Shown: positions 1-64,000 of the stretch, in pieces
How positions within the stretch are numbered: position 1 is the first letter of the stretch
Layout: the number at the start of each line of letters is the position of its first letter
DNA from: Paramacrobiotus metropolitanus
Taxonomy: Eukaryota; Tardigrada; Eutardigrada; Parachela; Macrobiotidae
DNA length: 64,000 nucleotides
Direction of reading: 5' to 3'
NCBI RefSeq assembly: GCF_019649055.1
Contig: NW_026570237.1
Span: 1,426,001-1,490,000 of the forward strand
Program-made: the position numbers and the translations under genes
Notes under the pieces: generated by a model
Databases searched by the model: none
What the model saw: only the letters and a program-made list of their open reading frames with translations
Told to the model about the DNA's origin: nothing

Positions 1-212
1 TAGCTAAAGTGTTGTTTGTCGGTGGACGATAATCGGATGTTTCATACCGCTTCTTGCACAAATATGCACACATACTAAGAATTTTTATATAGTGCACATA
101 TGGACGCGGCACACAAAACTTTCCATCGACTTTTCAGCTGCCTTCGCACGTTCTAATGAAGCACAAACTGTTTTGTGCTGATGTGTGTAATCTGTCAGAA
201 AAGCTAATCAAG

Positions 213-372
213 ATGGATTGGATTCAGAGGGACGCAGGAATCCGGGTATTGCGACACACGACACGCCCCCTTTCTAGTGGTCTCTCTGTTACAGTTATGT
301 GTGTGTGTGAATTGGTATAAATTGGGAAATGCTAAGCGCTAACATGTGTCACTTGCTTCGTAAAATTTTTTT
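213..372. repeat. 160-bp exact direct repeat R1, copy 1
   Basis: This stretch is identical, base for base by eye, to 2061-2220. It ends in a T run that continues differently in each copy. It carries a short GT run and no convincing gene. Confidence 0.9.
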
Positions 373-1965
373 ACCGGTATTTTGTATACCGAATGCATAC
401 CGGTATTTTTTGTGTAGTTCTGTCGTGACCTTTCGCATTTACGCGCCATCATGATTCTAGCGTCTTTTTGCTATCAGCTTGCAGTTGTTTTGAGGTATAA
501 CTATAATAATTCATCATGTCTGCATCGGTTTATGCAAGTGTCGGGTATGTATCTGGTGATTTTGTTGGACCAGCTAGTAAGAAGAAGTTGGATCGCATCA
601 ATCGGCAACACGTCAAATGCACCATTTATTATATGGAAAGAACAACTGCCTGTAACACGAAGATGAATGCGGACTTCCTTTTGGATCCAGCCACCGTAGT
701 TATTGCCAGTATTCTACCTGTTTTGCATCACTCGCTCAGCCTTGTGGACGCGGTTTTATGGCTTATGCCCACTTGGCGGAATCCCGTCAAACCTTCAAAC
801 ACCCACAACGTATTTTTCAAAGTCGTCCAGGAGGTTTCGCCCGCTGCCCCCGCATTTTACCGCACACACTTGTGCGCAAACCTTGCCGGAGACATCGCCG
901 CGAGACCTGTTTCACCGAAAAGCCGGTAAGCCAGTACCACCTCCAAACATGACCTGCATTATGTTCCTGGAGAGTTACTCCTGTCTGGTTCCTACCTAAA
1001 GTTTTTCCTGACCCGGATTCATCGTCTTCGCTTACGTGTCCTGTTATCATTAAATTGTTACCGCTATTGCTGCATGACCTCCCTGCCTTTCACATTCCGG
1101 ATCTTCGACCTATCGTCGTATTGTGCAACCTTCAGTTGGCCTTTAACCATTGTTTACTTGCGGATTCGTCCTTATTGCATTTGATCTGTGGAATTCCCAG
1201 ATCTCCTGGAGACTAGTTTATCGTTTTGCCTTTAATTCGTAGGAGCAATAGGAATTCCATTGCGCCCTGCTTTATGTACAAATTCCAGTTGTGTACGTTC
1301 CTATGTGCAGTACTGCATGATGTAAGTTCGCAAAAGCAGCACCTTACCTTCGAGTTTTGCGCCGTTACCTTATGTTCACCTTCTATAGAACCGTTTTCGT
1401 GGTTGCCATAATTCGTCTTATTGTCATTGCCGCAGGATGCGACAGGAATTCCGTCGCTACCTGCTTTGTGTACGCAATTCTTTGATTTGCGGACATTAAT
1501 TTTGTGAGCTGTGCTGTGCTTGGCGTGATTTCCGCCGGAACAGCACTTTAAATTATTAGCGTTCAGTCCAAATTCAGTCGTGGATTTAGGCCAGTCTGTG
1601 GAATTCCCAGACCAACTAAAATCGTTCGTCTGCCTTGCCTTATTGCCGTCGGATGTGCAGGACTTCCTTGCAACCGGCTTTATTACATCTTTCGTGCAAA
1701 CTCGTGTACTTCGCTCGGTGGAATACCGCCCTAAGCCGTACTGATTTGCTATTTCTGTGGATCACTTAATTTGCCAATTATTTCGTGAATGCGCAGGGAT
1801 GTGCGGAATCCCGCACCTCACTAGCCGCGCTCATGTAAGTGTTTCCCTTGAATCAATGGAATCAGTCTTCATAATCGTCGCAACCGATCCTAGGAACTAT
1901 CGTCATCATCACGCCGCATTGGATCTTCTTTTGTGTCCTTTTCGTGTTTTCGTTTTGGGTTTTTG
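373..1965. other. Non-genic stretch between repeats
   Basis: I see no recognisable gene. Short open frames on both strands (for example 516-929 +) have no familiar motif and overlap one another in several frames, which suggests decayed or non-coding DNA. The right half carries the degenerate GGAATTCC repeats listed separately. A mobile-element remnant is possible but no diagnostic domain is visible. Confidence 0.5.
1189..1815. repeat. Degenerate tandem repeat, period about 200 bp
   Basis: Related blocks recur near 1230-1300, 1410-1490 and 1630-1710: an 'attcgt...cttattg' lead-in, a GGAATTCC-like core, then 'ctgctttatgtac'. A second recurring phrase, GTGGAATTCCCAGA, is at about 1189 and 1600, with weaker forms near 1720 and 1803. 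The copies are divergent, so the array is old. Confidence 0.5.
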
Positions 1966-2062
1966 GGCTTGGGGCCGGTTCCGGCCATGTTCGGCATAAC
2001 TGCCCAAAGGAAGTAAATTCCGAGCCCACCTTCGGTGTTCTCGCGTGGCGTGTAGGAGCAAT
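1966..2062. repeat. 97-bp direct repeat R2, copy 1
   Basis: Near-identical to 2245-2341. It contains a GC-rich inverted motif (CCGGTTCCGG) near its left end and abuts the second R1 copy directly, so R2-R1-R2 forms a nested local duplication. Confidence 0.85.
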
Positions 2063-2220
2063 GGATTGGATTCAGAGGGACGCAGGAATCCGGGTATTGC
2101 GACACACGACACGCCCCCTTTCTAGTGGTCTCTCTGTTACAGTTATGTGTGTGTGTGAATTGGTATAAATTGGGAAATGCTAAGCGCTAACATGTGTCAC
2201 TTGCTTCGTAAAATTTTTTT
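2061..2220. repeat. 160-bp exact direct repeat R1, copy 2
   Basis: Exact copy of 213-372, 1.85 kb away. It begins where R2 copy 1 ends and runs into a T-rich spacer before R2 copy 2. Confidence 0.9.
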
Positions 2221-2244
2221 TTTTGTTTTTGTTGTCTTTGTGAT

Positions 2245-2341
2245 GGCTTGGGGCCGGTTCCGGCCATGTTCGGCATAACTGCCCAAAGGAAGTAAATTCC
2301 GAGCCCACCTTCGGTGTTCTCGCGTGGCGTGTAGGAGCAAT
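2245..2341. repeat. 97-bp direct repeat R2, copy 2
   Basis: Copy of 1966-2062. It ends exactly where homology to the last exon of the PRDM-like genes begins, so the junction may mark the breakpoint that carried a zinc-finger fragment here. Confidence 0.85.
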
Positions 2342-2722
2342 ATGGATGCTTATAAACGCACGCGAAAATGCATAAGGAGGACCATATCTGCGATACCTCT
2401 GGTCCGGTGTTCCGCTCTAAGAGAGCCTAAACAGCATTAATACGGTCATCGGTGTGACCGTTCCTTCATTTGCGAATTGTGCGGAATAATCTTTAAGATA
2501 CTAAGCAATGCAGCATAAAATGCTGATTCACACGGGAAAAGTACGGAAGAAAGGCCTAACTAAACGGGAGGAAATGCGCCGGAAGGGCGTGCTCAGCGAC
2601 TGCAGTGTCCGGGACAGAGGATGCGCTACGAAGAGTGCCCGTATAAATGCGAGGAATTTCGACTCGCCCGCTTGCTCTGGGCAGTCTGCAGCAGCATCAA
2701 CGGAAGAAGCATTCCAAGAGTG
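2342..2722 (+). pseudogene. Broken fragment of the PRDM-family last exon (C2H2 fingers)
   Basis: The bases align with the final exon of the array genes (for example 11,950-12,350 and 21,860-22,250). Remnants are visible of the finger starting VFRS, the finger ending with QHKM, the basic KKR-KREEMRRKGV spacer and the terminal finger with LQQHQ. The first finger or two and every upstream exon are missing. Stops and shifts interrupt the frame: the CGSVF cysteine region is altered and the last finger reads in two frames. It is the only piece of the family found left of the TAF1A-like gene. Confidence 0.85.
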
Positions 2723-3276
2723 ACCTTACCGTGCAAAGCGGCACTGTGCATCCGGTATGGTCTTCCATGCGACGTTAAAAATATCCTTAATAATTGGTTT
2801 TATTTGAATTTTGAAAGTAATCGGATTTGCAACGATTTTCTGCCTGGTACTCATACTGTTACTTAGGGTAGTACATACGCTACATGTTACTGGCCAGGAG
2901 AGGAAATTCTCTTGTCCAAAGGATATTAATGATATAGAAGGAATTCTGTGATTTTTCTGTACTTGCGCTCATGTTGTGAATATATTTTTGTTCCTTTTGT
3001 GAGTGTAGTTTTCAAGTTTGTTATTGATTGAACATAGTGTTGTCTCGTTCCATAAGAAAGTACATCCCGATCGCGCGAGAAAGTGCCTTGAACACTGCCT
3101 TCCGGTTTCTTCTACATATATATCCGCATCGCGCAACCGTAGCGTATTACAAAACGTACTCTCACTTTTGTAGTATAAGAAAATTCTGTTAAGTATAAGA
3201 AAAAACTGCAACCAGATATATCTACCCAGTAGAGAGTAAAAACAGCATCGTAAAACTCATGCCCACCTCCGCGGAA
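2723..3276. other. Intergenic, nothing recognised
   Basis: AT-rich sequence between the finger pseudogene and the 3' end of the TAF1A-like gene. It should include that gene's 3' untranslated region on the minus strand. I see no further gene. Confidence 0.5.
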
Positions 3277-6200
3277 TCAACGTCTTTTGCGCGCAGACAG
3301 AGTCTGTGAGGCAGGTCTTCCTCTTTTCCGAGTAGAGCTCGCTGGTTGTGCCGCTTCCGGACGGATCATCTTGTACTGGCTGGTGCTCGGCGGAAGAGTG
3401 TCGTCCAGCTTCGGCTCAGCCCCTGATTCGTCTTCGTCCGGCCCGGGGAATTTGACTGGTTTGACCAGATTGGCCAGATTACGCTCCTTCGTTCTCTCCC
3501 TGAGCCGCCGGCTGACCCCGTCGTGGCAATGGCGCAGCTTTTCGCGATGACTGTTCAGCTGGGCTACCCTCGTCGCGTTCAAACGCTCCACAGCAGCTCT
3601 TTCGAATTCCGATCCTGTCCACACAGATTATCAGTCAGGGACCGTTGAAACATCACTTGTAAATTTTTCACTCACAGTATACTTCATAATAATTCATATA
3701 TATAAAGCCATTGCAAGTACGCAACTACGAGCATACGATATTATATAAGTGGCCACATGTAACAGATTGAAAAAGTGTGTATCGTTCAATGGATAACAGT
3801 ATGCTCACCTTTTCCTATTAAGGCAATGCAAACTTCCGTTTTGTACAGCAGCACTCGCTGTTTAATTTTGGCGGGCAACTGCAGTGCTCGGGGCACTGTG
3901 ACCGACTGGAAGTGGTACTGCGTCCACCAATCCTCGGCGTCCATCATGGCGTCGCACAAAGCATCCTTCAACTCTTCGTTCCTGTCCGTCAAAAAAAATT
4001 GCTCAAGACCGAACTTAGCAGCCGGATATACACAGAGACTGAATGAGCTCTGCAGCCGCCAGGCGCTCCAGTAATGACTAGCTGCCACTTACGACAAATC
4101 AGCGCGGCGCAGAATCCTTGCCAAGACTTTCCAGCACCGGTGGGAAAAGCGGTAATGCTCCTGACACAGGGCATTGCACAGGATTTCCAAGGCCTCCGTG
4201 TCGTAGCCGGTGTCTGAAATTAAACGTTTACGTTCAGCATTTTAGCCGTACCGATCTGCGTGCATTCATTCTGCATGTTCCAGATGAATTAATTTTTATC
4301 TCGCATTATATGTACTACTCGGGTAGTAGTACTGGTACAAAGGTCATTCCGCACGCTATATTTTCTCCGTCAGAGACGCATGATTAAATACTCCAATTAT
4401 GTCAAAGAGTAGCGCTTGTTGGCTTTAAGATATTATAACCGACTATGAGACTCCATATATACTCTGTAGGTAAGAGAAAATATTTCGCTATAGCGCGAGA
4501 AAATTATCTGCTAACTATTGGCCGCAACTTCCGATCCGGGAAATTAGCCACGGAAATTTAATTCAGAAGACAAAAATCAGTGCAAAAATCAGTGCAAAAA
4601 ATTACTCAAAATGATTTTGAATAACACTAACGATTTTTTTGGATGGTTTTCTGTACCGTAGTGACTACTAGTAACTACCGGCACGAGCTACTTTCGTCAA
4701 AAGTAATTACAGTAGCTACATGTGAGTTACTCAAATACGGAATACTTACCATATTTACCCATGTAGTGAAAATCCCAGCAGTACAGGTTGACGCTGCGAC
4801 CGAAAGGATCGAGCTGTGCCAGGCGCTGCAAGATCACCACGAGCACATATTACGCGCAATGATTTTCTCATTTTCCTGCACTTACGGTCACGTGCGGCCA
4901 TCTTCGCTGGACGTCCCGGGGGAAATAGTGCACATACACCTCCACCAAGTGGGCTGCCGCCCATGGCAGGTCGGGATGTCGCTCGGCATACCTCGACAGA
5001 ACAGTCAGCAGCGTCTCAATTTTGTCGGCCATTTGCAGAATCTGGGACAAGAACACGACAAATTGGTCGTCCACATCGGTGGCCTGGATGAAGCAGGCGA
5101 ACATCTCCGTCATGGCGGACATATCCAGCTCCCGTAAGCGGCTGGCGGACATGTTCAAGAAGTCCGACAGACCCGGCACGGTGCCGTCGGTGGCCAGTGC
5201 CGGCAGGTGGATGTCCTCGGGACTGTCCGCCCCGGGTGGCAGGTACAACTCCAAACCGGCATCCGCATCCGGCTCCTCCGGCGCCCTCCAACAGTTGGAC
5301 ATGACGCGCAGCATCTGCAGGCGGGCACGCCATTCAACGCTGAGGCGCGTGCATATATCGGGTGCCTCGCTGGGAAGGACGCTGGGCACAGCGATCGCTG
5401 CCTGGCGCTCCTGTGCACAAGTTTGCATTCATGAATTATGTTAACAAAAGTTTTGCTGAATCGATTGCTGCTGTAGGGTCTTATGACACCGAAGCGCCGC
5501 AAAATAATTTCAATTTTCTGTGTATTCCAGCCGAGCCTGTACCCTGTACATACGTCAACTGACAAACAGTTATTTATTGCCAGTTTTGTTAACCAGTGCT
5601 CGTTGAACTGCTTGTGCAAATACCTAATATTTATAGTCTCAATCATCTAATACTGTTTAAATCTGACTAACTCTTAAGTCACGCAATCAACTAGGTAACT
5701 CACAAGGTCAGCAACTGTCATAATCGGTAACCACACGTTACTACAGTCTACAGATAGTGCAAGGCGGTACAGCAGTGAGTACAGCCGCCGGTACTGTAAG
5801 AGTGCCGTAGAATAAACCGTTACAGCCTTTCATGTATAAGTTTAACACTGTTGAAGTTTTTTATCTAATACTCGATAGATACTGTAACTAACTGACAAAT
5901 TAAATTGACAATTTTGCTAGCCACTATTTGCTTACGTTTAACAATTTCAACGCAACTTTTTCCCGCCCGAAATTCCTTAAAACAAAGTAGCAGGCGATTA
6001 GCTGCTCCTCGCGCCCGTGTTCTCTCGCTTTCCCAGCATCTACGACGGATCTGAAAAAAGGTCAAGCATTATTGAAGGCTGCACAGATTTCCGATCAACA
6101 CAACTTGCAAATACTGTACACAGCCAAGCGCAACGACTAATAACGCGCGTATAGTGCTAGTGGTCAGTTCTTATAGCTGTTATACGATTTCTTACCGCAA

Positions 6201-7196
6201 GATACGGTAGCAGCGGTCGGTGTCCTTCTCCTTAACATTTACCAGCACGATCAGTAGCATCTACAAGCAGACTTTGACAGGACAGAATTATGTACACAGT
6301 ACAAGCAGGAAAGATAATTATCGTTAGACGGTATTTATTGCGCATGCAATCAAGCTGCGAGATTCTGATTATATTGCGGACACCGCGACTTCGATGACGA
6401 CGCGCTGCCGAAAGCGACGTTAACGAGCTAGAAAAGGGAAAGACAGTCTGCTACTTCTTGCTAGTGACTAGTGAGTCAGCGCGGACAGATCTATGCCAGG
6501 TAATGATGTCGATGGACACCAGCCGGGGACAGTGGCACGTCCGACTGACCATGAAGCTGTAGCGGCCGGAAATCAAGAAATGGAGCGGTGTGGCTAAATT
6601 AAGGACTAAGATGTTTGTGACAGCAATCTTAACAGTGCAAGATATATTAAAAAGGGGGTCTTCAGGTTAAAGGAGAGTAACAAACATTTCAAAACAAAAG
6701 ATATTTCACTATATACTGTTACGAAAACGAAAGAATTGTGCAAATACAGTACGTAACTGTTCGACTGCAATAAAACCGCTTCTCCTAAGAGTTGAATTTG
6801 TTTTGGCCACACCCACTGCACCATAGCCGATGAAAATACTTTTTAAGTATTTCCAGTGCATTCTCTGTCTTCAAACAAAACCCCAAAATTTTTTTGGGGG
6901 CCCTGGTAAATACGAATGAATATGAATGACACATTTCGGCAGCAGAATTGTGGAGGTCACCACGCGCTGTTCTGTACGGTAGTGTACACTGTACAGTAAT
7001 GGATACGTACCCGCCATAGCCAGTTATCTTGAGTTAGATCTGGGTCCATTTGATAACTGTCCAGCAGAGCTTCGACCATCGTCATGGCGAGATAGTAGCG
7101 ACCTTTGTAGATGCACTCGTGTATCAGCGGCCGACAATCCCGTACATCCACCAGCAGCTTCTCGGCTGACTGACAGCCTGACACACCGCTCTCCAT
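3277..7196 (-). CDS. TAF1A: TAF1A-like subunit of the RNA polymerase I selectivity factor (SL1/TIF-IB)
   Basis: Eight exons join in frame on the minus strand: 7196-7011, 6260-6196, 6050-5936, 5410-4886, 4825-4759, 4213-4093, 3981-3809 and 3614-3277, giving about 529 residues (human TAF1A is about 450). All borders are GT-AG and every phase matches. The order of similarity follows TAF1A: an N-terminal helical repeat (exon 1-3), a central AHL-EVYVHYF segment, EALEILC...WKVLARIL in exon 6, and the DWW-x-(Y/F)HF plus LIGKG signature in exons 7-8. TAF1A is a TPR-like helical subunit that helps recruit Pol I to rDNA promoters in the nucleolus. The C-terminal exon adds a basic tail with an AT-hook-like KRGRP core. 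An upstream start at 7244, or a further 5' exon near 7381-7330, is possible. The family is called from remembered pattern similarity, not from a search. Confidence 0.65.
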
Positions 7197-8370
7197 ATCC
7201 AACAACCAGAAAAAAACTGTTTGCCAAAAAAATACACTCCACACTCTGCCGGATTGTTGGATGTTATAAAGAAATTTGTCGTAATTCCCAATAGAGAGAT
7301 TTTTTAGTGAACTGTTCCAACTTGACCGCGGCCGAACTGTGTGCAGATTGCTTCGACGTACAGCATCGTTTCGTGGGCGACCTGTAGATGAGATGAAAAA
7401 ATTAATAATTGCTGTAGTTCGGTACTACGAGCCCACTGTACTCGTATCATACAGGTACTATTGCAAACAAAGATTGCAAAACAAAAGATCGCAATTTGCA
7501 CCTTCTAGATTGCACCGTATTCACTGTTCACATACTGACATACATAAATATAACATAATGAATTTCAGATATTCGGTACTGTACTTTCTAACAGCTGCAG
7601 ATTCTTTAACCGAACTGTTGTTATTAACTTATTATGGAGCGGATGCGAAATTATTATACACAGCAAAAACGTATACTCAAAAATCTGCGGCCTGCAGAAA
7701 GACCTGCAGCACAATTGCTAAGCTTCGCAGTGGCGCAGCAGTACTGGCAGTGGCAGTGCGAACATGTGGCGGCTCGTTGGATGTCCCATGTCACCACTCC
7801 GTCTACTGCGCTGCAGCCGCCACTAATTTAATTATCGTGAATGAAAGACACGGTGCCGCTACCAGTGTGTGGTCGACAGAGCGGCTGCTTTTTATTTGCT
7901 TGCTCAGTTACTTGCTTCCATAATAAGTATACTTTGAGCCGCACCGGCTTTACTTTAAGATTAATTTCAGGGTTTCTTGTTGAAGTCTGTGTTAATTTTT
8001 CCTTCCTTGTCAAGAACAGCTGCATGTTGTTCTCCTAAGAAAGACAATAGTATCGATTTATTAAATGACTTCCCATTAAAAAATGCGGATATTGATTGCA
8101 TGGAGAACAAAGTACTTGCTGTGATATACCGCTCATTTCCACGCTACGTTACCCGCGCCATCTCCCCGGAGAGGTGGTTAGTACTACTAAACAGCGAAAA
8201 TCATAACTGCGATTTATCATTTTTATTTACTTACTTTATTTCTTTTGGATTTCATTTTGGATCTTTAATGATGCGATTTTGATAGATTCACGCATTTGAC
8301 GATTTGGAAAATTCTTCACAAGTTGCAGTTACCAAAAGTCATCGTTTAGCATTCCCTTGGGTTTTTAATT
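7197..8370. other. Intergenic region between TAF1A-like gene and PRDM-A
   Basis: The two genes diverge here, so both promoters should lie inside. A possible 5' exon of the TAF1A-like gene (minus, about 7381-7330, acceptor CTACAG) reads VEAICTQF but its donor is weak. The long open frame 7339-7923 (+) has no recognisable domain and I do not call it. Confidence 0.4.
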
Positions 8371-11300
8371 ATGCTTTATGGCAGTCAGTTCGAGCGCAGT
8401 CGCAGTCTGCCATTCTTGCCTGACGGGGAGAGTTTTCACGACAGTCTGTGCAAGTTTCTTGAACTTTCTTCATTTGTGTTACTTAAGAGTTAAGAGTTAA
8501 GTCTCCTGATAAGTGTTAGCTCAGTTAGCTGCACTGCATACTTCGTGCGGCAAGAATCTTGCCTCTCTACAGAGGGGCATTTCTTGAAGATTCGTTGCAA
8601 TTTGTCAAGGATGATTCAGAGTAGCAGTAGTAGCAGAATCAAACTTTGTATTGCAAAGATTAGGTCTAACACATGTTGCCACATTGCAGGCGCCTGTAAA
8701 ATGTGTCTTTTAGACAGTTCGTGCAGGCATTTGTTGATCTCGCACTCGTTGCACTTTTGATATTTACCTTTAATGCATCTGCAGATTGCGAGAAATGTCA
8801 GTGCTTCCTGAGGGAGCCGTGTTGGCAGCATGCAGTGTTCGTTCAGGACGGATACAGTCTTCCGCTGGCATTTGCTAGTTTGCCAGATAACTTGGGCTTC
8901 CATCATGACAACTCACTGCAAAATGTGGAACAATCTTCAGAGAACAGCGCAAGTATGTAATTCAGCGGAAATACGTATGTGCTGTACCAGTGTATTTTTT
9001 TGCGGTGCATTTGCAAGAACGCTGCCTAATTTGCGTTGGACAATTTTGGTACATGTGCTACATGTCGTCAACGTTTGACGTCCAGTCGCAGATTATTAAT
9101 TTAATAGTTTTTCTTTGGTATGGGTGTTTGTACCTTAACACAAGTGCGCTGTATCGTAGTCCCGTCGGTCGTGGCGCGAACGGCTATCCGTCCGCAAACA
9201 GTGTTCGGACCGTTTATAGCGCCGCTGTGCGATGTCGGCGCAGCTCATTCGCGGACATATTCGTCGGCCGACGGACAGCATGTGACGTGCAGTCCAGGGA
9301 ATGATCATTGGTGCAACTGGATGAAGTTGGTCAGGACGGTTGACCACGGCCAACACAACCTCCGCGTCTTCATCCGAGAACACAAAGTCCTCTTCGTCGC
9401 CGTCAAGGTCATCCTTCCCGGCGAAGAACTCACACTGGCGTTGCCTCAAATTGACCGGAAGGAAATCATCGACAGCCATGTGAATTACGTAGCTGTATCT
9501 ATGGGTGAGTCCTACCTTCTGCGTTGGCAAACTGGTTGCCTGTACTATCTGTACGTGGAAAATTTCGATCGTGCGGATTTTTTCATTTGAAAAATGTACA
9601 TTTACATTTTTACATTTTAGAAATTCTTTTACATTTGCGTTGCGTCGCGTCCCGACTCGCGGGCTGAACCTAGATATTTGTTATAAACTCTTATTCAGGG
9701 TTCTATTTGTGCAGATGTGAGTAGCGGTACTTATGGTGACGAAATTTCCTGCTTGGTTAAGAGCGAGGATGATGGCGGCCAAGATAGCAATATGAAAGCG
9801 ATACCCGTGGCAGTTGCACTCGACGTTCCTGCTGCTTGTTTTTCCGTGGATGCACGGCCTGCGGCACAGCATGCTGACCAGATAGATCTCTTGGCATGTT
9901 CCCAGCCACTGCCAGCGCCGTCGGAAGGGCACACGCCGGCACCACTGCCTTTAACGCGCAGTATGCAACGCGAAAATTCTCCGGAGTATCCATTTCCTTC
10001 TAGCTTCCGTCCGATTGCACCTGATGCATCACTAAAAGCGGCGTCCCATCCGGAGAAACGTCAGAGTGATGAGAAAGAATCCACCGGTGTTGCGTCAAAG
10101 CAAACACCCTTCTCGCGTGTTTATTCCCTTCGTGGACGAAACGTCGCAAGCGCCAGTTTAGCCTGTAGCGATGACGATTTCTCGGATGACCGCAACGAAG
10201 ATTTCTGGTCAGCTGCGGACAACGGTACGTTGATATCGATTACTATCGGACATTGCCGCATTTCAGGATAAAATAAATCAAAGATCAGTTAAATTTCTTT
10301 TGTGTTTTTAGTTTCTTCCTCTACCGAATCTGATTACTGTAGCGAAGTAGAGGTGAACTTAGACAATGCAACGCCAAAAAGTGGGGACAGTTTGACATTC
10401 TGCACTAGACGAATCATCATTCTGAGTGTTTGTTGTTTGTATTATGCATGTTTATAGGGCGAGGTAGGAAACGTCGCACAGTCAACGCGAGAGCCAAGTT
10501 GCCTCCGAAGAAAATCGGAACAGTGGGGGCAGTGTTACCAAGTAATGGTACAAATTCAGTAAATGTATACGTTGAATTGACTAAGCACACCGCCATAATC
10601 GGATTAATTCAGTTTGCAGGTCCGGAATGCCGAATGAACTAGCTGCAGGGTGCTCGCGTGTGGAGAGAATGCGACGATTGAATGCGGTTGCTAAGATTAA
10701 TCCCTTACAGTTCTCCTCCCGCAGCGAACGTAGTGCTGCGTGGAAAGCAGTGTGGCAGGCGTACACGACGGATGATGTGGCATCGAAGAATTCCAAGTTT
10801 TCATGCAGAAAGCTGCAGATCTATGTCCAGTATCAGTTGGACAATTTTTCCATCTTGCTCGATCGCTACAACGAGAATGGCGACGTAGTTGGGTTGGATC
10901 AGTTGGACCTTGCAGCTGACACTGGGAAAGCGCCTCCGAAACCCCTTCTCCTTGAAAATTATGAGCACGATAGATGCAGACGCTACTTCAGTTACGTTTA
11001 CAGATTTGTGTGTTGGGAGTGCTCTTTGCATTTCATGGACGAAACACTATTGAACTTGCACAAGTTGCAGCATACTGATTCACCCGGCGAAGCTGCTGAT
11101 CCGCGGGATTGTCCAGTATGCAGGCGATCTTTCAGCAAACTGTCCAATTTATTGCGACATGTCATCGACCATGGCGCGAAAGCTTCGCAGATCGTACATT
11201 TTATCCCGACTGCTGATCCCAGCATTATGTGCTTTGCTTGCAAAACGGCCGCTCCGATGGATGTGTTAGCGCAGAGCCATGACGCTCACGAGACGTGCTT

Positions 11301-12353
11301 CTTGTACAGTTGCGGATTAAATCATTGCGGACTGCGATTTTGCACGGAGTCGATGGCTGATCTGCATCAACTCAGTCACAAAGTGCCGGATAACTATCAG
11401 GGCGATGTTGTTTGTGCGGGATGCAACCACGTAGCTGCCAATGCGGAGGATTTGCTGAAACACGTCGGTCGGCATGGAGCGAAACTGAATGATCACAAAA
11501 TGTGTCGTTTATGTGGAAAGTTTGTGCCGCATATGGTCGAACATGTCCAGACTAATCACAAGGAAGGATATCTCAACTACGAAGCATGTCTGACTCTGCC
11601 CTGCGACCAGTGCGAGAAACGGTTTCGGACACCTATCCATCTTGCCACCCATAAAGCTGTAAGTGTTCCAGATGCTATGGGAATGTTTTATTCACTCCTG
11701 CGGAATAATTATGTCGCTACCTTCAGACTGAAAATTGCTGAGGATGTGTTTTTTTGAGCGCGTGATTTTTGCCTACTTTTTTGTCTTGTTTTTAGTGTGC
11801 ACCGGAACACCGCAGTAGAGGTTCACAAGTGTTAGGATGTCAGGTTTGTGCTAAACAGTTCCCTTCGTCCCTTCTGCTGCATGCGCATGTGAAAAAGGAT
11901 CACGCAACGGGCTTGAAATGTATGGTGTGCCAAAAAAGCTACTCGAAGTATCTACGCTTACAACGACACTCACTAACGCACCAGGAGATCCATGTTTGCA
12001 ACACCTGTGGGTCGGTATTCCGTTCCAAGCAATGTCTAGTTCAGCATGAGTTCATTCATCGCTCGGATTATTCCTTCAAATGTGATTTGTGTGGAAAGAC
12101 TTTCAAAAGATCATGCAACCTGTGGCAGCATAGAATGATCGTTCACACGGACAAAATGCGCAAGAAGCGCCAAGCGAAACGGGAGGAAATGCGGCGGAAG
12201 GGAGTAGTCAGCGAGTACAAGTGTCCGCGACGGAGAATGCTCTATGAAGAGTTCCCGTTCAAATGCGAGGAATGCCGGCTCGGCTGGATGCTGCTGGGCA
12301 ATCTGCAGCAGCACCAACGGAAGAAGCATTCCCAGAATGTCGCAACTGTGTAA
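8371..12353 (+). CDS. PRDM-like gene A: zinc knuckle, SET domain, single finger module (intact)
   Basis: Eight exons splice in frame: 8371-8449, 8785-8952, 9160-9504, 9715-10224, 10312-10380, 10458-10547, 10613-11658 and 11796-12353, giving 954 codons. Introns 1-6 are phase 1 and intron 7 is phase 0. Exons 1/2 join to make YCEKCQ, as in the PRDM9 pre-SET knuckle. Exon 3 has FGPF, WCNWMKLVR and LPGEEL of a PRDM SET domain. Exon 4 is an acidic Ser/Pro-rich linker, exon 6 has RGRKRR (likely nuclear localisation), exon 7 has the NPFQ domain and about six C2H2 fingers, and exon 8 has five more. The start differs from the sister genes (upstream ATG) and intron 1 has a GC donor (GCAAGT). Exon 7 lacks about 30 residues that follow the LDRYNE motif in the other copies. 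The likely role is a nuclear DNA-binding regulator. PRDM membership is inferred from motif order. Confidence 0.8.
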
Positions 12354-12626
12354 CACGGCACGCAGATATTTTACATGAATTAAAATTTGTACATTCATGT
12401 ATACATGATGCGCGTATCGGCGAAAGCGTAAATTGCTTTCATTGAGTTCTTGGACGAAAAATTCGTAATGTGAATCATTATGTGATTACCATTTTACTGT
12501 ACTTAGTACTTACACAAGTTGGAGAGGGACACGCTCCCGTACATACATAGCAATTAGCACAAGTGATACAATTGCAGTTATACAACTGCAATTTACTCTG
12601 TGAATCGGATGTAAACAGTTTACACC

Positions 12627-12632
12627 AATAAA
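12627..12632 (+). terminator. Poly(A) signal candidate for PRDM-A
   Basis: AATAAA lies 274 bp after the stop codon of gene A. Confidence 0.45.
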
Positions 12633-13393
12633 AATGAACAGATTTTCAAAAATTAATTCTGTAAAAACTTGTGTTCTTGCAACCTGTCCGAAGCTCGCCA
12701 TCCGAAGCGTGCATTGTGATAGGCAACACAAAAATACTTCCGCACAACCACAGGATCCCAGCCTGGCATTTCTAGGGGCAGGCGCCAGGTGGGTGACGAA
12801 TGACGATGTGACAGCCTACGATTAATCGCACGTCATAAGCGGTGCAAAGAGATGACCATCATAACGTGCGACCATTAGTGGGATTATTGCTGTGATACCG
12901 GTACCAGTGCTCTTTAACAAAACCCCTTATTTACTGGAAATTTATTTCGATAAACTAACTGTTTAGTATGTTGCATATCAATTACCTTTCAAGTTTGCTT
13001 ATGGTTAGACAGCAAAGGGAATCCGCAACGATTGCGTGCAAGCCGTGCATCAATGCAAGCAGCTACGAGAAGAGTGGTAATAATGCAGTGCAGTGGCACT
13101 CAATTATGACGAGCTGTTAATGATGATAAATAAGCGCCTGATTAGTTGACCGTCTGTTGACGCATGAACGGATTGCGTTGCCATTTGAAACAGCTAAATT
13201 ACAACCTTTTTTAGCTTTCTATTACGATTTAACAGCACAATTTTAAGAAGGCGTATAAACACCGGTGAACTGTAATGTAAACGTCAAACGTTACCATAAG
13301 TTTATCTACAGTAGATTTCACAGGCGGATTAATTGTATAAGTAGTTCGTACGATCGACCGTACGCATTCTCGTGTCGATAAATCAAGTAAAGA

Positions 13394-13431
13394 GAGTGCA
13401 CACTATGTTACTAATAACATAGTGTGCACTC
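13394..13431. repeat. 17-bp perfect inverted repeat with 4-bp loop
   Basis: Arms 13394-13410 and 13415-13431 are exact complements around CTAA. It lies between convergent genes and would form a strong hairpin or cruciform. Confidence 0.85.
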
Positions 13432-13710
13432 GTAAAGAACGCTTTTTAATGTTACATACACTATTTTCGTGGCGTCGCGTCGGTGACCGGCATTTTACAA
13501 AGCAAAATCTTAAATAAAAAATGGACCTATCCAGATTTTTTTGTATCATAACTATCAGTAAACCGGAGTATTATGTCAATAGCTACTTACTGCCCGTAAG
13601 ACCGTAACTACGAGTATTTCAGTAGAAATTTTGTAGGAAGTGGGATATATTCTGCATGCTTTCACAGGGCGCCTTTTTTTGCGACCCGAAAGAACACAAG
13701 GCACACTAGC

Positions 13711-13762
13711 CTGACAGATCGTGAATTTCTGCTTGGCCAAGCAGCAAACCAGGATCTGTCAG
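13711..13762. repeat. 52-bp imperfect palindrome
   Basis: The outer 10-bp arms CTGACAGATC and GATCTGTCAG are exact. The centre is the 16-bp palindrome CTGCTTGGCCAAGCAG, and the intermediate bases pair partly. Confidence 0.8.
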
Positions 13763-13946
13763 ACTGATAATCCCACTTCAGTGTCTTCGTGAAATTAAAC
13801 TGCAAACCGGCATACTGCGCCGTTGTGGGAAATATATTTTAATTATTTTTTATACGGACGTTTCTAACATTTTCATGCGCAGACTCGCACTTAATATTTA
13901 GCGCAACGAGGTCATTCTGGCGATGACCGTGAACAGATAGGTACTT

Positions 13947-14951
13947 TCACTCGGCCAGCCAGGGAAACGCCTGCAAACTGCCGGGCATCCGATCCCCATA
14001 GTCAAACCGCAGCTCCTCGCCCACATCAATGTCCCTTTTAGCGTAGAACACTACATGAACCGGCTGCTCGGAATCAGGCACCACGACCGACTGCGGCTGC
14101 AGATTGGCCGCCCGCCGCGAATGGTTAAGTAAGCGCCCCAACCGGCCGCTCTCTTCGGTGCCGTCCAGGCACCAGCCGGTACCTCTGTGCCGGAAGTAGT
14201 ACAGGTAACAGCCGCCGCACTCCCCGGATCTCTCCATGTACAACTGCTCCAGTTTCTCCCCCATCTCCGCCGACATTAATTCACCGGCGTATTCCAGCAC
14301 AAAATCACCCTTGAGGAATTTCCGTTGTGTAACGACACCACGGCCGCGACCGGGGAATTCCCGGATGACCAGCTGGGGATCGTCCCGCCCCTCGAGGAGC
14401 ATCTGCTGCATGCGGGCCTTTTCGCTACGCATCCGCTGCTGCGGTGTCTCCACGGTGCGGCGTTTCACCGGCGGCTTGGTTGGTGCGGGGGGCGCAGTGG
14501 GCGTGGCTGACGCGGGGACCGGAGTGGGTGTGGCTGGCTTGCGCGGTGACCGGACAGCGGGTTTTTTTGCCGTCGCGGTCAGTTTCGGCGGTAATTCGGG
14601 GACTTCCGGTGGAGGGCAAGGTAGAGTTGTACGCATGCGGATGGGGATGTTCAGATACAAACCCCGGGCCAGTTTACGACATTCCCATCTGTAAACCTTT
14701 GACGTTGTTTCGGCCGCATCGACATTGCTAAGGCTGCTGGACTGTTCAAGCGAATCAACAGATGTGCTTGCGACGCGACGGCATGGGATGTTGAGATACA
14801 ATCCGGATGCAAGTTTGCGGCATTCCCAGATAACTGGTTCCCTTTCCGGACTGCTGGCAAAGGATGTCCATGCTGATGAAGATGTTGTGTTGAACGTACT
14901 GCCGAACGTTGTGTTGAACGTTCGAGATGCATCTGTTCCGCGCGAATACAT
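13947..14951 (-). CDS. KMT5A: KMT5A (PR-Set7/SETD8)-like histone H4K20 monomethyltransferase, single exon
   Basis: One uninterrupted frame of 334 residues. The C-terminal 140 residues follow KMT5A closely: GRGRGV at the SET start, DFVLEYAGEL, GCYLYYF, WCLDGTEESGRLGRLLNHS (the NHS cofactor motif), then GEELRFDYGDR with the catalytic-region tyrosine, and a terminal PWL. This family monomethylates lysine 20 of histone H4 in the nucleus and acts in cell-cycle and chromatin control. The N-terminal half is low-complexity, Pro/Thr/Lys-rich, and contains a duplicated motif WECRKLA(S/R)GLYLNIP at about residues 42-56 and 88-102 that I do not know from the family. The lack of introns among intron-rich neighbours suggests a retrocopy. 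It is head-to-head with PRDM-B, 490 bp apart. Confidence 0.85.
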   Translation of the reverse strand: MYSRGTDASRTFNTTFGSTFNTTSSSAWTSFASSPEREPVIWECRKLASGLYLNIPCRRVASTSVDSLEQSSSLSNVDAAETTSKVYRWECRKLARGLYLNIPIRMRTTLPCPPPEVPELPPKLTATAKKPAVRSPRKPATPTPVPASATPTAPPAPTKPPVKRRTVETPQQRMRSEKARMQQMLLEGRDDPQLVIREFPGRGRGVVTQRKFLKGDFVLEYAGELMSAEMGEKLEQLYMERSGECGGCYLYYFRHRGTGWCLDGTEESGRLGRLLNHSRRAANLQPQSVVVPDSEQPVHVVFYAKRDIDVGEELRFDYGDRMPGSLQAFPWLAE

Positions 14952-15441
14952 TAAGGTTGAGATAATACTGTACGTATTTATTCAATACTTTATTAGGGTG
15001 CTTTTCAGCAATAATAATTGCCGAACAGAACTGTAGAATAACTGCTATAATAAAAACTAGAGCACATCTGCGGAAATAGCAACCAGATCACAACTAACGA
15101 TTGCAGCGGGCACCGGTAAGAATAATTTTAACACGTTCTATCTCAAAGTGGCAATGGAAATAATTAAAATAGTGGTGGCGCACGTATGGCGGCCTCTTAG
15201 ATGTTAAAACTCCACCTCCCGTTGTGGCTTTTGCGGCTAGCAGAGTGGCCTTTCTATGCTGACAATGACTCTGCTCACTCTATTCCGTGGCGCTGTTTTC
15301 ACTTTTTTGCTGTTGAGAATTCTTGCGTATCTGGTGATTTGAATCATTTGATTGTTTTTTCGTAAGTTGTAGTTATTGCAGTATTACTGATTACCGGTTT
15401 CACATTTGTTAACCATTCCGCTGAAACTCCACGTCCGCTTT
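14952..15441. promoter_or_regulatory. Head-to-head intergenic region between KMT5A and PRDM-B
   Basis: The two start codons diverge across 490 bp. A 'TTTTTTCGTAAGTTGTAG' block near 15,354, about 85 bp before the PRDM-B start, matches blocks ahead of genes C-F. The GGGCGGCAGAC motif found at the F-box/PRDM promoters was not found here. Confidence 0.5.
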
Positions 15442-18400
15442 ATGGCAGTCAATTCGAAGGCAGTGCCATGCTTGCCCTATGGGGAGAGCTCATGTGACAG
15501 TCTTTGTGAGTTGCCTCGTTTTTGGTTTTCTGATCTGGTTTCAGCTTGTTATCCGATAGAAAATGCTTCAGGATCGCTGGCCGCTGGTTTAGGCTACTAT
15601 ATAAGTATTAGTCGAGCGGGTGACGGTTTTACTGTCTCGTTGCATATCTGCGCTTTGCTCATCTTGCAGATTGCGAGAAGTGTCAGTGTTTCCTGCCAGA
15701 GCCCTGTTGGCAGCATGCAGTGTTCGTCCAGGACGGATACAGTCTTCCGCTGGCCTTTGCCAGCTTGCCGGATATCTTGGCGTTTCGTGACGACAGTCCA
15801 CTGCAAAATGTCGGCCAGTCTCCTGAGAACAGCGCAAGTATGTAATTCAATCGGGAATGCTTTTGTAAGTCTATGTTCCGTCGTCACTCCTTGTGCATTT
15901 AGTGGAACAGCTGCGTTGCATTTCTTGATACTTGTGACCTTGTCACAAGGCGCTTGTGAATTTGTTCTCGTGTGTGAGTTTTCGTCGTCCATCTAAATGT
16001 CCAGTTGGGATAATGCTCACCATTTTTATTAGATGTGTCAACATTAAATATTAAATAACACCGGGTGCCTGTTAATGTTTCCGTATGCGCTTTTGCTGAA
16101 ATAATCCTTGTGGTGAATCTGCTTTCTCGCAGTTTTATTCCTGCTTGTCATTTGCAGTCCCGTTGGTCATTGCCCGTACGACCATCCTTGCGCAGACGGT
16201 GTTCGGGCCATTTATAGCCCCTGTGTGCGATGCCGGTGCAGCGCATTCGCGGACATTTGCATCGGCCGACGGGCAGTGTGTGACGTTCGATGTGGGTAAT
16301 GATCGTTGGTGCAACTGGATGAAGTTGGTCAGGACGGCTGACCACGGCCAACACAACCTCCGCGTCTTCATCCGGGAACAGAAAATCCTTTTCGTCGCCG
16401 TCAAGGTCATCCTGCCCGGCGAAGAACTCACACTAGCGCTATCCAAGCGTGACCGGAAAGAGATCATCGACAATCATGTGAATTATGTAGCAGTTTCTGT
16501 GGGTAAGTAGGTTTTATTCAGACAACGGCCAATAGTTTACATAACAAAACTACCTGAGTTAATTAATAAATCAACAAAAATCTCTACTGTCATCGCCAAC
16601 TTTCGATTGCGTAGTAAATTCGCAAGGCGGTTGTCAGCCTGTCAGGGCATGCCGTTAAGTCTTAATTCTTAATTCGTGATCAATTTGCTTGATTGGATTT
16701 CAGCCTCCTTTCGGTTTCTAAGAGAAACTAAATATGATTTAAAATCAGATTTATCCGCATGGGATATTTGTTTAGATTGTGCGATGAGCGGTGCTGCGGT
16801 AAACCAAGATACTTCCATGGTGAAGTGCGAGTGTGAAGATGGCCGCGTGGAAGACGTGGCACAGCAAATGGCGGAAGCTGCACTGATCCTTACTACTTGT
16901 CGTTTCTCATTTGACGGTGATAAGCTGACTTTGGCACATGATCAGACAGATGTCTTACCTCCCCATACCCTACCACTGCCAGCGCGATGGGAAGAACAAT
17001 CGCATGCATCGCTTATTGTTCAGCGCAAAGGCTCACCCGAGTTTCCGTTTCCCTCCAACTTCTCCTCAGCTGCACTGGATACTTTGCCGGAGAAAGCTGC
17101 GGATGCGAGGAAACTGAAGATCGAAGAGAAAGAGGCGGCGTCGGAGCAGTTCTATGTCTCGACGCGTGTGCATTCCCTTCGTAGGCGAAATGTCGTACGT
17201 GCCGGTATTACCCGTTATGATGATGACTTTTCGGATGATAACGATGACGATTTCAGCTTATCCGGGGTCAGCGGTACGGTGATATCGGTGTTACTGGATC
17301 CAGGATTCACTTTAGCTTGAGGTTCTTGTGCTGCTTGTAGATTCATCAACGACTGATTCCGAATGCTCCAGCGAAGCTGAAGGGGATTTGCAAGGTGGCA
17401 CGAAAAAAAGTAGGAGCAGTTTGAGAACTTGCAGAAGTTACTGTATGTTGCGTGTCTGTTACTTAAATTGCGAGTGTTTGATGTTTATAGAGCGAGGCAG
17501 AAAAGCTCGCGTGGTAGGCACGAGAGTCAAGATACTTCCGAAGAAAACTGAAACTGTGATGCGAAAAGATACTGCGGAAAGCGTATTAGCAGCTAAAGGT
17601 AGAGTACATGTCACGCACAAACTGGCACAGTGACATAATCGTATCGTTTCAGGTTGCAATTCTGAAGAGCCGAATGAACCATCTCTAGTAAGGACAAAGG
17701 AGGGCACGAAATACCATTCGGAGAAAATGCGGCGATTAAATCTGGTTGCCAAGATTAATCCCTTCCAGTTTTCCTCGCGAAAGGAACGTCGCGCTGCATG
17801 GACAGCAGCGTGGCAGGCATACCAGGATGATGCGGAAGTTGGTCATCGGCCGCGGAAATCGCAGAAACCCACGTTCTCTTGGAAATATTTCCGGCAATTT
17901 GTCAAAATGCAGTTGGACAATTTTCCTCAAGCGCTCGATCGCTACAACGAAGATACCGCCAGTGAAAGCAGACGACAGTATATCCAAGTTATGCGAGTAA
18001 TAGCGCAGCAGGCGGGGAAGGATTATGCCGATGGCGCGAATGGATTAAACGTTGCTGTTAACTCGCATTTCAAGTCACGTACACTTGAGAATTATCGACC
18101 TAATAAATGGTTTCCAAGTTTCGTTTACCGATTCGTGTGTCGGGAGTGCTTGTTGCATTTCAAGGACGAAAACGTGCTGAAACTCCATAGTATACAGCAC
18201 AGTGGTACACCGAGCGAAACCACCGACTTATTGGATTGTCCAGCGTGTCAGAAATCGTTCAAGAAGTTGCCCAGTTTGCTGTGCCATATCATCCAGCACG
18301 GTGAAAGCAGCACAGATCATCCATTTTATCCCGACTGCTGATCCGAGCATCATGAGGTTCGCATCCAAAACGGCCGCTCCGATGGAGGTGCTAACGCAGA

Positions 18401-21400
18401 GTCATGACGCGCATGAGACGTGTTTCATGTACAGTTGCGGCATGGTTGTGTGGGCTGCGATTTTGCACGGAGACAATGTGCGATTTGCACCAACTCAATC
18501 ACAACGTGCCGGAAAACTACCAGGGCGATGTTGTCTGTGCGGGATGCAACTTCCAAGCTGCAGATGCCGGCGATTTGCTGCGGCACGTCGGTCGACATGC
18601 AGCCAAGAAATATGATCGGAAACTGTGTCGGTTATGTGGAGATTTTGTGGAGAATATGGTTAGTCATGTCCAGAGCATGCACAAGGAAGAGTATCTTAAG
18701 TACGAAAGCTGTTTAAACCTGTCCTGTGACCAGTGTGAACAAGGATTTCGGACGCCTATCCATCTCGCCACGCACAAACTGGTAAGTGTTCCCTGGGTTT
18801 TTTTGCAATTCGGTTGCTAATTCTAGCAGAGTAAACGAATTTGCAGAGTGGAAATTCAATGACAGCATCTCATTGGTTCTGCCGTTTTAGTGGGTGCACA
18901 ATGGTAAACAAGGTCAACTGCGATGCCTCGTTTGTGCGAAGCCGTTCTCGACGACCCATCAGCTGCATGCGCATATAGAAACGGAGCATACAACGGGTTT
19001 GACGTGCGTGGTGTGCCAGAAACGTTGCTCAACTTATATCGGCTTGCATAAGCACGCGAAACGACACAGGGAGATCCATGCTTGTCGCACTTGTGGCTCG
19101 GTGTTCCCTTCTGTGACCGCCCTAAATCAACATCAGCGCGTTCACCGGTCTGTCGCTTCCTTCAAATGTGATTTGTGCGGAAAGACCTTTCAGAAATCGC
19201 TCAATCTGGCGAAGCATAAAATGATCGTTCACACGGATGAAATGCGGAAACCGCGCAAAGGCAAACTGGAGGAACTGTGTCGGGAGGGAGTGGTGAGGGA
19301 GGAGAGTGATAACGAAAATGAAGTTCCACTGACCGCTTCGTTTAAAGATGTTCAGCTGGCGCGCCATAATCAGAGTGGTGTCATACCTCAATTCCTGCCA
19401 TTGCTAGCCCAATGGGAAGAACAACCGTCTGCATCGCGCGTTGTTCAACGCGAAGGCTCACCCGAGTATCCGTTTCCCTCTGATATTCGTCTAGTTGCGC
19501 CTGATGCGTTATCTGAAAATTCTGTCAGTCCAGGGACGCGGCACATTAGAGAGAAAGAACTAGCCGATGGTGCTTCGGAGCAGATATCCTACAAGCGTTT
19601 CCAATCCCTTCGCAAACGAAGTGGCGCAGGCGCCGGTGCAGCCTGTAATGATGTGGATTTCTCTGATGACAACGATGAATATTTCTCTTTTACTGGGAAC
19701 TATGGTACGATGATATCGGTCATTAATCGGACGTTGATGGGTGTAAGATTACCTGATTTTATTCTTTTATTGCTTGAAGATTCGTCGGTAGCCACTCAAG
19801 TTGAATATTGCCATGAAGTGGCAGCGGATTTGGAAGGTACCAACACAAAAAGTGAGAAAATTTTGACAATCTAACCTGGGAATAAGTAGCGTGATGTCAT
19901 TTAATGGTAAGTTATGATTTATCCTCGTATGTATTTTATAGATCGAGGCAGAAAACGTCGCATGGTCGATGCGAAAACCAGGATGTCACCATCGTCGAGC
20001 CGTTGCCCGAAGAGAACCGGAACGATACAGAAACAGATACACACAGATACTGCGGATACGGTGCCAACAGTTGATGGTAGATTTTGTCTGTTTGGTGTAT
20101 TTATGTGCATGAATTAATTTGTCGGTTTGTCGCAGATTTGTCGGCAAATGTAGCACCGTGGGGGCTCCCGCCTGCTGCGTTTCTTCAACTTTCTTGAGGC
20201 GCGGAACCGACTGATCAGGGCCGTGATTGCCGTTAACCCATTCCAGTATCCGGCTGGAGAGCAGCGGTTGCTGGCGTTTTCCACCGCTGCGACCCTGCTG
20301 CTGCCTGACCAGGCTTTGCTAGGGATGAAAAAGCTCGATGGACCAGCGCTAGAGCGGTCCATAGAGAACCGTCTACATAACTTCAAAAGATTACAGCGCA
20401 GTAATCAACTCCCCTCGTTGTGGAGACCTGCCGAGTTCGTTTCACTGATGGATGAGCTGACTGCATTAAAAGACAGTAAACGCTCGGACAGCATGTCCGA
20501 GAAAATACGGCGAGTAAAAGCGGTTGCCAAGATCAATCCCTTTCAGTTCTCCTCGCGAAGTGAACGCAGCGCCGCGTGGACAGCAGCATGGCGCGCATAC
20601 TTGGATGATGCGGAGGACGATGATTCTCCGGAAGAACTGACGAAACGAGTCACGTTTACATGCAAAGACCTTCAGAGGTGTGTTCTGAATTATTTGAAGA
20701 CTTTTCCCCAAGCGCTGCAACGTTATGACGAAAGTACCGGCGATCTATCCGAACGGAAGTACGTCGAGGTAATGCGAGCGCTAGCACAGCAGGTGGGAAT
20801 TATTTATGCCGATGACACGCATCCCATGGCCATTCACAGCAGTGTCGACGCTATTGGGGCGGATCAGTTGAACGTTGCAGCTGACACATGTTCATCAAAG
20901 GAACTCAAACGGCGTCAGCTTTGGAATTGTCGATTCTTAAGTTACGTTTACCGATTCGTTTGTTGGGAGTGCTCGTTGCATTTTAAGGATGAAAACTTAC
21001 TGAAACTCCATAACATGCAACACCGTGATAAATCCAGCGAAATCAGTGTCTCACTAAATTGCCCATCCTGTCAGCGATCGTTCAAACAGCTGGCAAACTT
21101 GCTCCGGCATGTCAAGGACCACGGTGTGAAAGCCGCGAAGATCATCCATTATATCCCGACTGCTGATCCCAGCATCCTGTGCTTCGCGTCCAAAACGGCC
21201 GCTCCGATGGATATACTAGGGCAGAACCATGAAGCACATGAGACTTGCTTCATGTATCGCTGCGGAATGGGTGGTTGCGGACTGCGATTCTGCACTGAGA
21301 CATTATGCGACCTGCATCAACTCAGCCACGACGTGCCGGATGATTATCAGGGCGAGGTGGTTTGCGTTGCATGCAACTTTCAAGGGAAGGATGCGAGGGA

Positions 21401-22308
21401 TTTGCTGAAACATGTCGGCCGGCATGCAGCGAAGGCCAGCGATCACAAGTTATGTCGTTTGTGTGGAAAATTTGTCGAGGATATGATCGGGCACGTCCAG
21501 ACTAATCACAAGGAAGAATATCTCAAGTACGAAGCGCGTCTTACTCTGCCCTGTGATCAGTGCGAGAAGCGGTTTTGGAACCCTGCTCATCTCGCCACCC
21601 ATAAAACTGTAAGTGTTCCGCGGTCTTGTCTTTATTTCTCCCCGATTCTTATAAAATTGCTGGCTTACAATGGCAGATACTAATTCCCAGCTTGCAGTTA
21701 TTCAATATTCGTTTTTGACCTTTCAGTGTGCACACGAAAGTGTAAGTTGTCTGGTTTGTGCCAAACCGTTTACATCGAGCTTTCAGCTGCATGCCCATGT
21801 AGAAAAAGAGCACACATCGGGTTTGATATGTGTGGTGTGCCAGAAAAGCTATCCAACATATGCCGGCTTGTATAAGCATGCAAGAAAGCACAAGGAGGTC
21901 CATATTTGTCGCACTTGTGGCGCGGTGTTCCGTTCTAAGGACAACCTAGTGCAGCATGAGCCCATTCACCACTCGGACTATTCTTTCAAATGTCATTTGT
22001 GCGACAAGACCTTCAAGAGATCCTGCAACCTGTCGCAGCATAAAATGATCGTCCACACGGATAAAATGCGCAAGAAGCGTCAAGCGAAACGGGAGGAAAT
22101 GCGCCGGAAGGGAGTGGTCAGCGATTACAAGTGTCCCCGACGGAGGATGCGCTACGAAGAGTTCCCGTATAAGTGCGAAGAATGCCGGCTTGGCTGGATG
22201 CTGCTGGGGAATTTGCAGCAGCATCAACGGGAGAAGCACTCCACCAATGACGCAACCGAGAAAACTGGCAAAAACCATCCGGTATCTGTTTCCAGTGGAA
22301 ATGCTTAA
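15442..22308 (+). pseudogene. PRDM-like gene B, two finger modules, three frame breaks
   Basis: Thirteen exons are recognisable: 15442-15505, 15670-15837, 16158-16502, 16776-17273, 17341-17409, 17491-17598, 17653-18781, 18891-19704 (fingers fused to a second acidic linker), 19780-19851, 19942-20076, 20136-21608 and 21727-22308, where the fused exon counts for two ancestral ones. Knuckle, SET and linker read intact. The first NPFQ/finger exon has two 2-bp deletions relative to its sisters (about 18,300 and 18,445). The second has a 10-bp insertion of a TTCTT duplication near 20,185-20,195 that leads into a stop. All splice borders are kept, so the damage is recent, or partly assembly error. 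The last exon is intact with five fingers. Confidence 0.7.
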
Positions 22309-22620
22309 TTAATCACAGTCTGATCGATTGTTTGATTTCCAAATCTGATCGAATTTGTAGAGATCCCTAAATAATTTTTACGTTTTATTTGCTGATGAAG
22401 TAAAATTTTCTTCCGAATTGGTGGTGGTAAATTGGTGGTGTGATTATCAGCTTTGCATTCGTTATCTGAACGGATTTTTGGTATCATGTTTGAGCTTGCT
22501 ATTTTATTTTGTTTGTATCACTGTTTCGCTGTCTCATGCAGTTTAAGATGGGGACACCGGATAGCGTCTGCAGAATTTCTTGTGCAAGCTACAACAAAAT
22601 TGTACAGCAGTATAAAAAAC

Positions 22621-22626
22621 AATAAA
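22621..22626 (+). terminator. Poly(A) signal candidate for PRDM-B
   Basis: AATAAA lies 313 bp after the stop of gene B. Confidence 0.4.
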
Positions 22627-23017
22627 AAACCCATGAAGTTTGTTTGTTTGTATGGAAAATTCTGCTATTTACCAAGCAGTAATAGTTAACTTTCAAATTA
22701 ATCCACGGTACGAGTCCTCATACACAATCACAGTAATACACTACAAAGTACAAATTACAGAGTACAATACTTTTCACGATATGTGTTTTCCACGGATTTC
22801 GTATCAGTCTTTTGCCGCTTCTGTTTTTTCCCTGCTTAATACGGTAATCGTAATTTTGTTACAGACACTTTCGGTTTGTTTTAGGAATTCTTCAGAAAAG
22901 AATAGAAGATAGTATGCACTATATGCAACAGGTTTTTGACAAAGCATTACCGCTTATTTTCACGATCAGTATCAAAGGCGTAAACCGCGCGCGCGCCACC
23001 TCTCTGGGGGGGCTGCA

Positions 23018-23025
23018 CTATATAG
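23018..23025 (+). promoter_or_regulatory. TATA-like box upstream of PRDM-C
   Basis: CTATATAG in a GC-rich context, 230 bp before the gene C start. It is the clearest TATA box near any array gene. Function is inferred from position only. Confidence 0.4.
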
Positions 23026-23254
23026 CCCGCATAGTGCCTGGCTGCAACTTGCCTACTTCGTAAGGTCGAGCCAACTATTCGTATTCTTTCTTACTTTACG
23101 CTGTTTTAGTTTTCACTTGGGTTGTTGCTGTCACAGTTGTTTTGTCGCGATTGTGTGATACTATTGTTTTTTCTTAATGTTCAGTTATTACGGTATTACT
23201 GCTACCAGTTTAGCATATCCATTGAACATTCTGCTGGATCCCTGAAAACGCTTT

Positions 23255-26200
23255 ATGGAAGTCAGTTCGAAAGCTTTGCCACTGCCGTTCTTACCCGACG
23301 GGGAGAGTTGTCACGACAGTCTTTGTGAGTTTCCTCATCAACAGTTTCTGACATGAATTCCGATTATCGTTAGATATAGGATACTCTTACTCAAGGAGCG
23401 CTAACCAGTACTTAAATATTGGTTTATATTAGCATTAAACTGTCACGTAATAATGCTTCGACATTGGTATCTCCGTTCTGTATGCATCTGTAGACTGTAT
23501 TCTGGTGAGACTGTTGGCGATTGCATCAGCTCGTTTGACAGTGCCGATTCGATTTCAATATTTTCACCTGCAGATTGCGAGAAGTGTCAGTGTTTCCTGT
23601 GGGAGCCGTGCTGGCAGCATGCCGTTGTAGTTCAGGACGGATACAGTCTTCCGCTGGCCTTTGCAAGTTTGCCAGATGTATTGGCTTTCCATCATGTCAA
23701 CCCACTGCAAAATGTCAAGCAGTGTGCAGAGGACAGCGCAGGTATGTACAGTAAGTAATTCAGTCGGAAATTTATGTTGGAAGTATGTGCCGTGTCGTAA
23801 TTCACTGGGCATCTGTGTTCGCGTCTGTTACGGTTTGTCGATACCCGTGAAATCCAGTCGTCGTTGTTGTTGTATGGCGCACGAGTTTCTTAGCAGTGCG
23901 CTGCCGTTTGAAGCACTTTATTCTCGCTTGATTTTGCCACTGTTTGCTGCGTGCCACCAGCGTCAAATGCTAATAACATCTACTTTCTCGCAATATAGCG
24001 AGTTGTCTTGTCACATATGTTCTTTTACAGTTCCGACGGTCGTGGCTCGAGCGACCATCCGTCCGCAGACAGTGTTCGGGCCGTTTATAGCCCCTGTGTG
24101 CGATGCCGGTGCAGCGCATTCGCAGACATATTCATCGGCCGACGGGCAGTGTGTGACGTTCAATCTAGAGAACGATCGTTGGTGCAACTGGATGAAGTTG
24201 GTCAGGACGGCTGACCACGGCCAGTACAACCTCCGCGTCTTCGTCCGGGAACAGAATGTCCTCTTCGTCGCCGTCAAGGTCATCCTGCCCGGCGAAGAAC
24301 TCACGCTGTCGCTGTGTAAGCATGATATCGACCGGAAGAAAATTCACCACGACAATTTGGGTTATGCAGCAGCGCGTGTGGGTATGCCCGTTGTAGGTAA
24401 CACGCTGTAGGCTCCTAGATGATTTTACTCGTGTTGATTTTCGCCGGTGAAAAGTGTAGCTACCGCTGGTTCAATTTCTGTTTCCAGCTGATGACATTTC
24501 TCTGTTTTCGCTGATTACTTGTGATTTTATACTTCGTAGTGGATGAAATCATTGAAATGAGCGAATTTTATTTGATTCTGTGTTCAGCATTTCAGCTGAT
24601 GTTTTCTTCGTGTAGATTGCACAAGCGGCAGCATTTTTTTGGCTGAAGATTCTTGCATGACTGGGAAAGGAGATGATCGTAGTGAAGATGCTGATGTGGA
24701 AGCAATGTCGGTGGACATCCCGCAAAACGCTTTTACTGCTGGTTTCTCAGTGGATGATAGTCATCTGCCGTTGGCGCCTGATGAGCAGACAGACGTTTTA
24801 CCCCAGTCTCAACCACTGCCAGCGCAATTAGACGAACAACTTCCTGCATTGAGCACTGTTAAATGCGAACAGTTGCCCGCATTGCCATTTTCTTCAAACT
24901 TCTGTTCCGCTGCACTTGATCCAGTATCGAGGAAGGCGACTGATTCGGTAAAACGGAACCACGAAGACAAAAAGCCGGCACCGCTGCTTGTGATGCACAG
25001 TTTTAAACGCGAAGATTCTCCTGAATATCCATTTCCTTTCAACTTCTCATCAGCGACAACTGCAGCCGTGATTCCGAAAGCAGTCGATACGGGAAAATGC
25101 AAAAGCGAAATGAAAGAATCGACTGGTGTTAAATCGAGGCAGACAGCCTTCGCGCGTGTTTATTCCCTTCGTGGAAGCAATGTCGTACGCGCCAGTGCGG
25201 CCTGTAGTGATCAGGAATTCACAGACGACAATGATGAGGACTTCCGCCTATCTGGGGACGACGGTACGATGATTAGCGAATATTGCTGGGTCTGAGATGC
25301 CATTTGACTTGCGCCTGTTGCTTCGTTTTAGATTCGCCATCTACTGATTCCGAGTACTGCAGCGAAGTGGAAGTGGATTTGGACGAATGTGTTATCAGGA
25401 CAAAAAGTGTGTGTTATCAGGACAAGCTTGCCAAACTACGGAATTTACTGGGGTTCAGTCATATCAATTTTTATTTATCCTTTTTTCAGAACGAGGCAGA
25501 AAACGTCGCACGGTTAACGCGCGAAGCAAGGTGCCCTTGAAGAAAATTGGAAGTGTGGTTTGTAAGGACACTCCGCATACGGTATCAGCAATTCCCGGTA
25601 AAGTTTTCTCCTAAATTCTAAGCGCTAGCAGACACTGTATCAACCGACGACATATATCTGTGGAAATATTATCAGTGACATATGGACATAACTGATATTT
25701 ACTCATTTTATTGCTTGCAGATTCGTCGGCAAGTGGAGCACAGTTTGGTCTCCCAAATGCTGCGTTTCTCGAGGCACGGAACAGACAGATCAGAGCCGTG
25801 ATTGCCGTTAATCCGTTCCAGTATCCGGCTGGAGAGCAGCGGTTGCTGGCGTTTTCCACCGCTGCGACCCTGCTGCTGCCTGACCAGGCTTTGCTAGGGA
25901 TGAAAAAGCTCGATGGACCAGCGCTAGAGCGGTCCATAGAGCAACGTCTATATACCTTCAAAAGATTGCAACGCACTAATCGCATGGAGTCTGTCTGGAG
26001 GCCGGAAGAGTACGTTTCGCTGATGAATCAGCTGACTGCTTTAAGCAACAACAGCAGTGAGTGCTCGATCACTCAATCGGAAAGAATACGACGATTGAAA
26101 GTGGTGGCCAAGATTAACCCCTTCCAGTATTCCTCGAAAAAGGAACGTAGTGCCGCATGGACAGCAGCGTGGCAGGCATACCGGAATGAAGTGGAGAACG

Positions 26201-29200
26201 GTGGTCCTCAAGAGCGGAAATCAAAGCAGGCCATGCTTCCTCGCGAGAAGCTACCGCGATTTGTCAAGATGCATTTGGATAATTTCCCGCAAACGCTCGA
26301 CGGCTACAACGAGGATACCGCCAGTCAGTTCCAGCGGGAGTATATCCAAGTGATGCAGGTGATAGCGCAGCAGGCTGGCAGAGGTTATGCCGACGCAGTT
26401 GTGGTGCACCAGTTAAACGCCGCAGTTGACACCCAGAATGCGCATTCCAAACGGCGGCCTCCTCAAAGTTATCCAACCAGTAGCCGCTTCTATAGCTACG
26501 TTTACCGCTTCGTCTGCGGGGAGTGCTCTTTTCATTTTAAAGATGAAACCGTACTGAAACTCCACAAGATGCAACATAACGATGCACCCAACGATACCAC
26601 CGTCTCCCTGGAATGCCCCGCTTGTCAACGGTCGTTCCAGAAACTGCCGAACTTGTTCCGGCATGTCATGGATCACGGTGTGAAAGCCTCGCAGATCGTT
26701 AATTTTATCCCGACTGCTGACCCGAGCATCATGAGCTGCCCGGCCAGTACGGCTGTTCCGATGGATGTGCTGGCGCAAAGTCATGACGCGCATGAGACCT
26801 GCTTCATGTACAGCTGCGGAATGGTGAATTGCGGGCTGCGATTTTGCACGGAGGCAATGTGCGATTTGCACCAACTGAGTCACAACGTGCCGGATGATTA
26901 CCAAGGCGATGTTGTCTGTGCGGGATGCAACTATGTGGCTGCAAATGCGGAGGACTTGCTGAAACACGTCGGTCGCCATGCAGCGAAGAAGAACGATCGG
27001 AAACTGTGTCGCCTGTGTGGAGAATTCGTACAGAATATGGTCGTACATGTCCGGGATAAGCACAAAGAAGAATATTTAAAGTACGAAGCGCGTTTAACTC
27101 TTCCTTGCGACCAGTGCGAGAAACGATTTCGGACGCCTGTCCAACTCGCCGCGCACAATATGGTAAGAGTTTTTACAATCATGGTGCGAAATGCGAATTC
27201 TAGCGGAAGAAAATTCTTATGACGCGCTGCTTATCTCGTTCTTTTTGCCTTTTTAGTGGGCACACAAAGATGAGCATGGGCGACTAAGATGTCTCGTTTG
27301 CACAGAACCGTTCCCCTCGGCCCGTCTGCTGTATGCGCATACAAAAAAGGAGCACACAACGGGTTTGACATGTGCGGTATGCCAGAAGAGCTGGCCAACT
27401 TACGCTCGCTTGTATGCCCACGCGAAAACTCACAAGGAGATCCATACTTGTCGCACCTGTGGCTCTGCATTCCGCTCTATTAGCAAGTTATTTCGGCATC
27501 AACGAACTCACCGGTCTGTCCATTCCTCTAAATGTGATGTGTGCGGAAAGACCTTTAAGGTACCGAGCAACCTCGCACGGCATAAAACGACCGCTCACAC
27601 GGGTAAAATGCGGAAGAAGCGCAAGGCCAAACGAGAGGATATGCGCCGGAAGAGAGTGGTCCGCGAGTTCAAGACTTCGCGGCAGAGGAGCGATGGCGAT
27701 GATGCCGGAAACGATACTGTGGCAGCTATGTCGGCAGACGTTGCTGGTTGGTTTTCATTTGATGATCTTTTACCGCGGTCCGAACCACCGCCCGCTCCAT
27801 CTGAAGAACCTTTTACCCGTGTTTATCCCCTTCGTGGTCGGAATGGCGTAAGCACAGCTGTAGCCTGCAGTGATCAGGATTTCTCCGATGACAGCGATCG
27901 AGATTTCTGTTTATCTGGCAATGACGGTACGCCGGTATCGGTTACTAATCCGATCCAGGACGCAGGTTAACCTGATTGTATTTTTCTGCCGTTAGAAGCG
28001 TCATCTACCGATTCCGAAGGTTGCAGCGAAGTGGAAGAGGATTTGGATGATACCATGACAAAACGTGCGAACAGTTTTACATAAAATAAGGAAATGATTG
28101 TGAATTTGATGTAGCGGCTGATTAAGATTTATGCGCGTTTATAGAGCGAGGCACGGTTAACGCTAAAGCCAAGAGGTCCAAATCGTTACGCCGTTGTGCG
28201 GAGGATACCGGAACTCTGATGTGTACGGACACTGCCAATACGGTGTCACCGGTTTATGGTAAACTTTTCTCCAAAGTTTAAGCGTAAATACAAGTGTAAA
28301 AATATCATCAATAAAATGTGAACGTCAAGTATTTTTTGCAGATTCGTTGGCATGGCGAGGCCCGGACGGTGGCCCGAATGCTGCGTTTCTTGAGGCGCGG
28401 AACCGACTGATCAGGGCCGTGATTGCCGTTAATCCGTTCCAGTATCCGGAAGGAGAGCAGCGGTTGCAGGCGTTTTTCACGGCTGCCAGCATGCTGCCGG
28501 CTGACCAACTGTTGCCAGGGATGAAAAAGCTAGATGGGTCGGTGCTACAGCGCACTATAGAGATGCGTCTGGTTAAGTTCAAAAACTATCAGCGTAATAA
28601 CCGGGTTGACTCGGTGTGGAGGCCTGCCGAGTACGTGTCGCTGATGAAGGCGCTAGCTGCACTGCAAGCCAACCAACGTACGGCCACCAAATCTGAGAAG
28701 ATGCGCCGACTGAATGCGGTGGCCAAGATTAATCCCTTCCAGTATTCTTCGCCTGGTCAGCGCAGCGCCGCCTGGATAGCCGCGTGGCAGGCGTACCTGG
28801 CTGATTGCGCTGATGCTCCGGAGCGGAAGTCGAAGAAAACGCTGACCTGCGCGCAACTACAGCACGAGGTCCAAATGCATTTGGAGAAATTGCCACGGGC
28901 GCTCGACGGCTACAACGAGGACACCGCTGATATGAACAAGCGAGAATATATCGAGGTTATGCGGGTGATAGCGCAGCAGGTGGGAAAGGATTTATACGCC
29001 GATGGTCCGCATGTCGTGACTTCCACCGTGAATGGTGACGGCGTTGATCAGTGGAACGCTGCAACGAACACTGCGCTGGCGCCGTCAAAACCGCGTCGTT
29101 ACAAGAAAAGCGAGCGTGACAGGCGGTTTTTCAGTTACGTTTACAGATTCGTGTGCTGGGAGTGCTCGCTGCATTTTAAGGATGAAAACGTGTTGAAACT

Positions 29201-30483
29201 CCATAATATGCAACACCGCGATATACCCAGCGAAACCACCGTCTCACTGGATTGTCCAGCTTGTCAGCGATCGTTTCGGCAACTGTCAAACTTGCTGCGG
29301 CATGTCGTGCACCACGGTGTGAACGCCCGGCATGTTATACATTTTATCCCGACCGATGATCCCAGCATCATGAGCTTCGCGTCCAAAACGGCCGCTCCGA
29401 TGGATGTGGTGGCGCAGAGCCATGACGCGCATGAGACGTGCTTCATGTACAGCTGCGGAATGCAGAAATGCGGGCTGCGATTCTGCACGGAGACGATGTG
29501 CGATCTGCACCAGGTCAGCCACAACGTGCCGGATGATTATCAGGGCGATGTTGTCTGCGCGGGATGCGATTTCGTGGCTGCAGATGCCGTCGATTTGCTG
29601 AAACACGTCGGTCGGCATGGAGCGAAACTGTACGATCACAAACTGTGTCGACTGTGTGGAGAGTTTGTGCAGGATATGGTCGAGCACGTCCAGACAAAGC
29701 ACAAAAAAGAATACGTAAAGTACGAAACGCGTCTTACGCTCCCCTGCGATCAGTGCGAGAAGCGATTTCGGACACGAATGCACGTCGTTACCCACAAAAA
29801 TGTATGGTTTTTTCAGGTGTTTCGCATTCTCATTGATGAATGTTTTTTGCGGAGTGTTTATTTATGATAAGCGACAATGACCGGAATCGTGGTTGTATAA
29901 CTTTTGTTTTGTCTTCTTATAGATCGTACATACAAGTTTGCAAGCGTTAGGATGTCTGGTTTGCGCTAAACAGTTCAGCTCGTCCAGTCTACTGCATGGG
30001 CATATAAAAAAAGAGCATGGGAAGGTGTTGACGTGCTTGGTGTGCCAGAAAAGATACTCGAAATATTGCCGCCTATATACGCACGCGAAAACCCATAAGG
30101 AAGTCCATGTTTGTAAAACCTGTGGCTCGGTGTTCCGCTGCAAGAAGAGCCTGGAGCAGCATGAGTACGGTCATCGGTCTGATTATTCCTTTAAATGCAC
30201 TCTGTGCGGAAAGACCTTCAAGAGACCGACCAACCTGATGCAACATAAAATGGTCGTTCACACGGATAAAGTTCGGAAGAAACGCAAAGCTCAACGGGAG
30301 GAAATGCGCAAGAAAGGAGTGGTCAGCGAGTACAAGTGTCCGCGGCAGAGGATGCGCTACGAAGAATTCCCGTATAAATGCGAGGAATGCCGGCTTGGCT
30401 GGATGCTGCTGGGCAATCTGCAGCAACACCAACGGAAGAAACATCCCGATGCCCCTGCAACTGTTCAAAGTGGCAAGAAATAG
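23255..30483 (+). CDS. PRDM-like gene C: SET domain with two finger modules (intact, about 21 fingers)
   Basis: Twelve exons splice in frame to 1911 codons: 23255-23324, 23574-23741, 24031-24381, 24616-25263, 25332-25406, 25490-25597, 25721-27162, 27257-27926, 27996-28064, 28145-28258, 28342-29801 and 29923-30483. Knuckle at residues 24-79, SET 80-196, acidic linker 197-412, basic exon 438-473, first NPFQ/finger exon 474-954 and fingers 955 to about 1100. These run without an intron into a second, shorter acidic linker ending near 1177. A second small exon, basic exon, NPFQ/finger exon (1239-1725) and last finger exon follow. Both NPFQ exons are the long form with two NPFQ(Y/F) motifs. The second basic exon has lost RKRR by an in-frame 12-bp deletion. 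The first module lacks the terminal LQQHQ finger. A nuclear DNA-binding role is inferred. It is the best reference copy of the family here. Confidence 0.8.
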
Positions 30484-30900
30484 TCTTTCGGCGTTTTTTT
30501 CCACAGGATCGGTTAGCTGGCGGCTGATCGATCTGTTTGATTTTTCATAATAATTTGCAATCAGAAATCGCAGTTGTGGACGCTGCAGAAGGACTTGTGG
30601 ACACTTTTACATTGTTGGTCGCATCGCTGTATGTACGAGTATTCAGAATTAATAAAACAATTCGTGTACACAAAAATGACATTTTATTCAGTGTACATTT
30701 TATTATGCGTTTAGAATATGTGAATGAACAATCCATTTCAGTTAAAAATCCAATTCCGTATTTATAATGGGTTCCAAAAATAATTTAACAAATCCGTCTG
30801 ATAATATTATTTCATTATTCACCGTAAAGTAACAACAAAGCATCCAAGCTGTCATTAACACAACACTAGCTGAACTCTTTTACCGGATTTAGCGCTAACC
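30434..30900. repeat. Segmental duplicate of 41,141-41,600 (3' end and flank of gene C)
   Basis: From GGAAGAAACATCCCGATG through the stop codon and about 400 bp of flank, the two copies differ at only about a dozen positions, much less than the exons just upstream. It includes the poly(A) signal of gene C. Confidence 0.85.
30651..30656 (+). terminator. Poly(A) signal candidate for PRDM-C
   Basis: AATAAA lies 168 bp after the stop of gene C. The same signal is at 41,358 after gene D. Confidence 0.5.
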
Positions 30901-31217
30901 AAACAATTCCGCAGTCTTGACTATCCACACTGCCTTATTAGCGCGCACCAATTACTTTTTCCTCCGTTCAAAGCCGCAGCAGTCAGTTCGATCAACTTCC
31001 TGGCAATCAGTATGGAACTGTAGTCATCGTCCATTCGACCATTCCCGATGGCGATAGCGTGCGAACGAGCGCCCATCCACGCTCTGATAGCGGTTAACAA
31101 TCTGTACAAGCATGATAATATTAAGTACACCCGTCAGGACTCGCTTCTCCTGAATGGTATGATGGACTTGAACACTCAAGAGCTAAAATGCAATGACATA
31201 CTTTCTCAACGTCCTAC

Positions 31218-33640
31218 TCAATTACCACCATCCGCTGAGTCATCCCTATCCCCGGGCGACGCAACGGCGTTTTGGCATTCGAACAGCTCCCACAATTCCC
31301 GCTTCACCGCGTCTAACGAGCAGGGGACGCCGAAGGAATGCTGTGCTACAAGAGCCGTCAGGTTGCGATCGACGATGCGGCACTGCTTCCACAGGATTCG
31401 GTCGCAGCACGGCAACCACTCCAACATCATCTCCGCTACGTCCTCCAGTATGCGGTCGATACCTGCACCGTATCCAGTGCCGAAAATGCACTCATAGAAC
31501 ACCAGCGTCGGCAGCCGGCTGATGTCAGCGGTGTGGACGAGGTGCTGGAAGAGATCGAACAAATCCCGGCATTCCAACATGTCCAAACCCATGATAACCG
31601 CCATCTGGGTGCGGCTGCTCAAGCACTTCAGCAGACCCGCAGCTACCCAGAATTCTTCTTCTTTGCGGAAATTCAGCTTACTGTAAGCGCCGACTTTACC
31701 GGACACACTCACAAAAGGAAAGTTAGCGTCGGTGGTTAGAATGCTATTCCACAGAGGATTGACGCGTCGGCAGCGGAAGCGCTCGATGGAGTCCAACGAC
31801 TGGAAGACCTCGACCAACAGCTCCACTGGAAGCGGCATGGCACAGTGTTCACCGTCTTGTTGCTGTCCAGTTCCACTGTCTGGGCTACTCGCCATGTGGC
31901 GCAGCACCCAGCGCGATTCAGCGGAGGTGAAACCACCCTGCTCCTCTTTCTTCGCCCAGCGGTATACGCCCATCTGCAAAAACCAACGTTTGCAATTCTT
32001 TTCGTTGCCTTTGGAGGACTTTTTTACGTTTTCTAATTCCAAGATTTCACGATCGTATATATTAATACGATATACACACTATTAGTAGTGTGTACATCGA
32101 TTCCGCCCGTAAATTGCTTAAGCTCACTGTACAGGTCAGCTGGTTGCTCACTCGCGTAAAATGGACATCAGCACATGGCTAAAGCCGCAAAACCGGTTTT
32201 GCGGCTTTAGCCATGCGCACCTGATCGAGTGAGCGGAGACACAGAACAGAGAGAGCGGCTGTTGCTGGTGAGCAATGTGCTGGCCCGTAAAGCGAGCTTG
32301 AGCAATTTACGGGCGAAATCGATGTATATGTAGTTATTCCTTTGCAGAACTCGAAAGACTTTGACCTCGACCTATTTGCTAATATTAGCATCTTCACACG
32401 TTTTCTTAGCTTACATCGACAAATCAGCATGCGAGAAAGTTTATTAACAGCCGAAAAACAAAATGAAAATTACACGACGATCACCATTAGGGTTAGACTG
32501 GCCATATATATATCTAGAGACGTTCAGGAATCAACTCAAATCTCAACTAACAATGGACTAGGTGAAGGAACGTACCACTTTTTTAGGTTTCAATAGCTTC
32601 TTCAACGTCCATCCCTCGTCCTGCAGGTATCGCACCGTTGAGCCGAGCAGAGACATGCACAACACCCCAAACCGTCCGTTCAGTTCGCGCTTGAAGACCT
32701 CTTGGAGCCAGTAAGATTCATCTTCCCAGCTGACCCAGGGCAACGTACAGGAACCGATAACAAACTGATCCTCGTACACCCGCACGTAATCCATATCCGC
32801 CAGCGGTAGGCGTACCTGTAGTTGTGAAATTTAAACAGCTATGGGCCATTTTTTAAGAGTCCGAAATGAAACTGATTTGAAATAAAATTTAAAATTCGTA
32901 TTGCGAAATTTATTTTTTAAATATAATTTTACTGGTATTTCGCTTAATTTATAGCAGTTACTAATATGTGGGTATTTTTAACGGTTACAGAATTTCATCG
33001 CATTCTACTTTATCAAATCGGCATTCAACCTGAAATTGACAATCCCTCAATCTAAAAATAATTTTTTAAATAATAATCTACGGTAGTAACAATCTTTAAA
33101 TAATAATTATTTAAAAATTGTTTTAAAAAATTCATGTTTGTTTCGAATGCTCGAAGCTCAGGTTTGATTTTTAAAAGGTTCCTTTCGAAGCTTTAACTGT
33201 CAAGCCGTCGAAACGGTGACTGAAACCCTACGCACCTGATCAATGGGCATGAGCTCGCGGATGGTGCGCCCGTCCGGCATCTGCACTTCCACGAAATCCG
33301 CGAACTCCGAGCGGTATCCACCCAAGGCGACCACCTTGCCCGGATACCAGATCCAGGCTCCCGTGGCCGGCGAGCGCAGCAGGACTTGCGCGTCGTCTTT
33401 CGGTCTCCTGAAGTACGGGAAGAAGCTGTCAAAAATGTAATTTTCCACAGAGTCCTCAGGCTGTTTCGAAATACGCCTGAACTGAATAAATTTGGCGCGC
33501 TGGTCGTCGCAGCCAAAATCAACGATTAGGCCGCCCTCCGCCACGTCGATGACATGGCCGTGTTTCAGTTTTCCCTTGATGCGGACGTCCACGGCGTTCC
33601 ACGCCAGTAACGGGCGTTCTTCGTCGTTGTAGACCAGCAT
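31218..33640 (-). CDS. F-box protein with N-terminal Tudor-like region, copy 1
   Basis: Three exons join in frame: 33640-33236, 32815-32576 and 31973-31218, about 466 residues. Exon 1 has a conserved HGHVI-AEGGLI-DFGC-QRA block, then LLRSP-TGAW-WYPG and VEVQ-PDGRTIREL, which looks like two small beta-barrel (Tudor or DUF4537-like) units. That fold is an inference. Exon 3 has a clear F-box (MPLPVELLVEVF, then RFRCRRV-PLWN), the Skp1-binding motif of SCF ubiquitin ligases, followed by a leucine-rich helical tail and an acidic end. The start was chosen at the ATG conserved in all three copies (ATGCT), just after a likely 5' UTR acceptor. The first intron (33235-32816) is absent from copies 2 and 3, and a MITE-like element sits in the second. 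A possible downstream exon near 31,100 is uncertain. Confidence 0.75.
32093..32326. mobile_element. MITE-like foldback element in an intron of F-box copy 1
   Basis: The ends 32093-32125 and 32294-32326 are 33-bp inverted repeats with two mismatches. The interior folds on itself further and is centred on an exact 42-bp palindrome (32174-32215). No coding capacity. Length 234 bp. A TA target site is possible at the ends. Confidence 0.75.
32174..32215. repeat. Exact 42-bp palindrome without spacer
   Basis: The two 21-bp halves meet at CC/GG and pair perfectly. It forms the core of the foldback element at 32093-32326. Confidence 0.9.
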
Positions 33641-34172
33641 CGCGCAGTTCGTGGTTCGAGGCCTGTTCAGAGCAGAAACAGAGTCGATAGCGCAACAGGC
33701 CACTACCGTCACTTATAAAAATTTGATCTTCACATCTGTGTATTAATCTGCGGCAGAATTGTTGACGGCTAAATGACGAGGTACCGCAATAAAAAAAACT
33801 AGGAGAGAAGATTCAGAACTATGTCACGAATTTCACACAACTGACAGCAACTGAGCAACGCACAACAAATCGGATTTCTTACTGCCGCTTTATGCGGACT
33901 TTTATTAATGCAGTCGTCAGCCTGGGCGGCAGACTATTACGCACTCAGTATCTCAGCTGCCTAACTCCTGCGCGGAGGCTGTATTTACGTTTTTTACAGG
34001 TTTCTCCGTTTCTGTTTGTGGTTACCTTTCTTTTGCATCGGAACTAATGAGATTATCAGTCTCTGTTTTTTCCTTCGTTGGATTCTCTCAAGTGTCTGTT
34101 GATCTTTTTTTCGCAAGTTTGAGTTGCTACAGTATTACTGGTCAGTCGTTCTATCTGCTGAATCGCGACAGT
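33641..34172. promoter_or_regulatory. Bidirectional promoter, F-box copy 1 / PRDM-D
   Basis: 532 bp between divergent start codons. The motif GGGCGGCAGAC, three variable bases, TACGCAC lies at 33924-33944, 284 bp from the F-box start and 249 bp from the PRDM start. A T-run/TCGCAAGTTT block at about 34,105-34,120 lies about 55 bp before the PRDM start. Both recur at the other two F-box/PRDM gaps. Confidence 0.65.
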
Positions 34173-34834
34173 ATGGAAGCCAGTCCGGATGCGCTGCCGT
34201 TCTTGCCCGACGGAGAAAGTTTTCACGACAGTCTTTGTGAGTTGTCTCATCGTCCGTTGCTCGGTTTTTTAGGGATAAGTTATAACTTTAAGTAGCGTAA
34301 TCGAAGAGAGGTTGCCGGACAGTGACACCGGTATTAAACTAAATCCTCGTACTGTTGTGATCTCGCAGCAACATTGCAGAGATGTGCCGATTCTGCCGCT
34401 GCATAGTTTTTGTGTCGAAGTCACTAACGTTGTGATTCGATTTGGCCTGCAGATTGTGAGAAATGTCAGTGTTTCCTGCGGGAGCCCTGTTGGCAGCATG
34501 CAGTGTTCGTCCAGGACGGATACAGTCTTCCGCTGGCATTTGCTAGCTTACCGGATGTCTTGGCTTTCCATCATGACAACCCACTGCAAAATTTCGGCCA
34601 GTCTGCGGAGAACAGTACAAGTATGCAAAGTTCGGTCGGGAATTTGTTTGTGAGCTCATCTTCCGTCCACATTCCCTGTCCATTTGCAGAGCTATTGCCT
34701 TGCAAATCTGGATATTTTTGCTTGCTTTAAATTTTTCGTCATCAACGTCAAGATGCAGTCGGAATTATTCGCTGTCTTTAGTCATTAGTTAAATAAGCAT
34801 TGATTATAACGCCGTTTATGCAGTTAAATATCGT

Positions 34835-34863
34835 TTTATTACGTTAATCATTAACGTAATAAA
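34835..34863. repeat. 14-bp perfect inverted repeat in intron 2 of gene D
   Basis: Arms 34835-34848 and 34850-34863 pair exactly around one base. The right arm overlaps the first three bases of the next inverted repeat. Confidence 0.85.
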
Positions 34864-34899
34864 TACCGACCACATTAACGGTTAATGTGGTCGGTATTT
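34861..34899. repeat. 19-bp perfect inverted repeat in intron 2 of gene D
   Basis: Arms 34861-34879 and 34881-34899 pair exactly around a single G. It follows directly on the 14-bp inverted repeat, giving two adjacent hairpins 80-145 bp before the SET exon. Confidence 0.9.
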
Positions 34900-37800
34900 G
34901 CTATGCACCGCCAGTTGTAAAACCTGTCGGTGGAAAGCTCTGCAGCATCTACTATCTCGCTGCTGGTTATCTTTTGCAGTTCCGTCGGTCGTGGCGCGAA
35001 CGGCCATCCTTGCGCAGACAGTGTTCGGGCCGTTTATCGCGCCTGTATGCGATGCCGGTGCAGCGCATTCGCGGACCTTCTCATCTTCGGACGGACAGCG
35101 TGTGACATTTGATGTAGAGAACGATCGTTGGTGCAACTGGATGAAGTTGGTCAGGACGGTTGACCACGGCCAGCACAACCTCCGCGTCTTCATCCGGGAA
35201 CAGAAAGTCCTCTTCGTCGCCGTCAAGGTCATCCTGCCCGGCGAAGAACTCACACTGGCGCTGCGTCAACGCGACCGCAAGGAAATCCACCAAAACAACG
35301 TGGATTATGCGGGTAAGTCCAGCAAAGTAACACACTGGGCTATTAGACAATCCGTGCTGATTTTCGCCGGTAAAAGTTGGCCTTTGCTCAGCAAATAAGA
35401 TACATATTTTCGGTAAAGTGCAGCTTTCGCTGGCAGTACCTTTCCTTTGTATTTCGTGCTGTTGGCGTGGTTTTGTTTTAGTTGATTGTTTGTGACTGTA
35501 TGTTTCTTAGTAGGTGAAATGAGCGGAACTTATTCGATTTTATATTCAGCTGATGTTTTTTTTCGTTCAGATTGCAAAAGCGGCAGCAGTGTTGTGGCCG
35601 AAGATCCTTGCATGGATCAGGAAGAGGATGATGGGAGTGACGATGCTGATGTGGAAGCAATGTCGGTGGACATCCCGCAGAACTCTTTTGCTGCTGGTCT
35701 CTCAGGGGAGGATAGTCATCTACCGTTGGCGCTTGATGAGCAGACAGATCTCTTACCACAGTCTCAACCACTGCCAGCGCAATTGGAAGAACAGCTACCT
35801 GCATCGAACGCTGTTAAATGCGAACAGTTACCCGCATTACCATTTTCTTCAGAATTCTGTTCAGCTGCACCTGATGCAGTATCGACGAAGGCGACCGATT
35901 CGTTAAAAAAACAGAACAGCGAAGACAAAAAGCCGGCACCGCTGCTTGTAATGCGCAGTTTTCAACGTGAAGACTCACCTGAATATCCATTTCCTTCCAA
36001 CTTCTCATCAGCGGCAACTGCACCCGTGACACCGAAAGCAGTCGATCCGGGAAAATGCGAAAACGAAAAGAAAGATTCAGTCGGTATTGCATCGAGGCAG
36101 ACAGCCTTCGCGCGTGTTTATTCCCTTCGTGGACGCAATGTCGTACGCGTCAGTGCAGCCTGTAGTGATGAGGAAAGAGACGACAACGACGAGGACTTCC
36201 GCCTGAATGCGGACGACGGTACGATGATTAGTGAATATTGGTGGGTCTAAGATGCAACTCGACCTGCGCTTATCCTTATGCTGCGCTTAGAGTCGCCATC
36301 TGCTGGTTCCGAGTTTTCCAGCGAAGTGGAAGTGGATTTTGACGGCAGTGATAACAGGACAAAAAGTATGACAAACTTGACAAACTACAGAAAATGCGGC
36401 TTTGGGATTTTGTCACGATAATTTTACTTATGCGTGTTACAGATCGAGGCCGAAAACGTCGTACGGTGGAGGCTAGAGCCAAAATGCCCGCGAAGAAAAC
36501 GAAAAGCGCGATGCGAAAGGATCCTGCGGACGCGATATTAGCTACTAAAAGTACGAGTACAGTAAATGTCCGCGCACAAACGAGCACAGCGCTTTTATCG
36601 AACCACTTCACTGCGGTTTTGTAGAGCCGAATGAACTAGCGTCAGTTCCCGTAAAAAGCAGTGATCGCTCGAAGGGGCATGCGGAGAAGATGCGGCGATT
36701 AAATGTGGTTGCCAGGATTAATCCCTTCCAGTTCTCCTCGCGAAAGGAACGTCGCGCCGCTTGGACCACAGCGTGGCAGGCGTACCAGGACGCGCACTTT
36801 GGTCATCGGCAGCGGAAATCGCAGAAAGCCTCGTTTACATGGAAATATTTACGGAGATATGTGAAAATGCATTTGGATGATTTTCCCCAGGCGCTGGATC
36901 GCTACAGCGAGGATACCGCCAGTCGGAGCAGGCGACAGTATATTGACACAATGCGAGTGATTGCGGAGCAGGCTGGAAAGGATTATGCCGGTGTCGCACA
37001 TCTGGAAAGTGTCGAGCCGGTTCGGAAGGGGCAGTTAGACGTTGCCAACGATGCTCTAAATTCGCATTCCAAACAGCAAGCAGCAGCAGAGAAATGTAAA
37101 CCGGATAGGAGTTTCTGAGTTTCGTTTACCGATTCGTGTGCCAGGAGTGTTCGTTGCATTTCAAGGAAGAAAACTTGCTGAAACTCCATAATTTGCAACA
37201 CGCGGATGCACCCGTCGAAGCCACGCTTTCACTGGACTGTCCAGCCTGTCAGCGATCATTTCAGAGACTGTCCAGTTTGCTCTTACATATCACGCACCAC
37301 GGTGTCAGCGCCACGAAAATAACCCATTTTATCGCGACGGCTGACCCGAGCATCATGTGCTTCGCTTCCAAAACGGCCGTTCCGATGGAGGTGCTGGCGC
37401 AGGACCACGACGCGCATGAGACGTGCTTCATGTACAGCTGCGGAATGGTGAACTGCGGGCTGCGATTTTGCACAGAGGCAATGAGTGATTTACACCAACT
37501 CAGTCACAACTTGCCGGATAATTACCAAGGGAGTGTTGTGTGTGCGGGATGCAACTACGTCGCCGCAAATACGGAGGACTTGCTGAAACACGTCGCTCGG
37601 CATGCTGCGAATACGAACGATCGGAAACTGTGTCGACTGTGTGGAGAATTCGTACAGAATATGGTCGTACATGTGCGGGATAAGCACAAAGAAGAATATC
37701 TAAAGTACGAAGCGCGTTTAACTCTTTCTTGCGACCAGTGCGAGAAACGATTCCGGACGTCTATCCATCTCGCCCAGCACAAACTGGTAAGTGCTCCCAG

Positions 37801-40800
37801 ATTTTTCTGCAGTCGTCTTGCTACTTCTGGCGGAATAAATGCAATTTTAATGACCGAGCTTCCTCTCATCTCATTGGTTTTGCCTGTTTAGGGGTGCACA
37901 AAGGTGAACGAGGGCGAATAAAGTGTCTGGTTTGTGCACAACCGTTCCCATCGGCCCGAATTCTGCATGTGCATATAAAAAAGGAGCACACAACTGGTTT
38001 CCCATGTGCTGTTTGCCAGAAAAGCTGGTCAACGTACACCGGCTTATATGATCACGCGAAAATGCACTCGGAAATCCACACTTGTCGCACCTGTGGCTCA
38101 GTGTTCCGCTCTAATCACCAGTTAATTCAGCATCGACGCATTCACCGATCTGTCCATGCCTCCAAATGTGATGTGTGCGGAAAGACCTTTAAGCTACCGA
38201 GCCATCTGTCACGACATAAAACGTTCGTTCACACGGATGAAACGCGGAAGAAGCACACATCTGAACGGGAAGAAATGGAGAACCTGTCTGCTAGTTGTTT
38301 CTCCTTTGATGATCTATTGCCTCGGTCCCAGTCTGAAGAACAAGCACCCGCACCGCTGCCTGCATCGCGCATTTGTCAGCGGGGAAACTCACCAGAGTGT
38401 GCATTGCCTTCTAATATCGGTTTAGCTGCATCTGTTGGGCTATCGGAGGAAACTGTCGATGCGGGGAAACGGCACAGTGGAGAGAAAGAATCAGCCGGTG
38501 CGGCTTGGGAGCAGATGTCATTGGCGCGTCGCCATTCCCTTCGAAGTCGGAATGGCGTAAGCGCCGTTGCAGCCTGGAATGACGAGGATGTCTCTGCTGA
38601 CAAACATCAAGATTTCTGTATGGCGGGGAACACCGGTACTGGTTTTTGACCGGTCGGTCCGGGGTTCAGTTTGTCCTGATTTTCTTTGTCTGCTGCTTTA
38701 GATCCGGCATCTACCGAGTACTGCAGCGAAGTAGAGGATCTGGAAGATGACGCGAGACAAAGTGAGAAAAGGCGCATGGAATATGTCATTTTTCTGATTT
38801 TCCGTCATTTTACTTTTGGCGTGTTTATAGAACGAGGCAGAAAACGTCGCATGGTTGACGCGAGAGCCAAGATGCCCCTAAAGAAAACTGGAAGGGTGAT
38901 ACGAAAAGACCTTGCGGAAACGACGTTCGCAACTGACGGTAAATTAATGCTTTTCCTTAGATTAACAGTTAGCATAAAAGCCGTAAGTATACTCGACGAC
39001 TTGCACTATTAATGGTGTATAAACATAAATTATATCGTAATGACGCATTTACATTACGGTTTGCAGATTCGCCGAAAAGGAAAAAGCTTCCTCCAACTGC
39101 TGCGTTCCTTGAGGCGCGGAACAAGATGATAAGAGCCCTAATTGCCGTTAATCCCTTCCAGTATCCGGCTGGAGAGCAGCGGTTGCAGGCGTTTTCCACT
39201 GTTGCAACCCTGCTGGCGTCTGACCAGGCTGTTCTAGGGATGCGACAGCTGGATGGATCCGTGTTGCAGCGCAGTACAACGATGCGTGTGGATAAGTTCA
39301 AAAGAAAGCGGGGTAATAATCGGAGCAACGCAGCCTGGTGGCCGGAGGAGTACGTCTCCCTGATGAAGGAACTGACTGCGTTAAGCAGCGATCGCTGCAA
39401 GGACGCTGGAGCAGAGGAAATACGCCGCCTGAAGGCGGTGGCCAAGATTAATCCCTTCCAGTATTCTTCGCGAAGTGAACGCAGCGCCGCATGGACAGCA
39501 GCGTGGCAGGCGTACCGGGACGATGCGGAGAACGATGGTTCCCAGGAGCGGAAAGCAAGGAAGGTCGCAATTTCATGCCGAAAACTACCGCGATTCGTCC
39601 AGATGCATTTGGATAACTTTCCACAAGAACTCGATCGCTACAACGAGCAAACCGCTAGTCAGTTTCAGCGAGAGTATATCCACGTGATGCGGGTGGTAGC
39701 ACAGCAGGCGGGGAAGGATTACGCGGATATCGCGCCTCCTTTGACTGTTCACAAGGATATCGATGCAGTTGGAGTAGATACGTTAAATGTCGCCGTGGAA
39801 ATCCAGAGTACACAATCCACTCGACGGTCAGTTAACCATCAGTCCAACTACCGTTTCGTCAGCTGTGTATACCGCTTCGTATGCTGGGAGTGCTCGTTGC
39901 ATTTCAAGGATGAAAACCTACTTAAACTCCATAAAATGCAGCATAGCGATGCCCTGCCTGTCCCACTGGATTGTCCAGTTTGTCAGCGATCGTTTACGAA
40001 AGTGGCGAATCTATTCCGGCATGTCATGGATCACGGTGTGAAAGCGTCGCAGATTGTGCATTTTATCCCGACGGCTGATCCCAGCATCATGAGCTTCGCT
40101 TCTCCAACGGCCGCTCCCATGGATGTGCTGGCGCAAAACCGACGCCCATGAGACGTGCTTCATGTACAGTTGCGGAATAAAAAATTGCGGACTGCGATTT
40201 TGCACGGAGGCGATGGCGAATGTGCACCTACTCAGTCACAACGTGTCGGATGACTATCAGGGCGATGTTGTTTGTGCGGGATGCAACTACGTGGCTGCAG
40301 ATGCCGGCGATTTGATTCAGCACGTAGGACGGCATGGAGCGAAACTGCGCGATCGGAAATTGTGTCGTTTGTGTACGACATTTGTGGTGAATATGGAGCA
40401 GCACGTCCAGATGAAACACAAGGAACAGTATCGTAGATACGAAGCGGGTCTGACGGTTTCCTGCGATCAATGTGAGAAACGATTTCGGACGCGTGCACAT
40501 GCCGTGAACCACAAACATGTTAGTAATTGTTTCATATGTTTCGCATTCTTTCTGCTATTGATACGGAATGTGTATGATTGCGAAAATTACCGACTTCCTA
40601 GTTTTTAAATTGTTTTTTGTTTCATTGTAGATTGCACACACAAGTTTACAAGCGTTGAGTTGTCTGATTTGCGCCAAACAGTTTGCCTCGTCCAGTCTGC
40701 TGCAGTTGCATATAAAAAAGGAACATGGAAAGGTGTTAACTTGTGTGGTGTGCCAGAAAACATACTCAAAATATTGCCTCCTATATACGCACGCAAAAAC

Positions 40801-41140
40801 CCATAAGGAGGTCCATATCTGTAAAACCTGTGGCTCGGTGTTCCGCTGCAAACAGAGTCTGGACCAGCATGAGTACGGTCACCGGGCTGACTATTCCTTC
40901 AAATGTGATTTGTGCGGAAAAACATTCAAGAGACCGACCAACTTGATGCAACACAAAATGGTCGTTCATACGGATAAAGTGCGGAAGAAGCGCAAAGCCC
41001 ACGCGAGGAAATGCGCCGAAAGGGAGTGGTCAGCGAGTACAAATGTCCGCGACAAAGGATGCGATACGAAGAGTTCCCGTTCAAATGCGAGGAATGCCGG
41101 CTCGGCTGGATGCTGCTGGGCAATCTGCAGCAGCATCAGC

Positions 41141-41600
41141 GGAAGAAACATCCCGATGCCCCTGCAACTGTTCAAAGTGGCAAGAAATAGTCTTTCGGCG
41201 TTTTTTTCCACAGGATCGGTTAGCTGGCGGCTGATCGATCTGTTTGATTTTTCATAATAATTTGCAATCAGAAATCGCAGTTGTGGACGCTGCAGAAGGA
41301 CGTGTACCCACTTTTACATTGTTGGTCGCATCGCTGTATGTACGAGTATTCAAAATTAATAAAACAATTCGTGTACACAAAAATGACATTTTATTCAGTG
41401 TACATTTTATTATGCGTTTAGAATATGTGAATGAACAATCCATTTCAGTTAAAAATCCAATTCCGTATTTATAATGGGTTCAAAAAATATTTTAACAAAT
41501 CCGTCTAATAATATTATTTCATTATACACCGTAAAGTAACAAAGCACCCAAGCTGTCATTAACACAACACTGGTTGAATTTTTTTACCGGATCTAGCGCT
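41141..41600. repeat. Segmental duplicate of 30,434-30,900 (3' end and flank of gene D)
   Basis: Near-identical to the gene C 3' flank, including the stop context, poly(A) signal and AT-rich tail. Weaker similarity continues into the 3' flanks of F-box copies 1 and 2. Confidence 0.85.
41358..41363 (+). terminator. Poly(A) signal candidate for PRDM-D
   Basis: AATAAA, 168 bp after the ancestral stop, at the same place as in gene C. Confidence 0.5.
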
Positions 41601-41915
41601 CTACAAACAATTCCGCAGTTTGACTCTCCTCAACTGCCTTATTAGCGCGCACCAATCGCTTTTTCCTCCGTTCAAAGCCGCAGCAGTCAGTTTGATCAAC
41701 TTCCTGGCAATCAGTATGAAACTGAAGTCATTGTCCATTCCCGATGACGGAAGCGTGCGAACGAGCGCCCATCCACGCTCCGGTAGTGGGTAACAATCTG
41801 TACAAGCATAATCATATTAAGTACAGATACATCCCGCTTCTCCTGAATGATATGATAGACTTTCAACACTCAAGCGCAGAAACGCAATGACGTACTTTCA
41901 CAACGTCCTTCTCCA

Positions 41916-43720
41916 TTACCACCATCCGCTGAGCCATCCCTCTCCCCGGGCGACGCAGCGGGTTTTTTGGTACTCGACCAGCTCCCACAGTTGCCGCTTC
42001 AACGGTGTAAAGGAAGAAGGGACGCCGATGGACAGCTGCGCTACCGGCGCCGTCAAGCTGCGATCGACGATGCGGCACTGCTTCCACAGGATGCGGTCGC
42101 AGCATGCCAAACACTCCAACATCAGCTTAACGGTCTCGTCCAGTATGTCGTCGATAATGTCGTGGTCATTTCCGAAACAGCACTCACGGAACTCCAGCAT
42201 CGGCAGCCGTTTCTCGTTGCGGTTATGTTTGACGATCTTGACCAAATCCGTGCTTTCATGAATGTTCAGGCCCGTGATAACCACCACCCGGGTGCGGCTG
42301 CTGAGGCACTTCAGCAGACCAGCCGACACCCAGTATGCTCCTTCATTACGGAAATGCCGATTGCTGTAGGCGCCGTCTTTACCGGACACGCGCACAACCG
42401 GAAAGTTGGCTTCGATGGTGAGGACGGCGTTCCACAGGGGACAGACACGCCGGCAGCGGAAGCGCTCGATGGAGTCCAGCGACTGGATGACCTCCGCCAG
42501 CAGTTCAACCGGCAACGGCATTGCACGGCGTTTACCGCTTTTTTGCTGTCCACTGTCTAGGCTGCTCGCCATGTCACGCAGCACCCAGCGCGACGAGGCG
42601 GAGGAAAAACCACCCTTCTCCTCGTTCTTCGCCCAGCGGTATAAGTTGATCTGCAAAAACCAACGTTTTCAAATTTTTTCGTTCCGTTTTGAGGACTTTT
42701 GTACCTGGGACTTGGGAATTAAACTTCAAAATTTGACAAATTCAATTTAAAACCAAACGAGTTCTCAGATGTCTGAAACGATGTGAAATGGAAACAATTA
42801 ATTCTTCATATAAAAATAAAAAATCACGGAAACAAATGAAGGCGTGGCAAATGCCAAATGGCAAGTTGGCAATTATAAAACTGCTAAAATATCAAAAAAT
42901 GAACGCGTTAGTTCAATGATTTATTCTGAACATAAAATGTCATTTTAACCATTTTAACGCTTGAAACAAAAAACACCTTTTCGAAAAAAATAGTTCGTTA
43001 AGTTTCAACTTTAATTTCAACTCGAGTTTGACAAAATCTGGTCAGTGGCCAGCCAGGATCAAGACAAGAGGAACGTACCATGTCCAGAGTGTTCACTGGC
43101 CGCAAATATTTATCGTGCTCCATGTAATACACCTTCGTGCCGTCCTGCAGGTAATGCACCTTCGAGCCGCGCAGCGCCGTGCACACCACAGGAAAGCGTC
43201 GGGCCATTTCGCGCTGGAAGACCTCGCGCAGCCAATGCGATTCGTCATCCCAGCTGACATCCGGCAGCGTACAGGAACGGATCATAAAATGCTCCTTCCT
43301 CACCGCATTGTCGCTCCGCAAGTAGTCACGCGGGGGCGGTCGCCGTACTTGGTCCATCGGCAGCAGCTCGCGGATGGTGCGCCCTTTCGGCAGCTGCACT
43401 TCCACGACCTCTGCTTTCTCCAAACGGTACGCGCCCAGGCCGACCACCTGGCCCGGGTACCAGACCCAGGCGCCCGTGGTGGGCGAGCGCAGGAGGACCT
43501 GCGCCTCGTCCGTCGGCCGCATGAAGTCATGGTAGATGCAGTGAGCGAGGCGACCGTATTCGATGAACCGGGCGCGCTGTCGCTCGCAGCCAAAGTCAAT
43601 GATCAGGCCGCCCTCTGCCTTGTTGATGACATGGCCGTGCTTCAGTTTGTTTCCCTTCATGAGGACGACCACGGCGTTCCACGCGTACACCCGGTGGTCT
43701 TCGTCCCCGTACACGAGCAT
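41916..43720 (-). CDS. F-box protein with N-terminal Tudor-like region, copy 2
   Basis: Two exons, 43720-43079 and 42650-41916, about 458 residues. The first exon is continuous across the place where copy 1 has an intron. Same layout as copy 1: HGHVI-AEGGLIIDFGC, LLRSPTTGAWVWYPG, REVFQREMARRF, then the F-box MPLPVELLAEVIQSLDSIER with RFRCRRVCPLWN. Compared with copies 1 and 3, one extra base near the end shifts the acidic tail (SPG-RD) to RGEGWLSGWW. A substrate-recognition subunit of an SCF ubiquitin ligase is the likely role, inferred from the F-box alone. The N-terminal region may bind a peptide or a methylated residue, which is speculative. Starts 530 bp head-to-head from PRDM-E. Confidence 0.75.
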
Positions 43721-44249
43721 CGTGCAGTTCGTGGGTTCTCGCCCTTGACTGCCAGAAGACAGAAACTAAAATGATTACGCAACAAGCAGCTACCGTCGCT
43801 TATCAAAATAAGATGTTCACATCTAAGTAATATGCGGTGCAGAAATTGCGGGAATGGTTAACAGTTGACGAGGTAGAAAGAGATCACTAATCACTAGCGG
43901 AAAATCGCTAATCACTTGGCAAATCACAGATGACTGAGCTGAGTTAACGGACAAGAAACAGCGCGCCGCATCATTGGAATGCTGTTAACGTACACGTCAG
44001 TTTGGGCGGCAGACAACTACGCACACAAAAACACAGTTGCCTGCCTCTTGTGCAAGCTGTTTACATTCGTACTCCAAAAAAAATCTTGACTCCTTGTGAT
44101 TCTTTAATTATTGGGCTTCTGCAGATTTCGGAGTCGCTTTTTTATCTCCTTTGAATCTTCTAGCGTGTATGATTTTTTCGCAAGTTTCTGTTGTTCAGTG
44201 TTACTGATTAATCATTCATGTCCATCATCATTCTGCAGAATCGCGAAGT
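43721..44249. promoter_or_regulatory. Bidirectional promoter, F-box copy 2 / PRDM-E
   Basis: 529 bp between start codons. The two-part GGGCGGCAGAC/TACGCAC motif is at 44004-44024, 284 bp from the F-box start (the same as copy 1) and 246 bp from the PRDM start. The T-run/CGCAAGTT block is at about 44,173-44,186. Confidence 0.65.
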
Positions 44250-47200
44250 ATGGAAGTCAGTTCAAACGAACTGCCATTCTTGCCCGACGAGGAAGGTTTT
44301 CACGACACTCTTTGTGAGTTTTTTTCATCGTCCGTTCGTTAGATTGCAGCACAATCAAAGATTGATTGCTAGAAAGAGACCCGTATTAAACTGGAAACTG
44401 GTATCACTGAAATATTGCAGCGGTGTCACGGTGTGTGAATTCTGCGTACTCTGTAGTGCGTGCAAGTTTGTGTCGATTTCACTGACGTCGCGATTTGGTT
44501 AATTTGCAGACTGCGAGAAATGTCAGGCTTTCCTGCAGGAGCCGTGTTGGCAGCATGCAGTCGTCGTCCAGGACGGATATAGTCTTCCGCTGGCCTTTGC
44601 CAGTTTGCCAGATGTCTTGACTTTCCATTATAACGATCAACACCAGAATGTGTTGCAGCCTCCAGAGAACTGCAATCGTGAGTGCACAGTAGCAATGTAG
44701 CAGAGAGAAAGATCATTCTCTCTGATTGTAGTTTTTCCTGTAACAATCTGCTCGTGTCATCATAAAAATTTAGATTTTGATTTTTATATACAGTACTAGT
44801 AAAATTTTTTTGCTTCAAACGTTTGCAGTTGTCCATTTTATTTCGTGTTTGCCCAGTAGTTGCAGTTTTTCATTGATTACGCTTTATCGTAGTTGGTTTA
44901 TTCATATAAAGTCTTTTCAACTACTTCTTTCGCTTAGTGCATTGGCATTTTTGACAGCATTACAAGTAGATAAAAATTATTTATTGGATGAACTGTTGAT
45001 GTGAAAAATTACTCTGTTTTGTACCGTTTAGATTTCCCTCCCGATGTTTGCAGTTTTAGCGCTTTGACGTGAATTCTTGTAGTTCCGTCGGTCGTGGCTC
45101 AAACGACCATCCGCCCGCAAACTGTCTTCGGGCCATTTATCGCCCCACTGGGCATTCCGGGTGAGGCGCATTCGCGGACATTTTCATCGGCCGACGGGCA
45201 GTGTGTGACGTTCAATCTAGAGAACGATCGTTGGTGCAACTGGATGAAGTTGGTCAGGACGGTTGACCACGGCCAGCACAACCTCCGCGTCTTCATCCGG
45301 GAACACAAAGTCCTCTTCGCCGCCGTCAAGGTCATTCTTCCCGGCGAAAAACTCACGCTGGCGCTGTATAAGGACGATGTCGATCGGAAGGAATTTCCCA
45401 ACGACAATGTGGACTACGTAGCCGTGTGCGTGGGTAAGCCGCAAGGCTTGATGAAGTACAGTACATACGCTGGTCTCTGCTTGGTTTTCTTATCGATTCC
45501 GAGATTCTGCCTCCTTTCTGTGGTGGAAGTAAAGTACTGCTCAGTTGTATCTTCATGTAATGTTCATGCTTAGATTGTGCGATTAGCGGTACTGAAGTAA
45601 CCGAAGATGCCTCGTCGATCAAGTGCGAGGATGATGAGTGCGGAGATGCTCGTGTGGCATCAAAGTCGGCGGACTTTCCGCTCAACCTCATTGCTGGTTG
45701 TTTCTCATTTGACGGCGATCAGCTGGCTTTGGCACTTGATCAGAGAGATGGAGTGTCTTAGGCCAAACCACTGCCAGCGCAATCGGCAGAACAGCCTCCA
45801 TCGCGCACTGTTCAACGCGACGGCTCACCCGAGTATCCGTTTCCTTCCAGTTTCGGCTCTGCTGCATCTGATGCGTTATCGGAGGAAGCTCCGGGGAAAA
45901 GGCTCAAACGGAGCAGTGCAGAGAAAGAGTCAGCCGGTTTTGCGTCGGGGCAGATGCCCTTCTCGCGTGTGTATTCCCTTCGTGGACGAAATGTTGTACG
46001 CGCCGGTGCAGCCTGCAGCGATGGGGATTTCTCTGAAGACAACGATGAAAATTTTTCTTTAGCTGGGAAAAGTGGTAAGTGCGAAGTGCAGTTCTATTAA
46101 GCCGGTTTTTGATCTGTTACTGCTTGTAGATTCGTCAACTACTGATTCTGAATACTGCACCGAAGTGGAAGATGTTCTGGAAGATTCGACGACAAAAAGT
46201 GGGAATATTCGAATACTCTGCACGAAACGAATAATTCGTCTGCGTGTCTGTCGTTAAATTATGTGTCTTTGTAGAACGAGGCAGAAAACGTCGCATGGTT
46301 GACGCGAGAGACACGGTGCGCCCGCACAAAATTGTTGCTGTGAATCCTGTAATAGGAAAAGACTCAGTGATGCCAGATGGTACAGTATCTGTAATATTTG
46401 CGTTCGTACTTACGGGCACAGTGCCATAACCGCATCACTTCAGTCTGCAGTCCTAAAGTACGGAGCTATGCTCGCACGAAGCTACGTGCGGAGGATATGC
46501 GACGATTGAATGCGGTAGTCAAGATTAATCCCTTCCAGTTCTCTGGTTCAAGGGAACGTCGCGCCGCGTGGACAGCAGTATGGGAGGCGTACCGGGCTGA
46601 CTACGATACCTCGGACAAGCGCAAAGCACAGAAAGTCTTGTTATCGTGCAGATCTCTACAGAAATATGTCCGGTGTCAGTTGCGCAACTTTCCCAACATG
46701 CTCGATCGCTACAACGAGAATAACGCCAATCAAGCCGAGCGAGAGTTTATTGCAGTTATGCGAGTGATGGCGCAGCGGGCGGGAAAGGACTATGCCGATG
46801 ACGCGCATCCCTTGGCCATGCACAAGAATGCAGTTGGAGTGGCCACACTAAGTGCCGCAGTTGACACTCAAAATGCTCATTCCACACTGCGGTCCAATAG
46901 GAAACGACCCAACAGCCGCTACGTAAGCTACGTTTACCGCTTCGTGTGCTGGGAGTGTTCGATGCACTTCAAGGATGAAAGCCTGCTGAATCTCCACAAG
47001 ATGCAACATAGCGGCGCCACCCCTGTCTCACTGGATTGTCCAGCTTGTCAGCGAACGTTCACGAAAGTGTCGAATTTATTCCGGCATGTCATGGATCACG
47101 GTGTGAAAGCCTCGCAGATTGTGCATTTTATCCCGACGGCCGATCCCAGCATCTTGAGCTTCGCTTCCAGTACCGCTGCTCCGATGGATGTGCTTCCGCA

Positions 47201-48293
47201 GAGTCATGGCGCGCATGAGACATGCTTCATGTACACTTGCGGATTGGCTCAGTGCGGACTGCGATTTTGCACGGAGACGATGGCGGATTTGCACCAACTC
47301 AGTCACAATGTGCCAGACGATTATCAAGGCGATGTTGTCTGTTCGGGCTGCAACTATGTGGCTGCCAATGCGGAAGATTTGCTGAAGCACGTCGGTCGCC
47401 ATGCTGCACAGGCGACCGATCGAAAACTCTGTCGTTTGTGTGGAGAGTTTGTGGAGAATATGGTGGTACATGTCCGGACTAATCACAAGGAAGAATATTT
47501 CAAGTACGAAGCGGGTTTAGCCCTTTCCTGTGACCAGTGCGAAACACGATTGCGGACATCAGACCATCTCGCCACGCACAAACTTGTAAGTGTTCTGGGT
47601 TCCACAATCATTTTGAGGATTGTTGAGGAATAGTTTAGAATTTGCAGAGCGAAAATGACAGGCACTGTTTTTCAGCTGGTCACTTTGATCTCTTTTTAGT
47701 GGGCGCACAAGGGTGAACAAGGTCGTCTAGGATGCCTCGTTTGTGCAAAACCGTTCCCATCGACCCGTCAGCTGCATGCACATGTACAAAAGGAGCACAC
47801 AACGGGTTTGACGTGTGTGGTGTGCCAGAAACGCTATTCAAGATATGACCGCTTGCATCAGCACGCGAAAACGCACAAGGAGATCTATATCTGTCCCACT
47901 TGTGGCTCGGTGTTCCGCTCTAAAAGGAGCTTAGTGCAGCATCAGCCCGTTCATCAGTCTGACTATTCCTTCAGATGTGATTTGTGCGGAAAGTCCTTCA
48001 AGAGATCAACCAACCTTTCGCAGCATAAGATAGTCGTTCACACGGATCAAGTGCGGAAGAAGCGCAAAGCCCAACGCGAGGAAATGCGCCGAAAGGGAGT
48101 GGTCAGCGAGTACAAATGTCCGCGACAAAGGATGCGATACGAAGAGTTCCCGTATAAATGCGAGGAATGCCGGCTCGGCTGGATGCTGCTGGGCAATCTG
48201 CAGCAACATCAACGGAAGAAACATTCCCAGGGTGACGCGACTGTGAAAAATGGCACTAGTCATTCGGTGTCCTCTTCCGACGGGAACACTTGA
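44250..48293 (+). CDS. PRDM-like gene E, single finger module, one premature stop
   Basis: Eight exons: 44250-44313, 44510-44677, 45083-45433, 45574-46074, 46130-46198, 46275-46379, 46444-47585 and 47700-48293, 998 codons in one consistent frame. The only break is a TAG at 45759-45761 (codon 257) in the acidic linker, where the sister genes read a Leu-Pro-rich segment. Knuckle (YCEKCQ), SET (WCNWMKLVR, LPGEKL), basic exon with RGRKRR, short-form NPFQ exon with six fingers and a five-finger last exon are all intact. Two outcomes are possible: a recently inactivated gene or segregating null allele, or a truncated SET-only protein of about 256 residues. Read errors are also possible. One SET position differs (GEKL instead of GEEL). 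Confidence 0.7.
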
Positions 48294-48433
48294 ACGACGT
48301 CTGGTCGATCGAACTGTTAATTTTTTTATGATCATTCGCAATTGGAAATTTGTAGATGTACAGAAGGGTTTGTACAAACTTTTGCAGTACGTTGTTCACT
48401 GTTTCTCACCAATATTCTGACTGTACCAGTCTG

Positions 48434-48439
48434 AATAAA
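48434..48439 (+). terminator. Poly(A) signal candidate for PRDM-E
   Basis: AATAAA lies 141 bp after the stop of gene E. Confidence 0.45.
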
Positions 48440-48954
48440 GCTGATTTTATTTAGTACTCGTACAAATGGCTGCGATTGCATACACTGATAGACATGATCT
48501 AAAAAGAATGACAAGCCCATTCTAACGGCATTTCAAAAATCCATACGCTCACTGTACTTATTGTGTTAATCATTATTTAGTGACAAAAAGCTAAAAACCG
48601 ACCAAAATCAGAGGTTAAAACTTCAAAGTTTCTTCTACCGGCTCAAACGACGCACTGAACAATAATAATTTCCGCAGTCTTCACCTCCACCACTGCCTGA
48701 AAAGCGCCTGTCAACTACTGATCTATTCCTCTTTTCAAAGCCTGGGCGGTTCGTTTCCTGGGGGGCATCTGGGGCGGTTCGTTTCCTGGTATCCAATATG
48801 TAACTGAAGTCACCATCCATTCCCAATGGCGATGCGGGATCACGCTCTCGTAAGCCTTTACAATCAGCACTACTCTGTACTCGTTTCTCCTGGGAATGAT
48901 ACGGCCGGCAAAAAAGACCAGGAACGCAAGGACGCATTCTCTTCAATATCCTGT

Positions 48955-50713
48955 TCAATCACTGTCATCCAATGAGCCATCTCTTCCGCCGGGCGACGCA
49001 GCGGCGGCAGCTTCGACAAATTCCCACAATTGCCGCTTCAACGGCATCAGCGAAGAAAATGCGTCGACGGAGAGCTGCGCTACCGGTACCGTCAGGTTAA
49101 AATAGACGATGTTACATTGCTTCCACAGGATTCGGTCACAGCATGACAGCATCAACAACATCAGCTCAGCCACCTCCTCCACTACCACCTTCCGCTGAGC
49201 TACTTCGTCCAGTTTGTAGTCGAAAAAACCATCCTCCGCCCTCCTGAAAATGCACCCGTAGAACACCAGCGCCGGCAGCCGGCTGACGCTGCAGATGTGC
49301 TGGATAAGCTTGGCTAAATCCATGCATCGACTCATGTTCAGACCCATGATAATCGCCATCCTGCTGCGGCTGTGCAGACACTTCAGCAGTCCAGCCGCCA
49401 CCCAGAATGCTCCTTCTTCCTCCAGGGAAAGTATTGCACCGTAAGCGCCGTCTCTGCCGGACATGCGCACATCCGGGAAACTGGCTTCCTGAGTGAGAAT
49501 GCTGTTCCACAAGGAGCAGATCCGCCGACAGCGGAAGCGCTCGATGGAGTCCAGCGACTGGAAGATCTCCACCATCAACTCAACCGGCAACCACCAACGA
49601 CGTTTAACGCTTTTTCGCTGCTCACTACCTGGGCTGTTCGCCCTGTGACCCGTCACCCAGCGCGATTCACCGGAGGTGAAACCACCCTTCTGCTCATTCT
49701 TCGCCCAGCAGTACGTCTTTCTGTAAAAAAACTCACGTTTACAAATTATTTTTCACATTTTCAAATTATTTTTCGTTGTCTAAGAGCGTTTACCAATCTT
49801 TACTCATTTGATCTCCACTTATACGTAATTCTTGCTTTTGATATTTTCTTAGTTATTCCGTGTTTATTTATTACTGTATTATCTCCACAGTAGCAGAACA
49901 GTAGCCATCTCCGTTCAGTGGCGACTGGCGATATTACATCTCAAAATTCAGAAGCCTCTAGATGGGAAACTTGTTTGGCTATTTTTTAAAATTTTTTACT
50001 TGTTCGGCTTAATTTAACGATATAAAAACATCCAAATTTTTTTCCGGGCTTATTTTTCAAAACCCACAATAATTACAAGCTAGCATTAATTAAAAACTTA
50101 CCATTTTCATCATTTTCACTGGTTTAAAGTACCAACCGTCGGCGTGCAGGTACTGCACCGTTGAGCCGAGCAGCGACGTGCACAACACACCAAGCCGTTC
50201 TCTCAGTTCGCGCTTGAAGACCTCTTTGAGCCAGTGCGATTCCCACGCCCAGCCGACGCCGGGCAGCTTACGGGAATGGATAATAAAATGGCCCTCCCAC
50301 ACCTTGAGCTCCCCCCGTAGATACCGGACCGTGGGCGGTTGGCGTACCTGCTCCATGGGGAAGAGCTCGCGGACAGTGCGGTCCGGCAGCTGCACTTCCA
50401 CCAACTGCGCATAGCCCGGGCGGTACTCGCCCAGATCGATCACCTGGCCTGGGTACCAGATCCAGGCGCCCGTGGTCGGAGAGCGCAACAGGACTTGCGC
50501 GTCACGTGTGGCTCGAGAAAAGTGGTTGTAGAAGCAATGGAAAATGCGCCCGAATTTAATGAACTTGGCACGCTGGTTCTCGCATCCAAAATCAATGATC
50601 AGGCCGCCTTCCGCCACGTTGATTACATGGCCGTGCTTGAGTTTTTTCGACTTCATGCGGACGTCCACGGCGTTCCATGCGCTCACACTGTGTTTACGGC
50701 CGCAGAACAGCAT
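48955..50713 (-). CDS. F-box protein with N-terminal Tudor-like region, copy 3
   Basis: Two exons, 50713-50102 and about 49716-48955, some 457 residues. The first exon has AWNAVDVRMKSKKLKHGHVI, LLRSPTTGAWIWYPG and VEVQLPDRTVRELFP. The second has a WAKNEQKGGF entry motif, then an F-box (LPVELMVEIFQSLDSIERFR, followed by CRRICSLWN). The start of exon 2 is uncertain: the plain acceptor (ACAG) is one base out of frame, and an AAAG four bases further in restores it. Between the F-box and the tail it has an extra segment around VAQRKVVVEEVAELML not seen in copy 2. It diverges most of the three. Head-to-head with PRDM-F, 524 bp apart. Confidence 0.7.
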
Positions 50714-51237
50714 CGCGGACTCCGTGGTTCGTGTCTTCGTGCCTGTGCAGATTAAGCCAGAAACTGAATTGATCACGCAGCAAGCAACTACCGTCAGTGG
50801 TCAAAACCGGATCTTGATATCTGCTTATAATCTGCGGCATATAAGCTGCAGGAATAGCGAATTGCTGACGAGGTAGCACAATAAAAAAATACTAATGAAG
50901 ATTCCCAAATCTACGACAGATCACAACTTCAGCGCAAAATATTTTCAACACTTTGGGTTTTTATTGGCTCGTTATTTGGGCCATTTGTTAACGTACTTTT
51001 CATTATGGGCGGCAGACTGGTACGCACCAATTTACACGGTACACACAACTTGCTACAATGGGTACTTCTTCTTATTTTACACTTTTTTTGCAGTGGAATT
51101 TCAGAATCGCTAGTAGTTTTTATCTCCTTCTTCGGATCTTCTTGCGTATTGTTTTATATCTTTTTCGCAAAGTTCAGTTGTTACAGTATTTCGGATCAAC
51201 CGTTCAGCTGCACTAGCATTCTGCTGAATCCCAAAGT
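50714..51237. promoter_or_regulatory. Bidirectional promoter, F-box copy 3 / PRDM-F
   Basis: 524 bp between start codons. The two-part GGGCGGCAGAC/TACGCAC motif is at 51007-51027, 294 bp from the F-box start and 231 bp from the PRDM start. A TTTTTCGCAA block follows at about 51,161. Confidence 0.65.
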
Positions 51238-54200
51238 ATGCAAGGCAGTTCGAACGCGCTGCCATTACTGCCTGATGGGCAGAGTTTTCACGACAGCCTC
51301 TGTGAGTTTGCTGCATGACCCGTCTGTTAGAAATGGTCTACCTGAAAATAGGTGCTTGTTGCTGGAAAATGGCCAGTGTTATGCTAAAGCTAAAGCTCTT
51401 TAGTTGTTGCGATGACTCGCTGCCCTTGCCATGATTGCAGACTGGTGTGATTTCTGCGTGAAGCATGCCTGCATGAGCGTGTGTGTCGAATGTCGATTTC
51501 ACTAACGCTGCGCTTTGATTAACCTGCAGATTGCGAGAAGTGCCAGTGTTTCCTGCGAGAGCCCTGTTGGCAGCATGCAGTGCTCGTGCAGGATGAATAC
51601 AGTCTCCCGCTGGCCTTTGCTAGTTTGCCCGATATTTTGGCTTTCCATCATGACGGTCGACAGACTCAACACCAGAATGTGTTGCAGCCTCCAGAGAACA
51701 GCAACAGTGAGTGCAGGCAGCATTGCAGTCTTTGCTGTGACATTCTACTCGTATCATAATAAAAATAAAGATTTTTGTTTTTTTATACTAGCAAAATTTT
51801 TTCGTTTGAAGTGTTTGCAATTTGTGCATTTTATTTCGATTTGCCCCGTTAGTCGCGGTTATTCTTTAACGTTGTATCGTAGTACTAGTTGGCAATTCAT
51901 ATGCAGTAACTACGGTAGTAACTACTGTATATACAGTACTATTAGTACTTAAATTATTAAATTAATAGGAATTATTAATATGGATGAACCGTTGGTGTGA
52001 TATCGCTCTGTTTTGTGCCGTTTAGATTTGCCTACCAACGTTTGCTCTGTTTAAGAGCTTTGACCTAAATTCTTATTTAATGACCATCGGTTCCATCGCT
52101 TTGATCTAAAATTTTAGTTCCATCGGTTGTGGCACGAACGGCCATCCGTCCACAGACGATGTTCGGACCCTTTATAGCGCCTGTATGCGATGCCGGTGCA
52201 GCGCATTCGCAGCATTCGCAGACATATTCATCGGCCGACGGGCAGTGTGTGACGTTCAATCTAGAGAACGATCGTTGGTGCAACTGGATGAAGTTGGTCA
52301 GGACGGCTGACCACGGCCAACACAACCTCCGTGTCTTCATCCGGGAACGGAAAGTCCGCTTCGCGGCCGTCAAGGTCATTCTTCCCGGTGAAGAACTCAC
52401 ACTGGCGCTGTGTAAGCAGGATATCGATCGGAAGGAAATCATCACGACCATGTGAACTATGTCGCAGTGTCTGTGGGTAAGACGCAAGTCGCAAGGCACT
52501 GATGAAGTATTGCTCATACGCTTGTCTCTATTACTAGTGGGTTTTGTGATCGGTTCTTAGATTCCGTGGAAGTAAAGCACTGCTCAGGTGTATCTTCACG
52601 TAATATTCATGCTTAGATTGCGCGATTAGCGGTACTGGGATAGCCGAAGATGCTTCAGCAATCAAGTGCGAGGATGATGAATATGGAGATGATAATACGC
52701 CAGCAATGTCGGCGGACGTTCCACTCAACCTCGTTGCTGGTTGTTTCCCATTTGACGGCTATCAGCTGACTTTGGCACAAGATGAGGCAGGTGTGCTACC
52801 TCAGTCCCCAGCACTGCCAGCGCATTCAGATGCACAACCGCCTGCGTTACGCATTGTTCAGCGCGAAGGCTCTCCCGAGTATCCGTTTCTTTCCGGCTTC
52901 GGCTCAACTGCATCTGATGCGTTGTCGGAGGAAGCTCTCTGTCCGGGGAAACGGTTCAAACGGAGCAGTGCAGAGAAAGAATCAGTCTTTTTTATGTCGG
53001 AGGAGAGGCCCTTCGCGCATGTTTATTCCCTTCGTGGGCGAAATGTAGTACGCACTGGTTTATCCTGTAATGATGCGGATTTGTCCGACAGCAGCGATGA
53101 AAATTTCTGTTTATCGGGGAACAGCGGTACGGTGATATCGATCATTGTTCTGATCCAGGATTCAGGTTGGCCTTATTTTTTTCTTCTGCTTGTAGATTCT
53201 TCAACTACCGATGCCGAATCTTGTAGCGAAATGGAAGAGGATCTGGAATATTCAACAACAAAAAGTGAGCGCGGTCGAACAATCTGCACGAAATGAGTAA
53301 TTCTTCTGAGTATCAGTCATTGAGTTATGCGTGTTTGCAGAACGAGGCAGAAAACGTCGCGCGATTGATGCGAGAGGTACGAGATCTCCACCCAAAATTG
53401 GAGCTATGATTCGAGAAGACGCCGCTGATACAGGGTTACTGACTAATGGTACAGTAACTATCTGCGTTCGTACTAAAGACCACAGCGCCATAATCGTATC
53501 AGTTCAGTTTACAGGGCGAAAGAGCCGAATGAACTACCTCCAGCCAGGAGCAACAAACGCGGGCAAAGGCATGAAGAACAAATGCGACGATTGAATGCGG
53601 TTGCCAAGGTTAATCCCTTCCAGTTTTCCTCGCGAAAGGAACGTCGCGCTGCATGGACAGCAGCGTGGCAGGCGTACCAGGATGATGCGGAAGTTGACCA
53701 TCGGCAGCGGAAATCGCAGAAAGTCACGTTCACATGGAAATATTTACGGAGATATATCAAAATGCATTTGGATGATTTTCCCCAAACGCTGGATCGCTAC
53801 AACGAAGATACCGCCAGGGAAAGCAGACGACAGTATATCCAAGTTATGCGAGTGATAGCAGAGCAGGCTGGAAAGGATTATGCCAATAATGCGCATCCCT
53901 TGACCATTGACAAGAATGTCGACGCAGTTGGGGTGGATATGTTCAGTGTCGTAGTTGACACTCAGAATACACCATCCACACGGCGGTCTGTTAAAAATCA
54001 CTCCAACAGCCGCTACGTAAGCTATGTATACCGTTTCGTATGCTGGGAGTGCTCGTTGCATTTCAAGGATGAAAACCTGCTGAATCTCCATAATTTGCAA
54101 CACAGCGGTGCGCCCAACGAAAGCACGATCTCACTGGATTGTCCCGCTTGTCGACGATCGTTCCAGAAGCTGCCGAATTTATTGCATCATGTCATGGATC

Positions 54201-55360
54201 ACGGCGTGAAAGCCTCGCAGATTGTCCATTTTATCCCGACAGCTGACCCCACCATCATGAGCTTTGCTTCCGGTACGGCGGCTCCCATGGATGTGCTGGC
54301 GCAGAGTCATGACGCGCATGAGACGTGCTTCATGTACACTTGCGGATTGGCTCAGTGCGGACTTCGATTTTGCACGGAGACGATGGCGGATTTGCACCAA
54401 CTTAGTCACCGCGTGCCGGATAATTACCAAGGCGAAGATGTTTGTGCGGGATGCAACTATGTGGCTGCCCATGCGGAGGATTTGCTGAAGCACGTCGCTC
54501 GGCATGGAGCGAAAGCCAGCGATCGAAAACTGTGTCGTTTGTGTGGAGAGTTTGTGGAGAATATGGTGGTGCATGTCCAGACTAATCACAAGGAAGAATA
54601 TCTCAAGTACGAAGCGGGTTTAACTCTCCCCTGCGACCATTGCGACAAACTATTTCGAACATCTATCCATCTCGCCACGCATAAAGTGGTAGATATTTTG
54701 CAATACTTCAGCTAAGCCTAGCGGAATACTTATGAATTTGCTTTTTACTCGTTGTTTTTGTCCTTCTTAGTGGGCACACAAAGGTGAACAAGGGCGACTA
54801 AGATGTCTGGTTTGTGCAAAACCGTTCCCGACGAACCATCAGCTGCATGCACATGTAGAAAAGGAGCACACAACGGGTTTAACGTGTGTGGTGTGCCAAA
54901 AAAGCTATTCAAGATACGACCGCTTATATGAGCACGCGAAAACGCACAAGGAGGTCCATATTTGTCCCACTTGTGGCTCGGTGTTCCGCTCTAAAAGGAG
55001 CTTAGTGCAGCATGAGCCCATTCACCGCTCGGACTATTCAAATGCCATTTGTGTGACAAGGCCTTCAAGAGATCCTGCAACTTGTCGCAGCATAAAATGA
55101 TCGTGCACACGGATAAAATGCGCAAGAAGCGTCAAGCAAAACGGGAGGAAATGCGGCGGAAGGGAGTGGTCAGCGAGTACAAGTGTCCACGACGGAGGAT
55201 GCGCTACGACGAGTTTCCGTATAAATGCGAAGAATGCCGGCTCGGCTGGATGCTGCTGGGTAATTTGCAGCAACATCAACGGAAGAAGCATTCCGATCCT
55301 ACCGAAAATGTTCAAACTGGCCCTAGTCATTCGGTGTCTGCTCCCAACGGAAACGCTTAA
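51238..55360 (+). pseudogene. PRDM-like gene F, single finger module, two frame breaks
   Basis: Eight exons: 51238-51301, 51530-51706, 52118-52476, 52617-53126, 53196-53264, 53341-53448, 53508-54688 and 54771-55360. The knuckle exon is nine bases longer than in the sisters. The SET exon has a 9-bp in-frame duplication (CATTCGCAG, giving HSQHSQ) and then a 1-bp deletion near 52,447 that brings a TGA into frame before the exon end. The linker, basic and NPFQ/finger exons are open and intact. The last exon has a 4-bp deletion near 55,039 within the third/fourth finger. A finger-only product would need an internal start. Inactivation seems recent because all splice borders survive. Confidence 0.7.
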
Positions 55361-56280
55361 ACGAAGTCTGATCGATCTGTTTAATTTTTTACGATAATTC
55401 GCAATAAGAAATTTGTAGAAACTGCAGGACTTGTGCAAATTTTTACGTTGTTGAGAATATTCTATAATTATACAAGCCTGTTATACAGACTGCTTTATTA
55501 TAAAACTCGTACGAATGGCTGCTTACAGAGACTGATAGACATGATCAAATCCATTCCGAGTCCATTTCAAAAATCCGTACCGTACGTATTGTATTAAATG
55601 ATTATTATAAATTGACACTGTAAAGTAACATCAAAAGCACAAAAACTGACAGAAACAGTGGTTTTAAGTTTTTTCTACCGGCTCAAAACGAAGCGCTAAA
55701 CAATAATTCCCGCAGTCGTCACCATCGCACTATGAGCGTGGACCTGATGAAGGTTCACGCGTAGGAACAGAATTGACGGAATTCTGCCTACCAAAAAGCC
55801 TGGCAGTGCTATAAAAGCGCCTACGCTACAGAAAGCGAGAAATGGCGTGACTGCTAGGAATTTATAACAAGACTAAATTCGATAGAATTTCCTCGTGGGC
55901 AACTCCGCATTGCTGACTGCAGCAAGCGTGGAAAAATGCGCACGTAGCCGCCACACAGTGCGGGTGCGCGCAGAACACCATGCTTTCGCCACGCGTAAGG
56001 CGGGCGCGCAATGAACACACAACAGACTGCCAAAGCGAGGGTGTACGCATGTACGCCTGCGCTCACATGCCTCTGGGAGGGAGGCTGAGCTCCGTCGAAG
56101 CAAATCCACGTCCAATTCCTTGGGATCCTTGACGGCTCGTCTGTGTGTTTAATAAAACATCGAGATTTAATCTCCCTTTAACATCACAAATTCCAATTAC
56201 ATGTGTGAATAAAGAGATCTCGAAACAAAAGAAAAAACAGTAAAAAAATATCAACAGAATTCTTTATCAAAACGACTAGG
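55361..56280. other. Right end of the gene array and junction to the retroelement region
   Basis: 3' flank of gene F resembles those of the sister genes up to about 55,730, where the phrase AATTCCCGCAGTCGTCACC matches the 3' flank of the F-box copies (30,907; 41,609; 48,668). Similarity then stops. 55,860-56,170 is GC-rich with several CACACA/GCGC words and could hold an LTR, but I could not define its ends. Confidence 0.45.
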
Positions 56281-56833
56281 ATCCTCCGACTCCTAAAGGT
56301 CACTGGGTCCTGTCAACCGTAATCCGCTTTGGTCCATTCCGCTCTTTTGAGCAATCTTTACCATCACAAATGAGATCCGCTTTAGGAATAGGTGCGTATC
56401 AAGTACGACTTCCGAATACTGCTGCTTCATCTTTGGATAATTCGCGTATCAAGTACGACTTCTGCAAAATGAGATTCTTCCTCTTGGACATGGAGGGACG
56501 TCTTGAAAGACAAGCATAATGCTTCCTCCCTGGTAAGGTCATTCTCTTTTTCTTGATGACTCTCTTGAGCCGTGAAGTTCTCAAGGGTCATCCTTTCTCT
56601 TCTGATGTGCGACTCAATTGGGCCTTGACGATCCCAAAAGGTCATCCATTTTCCATCATAAGTTCCATATTAAAGGTCATGGAGGGACTTAGCCGATTTT
56701 TGGCTTTCAAGCAATTCTGCTTGCCTCCCTGATAAAGGTCATCCATCTTTTCAACCGTTTTCTTCTGTCGCACATCCTTTCCTTTCTTTTAGTGCTAATT
56801 GACGCGCACTTTTCTTCTTTTCCTTACCAGGTT

Positions 56834-57240
56834 CGAGGGCCGGTTAACGCCGTAACTCCTCTTCTTCTGAGGCCGGTTATCGCCGTAACCTCAACTTCTA
56901 AAAGTTTTTACTCCTATTTTCTTGAACTCTTTCTCTTTTTCACCCTTGTGGCTTCTGACATTCCTTAAGAGTGTGCCGACTAAGTAGGCCGCAACTACAC
57001 TCTAGAAGTGACGTTTAAATGTAATGAGGAAGGCCGGTTAACGCCGTTACTCTTCCTGCTTCGAGGGCCGGATGACCTCCGTAACTCCCCATACTGCAGA
57101 TCGCCTTGATCCCCTGCAACAAAATTCTGAAAACCACAAAACACGAACGGTATGACAGTTCAAAAAGTTACGTCTCCTTCGCCCTAATACTGTACCTTCA
57201 ATACCATTCTCGTGCTGCCGACTGATGGCCGTAACTAGCA
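56834..57240. repeat. Array of five hairpins with a shared GCCGGTTAACGCCGTAAC core
   Basis: Copies at about 56,834-56,860, 56,869-56,893, 57,026-57,057, 57,063-57,089 and 57,211-57,240. Each has a core close to GCCGGTTAACGCCGTAAC flanked by arms that pair: GAG/CTC, GAGG/CCTC, GGAAG/CTTCC and GTGCT/AGCAC. Arm sequence changes between copies while pairing is kept. Confidence 0.7.
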
Positions 57241-57478
57241 CATCAGCGATGCCCTAAAGGTCATCACTGATCATTTGAACCATTGTCGCGGTTCCGATCG
57301 AAACGTCTTTGTTTTTCATTCTGATCAGACGTTCGATCTCGAGGTTCCCTTTCCCTCTCTTGCAGCTCGTCTCCTTCGCTCCGGCTGCTAGTAGCACTGT
57401 GACGATTTCGGTCACGTCTGCGATGAATACGGATCAAATGCTTTTCATGCATCAACCGTCCATACTTTTTAAGTCCCG

Positions 57479-57666
57479 TGACCTTTCTCGAGGATGATGG
57501 GATGACCTTTCGCAGACGCGTGACCTTTCCAATTCTCGTGACCTTTTCGAGAATGATCGGATGACCTTTCATAAACGCATGACCTTTCATGTTTCCATAA
57601 CCTTTGTCGAGGATGATCGGATGACCTTTCGTACACATGTGACCTTTCATTCCTGTCGGCTGACCT
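57479..57666. repeat. Periodic TGACCT array, 20-bp subunits in a 60-bp higher-order repeat
   Basis: TGACCT (AGGTCA on the other strand) starts at 57479, 57503, 57521, 57539, 57562, 57580, 57622, 57640 and 57661, with a one-base variant at 57598. The spacings repeat as 24-18-18, about three times, and GATGATCGGATGACCTTTC recurs every 60 bp. On the minus strand it encodes repeating KGHPIILEK-like peptides. Confidence 0.85.
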
Positions 57667-58717
57667 TGCCAAGCCCGACTGATACGTTTCTCTCGGCGGT
57701 GATTTCGGTCGTTTGAACTCGCCTCTCTTGAAATTTCTTTCGGTCTCCGTCATTTCGTTTTGCTGCATGAGGAATTTGCGCATGTTCTCAATTTTGTCCT
57801 CGATCAAAATTTTGATGACTTGCGACCATCGGCCTTTTCCGTCAGGTTGACCTTTTCTTGCAGGAATATTGTATGTTCCTCTTTGTTAGTGAGAGTGGGT
57901 CCTTAAGGATGATGTCCAATTGCTGGATGAGTGATTCGCGTATAATCGCCTCCTGTACGTCTTGTTTCTTAAATATCGCGTCCGAAACGGGTGCTGCAAG
58001 TCCCGCATGACCTTTATCTGCATTGGCTAAACCCTTCTCTGCCGCAGCTTTCTTTCTTTCTTTCAAACGCTTTCTTTCTGCTTCACGCTTTTCTTGCATT
58101 ATTTGCTTTCTAAACGCATTCGCTTCCGCAGTTTTAGGAGGTTCAAGGGTGACGTCCCATCCAGGTCTGCGTCCTACCCACATTCGGTATTTATCCTCCA
58201 AAATCACTCTATCTTCGGGCGATAGTTTCAGCCACGTTTTCTTCTGACCAGGTGTCGAAATACATCTAGGTTGCCTCTTTTGCTTCCTGCGGAATTACCA
58301 GGAGTTGATTTGGCATCGGCACGGCGACCACGCATTCCCAACAAGGGAATCGTTCACCTGAAAGAATGTTGTTGCGCTTGCAATCCGGGCAATCCTTGTT
58401 GTAATTTGTCAACGGGTCGCCGGTGACCTTTACGATCGACGGTCTCCGTCCCTTCTCTGTCTTCTGATCAGTTTGGCTCCGTTCAGCCATTTTTCTCAGT
58501 TTTCACCTACAATCTCAAAATTTGTAAGTCCCGTGACCTTTCATTGTTTTCATTTTCCAACGTCTATCTTTAAGCCTATGATAAAAAGGCTATTCAGTGC
58601 TGAGCTGAAACTTTTCGCTGCTCTTTGATGATGACCTTTGTCATCCTTCTTTAGCTGAACCATTCTCAACTGTATGTGGATGACCTTTTCCCATCTTAGC
58701 TCATTCGCTACTCTTCT

Positions 58718-58770
58718 TGTAGAGTGTGGTTCGAAAATAATTTGAGAACTACGGTCTGCTCATCTCCTTC
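58718..58770. repeat. GGTTCGAAA stem-loop repeat, copy 1 (degenerate)
   Basis: TAGAGTGTGGTTCGAAA followed by ACTACGGTCTGC. The arms pair only partly. Same layout as the copies at 59.73, 59.83, 60.09 and 61.77 kb. Confidence 0.5.
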
Positions 58771-59730
58771 TCGTTTCTGGTTCTGATTCTTCATTTTGTG
58801 TGGTAGACCTTCCTCCCACACTTTGCTTCTTGCTAATGTACGGTGACCTTTCTCTGCTTCATCAGCGCCATGACCTTTCAGTCCTTCCTTCGATGTGTGT
58901 GCTAAGTTCTCCGCTGAGTTCTTTAACTGGGCGCTTCTTCTCCTTCTCATCGCTTGAGCTCGGGTGACCTTCCCCCCCGGCTGCAATTTCTGCTGCCCTT
59001 TAGATCCCAGCTTGCCGGATAAAGTCTGATGACCTTTATCTTCCAACGTTTCAGCTTAAGTCTGGTGACCTTTAGCTGCAAACTTTTTGGATGAAGTCTG
59101 ATGACCTTTTTCTTCCAACATTTTCGGCTAAAGTCTGGTGACCTTTTAGCCTCAATCGCTTCTTGAACCTTCTCTCCTTGACTGCTCAGTACCGTTCTCT
59201 CATGAGCAACTGTAAACGAAGTCAATTTCATTCTTCTTCTCTTTCATTGTTCTCGAGCTCGGGTGACCTTCCGCCCCGGCAAAACTTCCCGCTAATGTCT
59301 GATGACCTTTAGGTGTTTCACTCGCTCTTTGATCCGTCCGTTCTTTTTTTTTTTGTTTTGCGCCAATCGTTCATGAGCGATTTTCATTCAACGGCGTGAT
59401 CGGAAATGTCTTCGATTAGCGGGTTTATTTCTGATGACCTTTATGCCGTCCCATGTTCCGGTCATAATATCATAAACTCCTATAAGCCTGACTTTCGGGT
59501 TTATTTGTTTTCGTCCTTTAGTTATCCGATCAAGTAATGCTTTGTCGGCTTCGTCTTCATCTTGAACTTCCCCTCTCAGAATCTGTTCTGGAGTTGGCTT
59601 CGGAGTTTTCTTCGTTTTCTTGACCTTTCGCTTCTCAATTTCGTTCGCGATCCGTTGGCCAAGTTGGTCGGCTTTTTCTTTGACGGCTTTTATTTGTTCC
59701 GCTCTTGAGAGGTCATCTGTGGCGCTGGTA

Positions 59731-59772
59731 GCAGAATATGGTTCGAAAGTGTCTTGAGGTTTACGCTCTGCT
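59731..59772. repeat. GGTTCGAAA stem-loop repeat, copy 2
   Basis: GCAGAATATGGTTCGAAAGT then TTACGCTCTGC. The right arm is exact and the left arm is mutated. Confidence 0.55.
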
Positions 59773-59829
59773 ACTCTGCGAGCAGGCCCAACCATTTTCG
59801 CTCTTGAAAGGTCGTCTCTAATGTTAGTA

Positions 59830-59880
59830 GCGGAGCGTGGTTCGAAAGTAGGCGCCACTTGAGATCCATGCTCTGTGCTT
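59830..59880. repeat. GGTTCGAAA stem-loop repeat, copy 3
   Basis: GCGGAGCGTGGTTCGAAAGT then CATGCTCTGTGC. The loop is about ten bases longer than in the other copies. Confidence 0.5.
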
Positions 59881-59978
59881 TCTTATCCTCATTTCGGTGT
59901 GACCTTTCATTTTGCTCAATCGTGGTCAAGTTCCCCGCTTCTTGATTAAGCTTCATCGTGACTGGCGTCTCAAAGTCT

Positions 59979-61614
59979 TTAATCTCTTTCTTCTGTCGTC
60001 CTCTTTTTTCTTAACTGGCTCTTCCGCCTCTTTGGCTCTTCTGCCTCTTTTGGCTCTTCTGCCTCTTCTGGCTCTTCTGCCAAATCAGGTACAGAGCGTG
60101 GTTCGGAAGTATGCTGACGACTACGCTCTGCTTCATCTTGACCTTTCTCAATTATCTCCGAAGCTGCCCTTTCAGCTTGACCTTTCTGGACCGGTAACGG
60201 TGGATGCCACGGTTTCAGACGATCCACCGAAACGACTCGTAGGTCCGGTTCCTTCACCGCATCTTGCTCGATGACCTCGACTTCGTTCGGTCTCGGAAAA
60301 CTGAGAATCTTCCACACTTTGTCATATTTATTCTTGAAGTCGGATTGGTTTTCCTTCTTTCCTTGCTTTGTATCTTTCGGGAGTCTAATTAAGACTCGAT
60401 CTCCGACTTTGAATTGCGGCTCTGACTTCTTCTTGTTGTAGATTTCCGCGTGCTTTTCGTAAGCATCTTTGATGTTGCACTTCGCCACTTCTTCTGAAAA
60501 GGTCAAGTTCCTTTTCATGGTTTCGACCCATTCGTCTGGTGCACCGTAGTCGTCAGGAACGTTCGTCTTCGTCACTACGTCTTCTGGCATGGTCATTTCT
60601 CTCCCGTGAAGCATGTAGTACGCTGAGTACCCCGTCGTTGCATGTACTGCACGGTTCATTGCCGATATGACGTAAGGAAGATACTTGTTGAACTTCCTTT
60701 CATTTCCCGCTTTTAGGTACTGCGACAATCCATCACTGATGGTCTGCATCTGCCTTTCCACCTGTCCTTGACCTTCAGGATGGTATGCTGTTCCAAACGT
60801 GTGTTTGATTTTGAACACGTTGGTGACCTTTTTCAGTACTTCTGCGGTGAAATGCCTTCCGCGATCCGTATGGAGAATATGTGGCGCTCCGTGCACCAGA
60901 ATTACGTGCTTCACAAAGATCTTTGCGAATTCCTTTGCAGTAGCTGTTTTCATTGGCTCCGCTATGACATACTTCGTCAGCTGGTCGATGAAGACCGCAA
61001 TGTATTTGTATCCTCTTTTCTTCGTTGGAAGTAGGGGGTCCTTTCAGATCCGCGTAGACTCTGAAGAATGGATGACCGACTTTGATCTCTTGGAGCTTTC
61101 CCGGTGGACACTTTCTCGGCGTCTTTATAAACTGGCATCCTTGGCATGCGAGGATGTAATTCTTGACATCCGTACTCATACGGTCCCAGTAATATCTGAG
61201 CCGGATCGCTGTCAGCGTCTTTTCAAAGCCGAGGTGACCTGCTGCTTTTTCATCATGCAGTGCATGGATGATAGCCCTTCTCATTTGCAGCGGTACTACA
61301 TATGTCCTTTCCAGTCTTCCTTTCTGGTCTTTGACGCGATACAGTATGCCGTTCCATAACTGGTAATGCGTCTCAAACTTTGACCTTTTGTCTGCGTCTT
61401 GCAGGTGCTCCAATTCATCGATGATCATTGCCAAGTGCGGATCTTTTAGCTGCTTATTCCGCAACTGCAAATTCGTATCATCTTCTTCTTCTTCGTCTCC
61501 TTGTAGGTTGACGATGCGGACTACTGCAGTGCTGAGTTCATTCCAATCTTTGATGACCTTGCATCTCGGAAGAGGCTTGTGACCTTTCTCGATTTTCTTT
61601 GAGAATCTCAGCAA
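59979..61614 (-). pseudogene. Integrase region of the Ty3/gypsy pol
   Basis: Two frames (61614-60775 and 60953-59979) together cover an integrase. The first has the HH-CC zinc motif (HDEKAAGH, then CQGCQ) and the first Asp of the catalytic triad in ADLKG. The second has HTDRGRHF (second Asp), HPEGQGQVERQ (Glu), then a GPY/F-like region (VGDRVLIRLPKD...LKPWHPP). The frame changes near 61,040 at a run of C, consistent with a one-base insertion. The tail after the integrase core is a low-complexity EEAEEPKEAEEP stretch that ends in a basic patch. Integrase would insert element cDNA into host DNA, but this copy is broken. Confidence 0.8.
60092..60130. repeat. GGTTCGAAA stem-loop repeat, copy 4
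   Basis: Arms CAGAGCG (60092-60098) and CGCTCTG (60124-60130) pair exactly around GTTCGGAAG. On the minus strand this encodes EAERSR...EPRS within the integrase tail. Confidence 0.7.
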
Positions 61615-63380
61615 TCTGATGGGACACTCTTCCGGAATGTATTCGAGAGAATTTCTGCTTCATGAAGGTCATTCTGGTCTACCATTTTCTGACCGTATTT
61701 CGTGACCTTTCCATCTTTTCGTTCGGAAGCTTCTTTTCTCACTCTGTTGACCTTTATCTTGGTAGCAGAGCGGGGTTCGAAAGTAAGACGACGACTACGC
61801 TCTGCTTCATTTATGCTCGAGCGCATGTCTCCGCTTTCTTTTTCTTCCGACACAACCCTTCTCATGTCGGCTTTCAGCCTTTCTTCCCTTTCTTCAGCTA
61901 GTTGCACGAAAAGTTGCCAAACTTCAATCGGAGGTTCTTCTCTGTTGAGTTCGTTTTTGTAATCTTCGAAGTTTGGGATTTCATCATACTCTTCTTCGTT
62001 GCAAGTGGGACCTTCAATTGGCGCTCTTGAAAGGGCATCTGCGTTGTCGCAATATTTGCCCGGCTTGTATTCAATCTTGAATCGGTGACCTTGTAGTGCC
62101 AATGCCCATCTTGTCAATCGGGGATTCATGCATGACTTGTTCGACTCCGATCTTAAGAGATTCGTCAAAGCTTTGTGATCCGTTCTCACTGTGAATTCGG
62201 AGTAGTCGATGTACGACTTGAACTTTCTGACAGCAAACACTACTGCCAGACATTCCCATTCCGTTACTCCGTAATTCTTTTCCGCTCCATGCAAAACGCG
62301 GCTTGCGTATGCAATGGGATGTCCATCTTGGGACAAGATCGCACCTAGCCCTTCCTTTGATGCGTCGCACTCGATCACTGTCGGCTTTGTCGGATCGAAC
62401 TTCTTCAATACTGGATCCTTGCATAGCGCTTCTTTAAGGTCATTGAATTCTTGGTCATGGATTGCTGACCAATCTCTTTTGATGTTCTTGTCATGTCTTA
62501 GCAATTCGTAAAGATGCGCCGTCTTTTGCGCGTATCCAAGGATGAACTTTCGGTAATAGTTTGCTAATCCGAGGAATGACCTCAACTGCCGTTCAGTTGT
62601 CGGTTTCTTTTGGCCATTAACTGCCATGACCTTTTCGGGATCCATTTTAATACCATTCTCGCTGAGGATATGCCCCAGGAATCCCATTTCGCGCATGCCA
62701 AATTCGCATTTCGTCGGCTTAATTGTGAAGCCTGCGTCAACCAAACTTTGAAGGACGTTCCTTAAGTTCTGCATGAAGATCTCCCAGGTCTTTCCTGCGA
62801 AGATTACATCGTCGATATAGCCGAAAACGCATCCCATTCTCTTTGCGTTCGACAAGACTTTATCCATACAAAGTTGAAAGGTCGCAGGTCCATTGCAGAC
62901 TCCAAAAGGCATTCTTTTGAAACGGAACATTCCGTCCTGCGTGACGAAAGTTGTCTTATCTTTCGAGGCTGGATCCATTGGGATCTGCCAGAAGCCACTT
63001 TGTAAGTCCATCTTGCCGTAGTACTTGTTTCCCGCGCATGCGTCAAGCAGTTCGTCTGGGTTCGGCAGTGGATAGTTGTTCTTTTTCGTCAGCTTGTTCA
63101 GCAAAATGTAATTGACGCAGAATCTTGTTCCCATAGTTCCGTCGCCATTCTTCTTTGCGGCGAGTACGACCGGAAAACTCCATTCCGCATCGGATGGTTC
63201 AATGACATCTTGCTGTAGCATCTCTTCGATGTGCTTTGTGATGAATTCACGACCTTTCCAACTTGTTCTTGCTGGATTGCATTTAACCGGTTTGGCATCG
63301 GCTGTGTCAATAGTGTGCGTTACCCTTTGACATCGCCATACGGTTTCTTTGACGTGGGGAGAACTTTCCAAAACTCCCAA
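61608..63380 (-). CDS. pol: Reverse transcriptase and RNase H of the Ty3/gypsy pol
   Basis: An open frame of 590 residues. The RT palm motifs are in order: FPVVLAAKKNGDG, RFCVNYILLN, the LDACAGNKYYGKMDLQSGFW block, the PFGVCNGPATFQ motif, and the YIDD active site (GYIDDVIFAG). The connection domain and RNase H follow, with ECDASKEGLGAILSQDG, then TEWECLAVVFA and RTDHKALTNLL, and the PGKYCDNADALSR end. This is the classic Ty3/gypsy layout. The C-terminal part carries stem-loop repeat copy 5. It lacks its own proper start because the frame comes from an upstream polyprotein, with a frame change near 63,330. Confidence 0.9.
   Translation of the reverse strand: MGVLESSPHVKETVWRCQRVTHTIDTADAKPVKCNPARTSWKGREFITKHIEEMLQQDVIEPSDAEWSFPVVLAAKKNGDGTMGTRFCVNYILLNKLTKKNNYPLPNPDELLDACAGNKYYGKMDLQSGFWQIPMDPASKDKTTFVTQDGMFRFKRMPFGVCNGPATFQLCMDKVLSNAKRMGCVFGYIDDVIFAGKTWEIFMQNLRNVLQSLVDAGFTIKPTKCEFGMREMGFLGHILSENGIKMDPEKVMAVNGQKKPTTERQLRSFLGLANYYRKFILGYAQKTAHLYELLRHDKNIKRDWSAIHDQEFNDLKEALCKDPVLKKFDPTKPTVIECDASKEGLGAILSQDGHPIAYASRVLHGAEKNYGVTEWECLAVVFAVRKFKSYIDYSEFTVRTDHKALTNLLRSESNKSCMNPRLTRWALALQGHRFKIEYKPGKYCDNADALSRAPIEGPTCNEEEYDEIPNFEDYKNELNREEPPIEVWQLFVQLAEEREERLKADMRRVVSEEKESGDMRSSINEAERSRRLTFEPRSATKIKVNRVRKEASERKDGKVTKYGQKMVDQNDLHEAEILSNTFRKSVPSDC
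61765..61805. repeat. GGTTCGAAA stem-loop repeat, copy 5
   Basis: Arms GCAGAGCG (61765-61772) and CGCTCTGC (61798-61805) pair exactly. On the minus strand it encodes EAERSRRLTFEPRSAT near the end of the RT-RNase H frame. Confidence 0.75.
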
Positions 63381-64000
63381 AATGCGTTTCGCACGTCATT
63401 CTTTTGTTCCTCAGTTAGGTCTGGTCCTAACTTTAATCTTTCAATTATGTCGTTCAGTTCTTCTTTCGTCTTTGCATCCACTTCGGGATCTTCAAGGATG
63501 TTTTTCACGACGGTAGCCGAGTTGACCTTTACATTCTCGAGGTGTTCGTAATGTTCTACGTAACCGAGAAATTGGCCCTTCCTTACGGTCTTTCGGCTTT
63601 TGCTTCGGTTTTCGATAATGATTTCGAATCGAGTGCCGTTATGGTCCGTGACTCCCGTTCTCGGTTGGACTTCATTATCCTTTTGAGGAGTTGCTGTATA
63701 CATCAGCTTCTGGTTCCGTGGCACATGAACGCCCATCTTGACCTTTCACGCGTGTGCCAAGGTTTGGTCTCAGCTTAACTCGTTGGTCGCTGTAAACCTT
63801 GATCGCTCCTTCTGGGATTCTTGCTTTCTGCACTTTAATTCTTCGAACAATGATCTCTTTCTCTTGTTGTTCGTTCTTTTCATCGTCTTCGTCGAGGTCC
63901 AGCAGATCTTCTTGATCTGAAAGGTCACTCACTCCAGAATCTTCAGAAGTGGTCGAGTTATCGCTCGTGCTCGAGAATTCCGAGTCGGATTCGCTGCTAT
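63320..64000 (-). pseudogene. Protease-RT linker region of the retroelement, frame broken
   Basis: Two frames: from the window edge to 63675 (a very acidic Ser/Asp/Glu segment, then RRIKVQKARIPEGA) and 63736-63320 (VRKGQFLGYVE, typical of the stretch after the protease, then KEELNDIIERL and the start of the RT N-terminus). The frame changes near 63,735 exactly at an AAGGTCA word and again near 63,330. The protease active site (DTG/DSG) is not visible and should lie to the right of the window. Confidence 0.6.

What the first reader, a model, noticed from the sequence alone, without database searches (positions are those of the whole stretch)
8371..55360. Tandem array of six PRDM9-like knuckle-SET-zinc-finger genes
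Six genes in one orientation share exon borders, phases and domain order. The exon 1/2 junction rebuilds a PRDM9-type YCEKCQ knuckle and exon 3 a PRDM SET domain. A local expansion of SET-plus-C2H2 genes outside vertebrates, without KRAB or SSXRD, is unusual and may be a lineage-specific gene family.
Basis: partly seen in the sequence, partly recalled or inferred. Interest (0 to 1): 0.9.

Follow-up and report, generated by a model that had tools for sequence, protein, structure and literature searches.

The report
Tardigrade tandem PR/SET zinc-finger gene array
A water-bear genome carries a row of duplicated DNA-binding genes, some intact and some apparently broken, that belong to a far larger and seemingly undescribed family built from a PR/SET domain and zinc fingers whose DNA-reading positions differ from copy to copy.

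Summary
The window lies in the tardigrade Paramacrobiotus metropolitanus. Six same-strand genes share a split zinc knuckle, a PR/SET exon (PF21549), a linker and C2H2 fingers, with matching exon borders and phases. The 12-exon model of gene C equals NCBI's 1911-aa protein letter for letter.

Corrections:
- Only A and C are open throughout. B, D, E and F carry frameshifts or a stop, real or from assembly.
- A, E and F have 8 exons; B, C and D have 12, with a doubled linker-NPF-finger module.
- 'PRDM9-like' fits the knuckle; a PR-core profile is nearest PRDM10. The Trp-Tyr motif kept in another subfamily is absent in 12 of 12 exons of this one.
- The six are part of nine same-strand copies, and of 85 PR matches genome-wide.

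In the distal fingers, DNA-contact residues vary more than other residues (permutation P=0.002; closest pairs alone not significant). Best reading: a birth-and-death repertoire of sequence-specific chromatin regulators with a probably non-catalytic PR scaffold, resembling KRAB- or ZAD-zinc-finger radiations. Function is inferred. I found no earlier report in the paper library searched.

The parts
8371..12353 (+). Gene A, 8 exons: 8371-8449, 8785-8952, 9160-9504, 9715-10224, 10312-10380, 10458-10547, 10613-11658, 11796-12353; 954 aa, open throughout
   Evidence: Spliced model, one GC donor (intron 1), otherwise GT-AG; PF21549 in exon 3. Only its last 439 aa are in an NCBI protein seen here (hybrid P0001); its exons 1-6 rest on homology to the other copies
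15442..22308 (+). Gene B, 12 exons, doubled linker-NPF-finger module; frameshifts at about 18309 and 18445 (exon 7) and within about 20136-20190 (exon 11)
   Evidence: NCBI protein P0011 matches it for 568 aa and ends at the first frameshift
23255..30483 (+). Gene C, 12 exons, doubled module, 1911 aa, open; exons 23255-23324, 23574-23741, 24031-24381, 24616-25263, 25332-25406, 25490-25597, 25721-27162, 27257-27926, 27996-28064, 28145-28258, 28342-29801, 29923-30483
   Evidence: Identical to NCBI protein P0013; PF21549 3.5e-12 and zf-C2H2 1.3e-29
34173..41190 (+). Gene D, 12 exons, doubled module; lesions near 37110 (exon 7), 37892 (exon 8 one base short), 40137 (exon 11), 41000 (exon 12); end taken at the stop homologous to gene C's
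   Evidence: NCBI P0009 matches the first 629 aa of the model
44250..48293 (+). Gene E, 8 exons; in-frame TAG at 45759 in linker exon 4 (codon 257), rest open
   Evidence: NCBI P0008 matches from aa 322 onwards (676 aa)
51238..55360 (+). Gene F, 8 exons; frameshifts near the 3' end of exon 3 and at about 55038 in exon 8
   Evidence: NCBI P0007 is labelled LOW QUALITY PROTEIN
9160..9504 (+). PR/SET exon of gene A (others: B 16158-16502, C 24031-24381, D 34980-35312, E 45083-45433, F 52118-52476)
   Evidence: PF21549; no Trp-Tyr after G-E-E/K-L in all 12 subfamily exons
8785..8952 (+). Zinc-knuckle exon of gene A (others: B 15670-15837, C 23574-23741, D 34453-34620, E 44510-44677, F 51530-51706)
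   Evidence: CEKCQ...PCWQH; a knuckle exon was found before 29 of 30 PR exons examined
28342..29801 (+). Gene C second module, exon 11: two NPF repeats followed by the proximal fingers
   Evidence: Repeat 1 against repeat 2 by hhalign E=4.4e-12; no Pfam hit there, best PDB E=1.9
27257..27926 (+). Fused exon of gene C: distal fingers of module 1 run without a stop into the linker of module 2 (same kind: B 18891-19704, D 37892-38635)
   Evidence: present in P0013
11796..12353 (+). Terminal distal-finger exon of gene A (4 variable fingers plus one near-invariant finger)
   Evidence: Contact residues vary more than other residues across 13 modules

Best explanation
A birth-and-death tandem array of tardigrade-lineage regulators. 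Each intact gene encodes a protein with a zinc knuckle, a PR/SET domain, a fast-changing linker, one or more copies of an unnamed 'NPF' domain, and C2H2 fingers in a proximal and a distal array. Shown: the anatomy, the clustering, the lesions of some copies, the sequence constraint on knuckle and PR domain, and the raised variation at contact residues of the distal fingers. Inferred: the protein acts in the nucleus; the distal array reads a different DNA target in each paralog; the PR domain, having lost the Trp-Tyr motif, no longer methylates histones itself and acts as a docking surface for chromatin partners; the repertoire is kept changing by moving targets, most plausibly transposable elements, as proposed for KRAB- and ZAD-zinc-finger families.
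For: PR domain and fingers by Pfam; NCBI model identical for gene C. 64 PR-exon matches to the gene C exon, 12 PR exons close, and 85 PF21549 matches, 50 of them on one contig. Knuckle exon before 29 of 30 PR exons examined. dN/dS about 0.19 for knuckle, 0.29 for PR (first 100 codons), 0.55 for linker over the six window genes. Distal fingers D1-D4, 13 modules (12 for D1): pN 0.418 at contact codons against 0.241 at other codons, permutation P=0.002; helix position 2 has on average 7.0 different residues, and 13 of 13 fingerprints are distinct. Proximal fingers show no such excess (P=0.30), so it is not simply drift over all fingers. Trp-Tyr absent in 12 of 12, KVWYS kept in 7 of 7 of subfamily S3. 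Module doubling is older than the C/D split: first modules pair (99/98) and second modules pair (95/90).
Against: Contact-site pN/pS is 0.81-0.83, below 1, and dS is high, so positive selection is not shown. The three closest pairs alone give P=0.07 (one-sided) or 0.13 (two-sided), and the test of replacement against silent change is not significant for any of three pair sets (P=0.08-0.25). Four of six window genes carry lesions. No expression, binding or chromatin data were available, and the transposon link is untested.
Confidence: 0.55

Rival explanations
1. A mostly decaying relic: the array is a by-product of unequal crossing over, most copies are pseudogenes, and finger variation reflects relaxed constraint and not new specificities.
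For: Four of six window genes have frameshifts or a stop, ten lesions in all; contact-site pN/pS stays below 1; a decayed terminal-exon fragment lies upstream of gene A.
Against: A and C are open, and NCBI has long models for four neighbours Y, Z, G and I (P0004, P0002, P0005, P0003). Structural codons stay nearly fixed (pN 0.016 with pS 0.65), the fifth finger is nearly invariant, and knuckle and PR are constrained. Relaxation would not be expected to single out contact positions of one array. Some lesions may be errors of the nanopore/Canu assembly (PMC11191345, passages).
Confidence: 0.25
2. A true PRDM9-type system: the genes set meiotic recombination sites by trimethylating H3K4 where their fingers bind.
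For: YCEKCQ knuckle aligned to PRDM9 chain 4c1q (1.6e-5); knuckle-PR-finger order; variable finger contacts.
Against: Trp-Tyr motif absent in 12 of 12; no KRAB or SSXRD match in the proteins scanned or in the genome (where the controls were silent); no minisatellite finger array; subfamily-wide PR profile nearer PRDM10.
Confidence: 0.05
3. Conventional developmental or stress-response transcription factors, multiplied by dosage or subfunctionalisation, with no conflict driving them.
For: PRDM proteins are commonly developmental regulators (recalled); one survey counted few PRDM genes in nematodes and arthropods (PMC2082429, passages).
Against: 85 PR matches and local bursts, no protein from another tardigrade in the three searches, and changing contact residues are not typical of conserved developmental factors.
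Confidence: 0.15

Closest known systems
PRDM10/PRDM15-type PR-zinc-finger proteins
   Same: Best PDB match of the PR profile is PRDM10 (1.1e-21); two THAP-containing relatives in this genome are named PR domain zinc finger protein 15-like by NCBI (P0014, P0015).
   Different: PRDM10 keeps KVWY, which this subfamily has lost; NPF repeats, tandem multiplication and doubled modules.
PRDM9 (and PRDM7)
   Same: Zinc knuckle YCEKCQ before the PR domain; C-terminal C2H2 array with variable contact residues (that PRDM9 fingers vary is recalled).
   Different: No KRAB or SSXRD found, no Trp-Tyr motif, fingers only 30-50% identical to each other at DNA level in the three modules compared and no finger-length tandem repeat, many copies.
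KRAB zinc-finger proteins (tetrapods)
   Same: Clustered C2H2 radiation with birth, death and contact-residue change (features recalled; review PMC4592553 seen as search listing only).
   Different: PR/SET and knuckle in place of KRAB; 85 PR matches here, not hundreds of genes (recalled for KRAB).
ZAD zinc-finger proteins (insects)
   Same: Lineage-specific C2H2 expansion; one member guides Rhino to piRNA clusters (PMC9531945, title and start of abstract seen in the listing only).
   Different: Different N-terminal domain, no PR domain (recalled).

Membership tests
PRDM family | PR/SET domain | tested here: met
   PF21549 above cut-off in all six window genes (A and C)
PRDM family | C2H2 fingers C-terminal to the PR domain in the same protein | tested here: met
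   NCBI P0013 (= gene C), P0002, P0005 scanned whole; gene A by model
PRDM9 | Zinc knuckle directly before the PR domain | tested here: met
   YCEKCQ aligned to PRDM9 chain 4c1q; not exclusive: also in 17 of 18 loci of other tardigrade subfamilies and, by eye, in a grasshopper protein (P0016)
PRDM9 | N-terminal KRAB and SSXRD | tested here: not met
   Not in the four proteins of this subfamily scanned whole (P0002, P0005, P0009, P0013); 0 matches in the genome, but controls were silent
PRDM9 | Catalytic Trp-Tyr motif of the PR/SET domain | tested here: not met
   12 of 12 subfamily exons read L-x-L in its place; that this Tyr is catalytic in PRDM9 is recalled
PRDM9 | Near-identical tandem (minisatellite) finger repeats | tested here: not met
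   No finger-length tandem repeat; distal fingers 30-50% identical within modules A, C and C2
PRDM9 | PR domain nearest PRDM9 among PRDMs of known structure | tested here: inconclusive
   Profile over several subfamilies: PRDM10 first, PRDM9 in rows 6-8; gene C PR alone: PRDM10 0.001, PRDM9 0.0044; gene A knuckle plus PR: PRDM9 first, 1.6e-5
PRDM9 | H3K4 methylation and hotspot placement in meiosis | not testable with these tools
   needs experiment
Expanded C2H2 repertoires (KRAB-, ZAD-like) | Tandem clusters of lineage-restricted paralogs | tested here: met
   protein searches (limited sensitivity)
Expanded C2H2 repertoires (KRAB-, ZAD-like) | Excess change at DNA-contact positions | tested here: inconclusive
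   P=0.002 by column permutation, but closest pairs and replacement/silent tests not significant
Expanded C2H2 repertoires (KRAB-, ZAD-like) | Binding and silencing of transposable elements | not testable with these tools
   needs CUT&RUN and knockdown

The most novel reading that the evidence does not exclude
Tardigrades of this lineage evolved their own genome-defence zinc-finger repertoire, convergent with KRAB and ZAD zinc fingers but built on a knuckle-PR/SET platform: PR domains of some subfamilies keep the Trp-Tyr motif while this one became a non-catalytic recruiter, and new specificities arise by changing distal finger contacts and by doubling whole NPF-finger modules inside a gene.
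Probability: 0.3. Interest if true: 0.8.

Novelty: new variant of a known kind. Interest (0 to 1): 0.6.

Why it matters
PRDM genes are few in other protostomes surveyed: 2 in nematodes and 3 in arthropods by one 2007 survey (PMC2082429, passages). Here one genome has 85 PR-domain matches, many in local clusters. If the finger divergence is adaptive, it offers an independent test of whether zinc-finger radiations arise wherever genomes face moving DNA targets, whatever effector domain is at hand. The subfamilies with and without the Trp-Tyr motif side by side also make it testable whether a PR domain needs catalysis for this job.

Tried and rejected
PRDM9 as a label for the PR core: not upheld by the subfamily-wide profile, though single queries are close or favour PRDM9 when the knuckle is included. 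A PRDM9-type minisatellite: rejected. KRAB/SSXRD: no matches, with silent controls, so weak evidence by itself. Nature of the NPF domain: I first guessed a SANT/Myb-like fold; no Pfam or PDB sequence match supports it, and structure prediction never ran, so I leave it unnamed. Replicating the finger test in subfamily S3: proximal fingers of 6 of 7 loci were readable and look conserved, but too few distal fingers lay in the fetched DNA, so no test was made. Other tardigrades: only the protein database could be searched (3 searches, relatives must share 5-residue words; only the 8000 candidates sharing most words were scored); absence there is not proof of absence. Homopolymer sequencing error as the cause of the lesions: 7 of the 10 lesion contexts were printed and do not sit in long homopolymers, but assembly error is not excluded.
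Full report
WHERE. The window is G000:C17:1426001-1490000 of a 169.8 Mb genome. Protein matches name the species: the 11 best hits of the spliced gene A product are all Paramacrobiotus metropolitanus proteins, on a contig of the same length as C17, 1,648,765. The published assembly was made by Canu, with nanopore reads of N50 about 17 kb (PMC11191345; passages, section 16).

OBSERVATION. A self-comparison of window ORFs shows repeated exon sets on the + strand. Six PR/SET exons start at 9160, 16158, 24031, 34980, 45083 and 52118. PF21549 (PRDM2_PR) matches with E=1.5e-10 and 6.1e-13 for the two exons scanned alone, and all six are among the 85 genome-wide matches. The 5' part of the six genes aligns with sharp conservation at exon 1, the knuckle exon and the PR exon. 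Splice sites that I chose from this conservation give phases 1,1,1,1,1,1,0, with the exon 1/2 junction making Tyr-Cys-Glu-Lys-Cys-Gln.

GENE MODELS. Gene A has 8 exons and 954 aa. Gene C has 12 exons and 1911 aa, and equals NCBI protein P0013 letter for letter. NCBI proteins for B, D and E agree with my models over blocks of 568, 629 and 676 residues. Weaker points: for gene A only the last 439 residues are in an NCBI protein that I saw (P0001, a hybrid with a neighbour), so its 5' exons rest on homology; my joined F model shares no block of 15 or more with P0007, because it is out of frame after its exon 3 lesion, although P0007 itself carries F's linker and fingers; nor did P0010 match the joined D model, for the like reason. 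Whether RNA-seq supports the NCBI models was not visible.

LESIONS. Frame-aware alignment of the finger exons, joined models and exon lengths against gene C show three frameshifting lesions in B (two in exon 7, one in exon 11), four in D (exons 7, 8, 11, 12), two in F (exons 3 and 8) and one stop in E: ten in all. A and C are clean. NCBI marks the F protein LOW QUALITY. The lesions could be real or assembly errors.

DOUBLED MODULES. B, C and D carry linker, NPF, proximal and distal fingers twice. The first terminal exon has lost its stop and last finger and runs into the second linker. In a tree of distal fingers, first modules of C and D pair (99/98) and second modules of C and D pair (95/90); B is unresolved. 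The proximal-finger tree has no fork at full support. So the doubling came before the C/D duplication.

A MISSED DOMAIN. Before the proximal fingers lie one or two copies of a repeat of about 90 aa with the motif NPFQ[YF] (NPLQF in gene A). The two copies are related to each other (hhalign 4.4e-12). There is no Pfam match there and no PDB match (best E=1.9). All 22 matches in the genome lie downstream of a PR exon on the same strand, within about 4.5 kb, including clusters on C73 and one on C47 (one search compared).

THE LARGER FAMILY. A search with the gene C PR exon gives 64 matches, two of which are pieces of one exon; 12 PR exons form a close subfamily (65% identity or more), nine of them on the + strand between C17:1415809 and 1504429. 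PF21549 gives 85 matches, 50 on C17, 10 on C73 and 9 on C12. A few are probably ordinary PRDM genes, and split exons may count twice; the tool calls its counts lower bounds. In a tree of 33 PR domains the subfamily is one clade (100/99) and two other local clusters form their own clades (97/93 and 98/98); deeper forks are unresolved. The knuckle exon precedes the PR exon in 29 of 30 loci examined (12 of 12, 7 of 8, 7 of 7, 3 of 3). Another architecture adds an N-terminal THAP domain (P0014, 1.3e-10).

WHICH PRDM. The gene A knuckle plus PR scores PRDM9 best (1.6e-5), helped by the knuckle. The gene C PR alone gives PRDM10 0.001 and PRDM9 0.0044. A profile of 11 tardigrade PR domains from several subfamilies scores PRDM10 1.1e-21, PRDM4 3.3e-18, PRDM1 6.4e-18, PRDM11 6.1e-16, PRDM9 8.1e-14. 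No phylogeny with named PRDM proteins was made. The residues after E-E-L are KVWYS in 7 of 7 S3 exons, while all 12 exons of this subfamily lack Trp and Tyr there. PRDM10 aligned with S3 shows the same KVWY. That the Tyr is catalytic in PRDM9 is recalled; so loss of activity is inferred.

FINGER EVOLUTION. I compared 13 modules (9 in the window, 4 fetched nearby). In the distal array (fingers D1-D4), contact codons (-1, 2, 3, 6) have pN 0.418 against 0.241 at other non-structural codons (permutation P=0.002; finger D1 of gene A was missed by the pattern, and P3 of B is lost to a frameshift). With D1-D4 complete for all 13 modules the values are 0.414 and 0.242. Structural codons hardly change. 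The proximal array shows no excess (P=0.30). Against: pN/pS at contact codons is 0.8; the closest three pairs give P=0.07 one-sided or 0.13 two-sided; six pairs give P=4.6e-5 or 0.016 depending on the pairing; replacement against silent change is not significant in any of the three pair sets. All 13 four-finger fingerprints differ. Knuckle, PR and linker have dN/dS 0.19, 0.29 and 0.55 (lesioned genes included).

DISTRIBUTION. Three protein searches returned, outside this species, only a shark zinc-finger protein (2.6e-44) and a grasshopper knuckle-PR-finger protein (1.2e-10). No other tardigrade appeared. These searches need shared 5-residue words, so distant relatives may be missed.

LITERATURE. 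Searches for PRDM9 with tardigrade, PRDM with lineage-specific expansion, PRDM9 with SSXRD and invertebrate, PRDM with gene family expansion, PR domain zinc finger with tardigrade, and C2H2 zinc finger with tardigrade listed no paper on this family, judged by titles and abstract starts, in the open-licence library. By word search, the P. metropolitanus transcriptome paper (PMC11191345), a tardigrade zinc-finger paper (PMC12941274) and a metazoan zinc-finger paper (PMC10547256) have no occurrence of PRDM. Papers outside the library were not searched.

CONCLUSION. The label PRDM9-like should become PR/SET zinc-finger with a PRDM-type knuckle. The larger point is a genome-wide PR/SET zinc-finger radiation with local bursts, decay, module doubling and changing distal finger contacts.

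Noticed in passing
31221-33712, 41919-43765, 48958-50800 (- strand): A repeated minus-strand gene lies head to head upstream of D, E and F; F-box PF00646 in the two copies scanned for it (3e-7 and 2.3e-6), the third by similarity only. The later duplications seem to have copied a two-gene unit.
   Followed up: partly
13950-14981 (- strand): A KMT5A (SET8)-like methyltransferase ORF between A and B (best PDB match SETD8, 3.1e-36; PF00856 1.4e-15).
   Followed up: partly
59982-63395 (- strand): Reverse transcriptase, RNase H and integrase ORFs of a retroelement beside the array.
   Followed up: no
2505-2863 (+): A decayed fragment of a terminal finger exon upstream of gene A.
   Followed up: no
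10613-12353 and L039: NCBI isoform X2 of the neighbour LOC129585455 (P0001) joins its 5' exons to gene A's fingers across another gene; the junction has GT in the donor copy and AG in gene A. It could be read-through splicing or an artefact of similar reads.
   Followed up: partly
L043-L049: PR genes of subfamily S3 seem to have very long finger arrays built from repeated finger pairs.
   Followed up: partly
G000:C12 and C17 (P0014, P0015): THAP domain joined to knuckle, PR and C2H2 fingers in one protein (Pfam scan of P0014; precomputed domains of both).
   Followed up: partly
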